Shown here piece by piece: positions 1-64,000 of a stretch of DNA of 64,000 nt. Positions within the stretch are counted from its first letter, which is position 1, and the number at the start of each line of letters is the position of its first letter. Location of the stretch: assembly GCF_963678975.1 (NCBI RefSeq), contig NC_089274.1, positions 44,794,075 through 44,858,074 on the forward strand, read 5' to 3'. Position numbers and translations under genes: made by a program. The DNA comes from Dysidea avara (taxonomy: Eukaryota; Porifera; Demospongiae; Dictyoceratida; Dysideidae). The notes beneath the pieces were generated by a model, which saw nothing but the letters and a program-made list of their open reading frames with translations, was not told where the DNA came from and did not search any database.

Positions 1-2
1 GT

Positions 3-605
3 CCGTGTGGTGGATTTCCATCTATTTGCCACAATGAAGTTCGTGACTTAACTGCGAGTCTACTGAGTGAGGTGTGTTGTGATGTTGGTGTTGAGCCTGC
101 TCTGCTTCCTGTAGATTGTGAACCTCTCCGATATGTTACTGCCAACAGAGAAGATGGAGCACAACTTGATGTTGTTGCTAGGGACTTTTGAGGTCGGAAC
201 AAGCAGCGTGCATTTTTTGACATTAGGGTGTTTAATCCTTTTGCGTGCTCCTATTCTCGCTCCCCACTCCCAAGGTGCTACCAAGTTCATGAACAGGAGC
301 AACGTCAAGCATAAGATGAATGGACTCGGGAAGTGGAGAGAGCTGGTTTTTCCTCTTTAGTTTTTGCAGCCATGGGACCTACTGCAACTACCGTCTTTCG
401 GAAACTTGCCTCTATGTTGGCTGAGAAGCGGAATGTGAATTACAGTTATTGTTTATTCTGGGTTCGATATCGGTTGTGTTTTTCTTTGTTGAGGTCTGCT
501 GTGATGTGCTTACGGGGTCATCGGTCATCAACTAGTCATCCGATACCATCTATGGTCAATCTGACCTATTCTGAGGGTCACCTTGAGTCTGGCACCCTCA
601 ATTGA
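3..605 (+). pseudogene. Retroelement polyprotein C-terminal fragment with nuclease-like tail, broken
   Basis: One frame runs from base 3 to the TGA at 603-605, interrupted by TGA at 189-191 and TAA at 312-314. Between the stops it keeps motifs I know from the C-terminus of reverse-transcriptase-type proteins of cnidarian and sponge retroelements: FPSICHNEVRDLTA, then ANREDGAQLDV, FFDIRVFNP, and near the end RKLASMLAEKR and LCFSLLRSAVMCLRG. The D..LDV..FDIRV pattern resembles a PD-(D/E)XK-type nuclease core; that assignment is inference. The TGA sits where Trp would be expected (DFWG) and the TAA where Tyr would be, so both look like point nonsense mutations in a dead copy. The 5' part of the element lies outside the window. 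Shorter open frames overlapping it in other frames are shadows. Confidence 0.72.
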
Positions 606-886
606 ATTGTTTCATGATCAGTAACTGGTACCCTCCAGCTGTCCAGCACTTGACAGCCAGTGCTGGGGTGGTAAGCAAGGGCAGTCCATCGGTACAAATG
701 AGATATAGTCATATTACCCAGATGTCCCATAGTCTCTTCAACCTCTAGCTAAGTGTTTGAAATAACCTTACCATCATGGTCATTTTAACCATCTGTTGTA
801 AAATTAACTCTCATCACAAAAAAATGTTTGTTTGTTTACACTAATTAATGAGTCAGTCATCATTAGTAGTAGCATACATTAATCTA

Positions 887-1290
887 TCTATGACACATAT
901 TCATGACAATACTTAAACATGCCTGATCTTATAGAGTTTTCAAAAATTGTATATAAAATCTATGTTCTCTATGTTCACTTTTGATTGTGGGATGTAACAG
1001 TATTAACCACAAATGTTATAACGACCAGTGTACCAATGTAAATTTAACCATTTAGCCGATCATCTAATATTTACTATTGTAGACTTGACAATACATACTG
1101 GAATTACCAAATATGTTAATTCAACATCCTAAGTGAACAGTTAGATTGACCTCTCCTAGTTATTTTGACTGATTTAGTTCAAATGTCTATCCCAGTTATA
1201 ACCACCTTTAGATGGTTATTTTAACCAAAATTTCTGTAGTTTAAATTTACCTATGGAGGTCAAATTAACCCATTTGAATAAGTAATAGTT
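887..1290. other. Intergenic, AT-rich, no gene seen
   Basis: No coding signal. Degenerate short motifs of the form TTAACCAT / ATTTTAACC recur about every 60-100 bases, continuing those of the left inverted repeat (770-886); they look like an eroded tandem repeat. Confidence 0.4.
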
Positions 1291-1462
1291 GTATCATGTA
1301 CCCGAGTGATTTGCCTGATATGTACACCCAAGCTCAAGGGCCGTTAGGCCCGAGAGCGTGGGCGTACATATCATTTGCCTGATATGTACACCCAAGCTCG
1401 AGGGCTGTTAGGCCCGAGAGCGTGGGTGTACATATCAGGCAAATCACGAGGGAACGTGATAC
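1291..1462. repeat. Palindromic element with internally duplicated hairpin
   Basis: Ends are inverted copies (GTATCATGTACCC on the left, matching the complement of GGGAACGTGATAC on the right), followed on both sides by TGATTTGCCTGATATGTACA. Inside, a ~64-bp unit is present twice (1309-1372, 1373-1437). Each unit is itself a hairpin, ACCCAAGCTC pairing with GAGCGTGGGT. Confidence 0.7.
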
Positions 1463-1574
1463 AACTGATATGTACCATGTAGGCTAATAGCCTACTGTGG
1501 TGGGCGACTAACCACCCAAGCCAATACGAGGCAACCCGCTGGATTTATTATATAGAGAGTCTCGTAAAATTTGA

Positions 1575-1967
1575 TTATGGGTCAGCAGCAAGTAATGTTG
1601 CAGTTACGTTTGTTAGCATAAACGGGAAAATTCTATGAATATCACGGAAACACTCAATGTTGCAATTTAACAAGTGTTTCAAAGTTGCTACATCGTTTAA
1701 CCACTGTTTACAATGTTTTCTAAACATCCAGAGGGGTAAGCTTCGCTGTAGAGTGGTTACCTCGTGATATACGAAAAGTGGGCGTGGTACATAATCAAAC
1801 ATGTGGACACGCGATTGTAAATTAACTATAACACTAGTTCTCACCTTAAACTTCCGTTTGTCAATTAATAGGGTGGTAAGGGTGTCAAATCGTCTTCGTA
1901 TGAGTGCTGTAGAATGCAAAATCGGGTTCATGGTTTTCATCACGTGAGTAATAATAAACTCCCACAC
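1575..1967 (-). CDS. Unrecognised 130-residue open frame, doubtful
   Basis: An uninterrupted frame of 130 residues from ATG at 1967 that I do not recognise. It is hydrophobic/basic in patches, without a signal peptide or any catalytic motif I can name. It lies inside the repeat-filled block between palindromic elements, and no neighbouring exon with a matching splice phase is obvious. It may be chance. Low confidence that it is translated. Confidence 0.15.
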   Translation of the reverse strand: MWEFIITHVMKTMNPILHSTALIRRRFDTLTTLLIDKRKFKVRTSVIVNLQSRVHMFDYVPRPLFVYHEVTTLQRSLPLWMFRKHCKQWLNDVATLKHLLNCNIECFRDIHRIFPFMLTNVTATLLAADP

Positions 1968-2024
1968 TCGAATACTGCCAGGATTCTTATAAAAACAAAC
2001 AACGTTACCTCATCAGATATCAAG

Positions 2025-2131
2025 GCCATGGTACATTTAAATGTATCATGGCCAGCCATGGTTTATTTTAAATGTACCATAGCCAGCCATGGTTTAACTT
2101 AAATGTACCATGGCCAGCCAGGGTTTATAAG
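2025..2131. repeat. 31-bp tandem repeat, three copies
   Basis: AAATGTACCATGGCCAGCCA starts near 2039, 2070 and 2101, a 31-bp period with few mismatches. The CCATGG/ATGGCCAGCCATGG core is partly self-complementary. Confidence 0.75.
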
Positions 2132-2236
2132 ATATGTACCCTGGAATTTGCCTTTGAAGTTAGGTGGTTTCATGGTACATTTTAAAATATACTGTGCAGT
2201 ACCATATATACATACATATATATACGTATATATATA

Positions 2237-2569
2237 TCTAATCAAAAACAGCCAAGCTGTAAAAAAAGGAGTGCGGCCCTTGAAAAGTCTATGGTGAAAA
2301 AAGATGTGAAATCCAAGGTGGCGGCCAAGAAATGGCTGTGATGGTAGGTTAATGGTAAAAATTTTAATAACGACAATTCAGGTGAATTTTGTGCCAATTG
2401 ACCAAGCGGCACCAAATTCACCTGAATTATTGTCGTTATTAAAATTTTTACCATTAACCTACCATCACAGCCATTTCTTGGCCGCCACCTTGGATTTCAC
2501 ATCTTTTTTCACCATAGACTTTTCAAGGGCCGCACTCCTTTTTTTACAGCTTGGCTGTTTTTGATTAGA
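2237..2569. repeat. Near-perfect ~330-bp palindrome, copy 1
   Basis: Two arms of about 150 bp (outermost bases TCTAATCAAAAACAGCC) flank a short non-symmetric centre around 2395-2410. Because the arms are nearly identical, the same short open frame (starting MVKILITTI) reads on both strands; this reflects symmetry and is not evidence of a gene. A second copy is at 8159-8488. Palindromic MITE-like element; no transposase. Confidence 0.85.
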
Positions 2570-2809
2570 TTTCACTTCTTTTTGTATTTGTATACCCCAA
2601 AGCCGGCCTATGGCCAGCTTTGGGGCTTTTTAACCTATATATTTTTCTTTACCACAGGAAAAAGAAAAAGATGAAGCAGTTTTATAAATACTTTAACTCA
2701 TTCTGATTTTATCAGTAAATGTACAAATTATATATATAATGCATATATCAAGAGTTCATAATATAAAAAGAGAGCATATATTTATTACATGTCAATTAAT
2801 CCCCACAGG

Positions 2810-5625
2810 ACAATTTGCAGCTGATTTCTCTACTGGGTGACTTGAAATGTAGCTGAACTCTCTGCAGGGTTATCTGTTTGTAGTTGAATTCTCTACAGGG
2901 TGATTTGTTTGCAGCTGATGAACTCTCTACAATGTCACTTCTTCTAGCTGATCTGTCTACAGGGTGACCTGGTCTCTCTACAGGGCGATTTGTTTGTAGC
3001 TGAATTCTCTACAGGGTGATGTGTTTGCAGCTGAACTCTCTACATGGTGGTTGCTTTGTAGCTAAACTCTCTAATAAGTGACTTCTTCTAGCTGAACTCT
3101 CTACAGGGTGATCTTTTCATAGCTCAACTCTCTACAGGATGATTTGTTTGCAGCTGAACTCTCTACATGATGATTTCTTTGTAGCTGAACTCTCTACAGG
3201 GTGATTTGTTTGTAGCTGAAATCCCTACAAGGTAACTTCTTCTAGCTGATCTTTCTACAGGGCGATTTGTTTGTAGCTGAGTTCTCTACAGGGTGTTCTT
3301 TTGCAGCTGAATTCTCTACATGGTGGTTTCTTTATAGCTGAACTCTCTACAAGGTGACTTCTTCTAGCTGATCTCTCTACAGGGTGATTTGTGTGTAGCT
3401 GAACTCTCTACAGGTGATTTGTTTGTAGCTGAACTCTCTACAAGGTGATACTTCTAGGTGATCTCTCTACAGGATGACTTGTTTCTAACTGAACTCTCAA
3501 CAGGGTGATCTGTTCATAGCTGAACTTTCTACTGGGTGATTTGTTTGCAGCTGAACTCTCTACATGGTGGTTTCTTTGTAGCTGAACTCTCTACATGGTG
3601 GTTTCTTCTAGCTGAACTCTCTACAGGGTGACTTGTTTCTAGCTGATCTCTCTGCAGGGTGATCTGTTCATAGCTGAACTTTCTACGGGGTGATTTGTTT
3701 GCAGCTGAACTCTCAATACATGGTAGTTTCTTTGTAGCTGAATTCTCTACATGATGGTTTTGTTGTAGCTGAACTCTCTACAAGGTAACTTCTTCTAGCT
3801 GATCTTTTTACAGTGTATATTTGTTTGTAGCTGAGTTCTCTACAGGGTGATTTGTTTGCAGCTGAACTCTCTACATGGTAGTTTCATTGTAACTGAACTC
3901 TCTACAATGTGACTTCTTCTAGCTGAACTCTCTACAGGGTGACTTGTTTCTAGCTGATCTCTCTACAGGGTGACTTGTTTCTAACTGAACTCTCTACAGG
4001 TGATTTGTTTGCAGGTGAACTCTGGTTTCTTTGTAGCTGAACTCTCTACAAGGTAACTTCTTCTAGCTGATCTTTCTACAGGGTGATTTGATTGTAGCTG
4101 AATTCTCTACAGGGTGATTTATTTGCAGCTGAACTCTCTACAAGGTGACTTCTTCTAGCTGAACTCTCTACAGAGTGATTGATTTTTTTGCAGCTGAACT
4201 CTCTACATGGTGGTAGCTTTGTAGCTGAACTCTCTAAAAGGTGACTTATTCTAGCTGAACTCTCTAAAGGGTGATCTTTTCATAGCTGAACTCTCTACAG
4301 GATGATTTGTTTGCAGCTGAACTCTCTACATGATGATTTCATTGTAGCTGAACTCTCTACAGGGTGATTTGTTTGTAGCTGAACTCCCTACAAGGTAACT
4401 TCTTCTAGCTGATCTATCTACAGGGCGATTTGTTTGTAGTTGAGTTCTCTACAGGGTGTTTGTTTGCAGCTGAACTCTCTACATGGTAGTTTCTTTGTAG
4501 CTGAACTCTCTACAATGTGACTTCTTCTAGCTGAACTCTCTACAGGGTGACTTGTTTCTAGCTGATCTCTCTACAGGTGACTTGTTTCTAGCTAAACTCT
4601 CTACAGGTGATTTGTTTGCAGCTGATCTCTCTACATGGTGGTTTCTTTGTAGCTGAACTCTCTACAAGGTAACTTCTTCTAGCTGATCTTTCTACAGGGT
4701 GATTTGTTTGTAGCTGAATTCTCTACAGGGTGATTTATTTGCAGCTGAACTCTCTACAAGGTGACTTCTTCTAGCTGAACTCTCTACAGAGTGATTGATT
4801 TTTTTGCAGCTGAACTCTCTACATTGTGGTTTCTTTGTAACTGAACTCTCTACAGCGTGATTTGTTTGTAGCTGAACTCTCTACAGGGTGATCTGTTCGT
4901 AGCTGAACTCCTTACAAGGTAACTTCTTCTAGCTGATCTTTCTACAGGGCGATTTGTTTGTAGCTGAGTTCTCTACAGGGTGATTTGTTTGCAGCTGAAC
5001 TCTCTACATGGTAGTTTCTTTGTAGATGAACTCTCTACAATGTGACTTCTTCTAGCTGAACTCTCTACAGGGTGACTTGTTTCTAGCTGATCTCTCTACA
5101 GGGTGACTTGTTTCTAGCTGAACTCTCTACAGGTGATTTGTTTGCAGCTGATCTTTCTACATGGTGGTTTCTTTGTAGCTGAATTCTCTACAGGGTGACT
5201 TGTTTCTAGCTGATCTCTGTACAGGGTGACTTGTTCCTGCTGAACTCTCTACAGGTGATTTGTTTGCAGCTGAACTCTCTTACATGGTGGTTTCTTTGTA
5301 GCTGAACTCTCTACAAGGTTACTTCTTCTAGCTGATCTCTCTACAACATGACTTGCTTCTAACTGAACTCTCTACAGTGTGATCTGTTCATAGCGGAACT
5401 TTCTACTGGGTGATTTGTTTGTAGCTGAACACTTTGCATGATTGTTTATTTGTAACTGAACTCTCTACAAGGTAACTTCTTCTAGCTGATCTCTCTACAG
5501 GGCAATTTGTTTGAGCTGAACTCTCTACATGATGGTTTCTTTGTAGCTGACATCTCTATTAGGTACCTTCTTCTGGCTGATCTGACTACAGGGTGACTTG
5601 TTTGTAACTGAATTCCGTACAGAAT
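2810..5625. repeat. 31-bp satellite array 1 (~90 monomers)
   Basis: About 2.8 kb of head-to-tail monomers near 31 bp, consensus AGCTGAACTCTCTACAGGGT followed by GATTTGTTTGC. Variants end in TTCTTCTAG, TTTCTTTGTAG or CTGTTCATAG. Variant order repeats: the variant GAGTGATTGATTTTTTTG occurs at about 4173 and 4789, about 616 bp apart, indicating higher-order repeats of about 20 monomers. No open frame of note. Confidence 0.9.
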
Positions 5626-5667
5626 AATTTGCAATGCAATATAATTGAGTAAATTATAAATGCAGCT

Positions 5668-6494
5668 GAATGCTTTATTAGGGTGACTGTTCTATTAGAG
5701 TATCTCGATCTCGCATTTGCTACACGTAGTTGCCTTTCGAATCATAACTCAGTGGTTTGTAATTCGATTCTTCTGTACTACTGCAAGGACTTTCTATGAT
5801 GATTATTCCAGCTACATATTGATTTTCAGCTCATTGCTCTAAGCGGTTTGCCTGGTAGATACGAAAACTAATAGTTTTTTATTCATAAAAATCGATTGCG
5901 TAATTTTGACACAGGTCGGGTTTTGTGTCATATCTCCGTGGTCTTTATCCCAATTCCTTTCAAACCACAAAAAGGCACTCCTACGATGGTTGCTCCATCT
6001 ACATATCAATTTTCAACTGATTCCTCAAAGGAGTTTACCCTGTAGGTGTGACAGACCTTCGACCTTATTTTACGAAAATAATCGGTCATAACTCCGTGAA
6101 TGTTCATCGCATTCCTACCAAAGTTGGTACACAGATCCGCCTTAATGAGTCCTTTAAGTGTACCAAATTTCAGCCCGATCCGAGCACGCATTCGTGGTTT
6201 ATGGCGGATTTTGCGAATGTGAGAAATGAAGAAGTAGAAGAAGAAAAAAACGAAGAAATTAAAACGAAATTTTGTTCGCTCGTATCTCGGAAATGGCTGG
6301 AGCGAGTTTCTTCAAATTTGGTGTGTAGACTCCCCTTACTGGCCGGCACCTCTCTAGCAAATTTGGTTCCAATTGGATAAGGGATCACAGAGCTACATAG
6401 GTGTGAAAATTGCGTTTTCTTTCTTCCTGTTAATATACTCACGGGTGGCACGCCGGCTTCTTGGGCCGCACGACACACTACCGTGTGTCTTGAT
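5668..6494. repeat. ~830-bp repeat unit, copy 1
   Basis: Begins just after the satellite with GACTGTTCTATTAGAGTATC and ends at GACACACTACCGTGTGTCTT. Copies at 7328-8159 and 9618-10,439 are about 95% alike by eye. It carries short frames in both directions with a Glu/Lys-rich stretch (GAAGAAGTAGAAGAAGAAAA), but none is conserved in a way that looks coding. Family unknown to me. Confidence 0.85.
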
Positions 6495-7327
6495 TAGGAA
6501 AGATTACTAAAACTATACCTAAAATAAATTGACGAAACTGGCCATGACTATAACTAAAACTAAAATTCCTTACTAAAACAACACTGCTATGGATGATGTT
6601 ATGTTTTCAGCAAAGCCTCACTATGCAGTTTTGATTGTAAGGTGGAGCTGCCAGTGAGCAGCCCATAGATTTATATACTGTTTAGTCCTACGTACTGCAT
6701 TCACTTAATGATTATAAATGATTTAGTAGTAGAATGTTGAACAGCATCCTGAATATCATATTATTTGAATATCCAATGTTGTATAAATAATAATGCACTT
6801 GAAAGCTGAGCCCTACTTATAACTGCATTGCATGTTCTCTATATTAGTGAGTGTAGTTACGTACATTGAAAATAATAAATATTATTGTGCTTAATGTTTG
6901 TTGAAGTTTGATAATTGGTATAAAGGTGATATAATCATATAATGAACAATGCTACATTATCGGTACAATGTATAGTTTATGTAGGTGTGTGTCAAGTTTT
7001 TGTGTATGTTGTATGTTGTGGAAGCACCCTTGTACAGGCTTAGCCTTTGGTGCAGCCATGATGTATATAGCTTGGCAGCATCCAGTTTGGTAGCTATGCA
7101 TGGATATCACATCTTTTCTGTGTTTTTTTCTACAAGAACAAATAGAAACACCATCAAATAAATGAATTCCAATATTTATGCATATAGATATCACATCTTT
7201 TTCTTTGCTTTTTTTCTACAAGAACAAAGAGAAGCACTATCAAATAAATCAATTCCATTATTATTACACAATGAACTAATAACTTGTAAGTAATATGAAC
7301 TGTATGCGTGCATGCATGTGTAGCTAT
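6495..7327. other. Spacer with a ~100-bp tandem duplication
   Basis: AT-rich sequence without a gene. At 7095-7250 a unit beginning GATATCACATCTTTT and ending TCAAATAAAT is present twice in tandem with about 90% identity. Confidence 0.6.
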
Positions 7328-8159
7328 ACACTGAATGTTCTAATAGGGTGACTGTTCTATTAGAATATCTCGATCTCGCATTTGCAACACGTAGTTGGGT
7401 TTCGAATCATAACTCAGTGGTTTGTAATCCAATTCTTCTGTACTACTGGAAGGACTTTCCATGATGATTATTCCAGCTACATACTGATTTTCAGCTCATT
7501 GCTCTAAGCGGTTTGCCTGGTAGATACGAAAACTAATAGTTTTTTATTCATAAAAATCGATTGCGTAATTTTGACACAGGTCGGGTTTTGTGTCATATCT
7601 CCGTGGTCTTTATTCCGATTCCTTTCAAACCACAAAAAGGCACTCCTACGATGGTTGCTCCATCTACATATCAATTTTCAACTGATTCCTCAAAGGAGTT
7701 TACCCTGTAGGCGTGACAGACCTTCGACCTTATTTTACGCAAATAATCGGTCATAACTCCGTGAATGTTCATCGAATTCCTACCAAAGTTGGTACACAGA
7801 TCCGCCTTAATGAGCCCTTTAAGTGTGCCAAATTTCAGCCCGATCCGAGCACGCATTCGTGTTTTATGGCGGATTTTGCGAATGTGAGAAATGAAGAAGT
7901 AGAAGAAGAAAAAAACGAAGAAATTAAAACGAAATTTTGTTCGCTCGTATCTCGGAAATGGCTGGAGCGATTTTCTTCACATTTGGTGTGTAGACTCCCC
8001 TTACCGGCCGGCACCTCTCTAGCAAATTTGGTTCCAATCGTATAAGGGATCACAGAGCTACATAGGTGTGAAAATTGCGTTTTCTTTCTTCCTGTTAATA
8101 TACTCACGGGTGGCACGCCGGCTTCTTGGGCCGCACGACACACTACCGTGTGTCTTGAT
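7328..8159. repeat. ~830-bp repeat unit, copy 2
   Basis: Same unit as at 5668, starting near TAATAGGGTGACTGTTCTAT and ending TGTGTCTTGAT. It abuts palindrome copy 2 directly, so [830-bp unit][palindrome][AT spacer][satellite][830-bp unit] forms a larger repeating module. Confidence 0.85.
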
Positions 8160-8488
8160 CTAATCAAAAACAGCCAAGCTGTAAAAAAAGGAGTGCGGCC
8201 CTTGAAAAGGCTATGGTGAAAAAAGATGTGAAATCCAAGGTGGCGGCCAAGAAATGGCTGTGATGGTAGGTTAATGGTAAAAATTTTAATAACAACAATT
8301 GAGGTGAATTTGGTGCCGCTTGGTCAATTGGCACAAAATTCACCTGAATTGTCGTTATTAAAATTTTTACCATTAACCTACCATCACAGCCATTTCTTGG
8401 CTGCCACCTTGGATTTCACATCTTTTTTCACCATAGCCTTTTCAAGGGCCGCACTCCTTTTTTTACAGCTTGGCTGTTTTTGATTAGA
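8159..8488. repeat. Near-perfect ~330-bp palindrome, copy 2
   Basis: Same palindrome as at 2237, with a slightly different centre. The downstream ~230 bp to the satellite start also match those following copy 1, so a block was duplicated. Confidence 0.85.
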
Positions 8489-8734
8489 TTTCACTTCTTT
8501 TTGTATTTGTATACCCCAAAGCCGGCCTATGGCCAGCTTTGGGGCTTTTTAACCTATATTTTTTCTTTACCACAGGAAAAAGAAAAAGATGAAGCAGATT
8601 TTATAAATACTTAAACTCAATCTGATTTTATCAGTTTAATGTACAAATTATATATATAATGCATATATCAAGAGTTCATAATATAAAAAGAGAGCATATA
8701 TTTATTACATGTCAATTAATCCCCACAGGATAAT

Positions 8735-9590
8735 TTGCAGCTGATCTCTCTACTGGGTGACTTGAAATGTAGCTGAACTCTCTACAGGGTGATCTGCTTG
8801 TACGTAGATGAACTCTTTACAGGATTCTCTCTACAGGGTGACTTGACTCTAGCTGAACTCTGCAGGGTTATCTGTTTGTAGTTGAATTCTCTACGGGGTG
8901 ATTTGTTTGCAGCTGAACTCTCTACATGGTGGTTTCTTTGTAGCTGAACTCTCTACAAGGTAACTTCTTCTAGCTGATCTTTCTACAGGGTGATTTGTTT
9001 GTAGCTGAATTCTCTACAGGGTGATTTATTTGCAGCTGAACTCTCTACAAGGTGACTTCTTCTAGCTGAACTCTCTACAGAGTGATTGATTTTTTTTGCA
9101 GCTGAACTCTCTACATGGTGGTTTCTTTGTAACTGAACTCTCTACAGGGTGATTTGTTTGTAGCTGAACTCTCTACAGGGTGATCTGTTCGTAGCTGAAC
9201 TCCCTACAAGGTAACTTCTTCTAGCTGATCTTTCTACAGGGAAATTTGTTTGTAGCTGAGTTCTCTACAGGGTGATTTGTTTGCAGCTGAACTCTCTACA
9301 TGGTAGTTTCATTGTAGCTGAACTCTCTACAATGTGACTTCTTCTACTGAACTCTCTACAGGGTGACTTGTTTCTAGCTGATCTCTCTACAGGGTGATTT
9401 GTTTGCAGCTGAACTCTCTACATGATGGTTTCTTTGTAGCTGAACTCTCTACAAGGTGACTTCTTCTAGCTGATACAGGGTGACTTATTTCTAGATGAAC
9501 TCTCTACAGGGTGACTTGCATGTAGCTGAATTGTCTATCAGATTAACTGTTTGTAGCTGAATTCCGTACAGAATATCCTGCAAAGTAATA
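8735..9590. repeat. 31-bp satellite array 2 (~27 monomers)
   Basis: The monomers are those of the array at 2810. The order of variants over 8928-9122 matches stretches near 4023-4207 and 4633-4815 of array 1, supporting block duplication followed by contraction. Confidence 0.9.
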
Positions 9591-9617
9591 TAATTCTGTA
9601 ATGGAGTAAGTTATAAA

Positions 9618-10439
9618 CGTAGCTGAATGCTCTATTAGGGTGACTGTTCTATTAGAGTATCTCGATCTCGCATTTGCTACACGTAGTTGCCTTTCGAATC
9701 ATAACTCAGTGGTTTGTAATCCGATTCTTCTGTACTACTGCAAGGACTTTCTATGATGATTATTCCAGTTACATACTGATTTTCAGCTCATTGCTCTAAG
9801 CGGTTTGCCTGATAGACACGAAAACTAGTAGTATTTTTATTCATAAAAATCGATCGCGTAATTTTGACACAGGTCGGATTTTGTGTCATATCTCCGTGGT
9901 CTTTATCCCGATTCCTTTCAAACCACAAAAAGGCACTCCTACGATGGTTGCTCCATCTACATAGCAATTTTCAACTGATTCCTCAAAGGAGTTTACCCTG
10001 TAGGCGTGACAGACCTTCGACCTTATTTTACGCAAATAATCGGTCATAACTCCGTGAATGTTCTTCAGATTCCTACCAAAGTTGGTACTGGGATCCGCCT
10101 TAACGAGCCCTTTAAGTGTGCCAAATTTCAGCCCGATCGGAGCACGAATTCGTGTTTTATGGCGGATTTTGCAAAGTGTGCGAAATGAAGTAGAAGAAAA
10201 AAACGAAGAAATTAAAACGAAATTTTGTTCGCTCTTATCTCGGAAATGGCTGGAGCGATTTTCTTCAGATTTGGTGTGTAGACTCCCCTTGCTGGCCGGC
10301 ACCTCTCAAGCAAATTTGGTTCCAATCGGATAAGAGATCACAGAGCTACATAGGTGTGAAAATTGCGTTTTCTTCCTGTTAATATACTCACGGGTGGCAC
10401 GCCGGCTTCTTGGGCCGCACGACTACCGTGTGTCTTGAT
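9618..10439. repeat. ~830-bp repeat unit, copy 3
   Basis: Third copy of the unit at 5668, with small deletions near 10,190 and 10,425. It ends at TGTGTCTTGAT, immediately followed by the right inverted repeat of the 709-10,611 block. Confidence 0.85.
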
Positions 10440-10611
10440 ATTAATGTATGTTATTACTAATGATGACTATATACTCATTAATTAATGTAAAAATATTTTT
10501 TTGTGATGAGAGTTAATTTTACAACAGATGGTTAAAATGACCATGATGGTAAGGTTATTTCAAACACTTAGCTAGTGGTTGAAGAGACTATGGGACATCT
10601 GGGTAATATGA

Positions 10612-11352
10612 TTATACATTACAAAGTTAAATAAACAAGTACATCCTTGGGTCATTACTACTGTCGTTTGAATTGCAGGTAAAACAACCCAAAAATTTGG
10701 GTCATTTGTACCTATTTGAATTTACAGTGTAGAACTTGAAGAATTTACATCTGTTTACCACACACATTTTGCCTGCAAAAATTGGTCTTTAGAAAAAAGT
10801 GACCTGCTAAGCGAAAAGCAGTTATTTTCACAAATTCAATCAAACCTATAGACATTAAATTCACCTGCTCATGCATGCAGAGCAAGAGAATCGTTGCTGT
10901 TGTTGTTGTTGTTGTTGTTTCACATTCATACAGTAAAAGGGATGGGCACTTATACGATAGGTAGAAATAAAGTTACCATCGTCTTTTCTTAGTTGGAATT
11001 TGTTCACATGAAGTACATGAAAACACTAGATTTGCTAGTCTAAACAGATTGAGCCAAATCCAGTCTTTGTAGCTTAATTTAGTCGTGAGGTATGATCGAT
11101 AAGCAATGTAATAAGCACCTGTAATTTATTGCCATATTGTTGCTGTAAAAATCAAACTTATTGTTGTTCCAACTCTTTAGTGCAAGATTGTTCATCATAA
11201 AAGGCTAATATGTTGGCTGGTAAACTCCTTTGCTACCATAGATAATAGAGAAGCAATAAAATGGAATTTGAGGGATACACAAAACGACTTCATGGTTTTT
11301 GCTCAGCCAGTTACAAATAAAATTCACTCCAGATTTTCCAGTTCAGGATATA
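10612..11352. other. Intergenic, no gene seen
   Basis: AT-rich, without credible exons. A (GTT)n microsatellite lies at about 10,893-10,920. Confidence 0.5.
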
Positions 11353-12093
11353 TACCGTATAAGCAGAAATTTTGGCGAGCTGAATATTTGGCGATTACTA
11401 GATAAATTGCATTTGGCGAAAATTAATTTGGCGAAATGTATTATGTGTAAATGTGCGTCTCAGCAAGCCTTTCAGCGACATGGAATTCCAGCTGGATTTA
11501 CACAGTCATGGTGAAAAAGTGTGTACGTGGCTACCAGCTGTGGTATAAAATCAGGCGAAAGAAAACTACTCATCTTTCCAGGAAGAGGGAGCACACAGCA
11601 GAGATCTTGCGTGGAATATTATGCCCGATCACGTTGCTTCCTTCCTCAGTGATGGCATAGATAATATAGTACAAGTACTTGTATAGTACTTGTACTATAT
11701 TATTTATGGTGATGGCTACTGCATATGGATCGAATAAATTTTCATCCTCCATTTAACAAGTTGGGTTGCAATTACTTATATTTAAGAGTCGCGACATGTA
11801 CAAAATTAAACGGCTAGTAAAGACTGCATGGTCCTCCCATAGAGGCCAAACAGACAGAGCCATTGAAAAGAAATCTAGACTTGCCACACAAACCACCAGC
11901 CAAGAAGAAAATGACAATAGCAAAAGTGGACACAGCTTTGATTTTCTCGACACGTGTGCAATTCTATTGCTTACCTATTATAATTATTATTATTACAGAA
12001 ACACAAATAGGAAATTTTAATTTGGCGATTTTGTAACCATTCGTCAAAAATTGCCAAATTTAATTCCACGCCAAAATTTCTACTTATACGGTA
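11353..12093. mobile_element. 741-bp non-autonomous element with short TIRs
   Basis: Left end TACCGTATAAGCAGAAATTT and right end AAATTTCTACTTATACGGTA are inverted copies, followed inward by TTTGGCG-rich sequence on both sides. No transposase frame. A hairpin of tandem AGTACTTGTA motifs lies at about 11,657-11,705. The flanks do not show a clear target duplication. It sits just downstream of the truncated transporter copy at 12,314. Confidence 0.7.
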
Positions 12094-12313
12094 GTAATTA
12101 GACACCACCCGATAGAAAGTGCTTACTATGCACATCTGTAAGTACACACATACCACTTAACCCCATACAAGTACCTCAAATATATGACTATATACAGTAC
12201 ATCAAATTCAATTATCACAAAACAATTGCACTGTGTTGATTCCTGGAATACCCTCAAGCTAGTTGTTGGATCAAGTGTTTACCATCAACATGTTATAACT
12301 TACAGTGACTTAC

Positions 12314-13156
12314 TGTATTAAGGAGCATGATGGACGTCATCATGGAGAGTAGAACAAATAACATTCGGTAAAATGTCTTTACATTTTCTACTTGTTTGGT
12401 GGTGAATGGTTCACCATTTCTCATTTTGGCTTTGAGGGGAGGGTCTTTGTTGGCATTGTCAGACATCATTTTGCATAAAAAACAAGTTACTTTGACTAAA
12501 TGTATTGGATCTTTTGTCTCCGCACTATTGATGACAAACATTGACTTGCAGCAGATCAATATCACAAGTCCTATTGCAATGGCCACTGCTGCTATTGCTA
12601 GAACAAGCACTAGACTTGAAAACAGATAAGTCACAACAAAAAGTATTCCAGTGAGTGATATTCCAATGCTTTGTGTCCAGAAATACCAGTAAACTAAAGA
12701 ACTCAGTTTCTTGTTACAAACTTCAAGCAGCTGATCACCTGCAAATGGAAGCATATTGGCTTGGATAGCAGAAGATCCAAGACACACAACACCATAGTTA
12801 GTATACACTATTATAGTATAAAAGGCATTGCCAAGTTCAGTTGCAAAAACTACAGTCACTGCTCCAGTTGCAAGACTAAGTCCACAGAGGAGCAATCCAA
12901 ACAATATCATCTTGTACCTTCCGTACCTCGTATCCGCCAGGTAGCCAAATACTGGACATAACAACCCTGAAAATACGTTTAATAGTATCACTACCGTTAC
13001 AGCTACCCCATCATAACTGATTTGGGGCTGACTGACAGGTGACAAGACCGAAATTACACCAATGACGTAGAACCGCTGAAGCGACGATATAATCAACGTC
13101 AATAAAACCGCTTTGTTTCTCGGACATGGCCTAACATCACATCCACACTGTTCCAT
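12314..13156 (-). CDS. SLC15/POT-like oligopeptide transporter, copy A, 5' exon only
   Basis: A single long exon of 281 codons starts at ATG 13,156 (MEQCGCDVRPCPRN) and ends at a GTAAGT donor read at 12,313-12,308. It has the N-terminal half of a major-facilitator transporter of the proton-dependent oligopeptide (POT/PTR, SLC15) family: hydrophobic helices, the loop motif GYLADTRYGRYKM (MFS G-x-L-A-D-x3-G-R signature), then SSAIQANMLPFAGDQL, typical of the POT helix 4-5 region, and helices to the donor. The donor position matches copies B and C, so at least two more exons are expected. None is visible in the 12 kb downstream, so the gene is either truncated or continues outside the window. 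The reading frame is intact, unlike copies B and C. Predicted role: H+-coupled uptake of di-/tripeptides or related solutes; the substrate cannot be told. Confidence 0.82.
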
Positions 13157-13434
13157 GATGCGAGCGGTCAGCCGGCAATCCTCATCTGTTTTACCAGTGA
13201 TCTTGTAATGACGTAATTAAGTTATAGTAATGACGTAATATCCAAAATTAGAATATTATTACCGAACGCAGGGAAAGAACCTCAGACCTACTAGACTATA
13301 CATGTGTCTGCAACGGAAGTAAATTGAATACATAAGTCATGATGTCAGCCCTTATGTTCTGACTGAACATAATTCATTTTACCACTTGAATGGAAAACCT
13401 AATAGCTATAGCTGGTCTCCTTGGATCTGTATAG

Positions 13435-13862
13435 CTGGATAGGGTTTCCACTCAAAATAGGAATTCTTGTGTCTGGAAATTTTCACAGATAAACAAGTGC
13501 TAATTTGTTATTGAATTATTTACAGTATCCAACATCAGCATAATTTAACATATTAAATAAATTTTCAAAAACTGGTCATGTGACTAAAAACTCCTTCATA
13601 TAGGATTTCCACTGCAAAATAGAATGATGTCTTGGCTCATTTCATTGTTTCTGATTATTTTCAAACAGACTGACCTTCAAAAAAAAGAAGTGCTAAACTG
13701 CATAGCTATATATATAATGTAGCTAACATGTTTTTAACGAGAGCGTGTTATACATTATTATCTATATATATGCATGAGTCTTGTGATGTAGTCAAACTTT
13801 TTATTGGACTATGACATTACAGAGTACTGCATACAGTACACAATAATTACAGTACTGAAGAT
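13435..13862. repeat. ~430-bp direct repeat, copy 1
   Basis: Starts GGGTTTCCACTCAAAATAGG and reaches TACAGTACTGAAGAT. It matches 14,124-14,562 in the same orientation with many substitutions and indels, an old segmental duplication or two copies of one repeat family. No coding signal. Confidence 0.65.
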
Positions 13863-14123
13863 CCGCTAGCTCTGGGCTAGCAGCCATAAAATTACATTAA
13901 AGGAGAGCAGGGTAGTACTGGAGTAATTCTTCAATCGATTATGGAGTGCTCTACCCCAAATTGATTAATTTCTATCTATCAAGACTAACGAGACTAGAAT
14001 GTACAATTTTTATGGATACATTTTTAAAGTTAAATTTACCATTGCTAAATTTTGTAAGCCTTACTTGCAATTGGTGTGTCATAAAAGATCATAACCACAC
14101 GTGTTGACTTTGCATTATGCTCT

Positions 14124-14562
14124 ATAGCTTAGGGTTTCCAACCCAAAATAGGAAGATGCTTCCTTTGGACAGACTGGCCTTTACAAGATAAAGCAAACAA
14201 GCGCTAATTTATTATCGGATTGCTTGTAGCATTGGGTATCAGCATAATTAAGTTAACACACAAAACATACAAAAAGTGGTTACGTGACCAAACTATAAGT
14301 TACATTGGACAGCTTACTCGAAAATCACTCTATTTTGTAGGTCACATACAATTAGTGACCTTAATGAAGACCTGTAGTGCTATAGCAGATCCTGTATAGC
14401 TGTAATGGGATTGTTGGCTACATGACCAATTTGGATATTAAGTTAAAACTGAAAGCAAAATGTATGACCCTTGTGATGTAATCAGACTTGTGACTTTACA
14501 GTACTGTATACAGGACAGGTACGTACACAATAATTCTGTATTGGGGGTACAGAACTGAAGGT
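14124..14562. repeat. ~430-bp direct repeat, copy 2
   Basis: Counterpart of 13,435-13,862; shared anchors include GGTTTCCA..CAAAATAGGAA, ATCAGCATAATT and CTTGTGATGTA. Confidence 0.65.
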
Positions 14563-15703
14563 TAATGAGGGCCTTCAATCTTTCACAATGTAATCAGGCT
14601 TCATGGCTCTACTGTTGATGGTACTACTGTGAACTGCTATTTGATTGGTTGTTTTTATGCTGAGGTGTGATAATAATTGATGCATGGTAGCTAACAATAA
14701 TGGGCTAATGGACTGCTGTACAATCACTAACTTTGTAACTACAGTACATGATACTAGTACTGTAGTATTATGTACTCTGTTTTTTGTGTGTTTAAAGCAT
14801 TATTTGTGACCAGATTTTACAAAACCGATCCAAATCGCACATCAGGTAAAATCAAACTAACACCACCAGTGGATAGCTAGCTAACACTATCGTACTACTA
14901 GTTTTGACCCTCAGTACTACTCAAACTACTCGAGGCTGGCTTTTACAGACGTCTTTTCTGGGTGGTGTGGAGTGCTCAAATGGCGGTTTCAGGCCTTGTG
15001 AAGGACCTAGCTTGGCAAGAATCAGTGGTAGGGTCCGCAACGTGAAAAATCGATATCCTCCAATCACCTACCTAACTATTGTCATGTGTTAGACTAAGTG
15101 TAACTTGAATAACACCAGCGTGGCAGCCAAGTTTGCCACTTTCTTCTGGTAGAAAACGATACAAATGTCTTAAAATCACGTGATTTTTCGTTACAGCAGT
15201 TCGTAGGATTCTTCGTATGCCACGATATTTACTCTCAACATTGTTCAAGTAGTCTATCATCAACTCAAAGTATTGGTGGTTTGATTTTATTGGTCAATTT
15301 CCGGTGGCAGCACGATCTGTGCAGCTTTTTGGCCTCAGACAAAATGTTTCTTGCTCTGGAGCACAGGACAAGCAGAGCAGCAACTGCGCCGTGGGTCAGC
15401 AATGACCAGTACTAGGTAAAGTACCTGCATGCGGAGTATGGTTATAATTGAAGCCTGTTAGCCATCTGTATGCTGAAATTCGGCCAAAATGACGCGATTT
15501 TTGCAAACAAATACCAGAATGGTTGATACATCAGTGAGACAGTCTCCAACAGCAAGGATACGAAGCTTATAAACACCTAACAATACGGCTATCCCGCCCA
15601 GTAAATGCATAGAGCAATCCAATGCATGAAACAGGTACTCACGTGATCGAAATTCAAATAGCGGAAATACCCATGAAATTGCTTTCATTTCTGAATAGGA
15701 ACC

Positions 15704-16580
15704 ATGCAGTGTGCTCCTTTTGTAAATATTTGTGTTAATTGTTCACTCAGGCGTGGTCTGGGCCAGTGCAGGTGTGTTTTATGCTGTGATGGCATCATAG
15801 GGAGAGTCTCAGACTGCTGGGCTAATTTTTTTCGCCTACCTGGACTATGGAACTCTTTGCCGATAATTGATCATACACAATCACTAACTGTAATAAAACA
15901 GAAATTGGAAAAATTTTTATGGAATCATTTCCTAGCTAACTTTGACAAGTCACCCTGTTGTTTCCATTACCTTTGTCCCTGTTCCCGTTGTTCCAAGAAT
16001 CCTGCATCTAACAATTTTAACCACTTGTAACTAAGTAGCTATGTAGTAGTAATGTGCGATATTAGGATTTTGGTTTCGGTATGATATCGATACGATAATT
16101 GGTAAAATATTGAAATTTCGATACTTTTCCGATATTTTTTCTTTTGATTAATTGCGTGGGGCAAATGTTTATAATTAACAGCTATGCTTTACAGAATTTG
16201 TGATGAAGGTAATAACAAGCCTTGGAAACTGGTAGACACTTTTAAAATGGCTAAACTGTACATAACTGAGCTTCATTTCTACTGTGATTGTGCAATCACA
16301 CACAAAAAGTTGTAAATTACCAAAATATTACTCAATATATTGAAAATTTTAGCAAAATATTGATTATAGGATAAATATTGATATCAGTTATAAAAATATT
16401 GAGATTCGATATGGCATCGGTATTGAAAAAAATATTGCAATGGCGATAATTTTTCGGTATATTGCACATCACTACTATGTAGATGTTAGTGTATAGTTAT
16501 TTTTTTAATGTATGTTAGGCTATCAGTGTAGGTCACTGGTAGACCCTCAGAATTATTATTCTGTAAAGCATTATTATTAT
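15704..16580 (+). pseudogene. LINE (non-LTR retrotransposon) 3' end, remnant
   Basis: A frame ending at 16,030 matches the extreme C-terminus of LINE reverse transcriptases: FRLPGLWNSLPIIDHTQSL, then IKQKLEKFLWNHF and a Cys/His-rich tail HYLCPCSRCS. The upstream RT domain is absent (5' truncation is normal for LINEs). An AT-rich 3' region continues to the TTATTATTATTGAG end at about 16,580 and is interrupted by the hAT MITE at 16,047. The upstream junction is approximate. Confidence 0.7.
16047..16474. mobile_element. hAT-type MITE, 428 bp, 8-bp TSD
   Basis: TIRs TAGTAATGTGCGATA and TATTGCACATCACTA, flanked on both sides by the exact 8-bp duplication ctatgtag (16,039-16,046 and 16,475-16,482). 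An 8-bp TSD with this TIR style indicates the hAT superfamily. The inside is AT-rich with repeated GATATCGAT / AAAATATTG motifs and non-coding. Confidence 0.88.
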
Positions 16581-17449
16581 TGAGATGTTGAACCTAATGC
16601 ACACAAACTGATTTTCACTTGATTCCAAGTAATTTTAATGTCATTGGAATAGATTATGGTTGTATTTCCGAGATTTGAATATCAATCACGTGAGTGCCTA
16701 TTTCATGCATTGGATTGCTCTATGCGTTTACTGGGCGAGATAGCCGTATTGTTAGGTGTTTATAAGCTTCGTATCCTTGCTGTTGGAGACTGTCTCACTG
16801 ATGTATCAACCATTCTGGTATTTGTTTGCAAAAATCGCGTCATTCTGGCAGAATTTCAGCATATAGATGGCTCAGCCAGATGGCTAACAAGCTTCAATTA
16901 TAACCATGGATACTCCGCATGCAGGTACTTTACCTAGTACTGGTCATTGCTGACCCACAGCGCAGTTGCTGCTCTGCTTGTCCTGTGCTCCAGAACAAGA
17001 AACATTTTGTCTGTCGCCAAAAAGCTGCACAGATCGTGCTGCCACTGGAAACTGAGCAATAAAATCAAACCACCAATACTTTGAGTTGATGATAAACTAC
17101 TTGAACCATGTTGAGAGTGAATATCTTGGCATACGAAGAATCCTACGAACTGTTGCAACGAAAAATCACGTGATTTTAAGACATTTGTATCGTTTTCTAC
17201 CAGAAGAAAGTGACAAACTTGGCTGCCACGCTGGTGTTATTCAAGTTACACTTAGCCTAACACATGACAATAGTTAGGTAGTTGATTGAAGGATATCGAT
17301 TTTTCGCGTTGCGGACCCTATCAAGAACCGTTTGCAAAATGCATAGACACTAAAATTTTGTTTTTGTACATTAGCGATTTACCCAATGGGGTTTGCTAAT
17401 CAATAATAATAATAATCAGTGGTTTACTCGTGGACTGCCTTATAATGTT

Positions 17450-17900
17450 GGCCAGACATTTTCTCTGTTGATTTTGCTACATATCAGCCACTAAGGAGCC
17501 AGCACAGCCCCGTAATCTCGTGTCTGGACTCCAATCGTGGTCTGCCTCTATTTTGAGGTCTATCTCTTGCCCTCCCCACCACCCCCCACCCCTTTGTGAG
17601 CACTCGTGATACTACTTCGCTCGTCCAACTGCTTGATTTTCTATCTTATTTGGCGGGAAACTCTACAAGCAGCCACAACATTATTATTATTATTTATTAT
17701 GATTATTACAACAGTACAAGTACTGGAAGTGGTCTGAAAGGTAATAGATTGATGCATCTTTTGTGTGAATTTCATACACGTGCTTGCTATCCTTGGCAAG
17801 TTATGCTGACTTGAATTCTTTAAAACCGTTTATCTCGAAACTTCTTATAAAAGTGCGATTTGGATCGTTTTTCCAAAATCCAGTCACATATAACATACAC
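17450..17900 (+). repeat. Dispersed repeat, copy in inverse orientation at 43,510-43,990
   Basis: Shared landmarks with the complement of 43,510-43,990: GGCGGGAAACTCTACAAGCA, CTTGGCAAG, and GATCCAAATCGCACAT-like sequence. A short piece also occurs at 14,818-14,850. Family unknown; probably a transposon relic. Confidence 0.55.
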
Positions 17901-18918
17901 CTGGCTGTAAAGGAGCCAAACACACAAAAACATACTTTGGAATCACTCCATGACCAATGCCAGCCATCATACACTGACCAGACGTCTTTCCACTGCCCCA
18001 GGATTCTTGGTAGATCACGTGATCTCACGTGATCCTCCAGAAATAGTTTATACTTTGTTATGAACACATGTTTAATCAATCCTTTGAATTCGCCAAGTTT
18101 GCATGAGGCTTATGGACAAGTATACCACTTAGTACCCTACATAGCTGTGTGTTAGTACCCTACATAGCTGTGTGTGAGGTAATTATGAATTGTATGTCTG
18201 CAACAGATAGGAAGCATATAATTATGTCATGACCAGTTGACCAGTTTTTAACTGGGTGACCATAGGACAAACACAAGAGGCAGAGCCTGTACAAGGTGCT
18301 TTACCATGAAGCAATAGATTAAAGTGACATTCTTGTGCTACGCATATGCTTAATTATCAGCAGTATGGAAATAGTCTTGTAGAGTACTTCTAAAGTAGCA
18401 GTCAGTCTCTTTCCTAGGAATTTAGGAGCCCACAATGGTGGGGAAGAGCTTGCTTTGTCCAGTTTCATTGAGGCTTATGATCCAGAGGGAATTTTTCTAC
18501 AACCAGCAAAGAAAACTCAGATTCTGCAAAATAAACACCATTGATCATCTTGCTAGAAGCAATGAAAGAGAGATCAATAGAATATGGGTATACCTAGTTA
18601 ACATACATTAACTTCCTATAGACATTTTCATCAGTACTCAACAAGTATTCACTAAACTGTCTTATATTATGATAATACCTTGAAGCAACATTAATTCGCT
18701 GATATTTTCAGCCAATACTGATTTAAGCCTATAGCAAGGTAATGATGCTATTGTTATTAGCATCTAACTAATTTCTTAACAAAACGTGCAACCTAAAGCA
18801 AATATCAGCCTTATAAGGCTAGAGGGCATCCATAATTTTCAACCTTATACACAAGCATGCAATGAGAACTCTTTTTCTAACCCCCTTCCTCTTCACAAAG
18901 CATACTGTAAAATGTTGA
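17901..18918. other. Intergenic, no gene seen
   Basis: No exon I can support. A 21-bp unit AGTACCCTACATAGCTGTGT is duplicated in tandem at about 18,129-18,175. Confidence 0.45.
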
Positions 18919-18926
18919 TGCACACC

Positions 18927-19583
18927 AGGGGTGTAGTTAGAAATTTTAAATAGGTGAGGCAGGCCTTGCAATGCTTACAAATGATGGATACATGCACTCT
19001 ATAGTGTGTAACTACACTCAACATGTGTAGCATGCTCCAGCTAGGGGGTCTTGGGCATGCCCCCAGGAAATTTTTGAAAAATAGTTACAAGATTGAGTCT
19101 GGAGGTAATTTTAGTCCTACTATTTGCAAAGAATGCACACATTATGGTATTTTGTATGTAGCTAGTTCAGACCTTGTCTTCATAAGTATAAGCACTGGTA
19201 TATGGTAGCAAAACATGTCAATCCAGAGGGTCTGGGGGTATGCTTCCCTGGGAAAGTTAGACTATCTGAGTTTGATTGTGAGAGCAACTTAAGTAGTTTA
19301 TCAAAATTATTATATTAAAAATTTGCTTGACTGTTGTATTAGGGTGAGTGCTCTATTAGAGTATATCGATCTTGCTTATTCAGTTTCCCTGGGGCTGCCC
19401 CTGGATGGATTCTTATTATGTACAATAAGTTGAGCTAAATAGCATTATTAGCATATAATCTTTGTTAATGCAAGCTTTCATGATCAATGCATCTAAAAGG
19501 TCCAATGTAGTTCTCAGTTCAGTCACTATTAATATTCGGTGAGGCAACTGCCTTACCTGCCTATATTGTAACAGCTACGCCTT
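18927..19583. mobile_element. hAT-like non-autonomous element, 657 bp
   Basis: Ends AGGGGTGTAGTTAGAAATTT and AACAGCTACGCCTT are imperfect inverted copies, with a 7-of-8 flanking duplication (tgcacacc at 18,919-18,926, tgcacaca at 19,584-19,591). It contains one copy of the dispersed CTCTATTAGAG motif at 19,351. No transposase. Confidence 0.65.
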
Positions 19584-19591
19584 TGCACACA

Positions 19592-20400
19592 TACTGCATA
19601 AATATCTTGAGGATAAAATATCTGGATCTTTTGAGGAAATTTGTAAATCAGTGCATATACATCATAGCCTGAGAAACTATCCTTTCATGCTGGTAGCATA
19701 ATATTATATAGAACAATGTTTGGATTACTAGCTATAGTTAACTCATATAAAGCACTCTTCCTGGTATCTTCTTTTAAATCAAACAAGTTTTATATTTGTA
19801 AAAATATTCACCTGTCACTCATTCATAATTCTTTCTGTATACTAAAGAGCTGAATGAATAAGAGCATGTCATTGCAACTTGTCTTTACTATTTATGAAAA
19901 AAGTATCTATACATGAGCAGCATTCTTTGAAGCAGCCATCATGCATGATTACAAAAGCATTTGATGGAGTTTTTGCTAGTTCATGTTGAGTGATGTTCAC
20001 ATGTGTTCTCACGTAGTACTTCACATATATAGCTACTCTGAAGTATGGTAGCCCTGTATACACAGATTGAGGACAATGACTATAACAATAAAATAATTGT
20101 CATTTAACTATTCACATGTCACCAACAATACCCTTATAGGTAAACAATCGGGCTGACAAAATTTATGTGGTTAAGCCCTCAAGTAGCTATTGCGTATGTA
20201 TGTAGCTATAATAATTATTAAGATCACAGCAATGGACTTTAGATGCTTATATAAGGCTATGGAATGAATAGCTAATGAGCTGTCCACCTACCTGCATTAG
20301 TCATAGGGTATAACTTCTTGATGTGAAACATAATTAACAATAAATGAAATTACTGTAGATAAATTGTATACACTGTCACTAGAAATATTAAACTGTACAA
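19592..20400. other. Intergenic downstream of transporter copy B
   Basis: No exon or RNA gene recognised; AT-rich. Confidence 0.45.
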
Positions 20401-22980
20401 TTATGACACTGTAGAAGAATTTAATTGAGACTGTAGTACTTCAAGAGCATTTTGATAAATTATATTGTCCTCATCAGCTTCTTCATCGTCTCATCGTCTA
20501 CGTTTGTAATGAATAGCTACCCACAAGAAAAACAAATATCCCGGCACAGCTATGAGCAGTAGCAGCATTGCATTATACCAGATAGATCTGTCCAGGAATC
20601 TAATATTGTATTTAATAAGAAAAGATAGAATAACTGCTGGTGGAATAGAACTCAAACTTGCAAAGAAGTAATACATTCCAATCATAAATCCATTCATGTC
20701 TCGAGGTGACTGCATATGAAAACTCCAAACCTACAAGTAAGTACATCTATGACACTGATATATTGCAGCACCGTATGGCTTACCAGCTATCTCAAAGAAT
20801 ACCTCACCAACAGACAACACGAATACAGTAGCCCCAATGAGTATGAAGCTGTAGTTATCAATAGTATTGCCAGTGGCTACAGCTCCTATCAGAATAGCAG
20901 GAGCGCTCATGTACAATAGTGCTCCAATCCCAATCCTTTGCAGCATTGTTGGTATATATGCTCCCAGCAATGGATATACACATCGGTCAACAATTGGGAT
21001 AAGGAAGAATATTATAGTGGAGTCCCACAGTACAGTTGGTCCATACTTGTTCTTCTCTATGTGTATGGGATAACTATGCAAGGGCAAAAATGGAAGACCA
21101 CTCTCCACCTAATGACAATATTATACAAAACAATGAATAGTCACCAGACTAGATAGCTAGCATGGTAAACTATCAACCTTACCGCTAGAACAATAGTATT
21201 GAGAATAGGCCAAAAACGATCATATCTTATAGATATATATCTTTCAAGTACTCTAGTGTAAACTGTAGTGCTCACAAATGCCCACACCCTATGTGAAGTG
21301 TACAAGTTAAACTTCGTTCCTTCATGGTGTGGTTAATGTAAATAACAAAAATGTATCTGGTGGTCTTAACAAGATAATTAATTTTCATGATTGCTCTATT
21401 AGAGTATTTGAACATTGCTAGATTTAACTGGCTATGCACTCATAACACCACTAGAGTTATGGTCTTTGAATCAGTTATATGAATATTTGGCTATGCGGTT
21501 TGCAGGATCAAATAACTGAGGTTCCCCTGTATAATTATATTCACTTAACAGGTACAATTTATTTACTACCCAAGAAACCCAATAATGCCACCATTTAAGT
21601 GAAAAATTTCCTTGCACCTACCAAACAGTATTATATACATACATTCCAACCCATGCTTATATTACAGCTACTTACAGCACCCAGGAGCATCATAGATGTC
21701 ACCATAGAAACTAACACAAACAGTACTCGATAAAACGTCTTCACATCTTCTACTTGTTCAGTAGTAAATGGTCCACCGTATCTTATTTTAGCTAGGTCCA
21801 ATCTTGGAGGAGGATCCATATTTACGGTGAAGGCGGTTTCAAAAGGATCAAATTTTGCTTTACGAGCAAACCTCATCACATTGAACACTAACTGTAGTGG
21901 ACTCCTTATCTCATTTTTGATCACAAAACTCAGTTTCCAGCAGAACAATATTACGAGAGCTAAACTGATATTTGCTGCTGCAACAGTCAACATCACAGAA
22001 ATTCGATGATAATCTTGCTCAGCAGAAAAAATTCCAAATGCAATCTTTGTAAGCACAAACAATGTTGCACCAATATTCCTTGTCCAGAAATACCAGTGAA
22101 ATAAAGAACTCAATTCCTCACTGTAAGCTCCAGGCAACTGATCACATGCAAATGGAAGAATATTGGCCTGGATGGCAGAGGAGGCTAAACACAACATATT
22201 ATAAGGCCAATGAAACTTGATTAGCAGCTTCGCGTCATCGCCCGCACGGTTTTTTGTATACCCGCATGGAATTTTATTATTGGTAATTCAGATCGAAATA
22301 CTCTTAATAGAGCAGTCAGCTATACTCTAAATGGAAAAAAAATCGCTTGTTTAGGAGTAACAGAAATAGCTGAATATTCTTATATGGATTAGTAACGTAC
22401 TTTAGCTATTTAATGCAAGAGTAATCAATGCAGATCTCACTGTTTTTGGCAGAAATCTTCATGTTTGGGATGTGTGTTGTGGTTTTGGAAAATAATCAGT
22501 GAATAATAACCATCCTCCCGCATCAAATTTTCAAAAATCTGAGCGAGAAACTGGTAATCAAGTTTCATTGGCCTAACTAAGAAGCAATGATGTGTCAATA
22601 GATATTCGAACGAATGCTCTAGGCTCGTCAGGATCTGCAAAAAGAAAACTCACAGCTCCAACTACAAGTCTGACTACATACAAGAGTAGTCCAAACTGAT
22701 ATTATCATCTTGTACCTTTCGGCCATACCTCGTATCTGCCAAGTAGCCAAATACTGGACACAGGCAAGCTGAAAACACATTAAGATAGACCAGCCAGATT
22801 ATACTAGCGATGTCAGTTTGGTCGTGGCTGATTCCAATGTACTTTAGAAAAGAGGGGATGCTTCCTGACACAGCAATAGTGTTACTGAATCGTTCAAGTG
22901 AAGATATAGATAGCACCAAGACTGCCTTATTCTTCGGACATGGTCTAGCATTACATACACACTGCGGCATTTTGAGGTTA
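20401..22980 (-). pseudogene. SLC15/POT-like transporter, copy B, inactivated
   Basis: Three exons read from ATG at 22,980: 22,980-21,676 (interrupted by the MITE at 22,205-22,573), 21,108-20,784 and 20,730-20,401, with GT..AG introns. POT landmarks are present: LCPVFGYLADTRYG, SSAIQANILPFACDQL, then VLWDSTIIFFLIPIVDRC, YIPTMLQRIGIGALLY and a C-terminal basic stretch HYKRRR. Lesions: a 4-nt insertion just after DTRYG, a further 4-nt frame shift after YKMII (shared with copy C), the MITE insertion, loss of 2 nt in the last exon just before QSPRDMNG (compare copy C), and a TGA replacing an Arg codon after KRRR, after which the homologous acidic tail (DEEADEDN) continues to TAA at 20,401. Clearly a dead duplicate of the copy C type. 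Confidence 0.88.
22205..22573. mobile_element. PIF/Harbinger-like MITE in transporter exon, 369 bp
   Basis: TIRs GGCCAATGAAACTTGATTA (19 bp, perfect) and its complement, flanked by the 3-bp duplication TAA (22,202-22,204 and 22,574-22,576), the Harbinger signature. Removing the element plus one TAA restores the local transporter reading frame across the junction (..LLLS-Y-NMLCLASS..). It contains the dispersed ATACTCTTAATAGAGCAGTC motif. No coding capacity. Confidence 0.88.
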
Positions 22981-23099
22981 GCAAGGGAGTTTAGGGTTGC
23001 TGAGTTTGCTGAGCAGGTTCGCCACACCCTCATTCGTGGAACTTTGCGTAAAACACCGGATACGATAAATCTCTGGTAGCTACTCACCCTTGAGTGTCA

Positions 23100-25102
23100 C
23101 AGCATACGGTAATTCCGGATAGTCAATCTTTATGTGCCCGTGAAAGATAGCCGAATTAAAGGCGCTTAGATTGCCCATTGCTACCAAACTCCGCAAGTCG
23201 ACATCACGTGATGTAAGTATGACATGGGTAACAAAGCTCTTCACCACTTATTCCTTCCGGCTGCAAGCATAAAATTTCTGATTTTCACTGCCTAGTGAAA
23301 AAGTCTAGAGAAACATAGGGTCCAGTGCAGTCAGTCTCGGTCAGAGTTCTGCATGCCATGTTCTAAATGTCACTGTCCAATGGTAGACACCATGCAAACT
23401 GGTTAAAGCATAGATAATTGACAGCAGTTATAATGCATTGTGGCTGAAGAGAAGTTACAACTGACACTGAGTCGAGTGGTTAATGTTTGTCAGCCGCCAG
23501 GTTGTCATGCATAACCTGATGACATAATCAGCATGCCGAGAGACATGCACTGACCGAACATAAACATGGCATGAGGTTGTGGGGATAAGCACCCATTGAT
23601 ATGAGCTACCTTGCTATAATGGCCATAAATATAAGTAGTACAAGCAAACTTTGTGACCTCATAGCTGGGTACTTCATTACATTGAGCCATATCTTTGGTC
23701 CTCAGTACTGTAATGAAAAAGTTTGAACATGTAAGAATACAAAACCCACCATCACTACTAGACCATCTTCATTATGCATTTTTCACATAGAAGACCATAG
23801 CTGGCTTTGTTTTAAAGATACATGCAAACCTCTTACCTCTACCTAGTAAATTGTGTTGTAGTCAATTCACTCCTAAACCATATTATAGCTTCTTTTTTTC
23901 ACTCTATAGTTATATGGGTTATCAAAAATTGGTATATTGAATGTGTGGGAGAGATCCCCTTTTTTGCAACTGAAATCCTCCACGTGGTTATATAGTTTGT
24001 ATATGCAGTGAGAATAAACACTAGCATAACTTGAATATCTAGCCCCTAGTGTGCAATAGCAAAGAATAGGTCTCCACCACTCCGGCCATGTTGTGCGTAT
24101 GACTTTAACATCAGTATACTGACAAAAAGACTATAATGTAAATACCATCCGATACAGGAACATGCCAGTATTCTCTGTTAGATGAGCAACTTCACATTAA
24201 TTGTGCTACATGCAACAGTTTTGCTATAATTATAGCTACTGTACATTCAGTCATGTGGCCAAATGAAAACTGGCACATTCACATTGAGGGACTGGTTCAT
24301 AATATTCAGTCTAAGTTTGTTTTATATCACTGCAGCTATATACAGAGGAGTTTGCAAGTACACAGGTATAGGGTTTTTCACATATACAATGCTTGTATGG
24401 TAGATATGTCAACACCCAACAAAAAATGAACAATATAATTTTATGCAACCAACATGGTGAATCCATGAAGAACTTTGTTCTGCATTCCTAACCTACACTG
24501 TGGCCTATAGTACAAGCCATCATTTCTGAAATGGTGCTCAATGCATTAATAACTGCAGAAAGTTGAATTTAAACTAATGGCCATGTAGGTAATTAAACAG
24601 TTCTTGTATGCAATGCAGGAGATGATGGAACCAGCTACTAGACTTGGGAAGGATTTTTCACTGACACTTGATAACTACTCAAAAGCGTTGTAGCATGTGG
24701 CTATGGTTTTAAAACCTAAGAGCCGTAGACAGTTTAATGGGTCTGGGAAGTTATCGCATAAATAAATGCTACAAAAATTTATTTTTAAAGAAGAGTTACT
24801 ATTATTCTTTGGCTCACTTCACAAATCCAGTACTGAAATTTGAAAATGTGTGACCGCAATATTAGAGCACTATGATCACATTGTGTTACATAATAAATTT
24901 TGTCACCTTCCACTACAAGATATAGATATAAATTAGTGCATGTGGTTTAGGTAAATTGTTCATAAAATCTGGCACTAATCAAAGTGAGCAACTTTTTCTG
25001 CAGGACTAGTGAACAATGTGGGCTACTATTAGTGCCACTAAAATAATCAAAACATGTTGTGCAAAAGGACCTGGCTATACTGGAGAAATAATGTATATTG
25101 AA
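23100..25102. other. Intergenic between transporter copies B and C
   Basis: No coding exon recognised on either strand over 2 kb; AT-rich unique-looking sequence. Confidence 0.45.
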
Positions 25103-25387
25103 GCAGAGACAATTATTTTATTTTAAATGTCAGGCAAACTAAAGCTTTACCTGACATTGCTTTACACAATTTGGGATTCAGGGAATACGTCAATTGATTT
25201 AGTTAACCTTAGTATGTATAATGGTACGTACAATCATTATTGTGTTCACTATTTACTTATGCACTATAAAAACTATACAACCTTGCATTTTGATCTGACA
25301 TTTTGTCAGGCAAGTTCCATTGTGGTCGGCCATGCATGATATTTGCCTGACAAATGGCCTATGTCAGGCAGTAATAATTGACTCTGC
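25103..25387. mobile_element. MITE, 285 bp, TIR GCAGAG(T/A)CAATTATT
   Basis: Inverted ends GCAGAGACAATTATT and AATAATTGACTCTGC, flanked by the direct repeat attgaa on both sides. Several internal TGTCAGGCAAA / TTTGCCTGACA motifs in both orientations. Superfamily unclear. Confidence 0.72.
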
Positions 25388-25584
25388 ATTGAAGTTTACA
25401 AGTTCCCAATGGAAAATATATTATATAAAAGATGGTTAGACCTATAACAAGATGAACCATTCATGTCACCAAGTCATTAAGGAGAGCAGGGGGCTGTTCT
25501 GTGTGTGCAACTAATAGAATAATATATATACAAAACAATTAATACTTAAAATCTAAATGTATACGCGTTTAATTCTATTAATAG

Positions 25585-28500
25585 CTAATTGTGAATTGTG
25601 ACTGAAGATATTTGTGACTGTAATACTCCAAGAGCATTTTCATAAATTATATTATCCTCATCAGCTTCCTCATCATCCCGCCGTCTACGTTTGTAATGAA
25701 CAGCTACCCACAAGAAGAACAAATATCCTGGTACTGCCAAGAGCAATAACATCACATTATACCAGACATTATTGTGTATGACTCCAATGTCATATTTGAT
25801 AAGAAAAGATAGGATAATTGCTGGTGGAATGGAACTCAAACTTGCAAAGAAGTAATACATTCCAATCATAAATCCATTCATGTCTCGAGGTGACTGTGCA
25901 TATGAAAACTCCAAACCTACAAATAAAACATGCTATGTTAACAATATTACAGTGCCGGAATGATTATGGGTATTGTACAAAAGAAGCAAACACTGATCTC
26001 TTGAATACAAACCAGTGGATATCCAGGACATATATGGGAAACTAATACCTGGTCTCCATTATAGGCCCCAGATACTATTTGCGTCTTATAGTCCTGAAGT
26101 TATTCTGCTGTTTTACCGTTGCTTGCATTGGAATTCAAGCTAGCCAAAAGATGAAAATATATGAGAAACCTTGCAAGCAGCCCACATGGATACAAACAAG
26201 CTAAATGTTTGCCATTGGCTTCAGTTTATGATAGGCCATATCTCATCACTCTGTAGATTCTAATTTTAAAACCTAAGTGGTACCAAAAATCTGAAATTCC
26301 ATTGCATAGTGGTAACATTTGATACTAAAGATTACACCCTATAAAGATCCCAAGGTAGTCTTACATGCAGTGAGTACAGAATACAGCCAAGTTCATTTAA
26401 AACATAAATCAAACTCCATATGTGGTACCGCTCAAATGCAACGTCATCTTGCAAGAGTGCGAGCAACTAAAAAGCGAACTAATTAAAGGGCGTGGCACCC
26501 ATTTTGCTTGCAAGAATTCATCCTGTTTTGTTTGGGATGAATATTCACGAGTGAAATGTGTGCCACGCCTTTTAATTAGCTTGCTTTTAATCCCTCATAC
26601 TCACATGAGGCAACATTACATTTGAGCGGTACTGTAGCTTCCATTGCAATGATTGATGTCTTCAGCCATGTCAGATCATGATTGTCTGAATCTCAATCAA
26701 AATACTGCTCTATTGCCATTCTATTAGAGTAAGTGCATGGGCTATTAGCAAAGCCATGTATGGACTTCATTTATCTGCACTGAGCAGTTTTATGACTGAA
26801 CTGGTGTATCATTAGCCATGGGTTCCACTGTACTAAATTTTTACCTTTGTTATTATACAGCATATAGACTACTTTACTTACCAGCTACCTCAAAGAATAC
26901 TTCTCCAACAGACAACACAAATATAGCAACTCCAAATAAAATCAAGTAACGAGTGTCATCATGACCAGAATAGTCATAAGGAGCCACAGTTGCTATCAGA
27001 ACAATGGGAACACTCATGTACAACAGTGCACCAATCCCAATCCTCTGCAGCATTGTGGGTATGTAAGCCCCTAGCATGGGGTATATGCACCGGTCAACAA
27101 TAGGTATGAGAAAGAAGATCATGGTAGAATCCCATAGTACAGCCATCCCATAGTTGCTTTTTCCAATCTTTATCTGATGATTAGGCAATGACAAGAAAGG
27201 AAGCACACTCTCTACCTATTGGAAAGACACTCTAATAAAACAGGAATTCAATTTCAGTATTTCTTCTATTATTCAACAAGCAACAAGTTATACAATAGTA
27301 ACCAGATATCTTAATGCACAGAGAAATGTTCAGACATTTCAATTCCCAATTTGTTATTCTGAGATACTACAAGTACACAGAAAAATTTGGAATTTTCAAC
27401 TAGAGTAGGGACCATAGCACATCGATAAAAAGAACTGAAACAAGTTGGAGTAGTGCACAATATTAAATCACAGTAGAAGTGTTATATATCACTACTGTGC
27501 ATTTCCAATATGGTATCTTGAGCACAGTAGGGATACAACACTTCATATTGTTTTACTGTGATTTAATATCATCATAGATTATATATACTATGTACCCGGG
27601 ATTGGAAACGCTGGTGTTTATCCAAATTATCCGCGTTGGAGTGCACCCTTATGACAGTGAAGCGCCTACCCAGGCGGGTAGTTGATTCTTTTCATTTTCT
27701 TGTGAGTTCATAGCTAGCTAATAGAGATATAAAGGCTACATTTCGTATTTCATAGGTTTACTAAATGAATGACCAGGTGAACTCGACAGGAATGGGCGGT
27801 CAGCGGGGAAGTCACCGGTTCATTGAATTCGAGATTGAATTACTCAGACCATGCTCAGCCACAATGGTATGGTACATCCACTATTGTTACAGAGCAGACA
27901 GCACAGGTGGTATGGCTAGGGAAATTACAAAACAAATTAAATTTTATGTAATTACAAAATTAGAGTGCATTTCTAGATGGAAAGTAGCTACCCCTTAGAG
28001 TAGAAACTTTGCTGGTGTGAATAGGTAGATGAGTTTAGGAGAATGAAACAATGACATTGATGGTATAGCCTGGTGGATCTTTCCATTGTAATGAAATAGT
28101 TGAACCATCTAGTTGGCGTCTAAAGTTGTATTGGAATCTACCAATGATTGAAGTCTTCTGGTTATTGTTGTTTTATCATAATGTAATTTAAGCGCACGGG
28201 GTCACTAATACTGCATACTTATGATGTAACCTCATGACATGTCAAGACAATTGGGGGATTTGAAACAGACCAGACCCTTTCTCTCCCTACCCAGTGACAA
28301 AGAGAAAAGAAGTGGTGTGGCCTAACGGTATGGGTGCCAGTCCTAAAACAACTGCAACATGTTCCATTGATGAGTTAACAGTAACTGTAGCTATGGTTGC
28401 AAGGCCTATCTTATGGTGTACAATTTTATGTTGTAATACAATTAACCATTGTGGGATCCTTCCATTGCTGAGGACAAGCTAAGTGTCCAGAATTACCTGC

Positions 28501-31500
28501 CCTCACTTACCCTAAAGTGAATGTACCATAGCAGTGGCAAGAGTAGTGATGATAAATGTACGCGGCATCTCTGCTTAGCACAGTGCAGTATATGATTACT
28601 GTGATTTCCCTCTCTTTTGACTGTTGCATTGTGAATGCATGACATCAATGTGTTTGATGTACAGTGGAACCTGTCCTAAGCTGGTCACCTTCAGGCCAAC
28701 ATTTCTTGATGTTTGCTTTATACAATTGGGTTAGTGTATAGCTGCCTCACTAAAGGAATTAGAGTTGGCCAACTTCAAAGATGTGACCTTTCTATACAGG
28801 ACAGGTTCCACTGTACATTGTACAATGTTAGTGTTGCATTTGCTAATGTAGCTCAATCTTTATGTAGACTGTTTTTGTAGGTCAACAAAATTCTTCCTGT
28901 GCTGTGTCTTTCTACCACTCGTCAAGGAATACAATGACAGTGTTTGTTGCTGTGAAAGATTCATCTCACATTGAAACTGATAGGATTTTTGTAGCGGACA
29001 AGTTGACTACAGAAAAATTATATAATTGCTATGCTGTACCAAGCTCAGGCTGTTCTTAGTAATAAATTAACAACATGACGGTATGGCACAACAGTGTATG
29101 TTGCAACATATTGCTAGAGGGATGGTTGCACTTATCCAGCAATGGAGTCAGCTATGACATTATGTCACTTATCTAGAATCTATAGTTGCTGTGAATAGTT
29201 AAAACAGCCACTGCCATGAAATTGAGTATGGTGGTATGAACCATATAACATACTCTATTACAACATTCATTATGTACACTCAATTGACTTTCTGTTCCAA
29301 CACAGAAACATGCACAACACTGCACACTTGTCTCAATCAGTGCTCCATGTGACTATCAAATGTTAAAACTGTGTAGCTATTAGTAGGTCTCCTTATTTTG
29401 ACTAGCTGAAGTACTATTCAAGTTTGAGAGCTGTACAGTACCACTCTATACAGAATTGCCTATCATTTTAACTTCTGAAATTGTCAGGTTTACAAATGAT
29501 TGACACCAGAAGCACTTAAGAGTTTTACCATATTCTTGTACAGGCTACAGGCCTGGGGTAGGGGCAAAACAGCTAAGAAAGGGACATAATTACTTAGCTA
29601 GTACCACTTGGGTAACTAAACGCTAATCTTGTACACATGTTTTGTGGGTTGGAAATGTTCCCACTACACTGCACACCCCCCAAAACTTTTTTGAGTCCAT
29701 TGGCTAAATGGTTTTGACACGACAGAACAGCGAATTTGCTAGGTATGAATCTCTGGCCCCGGTAGGCGCCTACATAACTATTGACCTACCAGTATTAGTG
29801 GCTTTTAGGTGTATCTCAACCTGGATATTAAGCCTTCTCCTTCGTCTTCTACCATACAAACACTTTGAAAATGGGCGGTTATTTGGGGGGTGCGCTCCAA
29901 CGCAGATTGCTTTCAGCAAATGTACATGAGTAATTGGATCACGTGTCTCCGTTTCCAATCCCGGGTACGTAGTATATATAATCTATGATATCATGCACTA
30001 CTCCAACTTGTTCAGTACTTTTATTGATGTGCTATGGTCCCTACTCTAGTTGAAAATTCCAAATTTTTCTGTGTACTTGTTTGTTAACTTTTTTTTGTAA
30101 ATAATTATTATGACTGGTGAACCCACGTATACCGCATCTGAAATGGCACCGCGCGTCCCAATTATCATCTGAAAAGTGAAGTATCCATTATGCTTCGTTG
30201 TCAGCTTTATGCAACCCGTCATGCAGCATTTCGAATCAAGAACTGTTCGAAAAGCACCTCTGCAATCCACGCATACCGAAAGAAATGATGCCGCGCGCCC
30301 CAGTTATATCAATTATCGTCTGAAAAGTGAAGTATCCATTACGTTTCGTTGTTGGCTATGCTCAACCCGTTACACAGCAGTACGAAACAAGAACTGTTTG
30401 AAAAGCACCTCTGCTATCAAAATAACCACTATGACAAATATGGACGATTTCTGTTACAAAGGGAAGCCATCACGTGCTATCGCCAAATTGACACTTTTCG
30501 CTGTCAGCAAAGATGAATGGGACACAAAGGAGGACACTGGTAAGTCCATGAAGAATGCATTGTACGTACTGCGGTATGCCAAAAGGTACCTGTCAGGCTG
30601 AAGCGACGTTGAACAGTTTTAAAAATCAAGCCCGTACCCTTAGCCGTTATCGAGTTATGCTTGTCTGAAGGCATCAGACTAGAAAATTCCATTAAATAAA
30701 TTATTTTTAAAATTCCATAGCAACTTGTTGAAAGCGTTTCGGGTCGATCTGAAAGCTTGTTTGGGCTTAGTTTTACCTAACCAATACTGCCTCATCATCG
30801 TCAGGGGAAATTGAGGCTGTTTTGGGGTGATATTAGTTCGTGAGCCACGCCTACTCCTTTGTGGTCCCTACTATACAGTTACTATCGTACTGTATGATTA
30901 TATACCCATCACTGATTATAATGATAGTAAGAAAAATGTATGTTCTATTAGGATATCAAATATAAACAAGTCATATCCTAGTGTGTGAGAAAAAGTTTAT
31001 TACATTATCACCAGTCGCTACTTTATAATCATACAGTCTGCATTGCAAATGGTCCAGCTGCATGTAAAGCCTTTGGAATGCAATCAGTCCATTGTGCAAC
31101 CACTGGATGCTGTGGATACCCATAAAAATGTATTGAGGCCATTGGGAAAACGATAACCTACAGTACAATTCCATTACTTACAAAGTATACGGTATGTTCC
31201 AATTTTCTGTACATGGAAAGAAACTACATTGATTTCTCTGTCATTTTGTGGTTATCTGTTGTAAATGGGATGACAGATTCCTGAGTTATAGGGTCATGAA
31301 GTTAGCTTTTAATAGTTGACATTCGTGAGTTCAGAGTCAGAAAATCGTTCAAGAATGCCAACAAATCTTGACAATAGGCTGTGAATCGCTTGGCAGGAAA
31401 GTACTGAATCGACATGATAGCCAACTAAGTTAACAGCATGTTCCGTGAGCCCAGATACATTATCCAAGTGATTGCTACACTTGTTCTTGTACTGTACCTC

Positions 31501-34500
31501 TAGTAAACAAGGAAAACAAGCAGCTGCCTGTGTATTTTGTCTCCAAAAAGCATTTTCATCACTAATTCTATGCTTTACTGGCTCATAACTCACTGTTGGC
31601 TTAGTGCACTTACAGCAGACAAACATCACAGGACGTAGAAATCAATGTAGTTTCCAGTGCTGCTTTAAAAACTCGCGTACCTCCTTTAGATTCTAGGTGA
31701 CAATGTCTGTGGCTGTCTGTAACCACAGCATCTAATGGTTGCACAAACACAAGTAAAAGATCAATCGAAATACTTTCCCTTACATGCAACTGGACTATTC
31801 ACTAAACACCAAATTTAGACTTGAATACATCAATATCGATAAACTCTTGTCATATAGTTGTTAATTATTATAAACTGATATCCTGGATTGGAAGCTTTGT
31901 AATATATGCCTGTATCACCTACAACATTATTAACACACTTGCATAACTCAATAATGTGAGTGCTGGGATATCACTATATACTTGGAAATTAAATGGACAC
32001 TAAAAGTGTTACAATAACCAAACACGCCACATCATGCACGTCAGTTGGTTATTACTATGTATACAAACAAGCAGAAAGAAAAATTAGGAATTTTAAGTTG
32101 GATTAGGTATAGAATAGTCGAACAAGAGAATAGCTAAAAAGTACTAGATGATACATATAGGGAAAAGTAAAGGCTTTTTGAAAGAATATTAAAATGCACA
32201 GCATAATACAATTATGCTACAGGGGCAGATTCAGGATTTGGCTAGGGGAGGGTACATCAGGGTAGTAGATATAGAGCAAAAGGTTTGGAGGAGACCGCCC
32301 AGAAGCTAAAGGTATACAGGACTGAAAATTTTGATGCAGGGCAGTTTTTATGAAATAATATATTAGTATAAAGACTGTACAAGTAGGGATCCTGGTGAAA
32401 TTTTTCGCACACTGCCAAAAATTCCACCTTTAAAAAGCATCCTAAAGATAACTTACGAGACGAAAATCACCTTTACGGAATAGTACTAATCCATATAATA
32501 CATAAAACAGCATTGAATACAACAAAACACTTACAGGTGGCTGGATATAGAATTTTAAAAAAGTACCAAAACTTGAATATTAGACTGACTGCCTGACTAC
32601 CTGACTGACCACAGTCGCAAGCCTAGAGACCAAACGAAGCAGGCATGGCCACCATTTTATGCCACAATAACAAACTCACCAGTGGGATGTGCCTTTTGGG
32701 GTTCCGACGAGTGTGTGCCCTCTGTGCCTTGTCTTTTCTTTTATCTTCAATCAGGCTGCTTGTCTTCTTCTTCATCCAACGAAACCATATCGAGGCATTA
32801 ACTTTCCGTATCAACACTTTTTCTAAGCAGCATAATAGACACCACAAGATTATTTAAGGTGCTTAGACTACACGCTACTGTACTGTACGGAGGTGTACTA
32901 CATAGCTTTCACGATAGGTCACAAGATCACGCCCATCCTTTATATTCGCATTATCAATTTATCGATTGAAACCACGATGACTTTTACACTAGCTGTATTT
33001 CGGTGACCATATACCTTCAAGTTGGAATTTTGACTTGAGATACTCTAATAATCGATCGAAACCACGATGACCACGCCCCTTTGGGCAAGCACACATCTTT
33101 GCGGGCTGACTCGAGATACTCTAATACATCAGTCACCCTAATAGAACAGTCACTTGTTTATAGCTAGCTGTATGTCTTAACAAAAAACTAAACAAACCCT
33201 AGTATATAAAAATTATATAGTATAGCTATTTAAAAAATTGAAAATTTTAAAAGGAAGTAGGGGTTGATATACACACTACAAAAAGTAAGGAAACAAGCTC
33301 AAAATGTTACAGCTGAAATGAGAAATGATCCAGCAGTAAAAAGTGAGGAAACAAGATTAGATGACTACTTGCTAAAATGAGACACACTTTAATGCCAACT
33401 TTTGGCTAGCATCTTGAAATGAGACCATCAAATTAGCCAAAAGTAGGGATTAAAGTGTGTCTCATTTTAGCAAGTAGTCGTCTAATCTTGTTTCCTTACT
33501 TTTTACTGCTGTCATTTCAGCTGTAACATTTTGAGCTTGTTTCCTTACGTTTTGTAGCATGTATATCAACCCCTACTTCCTTTTGAAATTTTCAATTTTT
33601 TAAATAGCTAGTTTGTTTACTTTTTTTGTCTAGCTAGCTAGCAATATTGTACTCTTTTTGTTTTCCACATAGTATGAATATCACTTGAAGCAGCTATTTT
33701 TTACCTTCGTACGCAATAAGCGCCTCTAAAAATAATCATTGTCTTGTCTTTCAAAGCTATTACAGCAACTGTTTAAGGCTTCAGCTGCATTTCTAATGGC
33801 CTAAATGTTGATGATTTTACAGTAAAACATCGCTGGAGAGTCCACCATTATAAGAGTGGAACCCTCACTGGATCCCGAAATGGATCCGCCCCTCAAAGAC
33901 ATTATTAGCTAGCTACCTCACAAAAAGCTAAAGTGGTAATTAAGACTATATAAAACAACTATTTACCCAGCGTTAACAAATGCCAGAGACAACTCCTTGG
34001 GTACTACACCTGTTCACCCTCATCTTACGTACACTTCATTAAAATCACGTGTTTGGGTTGTGGGGCGCGCCGCAACTATTAATTATCCTTCGAGAAGAAC
34101 AAAGATGCGGATGAATGATGAAAGCAAACAGAATGGTGCAGTTGACAGAATGGTGCAGTTGACAGAATGTAATTGGAACAACAGATTCGTGAATCCGCTG
34201 TCATTACCTTGACTGTCTGAAATTTCTGGAGCTGTACACCTAGCGCTAGCAGGTCTTACAGCAGGCAGGCAGGCTGGCAGACGAAATGTAGGTGAATTTC
34301 AAAATTTTAAAAACTCACTGTACATCAAAACATTTGACTTTTCGCTTCGTTTACCCAAGGTACAGCATCATTACAACAGTACTAATGCATTCCAGGGGGT
34401 ACAACTTATTGCAAGGCCATTTTTAAGGTGCGAAAATCCACAAAACTATGATTTCTTACCAACCCCTACTATACAGCACTATCGTACTGTATGATATTAT

Positions 34501-37500
34501 AAATTTAAAAATGAAATAGGGATCCAAGAAATAAAAAGTAGTGAAACAAGAAATGAACAATGGTAGTTATTACAGCATAGCTCGGCGGGAAATCCCTACT
34601 TTGGCACTAAACACAAAATAATTGCTATACCATGCCAAAGTAGGGATTTCCCACCGAGCTATGCTGTAATAACTACCATCATTCATCTCTTGCTTCACTA
34701 CTTTTTATCGCTTGGATCCCTACTTCATTTTTAATTTTATAATTTTTAATATACTAGTATTGATTTTAAAACGAAGTAAGGATCCAAGCGATAAAAAGTA
34801 GTGAAAAAAGAGATGAATGATGGCATTACAGCATAGCTCTGTGAGAAAATCCCTACATTGGTTATGACAATTATTTTGTTCAATGGCAAAGTAGGGGTTT
34901 TCCCACTGAGCTATGCTGTAATACCATCATTCACCTCTTGTTTGTTTCTACAGATAGGTGATGGTCCTATCCTAGTTTCACACCTGAAAATCAGTCTTTT
35001 TTTGTTTATTGTTGAACAAGAGAGAAAACCTTTAATAAGTCTGATACATCACCTGTAATGGTGATTTCATAAACATTTCCTCTGGAAAAGGTTACAGATA
35101 TACAATGGTTTTCGTGCTTGATGCCATTTTTGTCTACGCATTTTCAGACAAATACTCTTTAAAAACTACCAGTTTTCGCTCATACTAAACTGTATTTTAA
35201 ATCGTCCTATGGTGTTGTGATTATGATCACCAGTTTCCATCCCCCATAATAACCCAACCAAACGTGCTGTTACAACAATATTATACTTTACAATGAATAA
35301 TGAGTCCCTCACAAAGATTTCAAGGCTATCAAAAGCTTTCATCATCAAGAGAATGTGCATGTATAGGCAAATTTGATGGCCATTTCCAGGGCCGCCCACA
35401 GGGGGGGGGCAACTGGGGCATTTTGCCCCGGGCCCCATGCCTGAAAGGGGCCCCAGGAGGTCCCATGAAGGGCCCCCTGAATACCTGTTTAAAAGATCGA
35501 TATACTCTAATAGAGCAGTCAGATCTAAATACTCTAATAGAGCAGTCACAGTATTCTTCAGAGGAGCAATGTAGCAAGCTTATAGATAAGGAGATATGGT
35601 TGGTGATGGGTAGTTATTGTCATTGCCAGCAGGTTGTGACCTTTCTTTTTTTTTTTCTTTTTTGGTCTTCACCTTACAACTTGGGTCAAGGGCCCCACTT
35701 TAACTCTTTGCCCTGGGCCCCTTAATTTCTCTGGGCGGCCCTGGCCATTTCACTGGGGGGCACGAACTAGCCTAGGACAGTTGGCGCTTATCAAACAGTA
35801 CAGTAGTACTATTTAAGTAGGGATTCCCCCAAAAATGACACGCATCGCCTAAAATGCCGCCTTAAAAATCATCCTAGAGACATATTATGCAATGAAAATC
35901 ACTTTTACGGATAATATTAGCCCATCTAACATCAAATACTGCGTTAAAACCAAGAAAACACTAATAGGCGGCTGGATGTAGAATTTTTTTAAATACTATT
36001 TTAGTCCTGCCTGCCTGACCACAGGAACAAGGCTGGAGGCCAAACAAAACAGTGCACAGCCGCCATTTTATGCCACAATAACAAACTCACCAGTGGGATG
36101 TGCCTTTTGAGGTTCCAACGAGTGCGTGCCCTCTGCGTCTTGTCTTTCCTTTTATCTTTAATCAGGCTAGTCTTCTTTCTCCATGCAATGAAACCATGCA
36201 TATTGAGGCATTAATTTTTCATATCAACACTTTTCTTGAGCAACATATTTAGATGCTGTAAACTTATTGAAGCAATTTATGCTCGGTAAAACTTGTAACT
36301 TCACGATAGGTTCGATAATACAATCTTGGTTGATTTATAATGATCGAGCACCGAGACCAGTCGACCACACATCTTAACAATCTATCGTGATGACACATCC
36401 TGTTATTATTGGTCTATAGCTGTATTCACAATGCTAGCACAATGAAAATATGAAATAGTGGCGCACTGACTCAAGATACTCTAATACAGCAGTCATCCTA
36501 ACAGAACAGCCACACGTGTATAGCTGTATGCTATAACAAAAAAACCAAACTAGTAAATTAAAAATTATTTATTTAAAAATGAAGTAGGGATCCAAGCCAT
36601 ATGAAATTAAGAGGATGGCATTATAGCATAGCTCGGTGGGAAATCCCTACTTTATAAATTAACATTGAACAAAATGATTGTTATATATAACATGCCTATG
36701 TAGGGATTTTCGTTTGAATTTATATAAGGGGGGAAGCACATGCCCCCATGCCTCCTCTAGGATCTGCCACTTACTGTCTCTCTAAAGGACTCATTAGAAG
36801 GCAGATACCTCATATATGGCAAAGGAACAGTATATATTGACCGTTTCAATGTAGAAAAATTCAGACCAGGTGGTGTATTGTTTGATCTGAATTATTTTTG
36901 TACCATTAAGCACATTGTGTAATGAGATCGATAATCTATTTAGCAACCAGCAGTTACTTACAGCACCCAGCAGCATCATAGAAGTCACCATAGAAACTAA
37001 CACTAGTATTACTCGGTAAAATGTCTTCACATCTTCCACTTGTTCAATAGTAAATGGTCCACGATATCTTGTCTTAGCTAAATCTAATCTTGGAGGATGG
37101 TCTTTATTGATAGTAAAGGCACTTTCATAAGGATCAAATTTCGCTTTACGAGCAAACCTTGTCACATTGAACACCAATTTAAGTGGATTTCTTATCTCAT
37201 TCCTGGTAATGAAACTCCTCTTCCAGCAGAACAAAATCACAAGAGCTAAACTGATATTTGCTGTAGCAACTGTCAACATTATTGAGGCTCGATGATAATC
37301 GTTCTCAACAAAGAAAGCTCCGAAAGTAAATTCTGACAAGGTAAACAGTGCATTGCCAATATTTCTTGTCCAGAAATACCAGTGAAATAAAGAACTCAAT
37401 TCCTCACTGTAAGCTCCAGGCAACTGGTCACAAGCAAATGGTAAAATATTGGCCTGGATGGCGGAGGATCCCAAACACAAAACGACATAACTGAAGAACA

Positions 37501-37898
37501 GTGCTACCTCAATTACTCTGGTGAGTGCTTTAGATGCATGACCACCTGCAGGTTCCGCAAGTAGAAAACTCACAGCTCCAACTACAAGACTGACCACATA
37601 TAGGAGTGGTCCAAACTGATATTATCATCTTGTACCTTCCATACCTCGCATCTGCCAAGTAGCCAAATACTGGACACAGGCAAGTCGAAAACACATTAAG
37701 ATAGACCAGCCAGATTATACTAGCAATCTGTGTTTGTTCCAATTCACTGTTGTTGATGCCGAGATACTTTAGGAACGGAGGAATGTTACCAGACACGGCA
37801 ATAGCATTACTAAATCGTTCAAGTGAAGATATAAACAACACCAATAAGACCGCCTTGTTCCTTGGACATGGTCTAGTATCGCATCCACAACTTGGCAT
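25585..37898 (-). CDS. SLC15/POT-like oligopeptide transporter, copy C (three exons, one frame break)
   Basis: Exons 37,898-36,962, 27,215-26,882 and 25,916-25,585, with GTAAGT donors and AG acceptors in phases matching copy B; the first intron is 9.7 kb. The protein starts MPSCGCDTRPCPRNKAVLL and has N-terminal helices, LCPVFGYLADARYGRYKM, SSAIQANILPFACDQL, a central loop with LVFNVTRFARKAKFDP, then VLWDSTMIFFLIPIVDRC and GEVFFEVAG helices. The last exon gives the final helices and an acidic tail (RRRRDDEEADEDN). This is the whole POT architecture. Oddity: right after YKMII the frame shifts; the expected FGPLLYVV continues 4 nt out of phase relative to copy A, exactly as in copy B, and no GT..AG mini-intron repairs it. 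So the gene is recently inactivated, uses frameshifting, or contains a sequence error. Predicted role: proton-coupled peptide uptake at a membrane. The giant element at 37,987 starts 89 bp upstream of the ATG. Confidence 0.8.
26426..26632. mobile_element. Small palindromic MITE in transporter intron 2
   Basis: Ends GTACCGCTCAAATG and CATTTGAGCGGTAC are inverted copies; inside, GGCGTGGCAC and GTGCCACGCC also pair. About 207 bp, non-coding. It lies in the intron 26,881-25,917 of copy C. Confidence 0.7.
27371..30078. mobile_element. 2.7-kb TIR element, related to MITE at 42,020
   Basis: Outer ends AAGTACACAGAAAAATTTGG and CCAAATTTTTCTGTGTACTT are inverted. The left side keeps ATATTAAATCACAGTA stem sequences like the 42,020 MITE. 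A second inverted pair, TACCCGGGATTGGAAACG near 27,592 and its complement near 29,965, flanks ~2.3 kb of inner DNA, so a second element or expansion sits inside. No transposase frame recognised within. It lies in the large intron of transporter copy C. Confidence 0.65.
28662..28813. mobile_element. Tc1/mariner (pogo/Tigger-like) MITE, 152 bp
   Basis: TIRs CAGTGGAACCTGTCCT and AGGACAGGTTCCACTG flanked by TA on both sides (28,660-28,661 and 28,814-28,815). The CAGTGGAACC start is typical of Tigger-like elements. A related degraded sequence lies near 48,880-49,035. Confidence 0.8.
30090..30700 (-). repeat. Dispersed repeat unit shared with 41,560-42,010
   Basis: Complementary to 41,560-42,010, and lies in the same position relative to the TIR element (27,371-30,078 here, 42,020-42,313 there), so unit plus MITE may be one larger repeat. 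Short frames starting MPSD(Q/K)xNSI occur in both copies. A worn third piece is at about 39,780-39,930. Part of the unit is internally duplicated here (around 30,120-30,430). Confidence 0.65.
30701..32200. other. Intron of copy C; two small unrecognised minus-strand frames
   Basis: Open frames at 31,629-31,309 (106 codons, Cys-rich start CCKCTKPTVSYEP) and 31,174-30,971 (67 codons) read on the minus strand. I recognise neither. They could be exon pieces of a decayed transposon gene or chance. Nothing else is seen. Confidence 0.3.
32580..32870 (-). repeat. Dispersed ~260-bp repeat, copy 1
   Basis: Follows a (GACT)n-like stretch and contains CATTTTATGCCACAATAACA and AAACTCACCAGTGGGATGTG. A second copy at 35,995-36,245 is about 85% alike, in the same orientation. 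The frame on the minus strand (KRKDKAQRAHTRRNPKRHIP) recurs in both copies, but function is unknown. SINE-like or transposon fragment. Confidence 0.6.
33223..33610. mobile_element. Long-stem palindromic MITE, 388 bp
   Basis: Arms of ~170 bp pair almost completely (outer TAGCTATTTAAAAAATTGAA; inner AAAGTGTGTCTCATTTTAGC on the right matching the left arm). Internal GTAGGGGTTGATAT resembles the MITEs at 34,498 and 42,020, suggesting one superfamily. Confidence 0.8.
34498..34742. mobile_element. Long-stem palindromic MITE, 245 bp (GTAGGGATCC family)
   Basis: Outer AAATTTAAAAATGAAATAGG pairs with CCTACTTCATTTTTAATTT; inner CATAGCTCGGCGGGAAATCC pairs with its complement. Related half or partial copies lie at 34,767-34,955 and 36,577-36,715. 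Confidence 0.8.
34767..34955. mobile_element. GTAGGGATCC-family MITE, partial copy
   Basis: Arm sequence GAAGTAAGGATCCAAGCGAT and centre CAGCATAGCTC as in the 34,498 copy; the right arm is cut short after CACCTCTTGTTT. Confidence 0.7.
35387..35743. mobile_element. hAT non-autonomous element, 357 bp, 8-bp TSD
   Basis: TIRs CAGGGCCGCCCA and TGGGCGGCCCTG, flanked on both sides by the exact 8-bp duplication gccatttc (35,379-35,386; 35,744-35,751). The interior has GGGCCCC-rich inverted segments, a T-rich stretch, and two tandem copies of the dispersed motif ACTCTAATAGAGCAGTCA. Confidence 0.9.
35495..35549. repeat. Dispersed palindromic motif (ACTCTAATAGAGCAGTCA), tandem pair
   Basis: Two copies in tandem here. 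Same or near-same motif, either strand, at about 5684, 7345, 9640, 19,345, 21,390, 22,300, 26,700, 33,110, 36,470, 50,280 and 63,930. Core CTCTAWTAGAG is an 11-bp palindrome, usually flanked by GAGATA or GATCG on one side and GCAGTCA on the other. Confidence 0.75.
35995..36245 (-). repeat. Dispersed ~260-bp repeat, copy 2
   Basis: See copy at 32,580; shares CATTTTATGCCACAATAACA and the downstream cluster with TACTCTAATACAGCAGTCAT. Confidence 0.6.
36577..36715. mobile_element. GTAGGGATCC-family MITE, half copy
   Basis: AAAAATGAAGTAGGGATCCA at the left and the central AGCTCGGTGGGAAATCCCTA; the right arm is lost. Confidence 0.65.
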
Positions 37899-37986
37899 TT
37901 TACCTTTGCTCTATAGAGGAATTTCTAGGAAATCGGAATTTCTTGAACAACCACACTGATTTAATTTTGACTGTTCTGTTTTGTAT

Positions 37987-38155
37987 CACCCGCTTCTCAC
38001 AGTAAATGTCAGGATATAAACTGGGAAATTGTCGAGGAAATTGTTTTTCTTAATGGGTTATAACCTGACCATATTGCAATATATTGCTACCGTATTAATC
38101 CTATGCTTAGCTTATTATAGAAGAAAACTAGTCGGTCTAATCCGGATATCCGAAA
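37987..38155 (+). repeat. Left TIR of giant KDZ element
   Basis: Inverted copy of 63,121-63,267; shared inner blocks include CTTAATGGGTTATAACCTGA and GCAATATATTGCTACCGTAT. Confidence 0.9.
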
Positions 38156-39402
38156 ACCGGGTTTTTTGCCGCTGTTTGCCCAGCTGAGTTGTCGCTTCAT
38201 ACTCACCTATAGCTCTGTTTCAGATATGTATGCCGTCTCTACCAGGTATGTGTACAGTTATACGGTTATACCATAGATAATACACGTGCACACTGCTATT
38301 AAAACACATCTCCAGCTTTAACAATAACGCACGTGTTCCGCATTCAATGCACACTAAAGTAAACAGCTCCTGTGTTAAAGTGCACACTACCATACACCTC
38401 AATGTGTAAAGAGTTGTTTTTTAAGAGGTACAACTGAGAAGAGTGTGCGGTTACTTGAAAATGCGTGCTAAGGTACACCAGTTGGGATGGCACATCCATA
38501 TCAAACTGTTTGTCATACATCAATTTTTCCGTTTCATGTAAATAGCTATAACACTACCTTCTAAACAAACCGCCATAGCTTTCACATGCTTTGTTTAATG
38601 GTAGTGAGACTTGGCTCATCACATTCCGAGAAGAAAGGTGATTTGCCTGGTGTGTAAGCTATTTGTGTAATGCTAAAGCTAGAATGAAGCCTTGAAATGC
38701 AAAATTTTGTATTTAGAACACACGCGAAACACGTTTGGGCATGTTTTTACAACATATCTCTGTAAGCTAACCTGTTTTGCAATTTGTACAGTCGGGATCT
38801 TATTAAGAATCTTTCACTGCGTAGAATGGTACCAAGTTTAGTGAATTTGGTCGAGGTTTACAACTTGTAATTTTGGGTTTTCCAATGGATTATTGTATGG
38901 GGCATGACTTATGTTGTCATTCGACAATGAATAAATGTTGCTATGGTAATGTTATCATACCTGTACAGTTAGCATTCGACAAGGGCTTTCTTGGCTTTCT
39001 TTAAACATATGGATTGCTGTAGAGATTATATGAGTTAAAGGCTGTAAATTTGTGTTTTTGCTGGTAGCATAAAAATACATGTATTTTGTATTGGACAAGC
39101 AATGGCATGGAATGATGAAATTTTTTGATTAGCCTGTTTAACCAAGCTGAGGTTGCTAAAAGAAATCTGGTAATTGCTGCTAGGTAGATATGATAATCAA
39201 TTACTCGATTCTGCACCTTATCAGCTATTACTGGACAAAGAAAAGATGTACCCTAGATAGGAAGCTGGTTGTACTTGTAATACATATAAGTACTGTAAAA
39301 GGGTTAAATGATGGCTACGTATGTGTCAATGATCAAGCAGTTTATGTGAATATTTTTGCAGCTATTATATGGCCCAATCTAATAGATTGAAAATTTGCAT
39401 AA
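38156..39402. other. Left subterminal region of giant element, no gene seen
   Basis: No exon that I can support on either strand. Confidence 0.45.
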
Positions 39403-39640
39403 ATTGACCGGATTTGCGAAAAGGGGTCTTCCACACACATCCAATATACTGACTTTGATGATTCACAACTTCAGATTATAATAAGCTATTAGCTTGAAAT
39501 TTGGACTGTAATGAGAACCAACATAGGTGAATTGATAACAAAACCCTGAGGTTTGTATCTACTTTGAAAATTAAGTTATGGTCTTCCAAAGTATAGAATT
39601 AGATGTGTGTAGAAGACCCCTTTTCGCAAATCCGGTCACG
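39403..39640. mobile_element. MITE with TIR TGACCGGATTTGCGAAAAGG
   Basis: Inverted ends near 39,404-39,440 (GACCGGATTTGCGAAAAGGG) and 39,603-39,639 (complement). About 238 bp, non-coding; inserted inside the giant element. Confidence 0.75.
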
Positions 39641-39968
39641 AATATGTCAGCACCAAGTTACAAATTTACAGTACATGTAACTGTAGTTTTACCTAACATC
39701 TTCCTGACAGTTCCCCTGTCAAACTTTCGTGCTATGTGTAACTGTGGTTGTGATCTCAGGACAAAGGTAGCTCCCTAATTCATACACTGTATGTACTGCG
39801 GTATGTTAAATGCACCTTTCAGGCTTATGAGGTGTATAACAGTAATATAAAATAAGGCAGTCCCATAGTCTTATAGCCATTATTTATTGACTCTTGTCTG
39901 AAGGTATCAAGCAGTTAGTGAGTATGAAATCCTGTAAATTACTGTAATGCTTACCACTAAACTGTACC

Positions 39969-40890
39969 AGGGGTGTAGCCAGCCGGAAGGTGATGGGGTG
40001 ACAGGTATACCCACGAAACGCTCAATGTCGTAATCATTGTATAAAAGGCTAATGACCCAATGATGGGCTAGCCAACATACGGTGTTGAATTAATTACAGT
40101 TAACTAAATCACAACTATGTTCGTACTTATAAAAAGCTATACTGCAGAGTCGAGCTTCATCTCACGTTCCTCACTGTACTCCAACATATTCATCCACAGT
40201 CACATAAAAGCAGAATTAGAATAGCATGTTGATGTGTTATAACTGCTTACATTAGACACACTGAGGCCTGATGTGACTCCTTGCGGTCACGCAGTCGGCT
40301 GATTTTGTCCAACCATTCCAAATCCCAGGTAAACTACTTAACTCAATTCCGACTTTATAATCCCCTCTATGATAGACCTTGCTTCAGAGTCACAGTAGGC
40401 ATAGATAAAATCTCATGCTGCCTCTTCGGCATTTTATACCGGCACGGTGAAACTTCCAGAAAGTCTACAAACATTAACCATGATCGGTGAAAGTTCTTAC
40501 ATTTAACTCTCAATAGGTGCTAACAATTTATCACCCAGATATCAGTGTTTTCTCAAGATTCAATTGTAGAAGGTCACCCGCCTTTGTTCAAAATCTTTGG
40601 AGTGGACCATCACATGGGTAGCTGGTCTAAATATAGAACAACAATCCTAATGTTTTCGTGAATCCCACTCATACTGGAAATGACTGTTGTACATCATGAT
40701 TTCAGACATGTACTGGCGATAACCACCAGCAAGTGCCAGGCTAGCTGATATTGTAAGCAATGGTGATGGGTGAACTTGTAGTTTGGCGGCGCCCGCCCTT
40801 TTTGCATGTTTGAAGGAGGCGGCCACCAGACTAGAATTTCTGATGGGGGGGAGGGGGGCAGATTCCCCCCCTCAACTACACCACTGAGTT
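39969..40890. mobile_element. Possible hAT-like element, ends imperfect
   Basis: Left end CAGGGGTGTAGCCAG and right end CAACTACACCACTGA are imperfect inverted copies of the type seen at 18,927. A matching ACTGTAC flank occurs on both sides but not at equal distance. Interior non-coding. Confidence 0.45.
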
Positions 40891-41289
40891 ACTGTACTAG
40901 CATATTATGCGTGAAGTAGAGCCCCATCCAACTCCATTCTGCCAACATCCTTTTCATACGAGAACTTAGAATGTTAGTATAGGTACATATTACTTCCATA
41001 TTACATACTGTTGTAATAATGGATCAATACATGAAAGATTATAAGCCATCACTGAATGTATATGTATTTAACTAGTGTGCAATAGAACATTTTCCCAAAA
41101 TTGTAATTCTTTAATATACCACTTATACTGTATAAATTTAAATGTGCAGAGATTTTACATGCAGGCAATCACAAATGAAGTACACTTAGCAAAAGTTTTG
41201 TAGATATTATATCAGTTATTCTGTTCAGCGCAAAAAAATACAGTAGCACATGTTTGGTGATGGCACAACCCATTGGTATTTTTGTATGG

Positions 41290-41293
41290 GTAG

Positions 41294-41330
<37 letters not shown>
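41290..41330. repeat. (AT)n microsatellite
   Basis: About 30 bp of uninterrupted AT dinucleotides. Confidence 0.9.
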
Positions 41331-41332
<2 letters not shown>

Positions 41333-41559
41333 CAGTATGGTAGTACTGTATAGTAGGGGTCTCGAAGATGTGGGCGTGGCCCTTGGAAATATATCGGCCA
41401 GAAACCATCCTCTGAAATCCTTCACGGCTACTTGGCACTATTGGTTAGGCTAAATAAAGCTCAAAAGTGCCTTCACATTGATCTAAAATGCTTTCATCAA
41501 GTTGCTACAAAATTTAAAAATATATATTTAACGGAATTTTCTACTGACTGACTGCCTGA

Positions 41560-42010
41560 CTGACTGACTGATGCCTTCAGACCAGCGTAACTCAATAATG
41601 GCTAAGGCTACAGGCTTGATTTTTTCGCTATTTGACGCCACTTCGGCCCGAGAGGTGCCTTTTGGCATGCCACAGTACTTAAAATGCATTTTTCATGGAC
41701 TTACTAGTATCCTCCTTTGTGTTCCATTCGTCTTTGCTGACAGCAAAAAGTGGCGATTAGCGGTGGCTTCCTTTCCTATAAACGGAAATCGTCTGTATTT
41801 TTCATATTGGCTACTTACATTGTAGAGGTGCTTTTCGAACAGTTGTTGACTTGTACTGCTGTAAAACGGGTTAAACATAGCTAACAAAGAAGAGTAATGG
41901 ATACTTCACTTTTCAGACAATAATTGATTAACTGGGGCGCGCGACGCCATTTCTTTTGTTTGATGCGGTATGCATGGGTTCACCAGTCATAATAATTATT
42001 TGAAAAAAAG
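41560..42010 (+). repeat. Dispersed repeat unit shared with 30,090-30,700
   Basis: Follows a (GACT)n stretch. Contains TTGACGCCACTTCGGCCCGA, CATTCGTCTTTGCTGACAGC and GGGGCGCGCGACGCC, all found inverted near 30,150-30,690. The short frame starting MPSDQRNSIMAKATG is shared but probably not a gene. Confidence 0.65.
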
Positions 42011-42019
42011 TAAACAAAC

Positions 42020-42313
42020 AAGTATAAGGAAAAATTAGAAATTTCTAACTAGAGTAGGGGTCAAGAGTGCTCCAATACAAAGTACAGAACCAAGCTGGAC
42101 AATATTAAATCACAGTAAAACAGTTAAATTTTTTATATATACAGGTGTATCTCTACTGTGCCTAAGATGGAAATGCACAGTAAGGATATAACAATTTTAA
42201 TTGTTTTACTGTGATTTAATATTGTGCACTTTACTCCAGCTTGTTTCTGTACTTTTTATTGGAGCACTCTTGACCCCTACTCTGGTTAGAAATTTCTAAT
42301 TTTCCTTATACTT
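42020..42313. mobile_element. Long-stem palindromic MITE, 294 bp
   Basis: Ends AAGTATAAGGAAAAATTAGA and its complement CTTATACTT. Stems run ~120 bp, including TAGAGTAGGGGTCAAGAGTG and ATATTAAATCACAGTAAAAC. Related to the outer ends of 27,371-30,078. Confidence 0.85.
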
Positions 42314-42621
42314 TATATATAAGGGAGAGGGGGGGAGGCTTAGTGATGTCAGTCCTTTTATAAAAGGTGGGCATATTACTTCCACAGTGCATTTTGACTG
42401 TTCATTCAGAGTGCTTGACCACCCTAAGATTATTGCAAACTTAAGGATTGTATATACAAACCATGTTGTTTTCATTTTCACAACATGCGTATTTTTGTCT
42501 ATTATATGGCATCTTTCACTTGATGTTGTATGGTAGTGTACCTTATGACAAACGTTCTAAAATTATATATATTGTGTACTTATACAATTTATGGTTTTAA
42601 ACTGTATGTACTTCAAACAGC

Positions 42622-45600
42622 ATGGCCAGTACCAAACTGGTATGTAAAAAGAGGAAGATCTCTGGATACAACATGTATCATAGGGAAATTTTGAAATCGT
42701 CAGGTAAGACATTCAAAGTGGTCATCATTATAAGATTATATTATTATTTATGTTTAAATTGCTTGAATTTCACATTTACACGTAGTCTAATATTTCATTT
42801 TTTCTTATCTCAAGCATTTCCATGTAAAGCTATACAATTCATAGTGCTGAGGCGTTGTAATAAGTATATGGGTGTATGGGACCAAAGCAATGATGTAAGT
42901 AGAAATTAGAAATGTTTTGCAAATGTACATTTAATATTGTGACTGGATGTGCAATAACCGGGCTTATCGCCCATGACAGGAAGTTTAATTTTTTGCCATA
43001 AACACAAACCTACATGAATACACTATCAAGATTCACTTCCACAATGCTGGCTGCATTTTCCAAGGCCAGTGGAAATCCATACAGACAGTCTGGATTCATA
43101 ATGGAGCTCTGGCCAGCAAAGAGGCAGCTGTGTGTGGCTGTATAGCTCTGTGGTGTTGGTTTAAGACCTGTGCTGTTCCTTGTCCTTCATTTTAGCCAGT
43201 TGTGAGTCCTGTATGGCCCATATCTTGGTCTATTTCACCCTTTTGCCTCTCCTGACATTTTTGTTTCATCAACCACTCGTCCACCACCCACCCATTGCTG
43301 AGCTCACCTGATATATCATGACAGGGACTACCTCAGTAAATAAACTATCTAAAATGGCGGGAAACTTAGTTTTTGGCTACTTGTTTAGTGGATGGTTATA
43401 AAAGTAAGGAATTAGTGTAAAATGTGTGAAATTTGGTACACGTAACTTCATCCATTGGCGAGCTCCAACACTCTAAATAATTAAAACCAGCATTTCTCAA
43501 TACTTGTGTATAGGCGATAAGTCCGGTTTTCGTAGAGCCAGTCACAATTGGCATTTATCTTAACATGCATACAAGGGTATAGCTCATTCATTACTATATT
43601 TGACTGGATTTTGGGAAACCGATCCAAATTGCACATTAAAAGTTTTATCATTAAAAGCTTTGAGATAAATGATTTTAAAGAATTACTGTTCTTAAGACCA
43701 TTCTAACTTGCCAAGGGTAGTGAGTAGTGAGTACACGTATAAAATTTACACTAAAAGTACATCAAATATTAAATTTCAGATAATTTCCGCTTTTCCAGTG
43801 CTTGTAGAGTTTCCCGCCAAGTAAGATAGAAGTTGCATGGATAGGTCGTTATGTCATGGGTGCTTAAAATAGGGATGAATGGTATGAGTGAGCAAGGGAT
43901 AGACTTCAAAATGGTAGTGCGCGACAATTGTACGAGATTACATGGCCATAATGGCTCCTTAGTAGTTGAAATCAAGAAAATACTTTGTCAGCTGTAACAG
44001 CCCAATAACCAGTACATTACTGATTAATCAAGCCAGGTTCTATGCCAGAAATTGCAATTAAGGAGTATGTATAGGCATGAAGATTCATTATATAAGTACT
44101 ATTATATTTAATTGATATGCACTGTGTATATAGAAAGATGAAATCATTCATTTTCTTATTTTCTTACATACAAGCGAACACATATAATTACTGGCAACAT
44201 TTTGTTTGTAGATCCAAGTGTCTGTCTGGGGGACTTAAATAAAATGATTGGTGAGCAGTGGCAAGCTCTAACCCAACAAGAGAGAGAAGAATTCAACCAA
44301 ATTGCAAGTGTAGAGCCAACCAGAGTTGCTACTTTGAAAGATTTTTTGAATCACCTAGCCAAGCTGGTATGTCCCATGCATTCGTCAAGGAGAGCATTGG
44401 TTGAAACTTCCATTCATTAACATGTTAAATCATGAGTATTCCACTGCAGGTGCTACTTGAAGCACTGCCATGTGTATGTACGGAAAAGATGCATACCACA
44501 AGGGAGTGTGGTGAGAGGCTAATGCAGCAAGAGGCAAACTAGCGCTGTATACGACTCAAGAAACCCCCACCCCCGAGTGGTGTATTAATGCAAGTGATCT
44601 TCTAGTTTTATATTTTACTTCCTGGTCATCTTGCTTAATGGAGCATTCATTTTGAGTACCCTAACTGCTTCAAAGTGTTGTTATCAAACTATCTTTGGTT
44701 TTAGTATAATCTTTTTCTAGTCATAGAACAAACTATTTCATACAAAAGTTTATGCACCCTAGAAAAGTAGAAATTTTGTTTTGCAACTTATGTCCACCCA
44801 ATTTTCTTTATAAAATATTGTAATCAATAATCTAAACTGTTAGGCTAAACACTTGAACGAGTGATAAGCAGCACAGATACCAAGTTTTATTAAAATTTTA
44901 AGCATGACCCAAAATTCATTGTTGATTTGACATCAATGAATGAATTCTAAAAGTTTTTTGCATCATAAATACGAATAATAGTCATGTACTGTATACTACA
45001 GAGTAATGCAATCAAAGATACTTTGGTCTGAGATGTTCTTTACTCTGGTGAAGGATAATGAACACTACTGTGGGGGAACTGCAAAAGGGATTTCTTTTCT
45101 AGAAGATCAAGCTCCTTATATACCCTATTCTTTTATTGGATATCTTCACCATCCAGTGGCAACAAGTGGTATGTAATCTTAACTTGTGAAAATGTTTTTA
45201 TGCATGCTTATGCGTACATCAAAAATAAATGGCCGCACAAAAGAACCATTCACTATGTAGACTTATTTTGCAAGAACTTTTAATTGAAAAGGCCATTTCC
45301 GCAATGACTTTGATGTAATATGTTCTACAAAATAGTGTGCGTGGTTCAATAAACTTTTTCTTACTTTAGTTTTCCGGTTTAGTTTTGTGATAAAAAGGTA
45401 AATATTATAGCTTATTATGTACAGCTGTATGCCCAGTAGCAGTCAGTTCAAGTGATCTCCTTTGTCGTAAGTGTGTCTCCATATAAGTTACCCAACAGCA
45501 ATGGATATGAATCCATGTTTGCTTACAAAGTGTGTTGCACCTACTAATCAATTGGTGTGGCTTAATGAAGGACAGTACCACGCAATCTTGATAGGTAGGT

Positions 45601-48600
45601 GTGGCTCAAAGAAAGCTAGGATGTGAAAAGACTAGACTATGATGCATTTATGCACTTTCATGTTATGAACTGATGTTTCATATGTGATCTAATCAGGGTC
45701 AGACCAAGATATTTTCTAAACTAGGTCAAACCTGACAAAATTTGATTTGACTGACCCGGTCCTGATTTCAATGCTGGTGTGCATATATTTGTTTCATATA
45801 ATAATGTGTAAAAATTTTGTACATGTGAAATTATTTACTTACATGTACTGTAGGTGCTCAAATCCTTGCCGATACGGATATAAATGTCAAGAGGAAACAA
45901 GTTGAAGAAGTGTTCAACAAGCTATATGGTATGAATATATGCCACCTACTCAGCTGTAAAAAAATAAAACACCATTCATCAGAAATTTTCCAATTTTATT
46001 TTCATAATAACACATTATAATTAAAGTGCACATACCAATTGTACCTGAGAGAATATTTTTTTGGGTCAGTTACATAACTTATGGTTATGCACAATGTAGG
46101 TTTAAAAATACATTTTTTTCTAGAATCACTATTGAAAGCTTCATATATATATATTTATAGGGGAAGCAAATAGAGATGGCAGTAAAAAGCTACCATACTC
46201 TAAAATATCCAGCTTAGGAATAACTGTCACTGGGTTACCAGATGGTGTTTCATTGAAGCATCCCTCTTCCTATGGCCGGAAGCAACTACAGTCTATTTTA
46301 GACTGTAAGGAAAGACTGATAATAAACTGTAAGGTTTTAAAATTAAACATGTTGTATGAATGACATATATTTTAGTTTGTAGTCCAGTGCATGGTGACAG
46401 ACAGTCAAGTAGAGGTTAGTCGTGCTGTGTTGGGAACTACATATTTATCACGTTTATTGGTTCAGTGAATACTACTGCTGTCAGTGGAGCAGTTGGTAAC
46501 AGAACTGAGGATGATCAGCCAAGAGGTTAATCGTGCTGTGTTGGAAACTACATATTTATCACGTGTATTGGTGCAGTGAATACTACTGTCGGTGGAGCAG
46601 TTGGTAACAGAACTGAAGATGATCGGCCAAGAGGTTAGTCATGCTGTGTTGGGAACTACATATTTATCACATGTATTGATGCAGTGAATACTACTGTCAG
46701 TGGAGCAGTTGGTAACAGAACTGAGAATGATCAGCCAAGAGGTTAGTCATGCTGTGTTGGGAACTACATATTTATCACATGTATTGGTGCAGTGAATACT
46801 ACTGTCAGTGGAGCAGTTGGTAACAGAACTGGGAATGGTTGGCCAAGAGGTTAGTTGTGCTGTTTTGGAAACTGTATATTTATCTCGTGTATTGATGTAG
46901 TGAATACTACTGTCAGTGGAGCAGTTGGTAACAGAACTGAGGATGGTCGGCCAAGAGGTTAGTTGTGCTGTGTTGGGAACTACATATTTATCTCATGTAT
47001 TGGTGCTTATTAATAGGGTTTTGAAGTGGGCGAATATTGGCAAATAGGGGAGCGATAAAGGCGATGATAGTAAATAGAGTGGGAGATTTGGGGTTAGTGA
47101 TAGGGATGTTTTTGTTATTGAAAGAGTATGGGACATTGAATTATGATGTATTAAGTTGTTTGGTAGAGAAGGATGTGGTAGTGTTGGAAGTAGTAGGATC
47201 GTGTTTATTTTGGGGTGCGGTAGGGAAATCAGCGCAACTAGGATTGCATACTTGATTGCCGGACGCAATGGAGGGTCCAACTCCGGTTTCAGCGTTAATT
47301 CATGCAGCAACGATGGTGACCGCTAAATTGATAATACAAGACTCGAAAGAAACAAACAAGCAAAAAAGAACTTCCCACTAGAACATGCATCCCATGAGCC
47401 CCAGTTGTTAGAAAGAAAGTTGAGCCATATACAGAATCCGATATAGTAAATAGCACCACATAATACTCAATTCCTTGCAACCCAGTGAATAACAAACCCA
47501 ATCCGACAGTATATCCTAAAGCCTTTAGTGCTAACATTCGATCTCCCTTTGTAATACTAAAATGCGCCCAAGTCACCATAGCCCCAGAACTTAATAAAAT
47601 TGCCGTATTCAATAAAGGAATGGCCTTAAAATTCAAAGGATCAATCCCCGTAGGTGGTCAAACACCTCCAACTTCGGTGGAGCAGTTGGTAACAGAACTG
47701 GGGATGGTCGGCCAAGAGGTTAGTTGTGCTTTGTTGGGAACTATATATTTATCTCGTGTATTGATGCAGTGAATACTACTGACGGTCGGCCAAGAGGTTA
47801 GTTGTGCTGTGTTGGGAACTACATATTTATCTCATGTATTGGTGCAGTGAATACTACTGTCGGTGGAGCAGTTGGTAACAGAACTGGGGATGATCAGCCA
47901 AGAGGTTAGTTGTGCTGTGTTGGGAACTACATATTTATCACATGTATTGGTGCAGTGAACATGTTTTTATATTCAGCCATCATATTATAGGGTAATCTAC
48001 CAACCATAGCAACCATTGATAAGCAACAGAATTTTTAATGTTACACCAAACAATTGTTACCTAGCTACCCTGGTTATGGCACCAAAGCAAACTGTTGGTA
48101 GGAAACCTTTTTGTTGCTGTGGTATTGAGCTTCAATCTGGTCCCACCATTATTCAGACTTGAACATGTGCGTTCAACAGAACCATTTCACACAAGCACAG
48201 ATATTTGCTGAATCCTAAGATTCTAAAAGCCAACTCTTGACATATTGCATCAAGGGGATACGTATACGGGCCATTAAATTATATTGTTATAATATAAGTC
48301 ATAGATCATTTTGCACATCTATAGTTCTGTTGTAGAGTTTATGTATAATTTATTAGTTTCCATTGATTAACTTATGTGTATAAATGTTTTTGAATGTGTT
48401 GGTTGCAGGAACTGTGCAGTCTGAGAGTGATGAAATTGTTGTGCTGTTGTCACCTACAAGACAACCAGTTGGTCTTGGACAGGTTATACAAAGCCAGGAT
48501 ATACATGGTCACACTATTTCACCAGCCCACATAAAAGTACAAATTGATTACATTATTCCAGGAATTTGTCCGCCAGTTCCTATGCCCTTTGATGATGGTG

Positions 48601-48662
48601 AGCTTTGTTCGGGGCAGTTTGTTGCTTGGCCAAGGAGTCTAACTACTAGTGCAACATTCTAA
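42622..48662 (+). CDS. HMG-box protein with GTF2I-like repeat, mini-exon array and DUF8039-like tail
   Basis: Exons read by phase: 42,622-42,703; 44,212-44,366; 44,450-44,510; 45,004-45,168; 45,854-45,928; 46,161-46,304; 46,376-46,414; mini-exons 46,466-46,525, 46,577-46,633, 46,685-46,741, 46,793-46,849, 46,901-46,957, 47,770-47,796, 47,848-47,904; last 48,409-48,662. The sum is 1347 nt, 448 codons plus stop, with every junction GT..AG and in frame. Residues ~10-60 are an HMG box ([18 protein letters not shown], then [18 protein letters not shown]). About 155-220 match the GTF2I repeat ([38 protein letters not shown]). A 19-residue repeat ([19 protein letters not shown]) follows, then a tail ([30 protein letters not shown]) resembling DUF8039-type transposon modules. 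Likely a nuclear DNA-binding partner of the convergent transposase. The numt now lies in an intron. Confidence 0.75.
43510..43990 (-). repeat. Dispersed repeat in intron 1, copy of 17,450-17,900
   Basis: Complementary to the repeat at 17,450: TGCTTGTAGAGTTTCCCGCC, CTTGCCAAGG and CCGATCCAAATTGCACATTA are shared. Confidence 0.55.
47007..47323 (+). pseudogene. nad5: Numt: mitochondrial ND5 fragment
   Basis: Reads in one frame as the central part of NADH dehydrogenase subunit 5: [36 protein letters not shown], then TGA read as Trp, then [24 protein letters not shown] encode the conserved Arg of NRVGD and ANRG. It uses the mitochondrial code, has no start or stop of its own, and is part of a nuclear repeat array, so it is a dead transfer. 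It joins the COX3 piece tail to tail near 47,321-47,324. Confidence 0.93.
47324..47675 (-). pseudogene. cox3: Numt: mitochondrial COX3 fragment
   Basis: Read on the minus strand from 47,675: EVGGV, TGA (Trp), [72 protein letters not shown]. This is the mid-to-late part of cytochrome c oxidase subunit 3, again requiring TGA as Trp. It is opposite in orientation to the ND5 piece, so the insert is a chimera of two mitochondrial fragments. Confidence 0.93.
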
Positions 48663-50950
48663 GCTAGACAACTTTCATACACCAGTTTCTGTTATGTAAC
48701 TCTGTAGCTATTGGAAGTATAATCCTGTGCACTGTAACAGTACTGATGTTGTTTCTTTATCATTAAAAGTATCTTTAAATTATATTATATTCTTGCATAT
48801 AAAATGAGACTACATACATTTGATTGTTATGCTCGAAATAGTTATAATTGTACCTCATGCAACTTTTCTTGGTACAGAGGAACCTCAGTTGCCTTCATGC
48901 CAACATTTCTTGACCTTATTAAGCAGGTAGCTACCAGTATATTAGACTGGTTACTTCATACACAACTCATTTAGGGATTAATACAATGGCCAGTGTAGAC
49001 AGGTGACCTGATTAGGCTCGTTAAACTGTATTGAGATGGCAAAGCATGCAGTACATATAAATGGCTGAGACATTCCTGGTGAGGTGTTTAGAGTCAACAG
49101 ATTAGGAGAAATATTTTGCACTTCAGTAAATACAGGAAAACACATACTGAGAGTACCACCTCAATTTTCAATGCTGAAACTTTTGGTTTGAAGGTAGAAA
49201 CACTGCTGATTTCTGAGATTTGTGATATTGAAATCTAAAGGTCTGCCAGATCTTTGTGCATATGGCTAGTGTCTTAAGAACAGAAGTGTTACTACAAAGA
49301 ATATAGCCATGCCAGGATTTGTATGCAACAATGGCAAGTAATTCTTGTCAGAAATACTCTTTCAATGAACAAACGGTCTAATAATATTGTGTTTGTGCAT
49401 CACATTATTTTTATGAGTTTGGTATGTTATAAAGATTTGAGATGGAAATGCATGCAACAAAAATCCTATTATGAGTGATCTAAATGTCTATCGTTATCAA
49501 TCATTGTTGCTTTTTAAGTGACAATATGATCCTATTAAACAACATAGCTGCACTTAAAAGTTATTTAAGCCATCGACTATGCAAATTCCATACAAAGTGT
49601 GTATTGTATCTGTTGTGCTCTGTACACCACAGATGTTTACAGCTAATAAACCTCTTACTATGGATATACAGGTTTCTCAAAGGTGATTCTGGCTGTAATA
49701 AGGTTATGGTTACACTGTAAGTCTTAGCCATAACCTTTGTACAAAAAGATGAGCTGTTGTACCTATTACATTTTATGCAGTTGAATGACCTCAGTATCAT
49801 GTTTAAGTTTGGCTTGTGCTTATTGCACTATAGACGAGTACGTACTCTGATCTTTTTGTTCTCTTCGATTTGCACAAATCACTACTTCCTGTACATGTAT
49901 TATCCATAATTTTAAAGAATTTTATCCACAGCCAGTGAATCTCTTACCATTGCATGCACGATGCCTGTATGTAGGTAATACATAATAATTTTATGCTACT
50001 TTTAATGATAAGGCTTTCTAAATAGGTGCCAAACACACCAAAAACATGAGACACACTGCAACTTAACAGTATAGTGGATTTATAAGAATCAATAGAATAT
50101 TGAAAAAACTTAAATGTGCTATGTCAATTATGTAGAAGCCGGTAGTACATAGTATAAGGTGAAAATGCAATAGATTCTTATTGGTCTATTACAAAAGTGT
50201 CTATGTATGTCTAAATATGCTTATAGGCTACTGTGTAAGCTAGAGTACTGTAAAGATATTGACCACTAACACAATAGTTGACTGCTCTATTAGAGTATTT
50301 GTTACAATATTAACCAGTAAAAGTGGGAGGACTATGGTCCCTCAGCCTCCTCCATTTCTCTACTAATGAACATTACCAATCTAAATGGTTTGAACACCTG
50401 AAAATGTGTTTAGGTCTAAGGATTTAGGAGATACAGGTAAACGAGTACATTTAATTTAAAGGCGTGGTCATTTTCACATATTTCACAGTGGATTAAAGCT
50501 TCGGCACATATCTCATGTTGTCCCTTGGGGTCAATTACCCTAGAACAATTGAGAAATATATACTCTCCTAAATTAAGTGCATACAAAACTTTGTCAGATC
50601 CTACACTAATGTGACAAGATCTGTAAAAGGGGTTTATATGTACTTTGCAAAATCTGGTGAAGGAGGTATACACCAGCTGGAAATTTGATCTATAATACCC
50701 CTAGCATAACACCATAGCTTTGTGCATTACGGTGCTCACATATGAGGAGCTGTGATCAGTCAAATCAAGCTGGAAAAGTTACACAACCTATTTTCACAGA
50801 TGCTGTTAAATATTTTGAAATATTGTGACATGTCATTGCGTGGATCTTCGACTTGTCTTATGTACATTAAAAGCAAAGTGTTTTTTGGTTCGGCTGCAAG
50901 ACAGTTCTTTCTTAGACAATCTTAGTAGATTTTCTGCATATTCTTTTAAA
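48663..50950. other. Region between convergent gene ends
   Basis: Between the TAA of the plus gene and the TGA of the minus gene. It contains a worn Tigger-like piece (about 48,880-49,035) and one CTCTATTAGAG motif at 50,284. No credible further gene. Confidence 0.5.
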
Positions 50951-51504
50951 TCATTTCTTCCCATGAATGAGCCAACAGGTCTTGAAGTCATCACTATCTG
51001 TCTCATCATCCCATGAGACTGATAATGCCTCGTCATTAAAATATGATGAAATACCATCATTATACAGAACTTCATCATCGTCACTAAGTTCAGGTGATGT
51101 ACTACCTACAATAACAATACGTAGTTCAGTTTTGACAATGCATGTATACATTCAGTACTATGATTTGAGCCATTATACAAATAAAAGTCAAATGGAAATG
51201 TAACAGTTTGGGCTAAACTGGATAACGAACAACAGCTTACAAAACTTTATCCTTTGTCCATCTATAATCAACGGAGGTTTATTATGCAAGAACTTTCTTC
51301 ATGCTTAAGCAGTATTCATTAATTAAAGTTTACAACATAATAAGATATTGGCAGTTTAGTAGTTTACTACACATATGTACACATACATAGTACAAAATAT
51401 ACTACATATATGCCATATTGGCAGTTTATCTGTACATGTATTATCGATATATATATATATATCATTGGCAAAATACTGATATTAGCAGTTTAGTGGGAAA
51501 TTAC

Positions 51505-52623
51505 CATCTTCATCATTAATCCTTGCCATAGAAGAAACGAGCAGTTCTAAAGCAAAGAAAATGATAAATCTAGCACAACTTTTACAGCCTCTACTTGACC
51601 CATCCTCAGTTGTTCTGTTACCAACTGCTCCACTGACAGTAATATTCACTGCACCAATACATGAGATAAATATGTAGTTCCCAACACAGCACAACTAACC
51701 TCTTGGCCGACCATCCTCAGTTCTGTTACCAACTACTCCACCGACAGTAGTATTCACTGCACCAATACATGAGATAAATATGTAGTTCCCAACACAGCAC
51801 AACTAACCTCTTGGCCGACCATCCCCAGTTCTGTTACCAACTGCTCCACCAACAGTAGTATTCACTGCACCAATACATGAGATAAATATGTAGTTCCCAA
51901 CACAGCACAACTAACCACTTGGCCGACCATCCCCAGTTCTGTTACCAACTGCTCCACCAACAGTAGTATTCACTGCATCAATACACGAGATAAATATGTA
52001 GTTCCCAACACAGCACAACTAACCTCTTGGCTGACCATCCCCAGTTCTGTTACCAACTGCTCCACCAACAGTAGTATTCACTGCATCAATACACGAGATA
52101 AATATGTAGTTCCCAACACAGCACAACTAACCTCTTGGCCGACCATCCCCAGTTCTGTTACCAACTGCTCCACCGACAGTAGTATTCACTGCACCAATAC
52201 ATGAGATAAATATTTAGTTCCCAACACAGCACAACTAACCACTTGGCCGACCATCCCCAGTTCTGTTACCAACTGCTCCACCAACAGTAGTATTCACTGC
52301 ATCAATACACGAGATAAATATGTTGTTCCCAACACAGCATAACTAACCTCTTGGCTGACCATCCCCAGTTCTGTTACCAACTGCTCCACCAACAGTAGTG
52401 TTCACTGCATCAATACACGAGATAAATATGTAGTTCCCAACACAGCACAACTAACCTCTTGGCTGACCATCCCCAGTTCTGTTACCAACTGCTCCACCAA
52501 CAGTAGTGTTCACTGCATCAATACACGAGATAAATATGTAGTTCCCAACACAGCACAACTAACCTCTTGGCTGAACATCCTCAGTTCTGTTACCAACTGC
52601 TCCACTGACACTTGGGTCTTCAT
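51505..52623 (-). repeat. 108-bp mini-exon array in the transposase gene
   Basis: Ten copies (GTTACCAACTGCTCC spaced ~108 bp on plus) of the repeat seen at 46,376. The array is inverted on the plus strand but again in sense with its gene. The first exon 52,623-52,564 (60 nt, phase 1) starts [13 protein letters not shown]. The last, 51,648-51,505, extends the repeat into GSSRGCKSCARFI and donates in phase 1 to 51,105. Confidence 0.88.
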
Positions 52624-54910
52624 CTGTAAGTGAGACAACTTTCCAACACACACATGTACATACACAACACACATGCATACACAGTACTACACAAACCAAA
52701 GCAACTGATCAGTTTCATTTGAATGGAAATGGAAACATGAGCTGGAATTATCTGTAGATAAAAAATGCAAATAATTTTACTCTAAAATATCAATGTAAGA
52801 GACCTGTATAACTGGTCAGGGGAAAATGATTTTCCGTACTGGCCTATGATGTGCCCATGGAAGGTGGTATAACCTCTGTAAAGCACATTATTTTATAAGT
52901 TCTGATGGAGAAACAAGTACCTGGGACTATGTTTCTGAATAAAGATAGCAAATCTGTTAATTTGGTACTGAAAATCAGTAACTTTCTTGATATCAAGCAG
53001 TAGCACCCAGATAATTTCTCTACATCTTTTTCTTGTTCATGTAATTGTAAATGGATTTCTTCTTGGCTTCTCTTTAAAGATGCTATCTGCCTCTTATAAT
53101 ATTCCAAGCAATTTCTCATTTCATCTTTTAGTAAAGCTATCTCTTCCAGTGACCTTTTTGCAGTCCTAAATTTCTGTACGGCTTCACGTTTCACCTCTAT
53201 TGGGATCGATGTAGCAATTGATGCAAGGCTAACTGTATAGCTATTCCAATGGATATTAATTGCAGCTTCCCAAATCATGTGATCCTCCACCGGTAAACCT
53301 TCACTAAAAGATCTCAACATCTTCTTAATTTGGTTATTGCCTGCACTAACTCGCTTACTTAAACGAGAAGCAATCGCAAGTCCATCTACAGCAAAAATAA
53401 ATGATATTGTACATAGCTTCAATGGGACACTATGATATGTGGATAGAATTGAAGGACACAAATCTGTTATATGCATACAAATAAATAATCTTAGCAAAGT
53501 AAGGCGACCTATAGCTAGGAATGAAAGCATTAAACTGTACCAGCATATTTTGCCTTTAAGGTAAGTAAAAACCATCTTTCTCTTGCTGCTTGCTCGAGTT
53601 TTAATAAAAGACACATTCTGTGCTCAGATGCAACCAAAGCTTTAGCTTCCCGATACTAAGTAGATGATGTAGACCATCTTTGACGGACACCATTTGCTTG
53701 TTCTAAACTTTTAAGCTTGTCCTCACACTGTGTAAGGCACTCTAAAAGTTGAGAAGGCAGTACAAACAATGGAGAACTTGGTTCAACCGTACTGATTGAA
53801 GTAATAGAAGACCTTTACAAAAGTAGGACACATATTGTAAGAACTAGAGATGAAAGAGCATACGTACTTAATTTCTTCGTGCATATCAATTAGCTTGACA
53901 TACTTAGCTTGCCATCTCTCAGATAAATTCATAGCTAGAGCACATGCAAGTAATCTGCACATACATGCAGTATCTCACAGATATACCACTTGAATCTTGT
54001 AAAAGTTGAGATCTCTCCTCCTCTTCCCACCTTTCAACATCAGCCATGGAAAACTGAACTGTGATTTAAAAGTCGGCAAACAAAAATTATATTGAATGCT
54101 TAATTGTGAACTTTATACTACACGTATCTAGTACCTGGTGACATAAGCATCAAATCATTTAAATCTTTGTTAGATTCTTCTTTCAAACTTTGTGCACGAT
54201 GGAACTTCTTACAAATCAACTTACCTGGTAATTTTTAGCATTACAGTGCACATCAAACAAAACATACATAACTATCATACCGATATTGTCTATTCCCTTC
54301 TGACCATAATAGAGGATAGCATCACTAAGAACATCAATTCTATGAGATGGTCCCATTTCTTTGGTCATCCGACTAAATGGTCTTAAAAAAGACCACATCC
54401 TTTCCATGCCCTCACCATCACTAAGTCCAAAGCTTTCAATAATACAAGGGCTAAATTGGATCTAGATATCAGATATTTGTACACAGTTGCTCCCTTCAAC
54501 TTGACAGAATTTATATTCATCCAAATGGAAGGGGTGACACCATAAGGTTTTGAGGGTACTTCCCAAAAACTTACTCATGAAAATATAGCTAGTTTACTTC
54601 AAACAAAAGGCAACAGCACCAGACAAAATACACTGAAAATTTGTAAGCAAAGTACAAAATACAACACATATAAAAGTATATAAAATATAATTTAATAATC
54701 ATATGGCACCAAAAATATAAGTCCTAACAGCACGTCTAGTTTGAAAAAGGAAAATGAAACATAGTCAATGGGATCTTATTTCAGATAAATAGTGCATTTC
54801 AATTTCAAGGGAAACGAAATGAAGTAAGGGCGGTCTCTTTAGCAGAACAGAACAAAATGAGAACTGTCTGGAAGATAAAGAGCAAAGGTCATTAAATTTA
54901 ACAGCAATCA

Positions 54911-55999
54911 TATTACAGGTTTTTGCAATTGAATTCGGCGACTTTGCAATTGAATTCGTCCCGTTTGCAATTGAATTCGTCGGTTTTGCAATTGAATTCG
55001 TCGCTTTTGCAATTGAATTAGTCGCTTTTGCAGTTAAATTCGTCCAAAACAAGAATGGCAGCTGGAACAAACATGAAAACATGATGTAGCAGCTGCTACA
55101 AGAACTTGTTCAAGTACAACAGTAGTAAACAACTCTTTATAAGGCAATAATTCTTCCTCTACAGCCTCTCCAACAACATTCCAAACTCTACTGCGCCATT
55201 CGCGATGGGTGTGGTCACTCGCGAGCAAGCTAATTAACTTGTCAGACAGCTATCAACTTCGCGTACTACCAGCTTCAATTACCTTCTAGTGTCTCAAGTG
55301 TAACTCTCCAAGGCATAAATAGTTCATCTCTTAATGAACGGGTTGGTTTCTTGGAGCCGTTTTGTTTATGACGAATTGTAATGCAAACGCGACGAATTCT
55401 ATTGCAAAACCGACTAATTCAACTGCAAAAGCGACGAATTCAATTGCAAAACCGACGAATTCAATTGCAAAACCGACGAATTCAATTGCTAATACCATAC
55501 CTGTTTCACTGCCCGTACAAAAGTCTCAATAGTAGCAGTGAAATTTATCCCGTATTTCACTGACAGCAGTGAAAAAGTTGTAATTGCAATTTCATTGGCT
55601 AGAATTTATGTTAACAATGTAGCGCCAATTAGTGTCGAAGCGTGTTTAGTACATAGTGACAAATTGCGTACATAGCAAAGCTAATGCAGCATATGCAGCG
55701 AGTATGGTATTAACTGGGAATAGCATGGGTAGCAGTGAAATTTGGGATAAATACCACTCTTGTTGTATTGGAAATGGTAAATTTCACTCGGCTTCGCCTC
55801 GTGAAATTTATCCCCATTTCCAATACAACACTCGTGATATTTATCCCAAATTTCACTGCTACCCATGCTATTACTAGTACAAACGGGACGAATTCAATTG
55901 CAATACCGACGAATTCAATTGCAATACCGACGAATTCAATTGCAAACGGGACGAATTCAATTGCAAAGGCGACGAATTCAATTGCAAAAACCTGTAATA
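54911..55999. mobile_element. 1.09-kb TIR element with 18-bp subterminal repeats
   Basis: TIRs TATTACAGGTTTTTGCAATT and its complement. Next to each end are runs of an 18-bp unit, GACGAATTCAATTGCAAA in one orientation: six or so inverted at 54,917-55,045, five at 55,381-55,490 and five at 55,883-55,990. The repeats read as 6-residue peptides but are not a gene. Sits in the transposase intron 56,769-54,451. Confidence 0.8.
55725..55868. repeat. Long hairpin inside the 54,911 element
   Basis: CATGGGTAGCAGTGAAATTT pairs with AAATTTCACTGCTACCCATG; the stem runs ~65 bp with a small loop at about 55,793-55,800. A shorter related GCAGTGAAATTTATCCC piece lies at about 55,534-55,572. Confidence 0.85.
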
Positions 56000-58900
56000 A
56001 TGCGTATAAAAGCCTCACTAGTCACAATGCTACTTTAATAATTTACGATACTTGGTCCAAGCTAAATTACCAGTATTTCTGGTCAACTTTAAATAGCGAA
56101 CTGAAGTGTACCATAATAGGTACAGTAACACATGTATGTAGCTACAAGTAGACAGTTGTTAACGATATTGAGGGGCAAGACTCTGTAAGCTATTAGCGAT
56201 GTTTTAAAATCATGTTATTAGTATCTCAATAACGAGAAATATGAGCATATGTGGTTTCCTACATCTTCATTTTTCACTCTGCTCAGGGGTTTCTGCAGCT
56301 CTGTGCATTCTGTACAATTTCCTTCTAACATTCCTACACTGTCTAACATCATCAGTAGTGTCTCTATCGTTGTCAGCCATGGTTCATATCTTCCATTAAC
56401 AGAAACTGGTAGCAACACGAGGTACAACAACACAAGGTTTTATACCAATGCACGTGCTAAGTCAGGAAGTCACGGTGGCATTTACGATGACAACAAATAA
56501 AAAAGTCCAGTAATCTATCCCGTTTAACTTCATGTACTGAGCAATAACTGACAGTACAAACAAGGAAGTCCAGTAATCTACACCATTAATTTCATTCCAT
56601 TTTATGTATTATCAAAGCTGCATACAGCAAGTATGCCAAACCAACCAGTACAATTGAGCCCTGGGGTGTGCAAAGACTACATGTGGGAGTGAAAAAGTAG
56701 GCTCAACTATGGGGTGAACTAGACAGAGGAATACATAATGGTAGTTTACAAAAGCACACAAATCATCACCTGGCAACTGAGTTTATGACCAAAGCAATGA
56801 AAAATAGGAATTGCTAGATGAAACACTGACAATAAGTCATCACAAGAGTTTGCCTGCATCATTGACTTAGAATACAAATATTGTAAATGAATTAATCCAG
56901 CAAACCTGAAGGTGCTTTTGTAGTGTACAAGACACATCGTACAACAGTTTAATGTCATGGCTTGGAAACAATTGTTGCAAACAGTGCATCATGTACACTG
57001 CATAACTAATCCTGTTAGTGTATATTTAATACAAATGAATATCATTCAAATTCTACACCACATTACTACCTTTCTCCGTGAAATAGATTAAAGAATCTCA
57101 ATGGAACTTCATGACGGCAAATACTTCCCATAACAGCAGTTTCATCTAATGCTTTGTATCGTTTGCTAGATCGCAACTCATTTCCAGCTAAAAAGTTATT
57201 ACACAAACCCTACAAACCAAGTAAATGCATATAGCATGATTCGAGAGTCATTCACATACTTGTGAACTTGAGTTGCGTGATTGACTATGAGATGACACAA
57301 AAGCATTCACCTCATCCTGAGGTTCAAATACCATTTTTCCACTAAGTGGACCCTGAACACTTTTGCCAGCTGACTTTTTCCGACAAAGGCCAAATATGGC
57401 ATCTATTGACACTGTCACTGCTCCACTTTCCTACATGTCCAACCAAAATTAAAGAATAAGCGAAAGGTTAAATTTTATTTCATATGTACATAATTCTACA
57501 ATAATGCACTACACAATCCACACAGATATTTGCAAATGGCATTTGTACCGTAGAACAAGCTGGGCATGAGTGATCTAATGGAGTTACATGTATTCCCTCT
57601 AAAGTTTGGAGGCGTCTCCGGAAATGCCTGCAGATCAATACAATACATAATCTTGGATTCTTACAATAATGCATTGCTTATTAAGGTAATGCATACGACC
57701 ATTAACAATTTTCTTTCCCACTGCCCAAAAGAACTCATTTGTAAACAACAAGATATGTGTCCTATTGCTATGCTTATAAACACTGTACTGTGTAACTACA
57801 AGAATTTCTTCTTTCGATTGCAATCAGCAAAAGTGTACATAATTTTTTTTTTACTTTGTAAGTTTGTCTCTACATATTTTTCTTTCTCAGTTTGTAGGAG
57901 CTACTTTGGTGAAGGAGTAATAAGCAGCCAGTTAATTCTTCAGCCTCCGTGTCATATGATCAGAAACCAGTATATGATTTAACATTCAGGAGCTATCCAT
58001 CACCAATCAGGGAATAGAAAATAATATTTGCACTTGCCAATTAGCATGCCCCATTCATTTAGTGGAATGTACCACCAAATACAGCTAAGCATGGCTATGT
58101 TCTCTCCGATTATATAATTTACTGAATGGTAGCCAAATAGCTGCTGCTACATAATGCCGTACCTACGTTTTTCTTCAGAAATCATATATAGCTATAACTG
58201 AATTAAATTAGACTTTTGAATAATGTAAGATTATAAATTTCATCTAACACTTCCTCCAACAATTTAAAAGTGGAAAAACAGTATGCAGAATTTATTAATG
58301 TACCTGTACTCTTCAAATGAATCAATCAATACCGGATACAGATTGCATGGCATCTAATAAATTATAAATTACATAGCTTAATCTACTATGTAAACATAAT
58401 AACACAGCACACTAATTTATGTCCATGTATAAAGTAATTAAGGTAACACTATCTGTGCTGGACTTGCCTAACAGATATGTGGAATTGTCTAACTACAACG
58501 CCTTTGATGCGGATAGTCCTAAATGCCCCAAATTGTGGTATTGTGTTTAGTGGAGCATGCAAAATACTCATATTCTACAGTGGTATACATTCCTTTTAGT
58601 GCAGAAGGCAAACTGGCTCACCTTTTATTTCCAGTGCACAGAGATGCAATAATTACAATTACCTCTTGAGTACAGGGCAGAAAGAAAGCTTACAGACACT
58701 GTTTAAGATGCTCCCCATCCAACTATTTTTTAAAAGCTAGTAGTGTTACATTGCAGGTGCTAGAATTCCGCATACACATTCCTTATCACAACAGATGCAT
58801 TGGCAGAATATGTTGAGAAGTGTACTAATAATGCTACATAACTACTTTAGTCTGATATAATAAGAATTTTATTCGACCCTGTACATGTATCACTACTACA

Positions 58901-59973
58901 TATACACACTGTACTTACATAGATCCCTGAAAAAATGTGAGTTAAAAATAATTGCACATTAGTGTAGTAGTGCTCTTTTATACCTATATGAATAAATTTC
59001 ACATACTTTAATCAGTTTCTTTGTCACCAAATAGGACCATGCTTGTGTAAAGTCCTGTACTGCTACATGGCACTCAAGCAACAGTGCTTCAAGGAGATCC
59101 ATAAATTCAAATGTAAAGGCTACTTGGGGATAGACAGGAGTTCCAGGCCAGTAATTAAATCCAATCAATTTGAGTGCATCACACTTACAGGAGCAAAATG
59201 GAAAATTCAAAACACGTGGAGATCCTGTATGAAGAAATACTTGAGGTTTTTGTGTGAGCAATCATCTTTTGCTGAATTCTTGCCACAAAATTTCTAAAGT
59301 AAGCCTGACATTAACATAACAAAATTGTGACCTTATTTTGGAAAACCTATACCTTTTGACACAATGGTAAACATTTTTGTAATACTTTAAAATGGTAATA
59401 CCTCACCAGCCTTGGTAACTATGCAAGTGAAATTTTCCCTGAAGATGGAGGCTTTAATGCCCTTTCAGAGCATCTACAGTATAAGGAGCTCCCTGTAGGA
59501 GTTCTTGTCATTTTAAATAGGTTTTTTCATGAGTAGCCATTGCTGTATCACAAGTCCTCACAAATGCACTTTGATATGCTCACAGAAACCCGTCTCTAGA
59601 AAGCAAACCCGACAAGTTTTAAGATAAAGTTAGTGTAAAATTGTTAGCTGCCAGACAGTGTAGCCATCTCGTTCTGGTGTTATCTCAAAACTTGTTTATA
59701 TGCCAAAAAGGTAGGTTTTCCAAAATCAGGTGTTTGATTTGGAAAATGTAGTATTGCAAAGATCTGCCCAAAATTTGCTAAGTAACATTGAATTGCAATA
59801 TGGGATACATGCCAGTATTTTAAATAAAAGTTCCATTATTACATATGTGCTACTTAGCTGTTTATTGGTTATATAAATAGCATACTACATACCTTCAACA
59901 CTAAAACATACAATGCTTCTCCTTGTTATATTCTCACAGCATGGCTTTGGATCAAGCACAATGCCATCAGGCA

Positions 59974-60310
59974 CACTGTGAAAAAGGTGGGATATAAGAT
60001 GGTATTTCCAGTGGCTTATTGAATACAAATAAGCCTTAATATAAATCCTGTATTATACTCATGTTATACTTTAGTATAATCCATACTATACTATTACATA
60101 TATGGTTTCAGTTTATTTACCACATTACCTGAAATAGCTTATATCTAGTATAATGTCCACGCTATACCATCACATATATGGTTTCAGTATGTTTAACACA
60201 GTAACTAAAGCCTTACATGTGATTGTTAGTATAATACAGATTATATCAAGCTTTTTTGTATTCAATAAGCCACTGGAAATACCATCTTATATCCCTCATT
60301 TTTCACAGTG
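59974..60310. mobile_element. CACTA-type MITE inside transposase exon 2, possibly spliced as an intron
   Basis: TIRs begin CACTGTGAAAAA on both ends (about 60 bp nearly perfect), with the 3-bp duplication gca (59,971-59,973; 60,311-60,313), as expected for CACTA/EnSpm. Precise removal restores the exon in frame (PLELPDG). Alternatively, on the minus strand the element supplies CACT|GTGAAA as donor and TTTTTCACAG|TG as acceptor. Splicing would leave 9 extra nt and keep the frame. Confidence 0.85.
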
Positions 60311-60899
60311 GCAGTTCAAGTGGCTGAAAATAACCATCCTATTGGTACATTTATATTATAAAGGTAAATTACTAAGCATGTTTCTATATCTACCTCCCAA
60401 ACTTCCACAAAATGGTGAAACAATGAATGTTGGTGCATATCAATAGCACATTGCTTACAGTAAATCATAAGAGGTCCGCACTGATCACATTTCACTATGC
60501 CTCTAGATTTATCACATATAGTGCAATCCAATAGTGGTTCACTCATATTCATAATAACTCCATTTAAGGCAACACTTTGGACGATTTGCCATTTTTCAGC
60601 TGCTTTTTGCTTCCTCTTTGTGTGAGCTGTTTGCTGCTCTGTATCTGGTTGATCATCATAACATGTGCCTTCATTATTTTCATCTAGTATTTGGTCAGAT
60701 GAATCATCAGTGTTAAAGTGACACTCTTCAACAAGTGGAGGATCGCTGAAACTTCTAACAGGTGCTTTAATGTGCTTTATTTTACATCTCTTAGCAACAC
60801 TAACAAGTGTTAGAGGAATACTTTTCCTCTTTATAATAGTCTTCCTTGGATTCATTGCTCATACATACATGTATCTAGCTAGATCAACTATATAAATCC

Positions 60900-61823
60900 C
60901 AGCATGTACATGCCAGTACAAAGTTTGGTAAAATGCCACCTAAAATCAACAAAAATAACACAATTATACCAATACCCATGTTTCTTAGCTACAGGCACCA
61001 AAGATATATCAAGGTTTTTAGGCCCTTTCAATTTCAGCATTTGGATGGATGATTACAGCCTCTGATCCATAAGCTGAAAGTAAACAAGGACTAGACAAAA
61101 TCTCCAGAAAGGGGTGGCTTCTTTAGTTTCAAGCTTTTGGAAGTTTTTTATTCTACACTGTATGAGCAAAAAGTGTGTACTAAATTAGAGTTTTACATGA
61201 TTGTAGTATAATGAGTAGTTTAGTTGTTAATGCTTCGATTAGCATGCCAAAGTAAAGTAGCCACCACATCCGTCCCCCCCCCCGATCAGCTCCTGTAACT
61301 TTCCTACATTTTCCTATTTTCAACAGGAGCAGCTAGGGTAGGGGAAGCAGACGACAGTTGGGGTTGTTACCTAAAGAAAAATAACTAGTCCAGATATTAT
61401 TCCATGTAACTTTAGTTACAGATAAGTTTGTAAAAGTAACCACTAAGAGCTTTAAATTTAATACTGTTATACTCATTACTAAGGAATATAAGAACAAGTG
61501 GCTCTACCTTCAGAAGTAACTTATAGTAGCTAAACTAGCAAGGGTTTCCACTGTGAAAAATTAAAGTCAGTATTTCTTTATAATCACTGAGTATGATTTT
61601 TAATATGCAAAAGACAAATGTGAACCCACAAGAAACATGGTTCATAGTTACACAATGAAGCTTATAAATTAGTGCTTTTGTCAAAAAGTGATGAAATAAT
61701 AATCGCATGCGATTATTGTTCAAATGGTGGGATGAGCTGTTGTAAGCTACTAATGCTAAGGCTACGCCATTATAAAGACACTCACACAATTTCTGTACAT
61801 TCCAAAACATGCTTAAGTACCAT
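60900..61823. other. Upstream of transposase start, no gene seen
   Basis: Presumed promoter side of the transposase gene. Polymorphic-looking C8-10 run near 61,275. No exon recognised. Confidence 0.4.
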
Positions 61824-62281
61824 CAAGAGTTCATAATATATATACTGAGGAGAGTATTCTACTCCCATATACCCCTGTAGAAGGGTGTATCATAAAGTGA
61901 TAATGCAATACTTCCAAGTTCTTCCAATTCTTTTTGTAAAACTAATGATGTCATTAATCAAACATAATATCGATTGTACGTGTGCCTAACAATGTCGCTA
62001 GCAACCGAACTAACTCTACTTCCCAGCACTTCTCACTGGACTACAAGCACAGGTTCATGGTGTAGACAAACAAAATGGACGTTTCTTGAAAGTTCATTCG
62101 CGAATACAGCAGGTTCTGAGCTTCACTTGTGTAGTAAGGCATTGATTCGTGTGCTTTTATGGCTTCTTGTATGTCACAAACCACAACATCTTGTCGTTAC
62201 AGCTTCACTTTACGATACACCCTTCTACAGGGGTATATGGGAGTAGGATACTCTCCTCAGTATATATATTATGAACTCTTG
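61824..62281. mobile_element. MITE, 458 bp, ~75-bp TIRs, 7-bp TSD
   Basis: TIRs CAAGAGTTCATAATATATAT and complement, nearly perfect for 75 bp (through CCCCTGTAGAAGGGTGTATC). Flanked by gtaccat on both sides (61,817-61,823; 62,282-62,288). Interior non-coding. Confidence 0.85.
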
Positions 62282-62288
62282 GTACCAT

Positions 62289-62677
62289 TAATTTGTGATT
62301 GTTCACAACTACTACTAACAGCTAACAGTCACATGTGACCACATCTCATCACTTTATGATGAAGCATTAAGCCTTTGTTGCACAACTAGAAACCAATTTT
62401 AGTCTTGTTTTTTGTGAACTTGTGTTTGTCTTTTGAATAACAATGAGTAGCTATTAGTTACCAAGAAATACTGACTTAATTTTCACTTCGAATATTTGCC
62501 TCACACTGTTCCACCCATTGAGCTATTTCTGGTATACTCTTTCTTCCACTCTCTTCAGAGCAAAGAGACTGAGAGGAGACTGTAGCTTTCAGTGTAGTGT
62601 AGTGTTGTACTTGGTTCCACAGTTCCATGTCAAAGTCAGTGAGTCACGAGTCACGAACCAAATACAATTATAGCTAA
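62289..62677. other. Right subterminal region of giant element, no gene seen
   Basis: No exon recognised. Confidence 0.4.
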
Positions 62678-62973
62678 TGCACCTATCAATGTTATCCCCC
62701 TCAGGGCGCAGTGGGGAAAATGGTGGGGATTTGACTTTTGGAAAAATCAAATTCTCCACCCATGGGGTAACAACTGGTGGTCAAACCTCCATGCAGTATG
62801 GCTGTAGCTAATACATTTTAGGAAACAGGTTAATTCTTATAGCTTGCAAGCTAAAATTTCGAATGGTCAAATGCCCCACTAGTGGGACAAAATTTCTGAT
62901 CAAATCGGGCCAAAATCCCCCACTAGCTAATCCCCTGGGAGGGGGGTAGTGGGGCTTAACATTGATAGATGCA
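62678..62973. mobile_element. Harbinger-like MITE, 296 bp
   Basis: TIRs TGCACCTATCAATGTTA and TAACATTGATAGATGCA with the 3-bp duplication taa on both sides (62,675-62,677; 62,974-62,976). C- and G-rich interior (CCCCCTCAGGGCG, CCCCTGGGAGGGG). Confidence 0.75.
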
Positions 62974-63120
62974 TAAGCTCTTCATTATTATACGTAGCTA
63001 TGTGTAGAGCTGTTTAAATGTTTACAATAAACTTACTTGCCAGGTGGTGACTGCTTTACACGGGTCGGTGGTTCACTCGGACAGGACCAATGTGGGCGAT
63101 GATACGTGCACGGATACCTC

Positions 63121-63267
63121 AGGGACTCGACCGACTAGTTTGCTCTTATAATAAGCTAAATATAGGATTAATACGGTAGCAATATATTGCAATATGGTCA
63201 GGTTATAACCCATTAAGAAAAACAATTTCCCAGTTTATATCCTGACATTTACTGCGAGAAGCGGGTG
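63121..63267 (-). repeat. Right TIR of giant KDZ element
   Basis: Complement matches 37,987-38,155; the terminus is GAGAAGCGGGTG, followed by tttgtat. Confidence 0.9.
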
Positions 63268-63276
63268 TTTGTATTT

Positions 63277-63570
63277 CAAGGGGGTGTCACTCCAATACTG
63301 TACTACGATCTGCGACCGCGGTCAAAGCTAAAGGTCAATAAACAAGGCCGATTTTTCGCGACGAAGAACAACGGTCAAACTGTTTTCCCAGCACGGTCAA
63401 AGCTTCGCGAGTAAGTAGTGCACGAAAATATAGCGAAAATAAACGGAACCAGGTCCATGGTCAAGACAAAAATTCGATGAAAGTCAACGGTCAAAATCGA
63501 AAATCGATCTTGACCAGCTTTGACCGCGGTCGCAGATCGTAGTACAGCCTATTGGAGCGACACCCCCTTG
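63277..63570. mobile_element. TIR element (CAAGGGGGTGTC), 294 bp, beside the giant element
   Basis: TIRs CAAGGGGGTGTCACTCCAAT and complement ATTGGAGCGACACCCCCTTG, continuing inward over GCGACCGCGGTCAAAGCT. Flanked by tattt on both sides. Interior rich in CGGTCAA motifs in both orientations. It inserted 9 bp past the giant element's end, overlapping its target duplication. Confidence 0.8.
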
Positions 63571-64000
63571 TATTTTGCAACTGTGTGGTTTGTCACGCTG
63601 CAGGTGGTCCCCCGCCGCAAGTGGTCCGGCCGGACCAACTACCGCGCCTCAAGTAGTCCGGCCGGACCATGTAAAGTTGCTGCAGATGGTCCCCCAAAGA
63701 AATCTTCACTATCAGCTTCCCAGTCCAACGTCTTGATCAAAACGCACTAAATACGAGTCCTGAAGCAGTGAAGCGAAATTTGAGTAATGCATGACCTATT
63801 CTTAAACATATAATTCTGAACATTGCATTGTTTTGCAGTTGCACGTGGTCCTTAATTCGTGTAACGTCTTGTGGGCACCAGCGTCCCGGCCTTTCGATCC
63901 CCCTTTCAAAAATACTAACAAAACAAACTCTAATACTGAGTAATAGAGCAGCCAGTCAAATAGAACAGTCACCACTATATATGACATAGCTCAAGTTAGT
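63571..64000. other. Right flank with GC-rich palindromes, no gene seen
   Basis: Contains two CCGGCCGGACCA palindromes (TGGTCCGGCCGGACCA at about 63,623) and a cluster of the dispersed motif at about 63,927-63,973. An open frame at 63,520-63,750 crosses the end of the TIR element and is probably not a gene. Confidence 0.4.

Follow-up and report, generated by a model that had tools for sequence, protein, structure and literature searches.

A giant KDZ-superfamily transposon of the sponge Dysidea avara with a putative element-encoded HMG/GTF2I partner gene and predicted twin tandem-exon arrays

The window, a stretch of 64,000 nucleotides from the genome of Dysidea avara, contains a 25.3-kb segment (37987-63267) that a preliminary description, made from the sequence alone, had read as a giant transposon with two genes, and we asked whether this segment is a mobile element and whether its second gene belongs to it. 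The segment is bounded by terminal inverted repeats (TIRs) of about 150 bp. The alignment of the left repeat with the right one (63267-63123) showed 137 identical columns out of 157, with one 12-bp gap (E 6e-46). Both repeats start with CACCCGCTTCTC, the termini being CACCC..GGGTG, i.e. CA..TG. The inverted ends of the preliminary description were thus borne out, as was its 7-bp direct repeat TTTGTAT, a target-site duplication (TSD) found immediately outside both TIRs. Since three nested insertions, on which the preliminary description is silent, are missing from the other copies that align at those positions, the core of the element measures about 23.2 kb.

Table 1. Coordinates in the window of the element, its predicted exons and its insertions.
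Feature	Position	Strand	Basis or remark
TSD TTTGTAT, left copy	37980..37986	.	abuts left end
Left TIR	37987..38143	+	homologues at ends of other copies
Partner exon X1, with start codon and initial portion of HMG box	42622..42703	+	prediction
Partner exon X2, remainder of HMG box	44212..44366	+	Pfam after splicing
Partner exon X3	44450..44523 (3' end provisional)	+	prediction
Partner exon X4	45013..45168 (5' end provisional)	+	58% identity to C12 relative, 43 aa
Partner exon X5, initial portion of GTF2I repeat	45854..45928	+	prediction
Partner exon X6, remainder of GTF2I repeat	46161..46330	+	Pfam after splicing
Partner tandem exon array, split by mitochondrial insertion	46411..47962	+	108-bp units
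Nested insertion derived from mitochondrial DNA (COX3, ND5-like piece)	47007..47670	.	this copy only; splits partner array
Final partner exon, beta-rich domain conserved at the C-terminus	48407..48662	+	49% identity to C12, 85 columns
Transposase last coding stretch	50836..50987	-	conserved in C12 relative
Transposase 3' exon beyond array, cut by deletion at 50987/50988	50988..51103	-	
Transposase tandem exon array, inverted relative to partner array	51594..52605	-	108-bp units
Transposase exon T15	52921..53385	-	prediction
Transposase exon T14, stop at 53656-53658 in window copy	53541..53791	-	prediction
Transposase exons T10-T13, DGEGMERMW motif	53868..54461	-	KDZ 44.9 bits for these alone
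Nested insertion with 21-bp repeats	54916..55994	.	this copy only
Transposase exons T5-T9, KDZ core	56770..57627	-	KDZ profile
Transposase exon T4	58304..58353	-	prediction
Transposase exon T3, CxC1 cysteine cluster	59007..59224	-	CxC1 43.1 bits
Transposase exon T2, broken near 5' end by insertion	59893..59973	-	prediction
Nested insertion within predicted exon T2	59974..60309	.	this copy only
Transposase exon T1, start codon and cysteine-rich N-terminus	60394..60855	-	prediction
Right TIR	63123..63267	-	aligned to left end
TSD TTTGTAT, right copy	63268..63274	.	abuts right end

The two convergent, intron-rich genes described earlier were recovered as predicted genes. The transposase gene is predicted on the minus strand, from 60855 to about 50850. 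After in silico splicing of the exons of the C5 copy, Pfam assigned a KDZ domain at 139.6 bits (cut-off 26.6) covering profile positions 4-212 of 217, preceded by a CxC1 cysteine cluster at 41.1 bits (cut-off 26.9, likewise on exons spliced in silico), which confirms the proposed KDZ transposase with its CxC cluster. The protein contains the motifs SIDAIFG, LYDVSC and DGEGMERMW, which may contain the catalytic D, D and E residues. The transposase copy of the window is broken by the insertion in predicted exon 2, the premature stop and the 3' deletion listed in Table 1, damage that likewise goes beyond the preliminary description.

The partner gene is predicted on the plus strand, from 42622 to about 48662. 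Once its exons were spliced, the HMG box scored 31.9 bits against HMG_box_2 (cut-off 22.4) and 31.4 bits against HMG_box (cut-off 25.4); the second half alone gave 23.0 bits (below cut-off) and 22.4 bits (at cut-off). The GTF2I repeat, also spliced in silico, reached 62.0 bits (cut-off 27) over profile positions 2-69 of 75. With both domains above the Pfam cut-offs, the HMG/GTF2I-like character attributed to this gene stands. The partner exons are kept at 48-58% amino acid identity in the C12 relative. The AlphaFold model of the last exon rose from a pLDDT of 38.1 with a single sequence to 79.7 with four sequences; this C-terminal domain had no PDB match at E < 0.001 (the best being 0.086) and nothing above cut-off in Pfam, and it may resemble a plant transposon domain.

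A search for homologues of the TIRs, which the preliminary description had proposed, showed that they enclose both genes in three further copies (C5, b2 and b3) and the transposase with a damaged partner in a fourth one (C14a). The copies carrying both genes are 0.76-1.94% divergent. Among the six two-ended loci, a matching TSD is absent at three (b1, b2 and b3), and the three readable copies (window, C5 and C14a) each present a perfect 7-bp TSD, all different, so that the expected variety of target duplications was found at both further readable copies. Considering that b1 and b3 have the same 25-base flanks on both sides, and that the right flank of b2 is nearly identical, segmental duplication might be invoked for the copies in place of transposition; nevertheless, the flanks of the window, C5 and C14a copies differ, each with its own duplication, and we regard this explanation as extremely improbable. 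The partner could be a host gene trapped between the ends in this one family, outside the transposition system. Eight of the 13 GTF2I matches outside the family of the element lack any KDZ match up to 40 kb away, as a host gene would predict. However, the other five each have a KDZ match at a distance of 8-33 kb, always in convergent orientation (36 of the 39 KDZ matches were used in this count, those left out being three second exons of genes already listed), and the five convergent KDZ/GTF2I loci comprise at least the C12/C7, C10, C4 and C14 types. Two additional KDZ/GTF2I pairs were found using other queries. Therefore, the recurrent pairing supports the partner as part of the element, in line with the earlier view of an element-encoded DNA-binding protein, as do the TIR copies that enclose both genes; together with the conservation of the partner exons between families, it makes the trapped host gene very unlikely.

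In both genes, a tandem array of predicted exons precedes the last exons. The unit of the partner array (108 bp) consists of a 57-nt phase-1 exon and a 51-nt intron. In two families, that of the window element and a diverged one, both genes contain a series of short phase-1 exons that code for one common peptide; between the families the peptide differs, the units being unrelated, while the two genes of one family hardly differ (unit pairs with at least 40 differences over the 108 bases are excluded from the means of unit differences, and six of 83 array units were left out of the comparison between genes). The acceptor, the donor, phase 1 and the open frame of the array exons fit the neighbouring exons in both genes of the two families. 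We infer from these features that the arrays are spliced and translated. As both genes hold arrays encoding the same peptide, the transposase and the partner probably bear matching tails of this repeat, which could serve co-assembly. Two other arrangements were rejected. Coding of the 108-bp arrays on the strand that looked open at first was discarded, as the sense splice signals fit both genes and the antisense strands gave no splice score; an array-to-array inversion swapping the last exons was discarded because the middle is unflipped in all five readable loci (C5, C14a, b2, b3 and C12).

The arrays could also be plain intronic minisatellites, whose likeness would come only from inverted duplication and conversion. 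In favour of such an origin, the array exons of family 1 showed no synonymous excess (0.065, 0.088 and 0.058 at the codon positions versus 0.074 in the intron), and the shuffle results are modest family by family, since out of 400 trials each with shuffled units, the splice score was reached 18 times for family 1, 10 times for family 2 and 55 times for family 3, and an unrelated 75-bp satellite (57 of 400) did about as well as family 3. Yet both arrays occupy the same place, in gene sense, and are compatible in splicing and frame in each of two families whose units are unrelated; the exon lengths vary almost exclusively by multiples of three, and the silence of the antisense strands points the same way, so that we consider the minisatellite origin rather unlikely. 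It is quite possible, on the other hand, that the arrays are coding and that the common tail arose neutrally, through exchange between the inverted repeats, with no role in pairing. Near-complete homogenisation can occur without selection, and in family 3 an array was detected in the transposase only, none being found in the partner; against this, the twin arrangement has been kept in two families despite complete replacement of the sequence. At the C14:8.27 Mb locus, no array was seen across 10 kb.

The explanation that we favour, and judge likely, is a KDZ-superfamily DNA transposon with two element-encoded genes, a transposase and a DNA-binding partner, in which matching tails could serve co-assembly and the partner would aid transposition. 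The transposase would cut at the TIRs and join the element to target DNA at positions staggered by 7 bp, while the partner would bind and bend the DNA of the element or of chromatin and help to unite ends lying about 25 kb apart. The same repeated tail, apparently encoded by both genes, suggests that the two proteins work together, and the tails would mediate their co-assembly. Exchange between the two inverted arrays may keep the tails alike within a family and let them diverge between families. If the tails are matched in this way, the proteins of one family would assemble mainly together; such a private pairing code for each KDZ family, along with the partner GTF2I as a possible source of TFII-I-type repeats, is a speculative extension that we hold to be unlikely.

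By its 7-bp TSD and CA..TG ends, the element would be closest to Kyakuja within the KDZ superfamily; these features fit Kyakuja, for which they are standard according to PMC12730594, and not Zisupton, with its 8-bp TSD (same paper). The KDZ transposase and an accessory gene are further likenesses to the fungal Kyakuja elements of that paper, of which the TET+ ones lack TIRs and carry a TET/JBP dioxygenase gene; the sponge element differs from these, on a comparison of features, in its TIRs of about 150 bp and its HMG/GTF2I partner. With Zisupton, as excerpted in PMC9297572 and PMC12730594, it shares the KDZ transposase, a multi-exon gene and TIRs, and differs by the 7 bp of all three readable TSDs. 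The preliminary description had considered an animal KDZ element of this size, with two spliced genes and a chromatin-type partner, as unusual. This goes too far for size, splicing or accessory genes, which have precedents in the available parts of PMC12477816 and PMC9297572: giant algal elements of 30.3 kb in Ectocarpus and 31.7 kb in Chlamydomonas, similar in size, nested insertions, broken transposase copies and extra genes (PMC12477816), and multi-exon Zisupton in fish and nematodes (PMC9297572). What is unusual is the partner, together with the shared exon arrays, which are absent from that description. Neither an HMG/GTF2I partner nor twin exon arrays are described for the giant algal elements in the excerpts of PMC12477816. 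A transposase with a separate DNA-binding protein, of Myb/SANT type, is found in Nuwa and other Harbinger-type transposons (PMC12730594, in excerpt). These differ from the sponge element in the transposase, the 3-bp TSD and the partner domain. We know of no repeat tails common to both proteins in them.

In the open-licence literature, we found no report tying GTF2I to KDZ; for a GTF2I-like repeat and a transposon we found only the hAT sequence in GTF2IRD2, for GTF2I, transposon and sponge nothing on topic, and for Zisupton, HMG, KDZ and Porifera no HMG/GTF2I-type KDZ partner among the matches listed. The partner and the twin arrays are thus new as far as searched. The arrays could show inverted repeats driving the concerted evolution of two proteins, and the same repeated exon in two separate genes could reveal how the proteins of giant transposons find each other. 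The GTF2I repeat is known chiefly from the vertebrate TFII-I transcription factors. The sponge partner shares it with TFII-I and GTF2IRD1, and ten solved repeats match that of the sponge (E 1e-8 to 7.5e-5); unlike in those proteins, there is a single repeat per locus, joined with an HMG box and borne by a transposon. The repeat is thereby placed in the partner gene of an animal DNA transposon, in several diverged families, and a transposon origin of the domain becomes testable.

The element at 37987-63267 is a real two-gene KDZ element. The window corresponds to C3:44794075-44858074 of a 550.8-Mb genome; Wnt has 27 matches in that genome (best 177.1 bits), which marks the host as an animal, presumably a sponge. 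Its inverted ends, claimed in the preliminary description, aligned with 137 identities over 157 columns and one 12-bp gap, both starting with CACCCGCTTCTC, and the 7-bp direct repeat TTTGTAT was indeed found directly flanking the element on either side. Exon blocks were obtained by setting the window against a diverged relative found on contig C12. Splice sites were then picked on the copy of contig C5, using reading frame together with a generic splice score; all gene models are predictions. Up to its exon array, the predicted transposase (842 aa) matched KDZ over nearly the full profile (139.6 bits) and CxC1 (41.1 bits), in agreement with the class proposed for it. It contains SIDAIFG, LYDVSC and DGEGMERMW, motifs that would include the putative catalytic residues D, D and E. 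The plus-strand partner, spliced in silico, matched two HMG profiles over cut-off at its start and GTF2I (62.0 bits) in its middle, as had been suspected; this middle part also matched ten solved TFII-I-family repeats (E 1e-8 to 7.5e-5). The AlphaFold model of its last exon, built from four sequences, is beta-rich (pLDDT 79.7), and a PDB search with it gave SH3-like and PWWP-like barrels among the first matches, none significant (best E 0.086).

The left-end query had at least 16 matches genome-wide and the right-end query at least 20, and paired ends enclosing both genes were recovered at three other loci, as predicted. Target-site duplications (TSDs) in the flanks also differ between copies, being GTACTGC at C5 and GTTTACA at C14a. 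The low divergence of the copies suggests that the element has been recently active.

Copies of the element (family 1) and GTF2I loci outside family 1 that are convergent with a KDZ match, on contigs of the same assembly
Feature	Location	Size	Substitutions vs window copy	Remarks
Copy C5	C5:1712712-1741396	28.7 kb	0.76%	Paired end matches; both genes covered
Copy C14a	C14a:1570181-1591602	21.4 kb	1.94%	Paired end matches; transposase covered, partner damaged
Copy b1	C14 12835492-12848294		1.47%	Paired end matches, C14 cluster; internally deleted
Copy b2	C14 12852858-12883773		1.73%	Paired end matches, C14 cluster; both genes covered
Copy b3	C14 12888631-12915277		1.89%	Paired end matches, C14 cluster; both genes covered
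Copy C15	C15:13747052		1.05%	Left part of element
GTF2I locus	C14:8.28 Mb			Over cut-off
GTF2I locus	C7:31.88 Mb			Over cut-off
GTF2I locus	C4:42.93 Mb			Over cut-off
GTF2I locus	C12:11.57 Mb			Over cut-off
GTF2I locus	C10:20.30 Mb			Over cut-off

Copy C14a is without window positions 42597-45830, which hold the HMG exons, and its stretch around the GTF2I exon is inverted. No TSD was found in the flanks of b1, b2 or b3, and both flanks are common to b1 and b3; these copies are therefore segmental, at least in part. The cluster (C14:12835492-12918914) also holds further single ends, in an inverted arrangement with shared flanks, and looks as if built by segmental duplication. The assembly further holds family-1 fragments at C4:41.55 Mb and C2:54.02 Mb.

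The window copy contains three nested insertions that are missing from the other copies aligning there, which gives an element core of ~23.2 kb. The transposase of the window copy is broken: insertion 59974-60309 sits in predicted exon 2, a stop occurs in exon 14 (53656-53658), and a deletion at 50987/50988 removed some 480-580 bp, retained in four other copies, including part of the 3' exons. The exon-14 stop is absent from the C5 transposase, open through predicted exons 1-15. The partner is 98.7-100% identical between window and C5 over the seven exons compared. A mitochondrial insertion (47007-47670), missing from the five other copies aligning there, splits the partner's exon array and carries, in opposite orientations, COX3 on the minus strand (147.8 bits) and an ND5-like segment on the plus strand (PF00361, 32.1 bits). 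In the nested insertion 54916-55994, a 21-bp unit around GCAATTGAATTCG forms three short arrays and occurs in both orientations.

Genome-wide profile searches gave 39 KDZ matches and, with the best candidates only scored, 19 GTF2I matches (16 over cut-off). Six of the latter are family-1 copies; the other 13 include ten over cut-off. A KDZ match lies 8-33 kb from five of these 13, convergent in all five, which upholds the claim that the partner is a second element-encoded gene, and no KDZ match was found inside 40 kb of the other eight. Such proximity would arise at ~0.5% of random loci, or with a chance of 5e-9 for five of 13, an estimate based on 36 KDZ positions that takes loci as independent, yet C12 and C7 are members of the same family (family 2) and transposons cluster. 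Other queries gave two further convergent pairs, at C15:2.36/2.37 Mb and C14:9.72 Mb, the latter with a GTF2I match below cut-off. Additionally, related TIR sequence (77-78%) was found near three family-2 transposases, oriented as expected at C7 and C3:27.2 Mb and not at C12. Among the candidates scored, no multi-repeat TFII-I gene was detected, each locus having one GTF2I match. Five GTF2I loci over cut-off have no KDZ match inside 40 kb (C15:266567, C14:9377229, C5:19978711, C4:6037 and C6:19595088), and at the first two the last domain of the partner also has a match, 2-3.5 kb off; these five may represent decayed elements or partner-derived host genes.

Both genes carry arrays of 108-bp repeats (partner, 46411-47962; transposase, 51594-52605), mutually inverted and ~91-92% alike, each unit presenting, in the gene's sense, a 57-nt open exon between an acceptor and a donor. 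Under a strict pattern, both splice signals were present in 65 of the 83 family-1 units from six loci, 64 of them in frame and open; among the 18 failing units, 12 have a variant base beside an intact GT, five have GC for GT, all last in their array, and one has lost GT. The array exons are phase 1, as are, read by eye, the flanking predicted exon ends in both genes. Family 2 has phase-1 units of 105/111 bp in both genes, unrelated to those of family 1, with 17/18 (transposase) and 8/9 (partner) open at C12 and 5/5 and 8/9 at C7; the C12 arrays occupy the same inter-exon place as those of family 1. In family 3 (C10), only the transposase has an array, of 149-bp units (3/3 open), and the 10 kb inspected at C14:8.27 Mb yielded no array of this kind.

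The arrays might be non-coding, and the evidence points both ways. Family-1 array exons have no synonymous excess (0.065, 0.088 and 0.058 at the codon positions; intron 0.074), and shuffled units reached the splice score in 18 (family 1), 10 (family 2) and 55 (family 3) of 400 trials, the figure for an unrelated C12 satellite (75 bp) being 57/400; in family 3 the best-scoring exon differs from the one counted open in 3/3 units. In favour of coding, the unrelated units of the two families occupy corresponding places in both genes, with the same phase and sense, exon lengths change almost only in multiples of three, and antisense strands yield no splice score.

Per 108 bases, family-1 units differ by 9.1 within the partner, 9.5 within the transposase and 10.0 between genes, a small but detectable excess (reached in 2/500 permutations of 77 units); over a 63-nt stretch of 40 family-2 units, the values are 4.0, 3.2 and 3.7. 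A sensitive DNA comparison found no similarity between family-1 and family-2 units. Units replaced between families and alike in the two genes within a family indicate that the arrays are under concerted evolution, and we infer a possible function in pairing of the two proteins.

KDZ elements >30 kb, accessory genes and multi-exon transposases are already described in PMC12477816 and PMC9297572; the view that a spliced KDZ element of this size is unusual in itself is thus too strong. The element resembles fungal Kyakuja, which has 7-bp TSDs and CA..TG ends, but differs in having TIRs, which the fungal elements are without, and Zisupton has 8-bp TSDs (PMC12730594); this Kyakuja-like placement is by TSD and ends. 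No literature joining GTF2I and KDZ was found among open-licence papers. Within this known class, what is new, as far as the searched literature shows, is the HMG/GTF2I partner together with the matched arrays of exons.

At 37530-37986, the element lies just upstream of a minus-strand transporter-like frame, which matches MFS_1 below cut-off (16.4 bits). A similar frame at 12293-13216 has a PTR2 match, likewise below cut-off (16.9 bits), and others were recognised by eye at 21631-23096 and 36794-37910; since such frames recur, the insertion may be located at a tandem transporter gene's promoter. Two arrays, at 2814-5612 (~91 copies) and 8827-9561 (~24 copies), consist of a 31-bp satellite (CTCTCTACAGGGTGATTTGTTTGTAGCTGAA).
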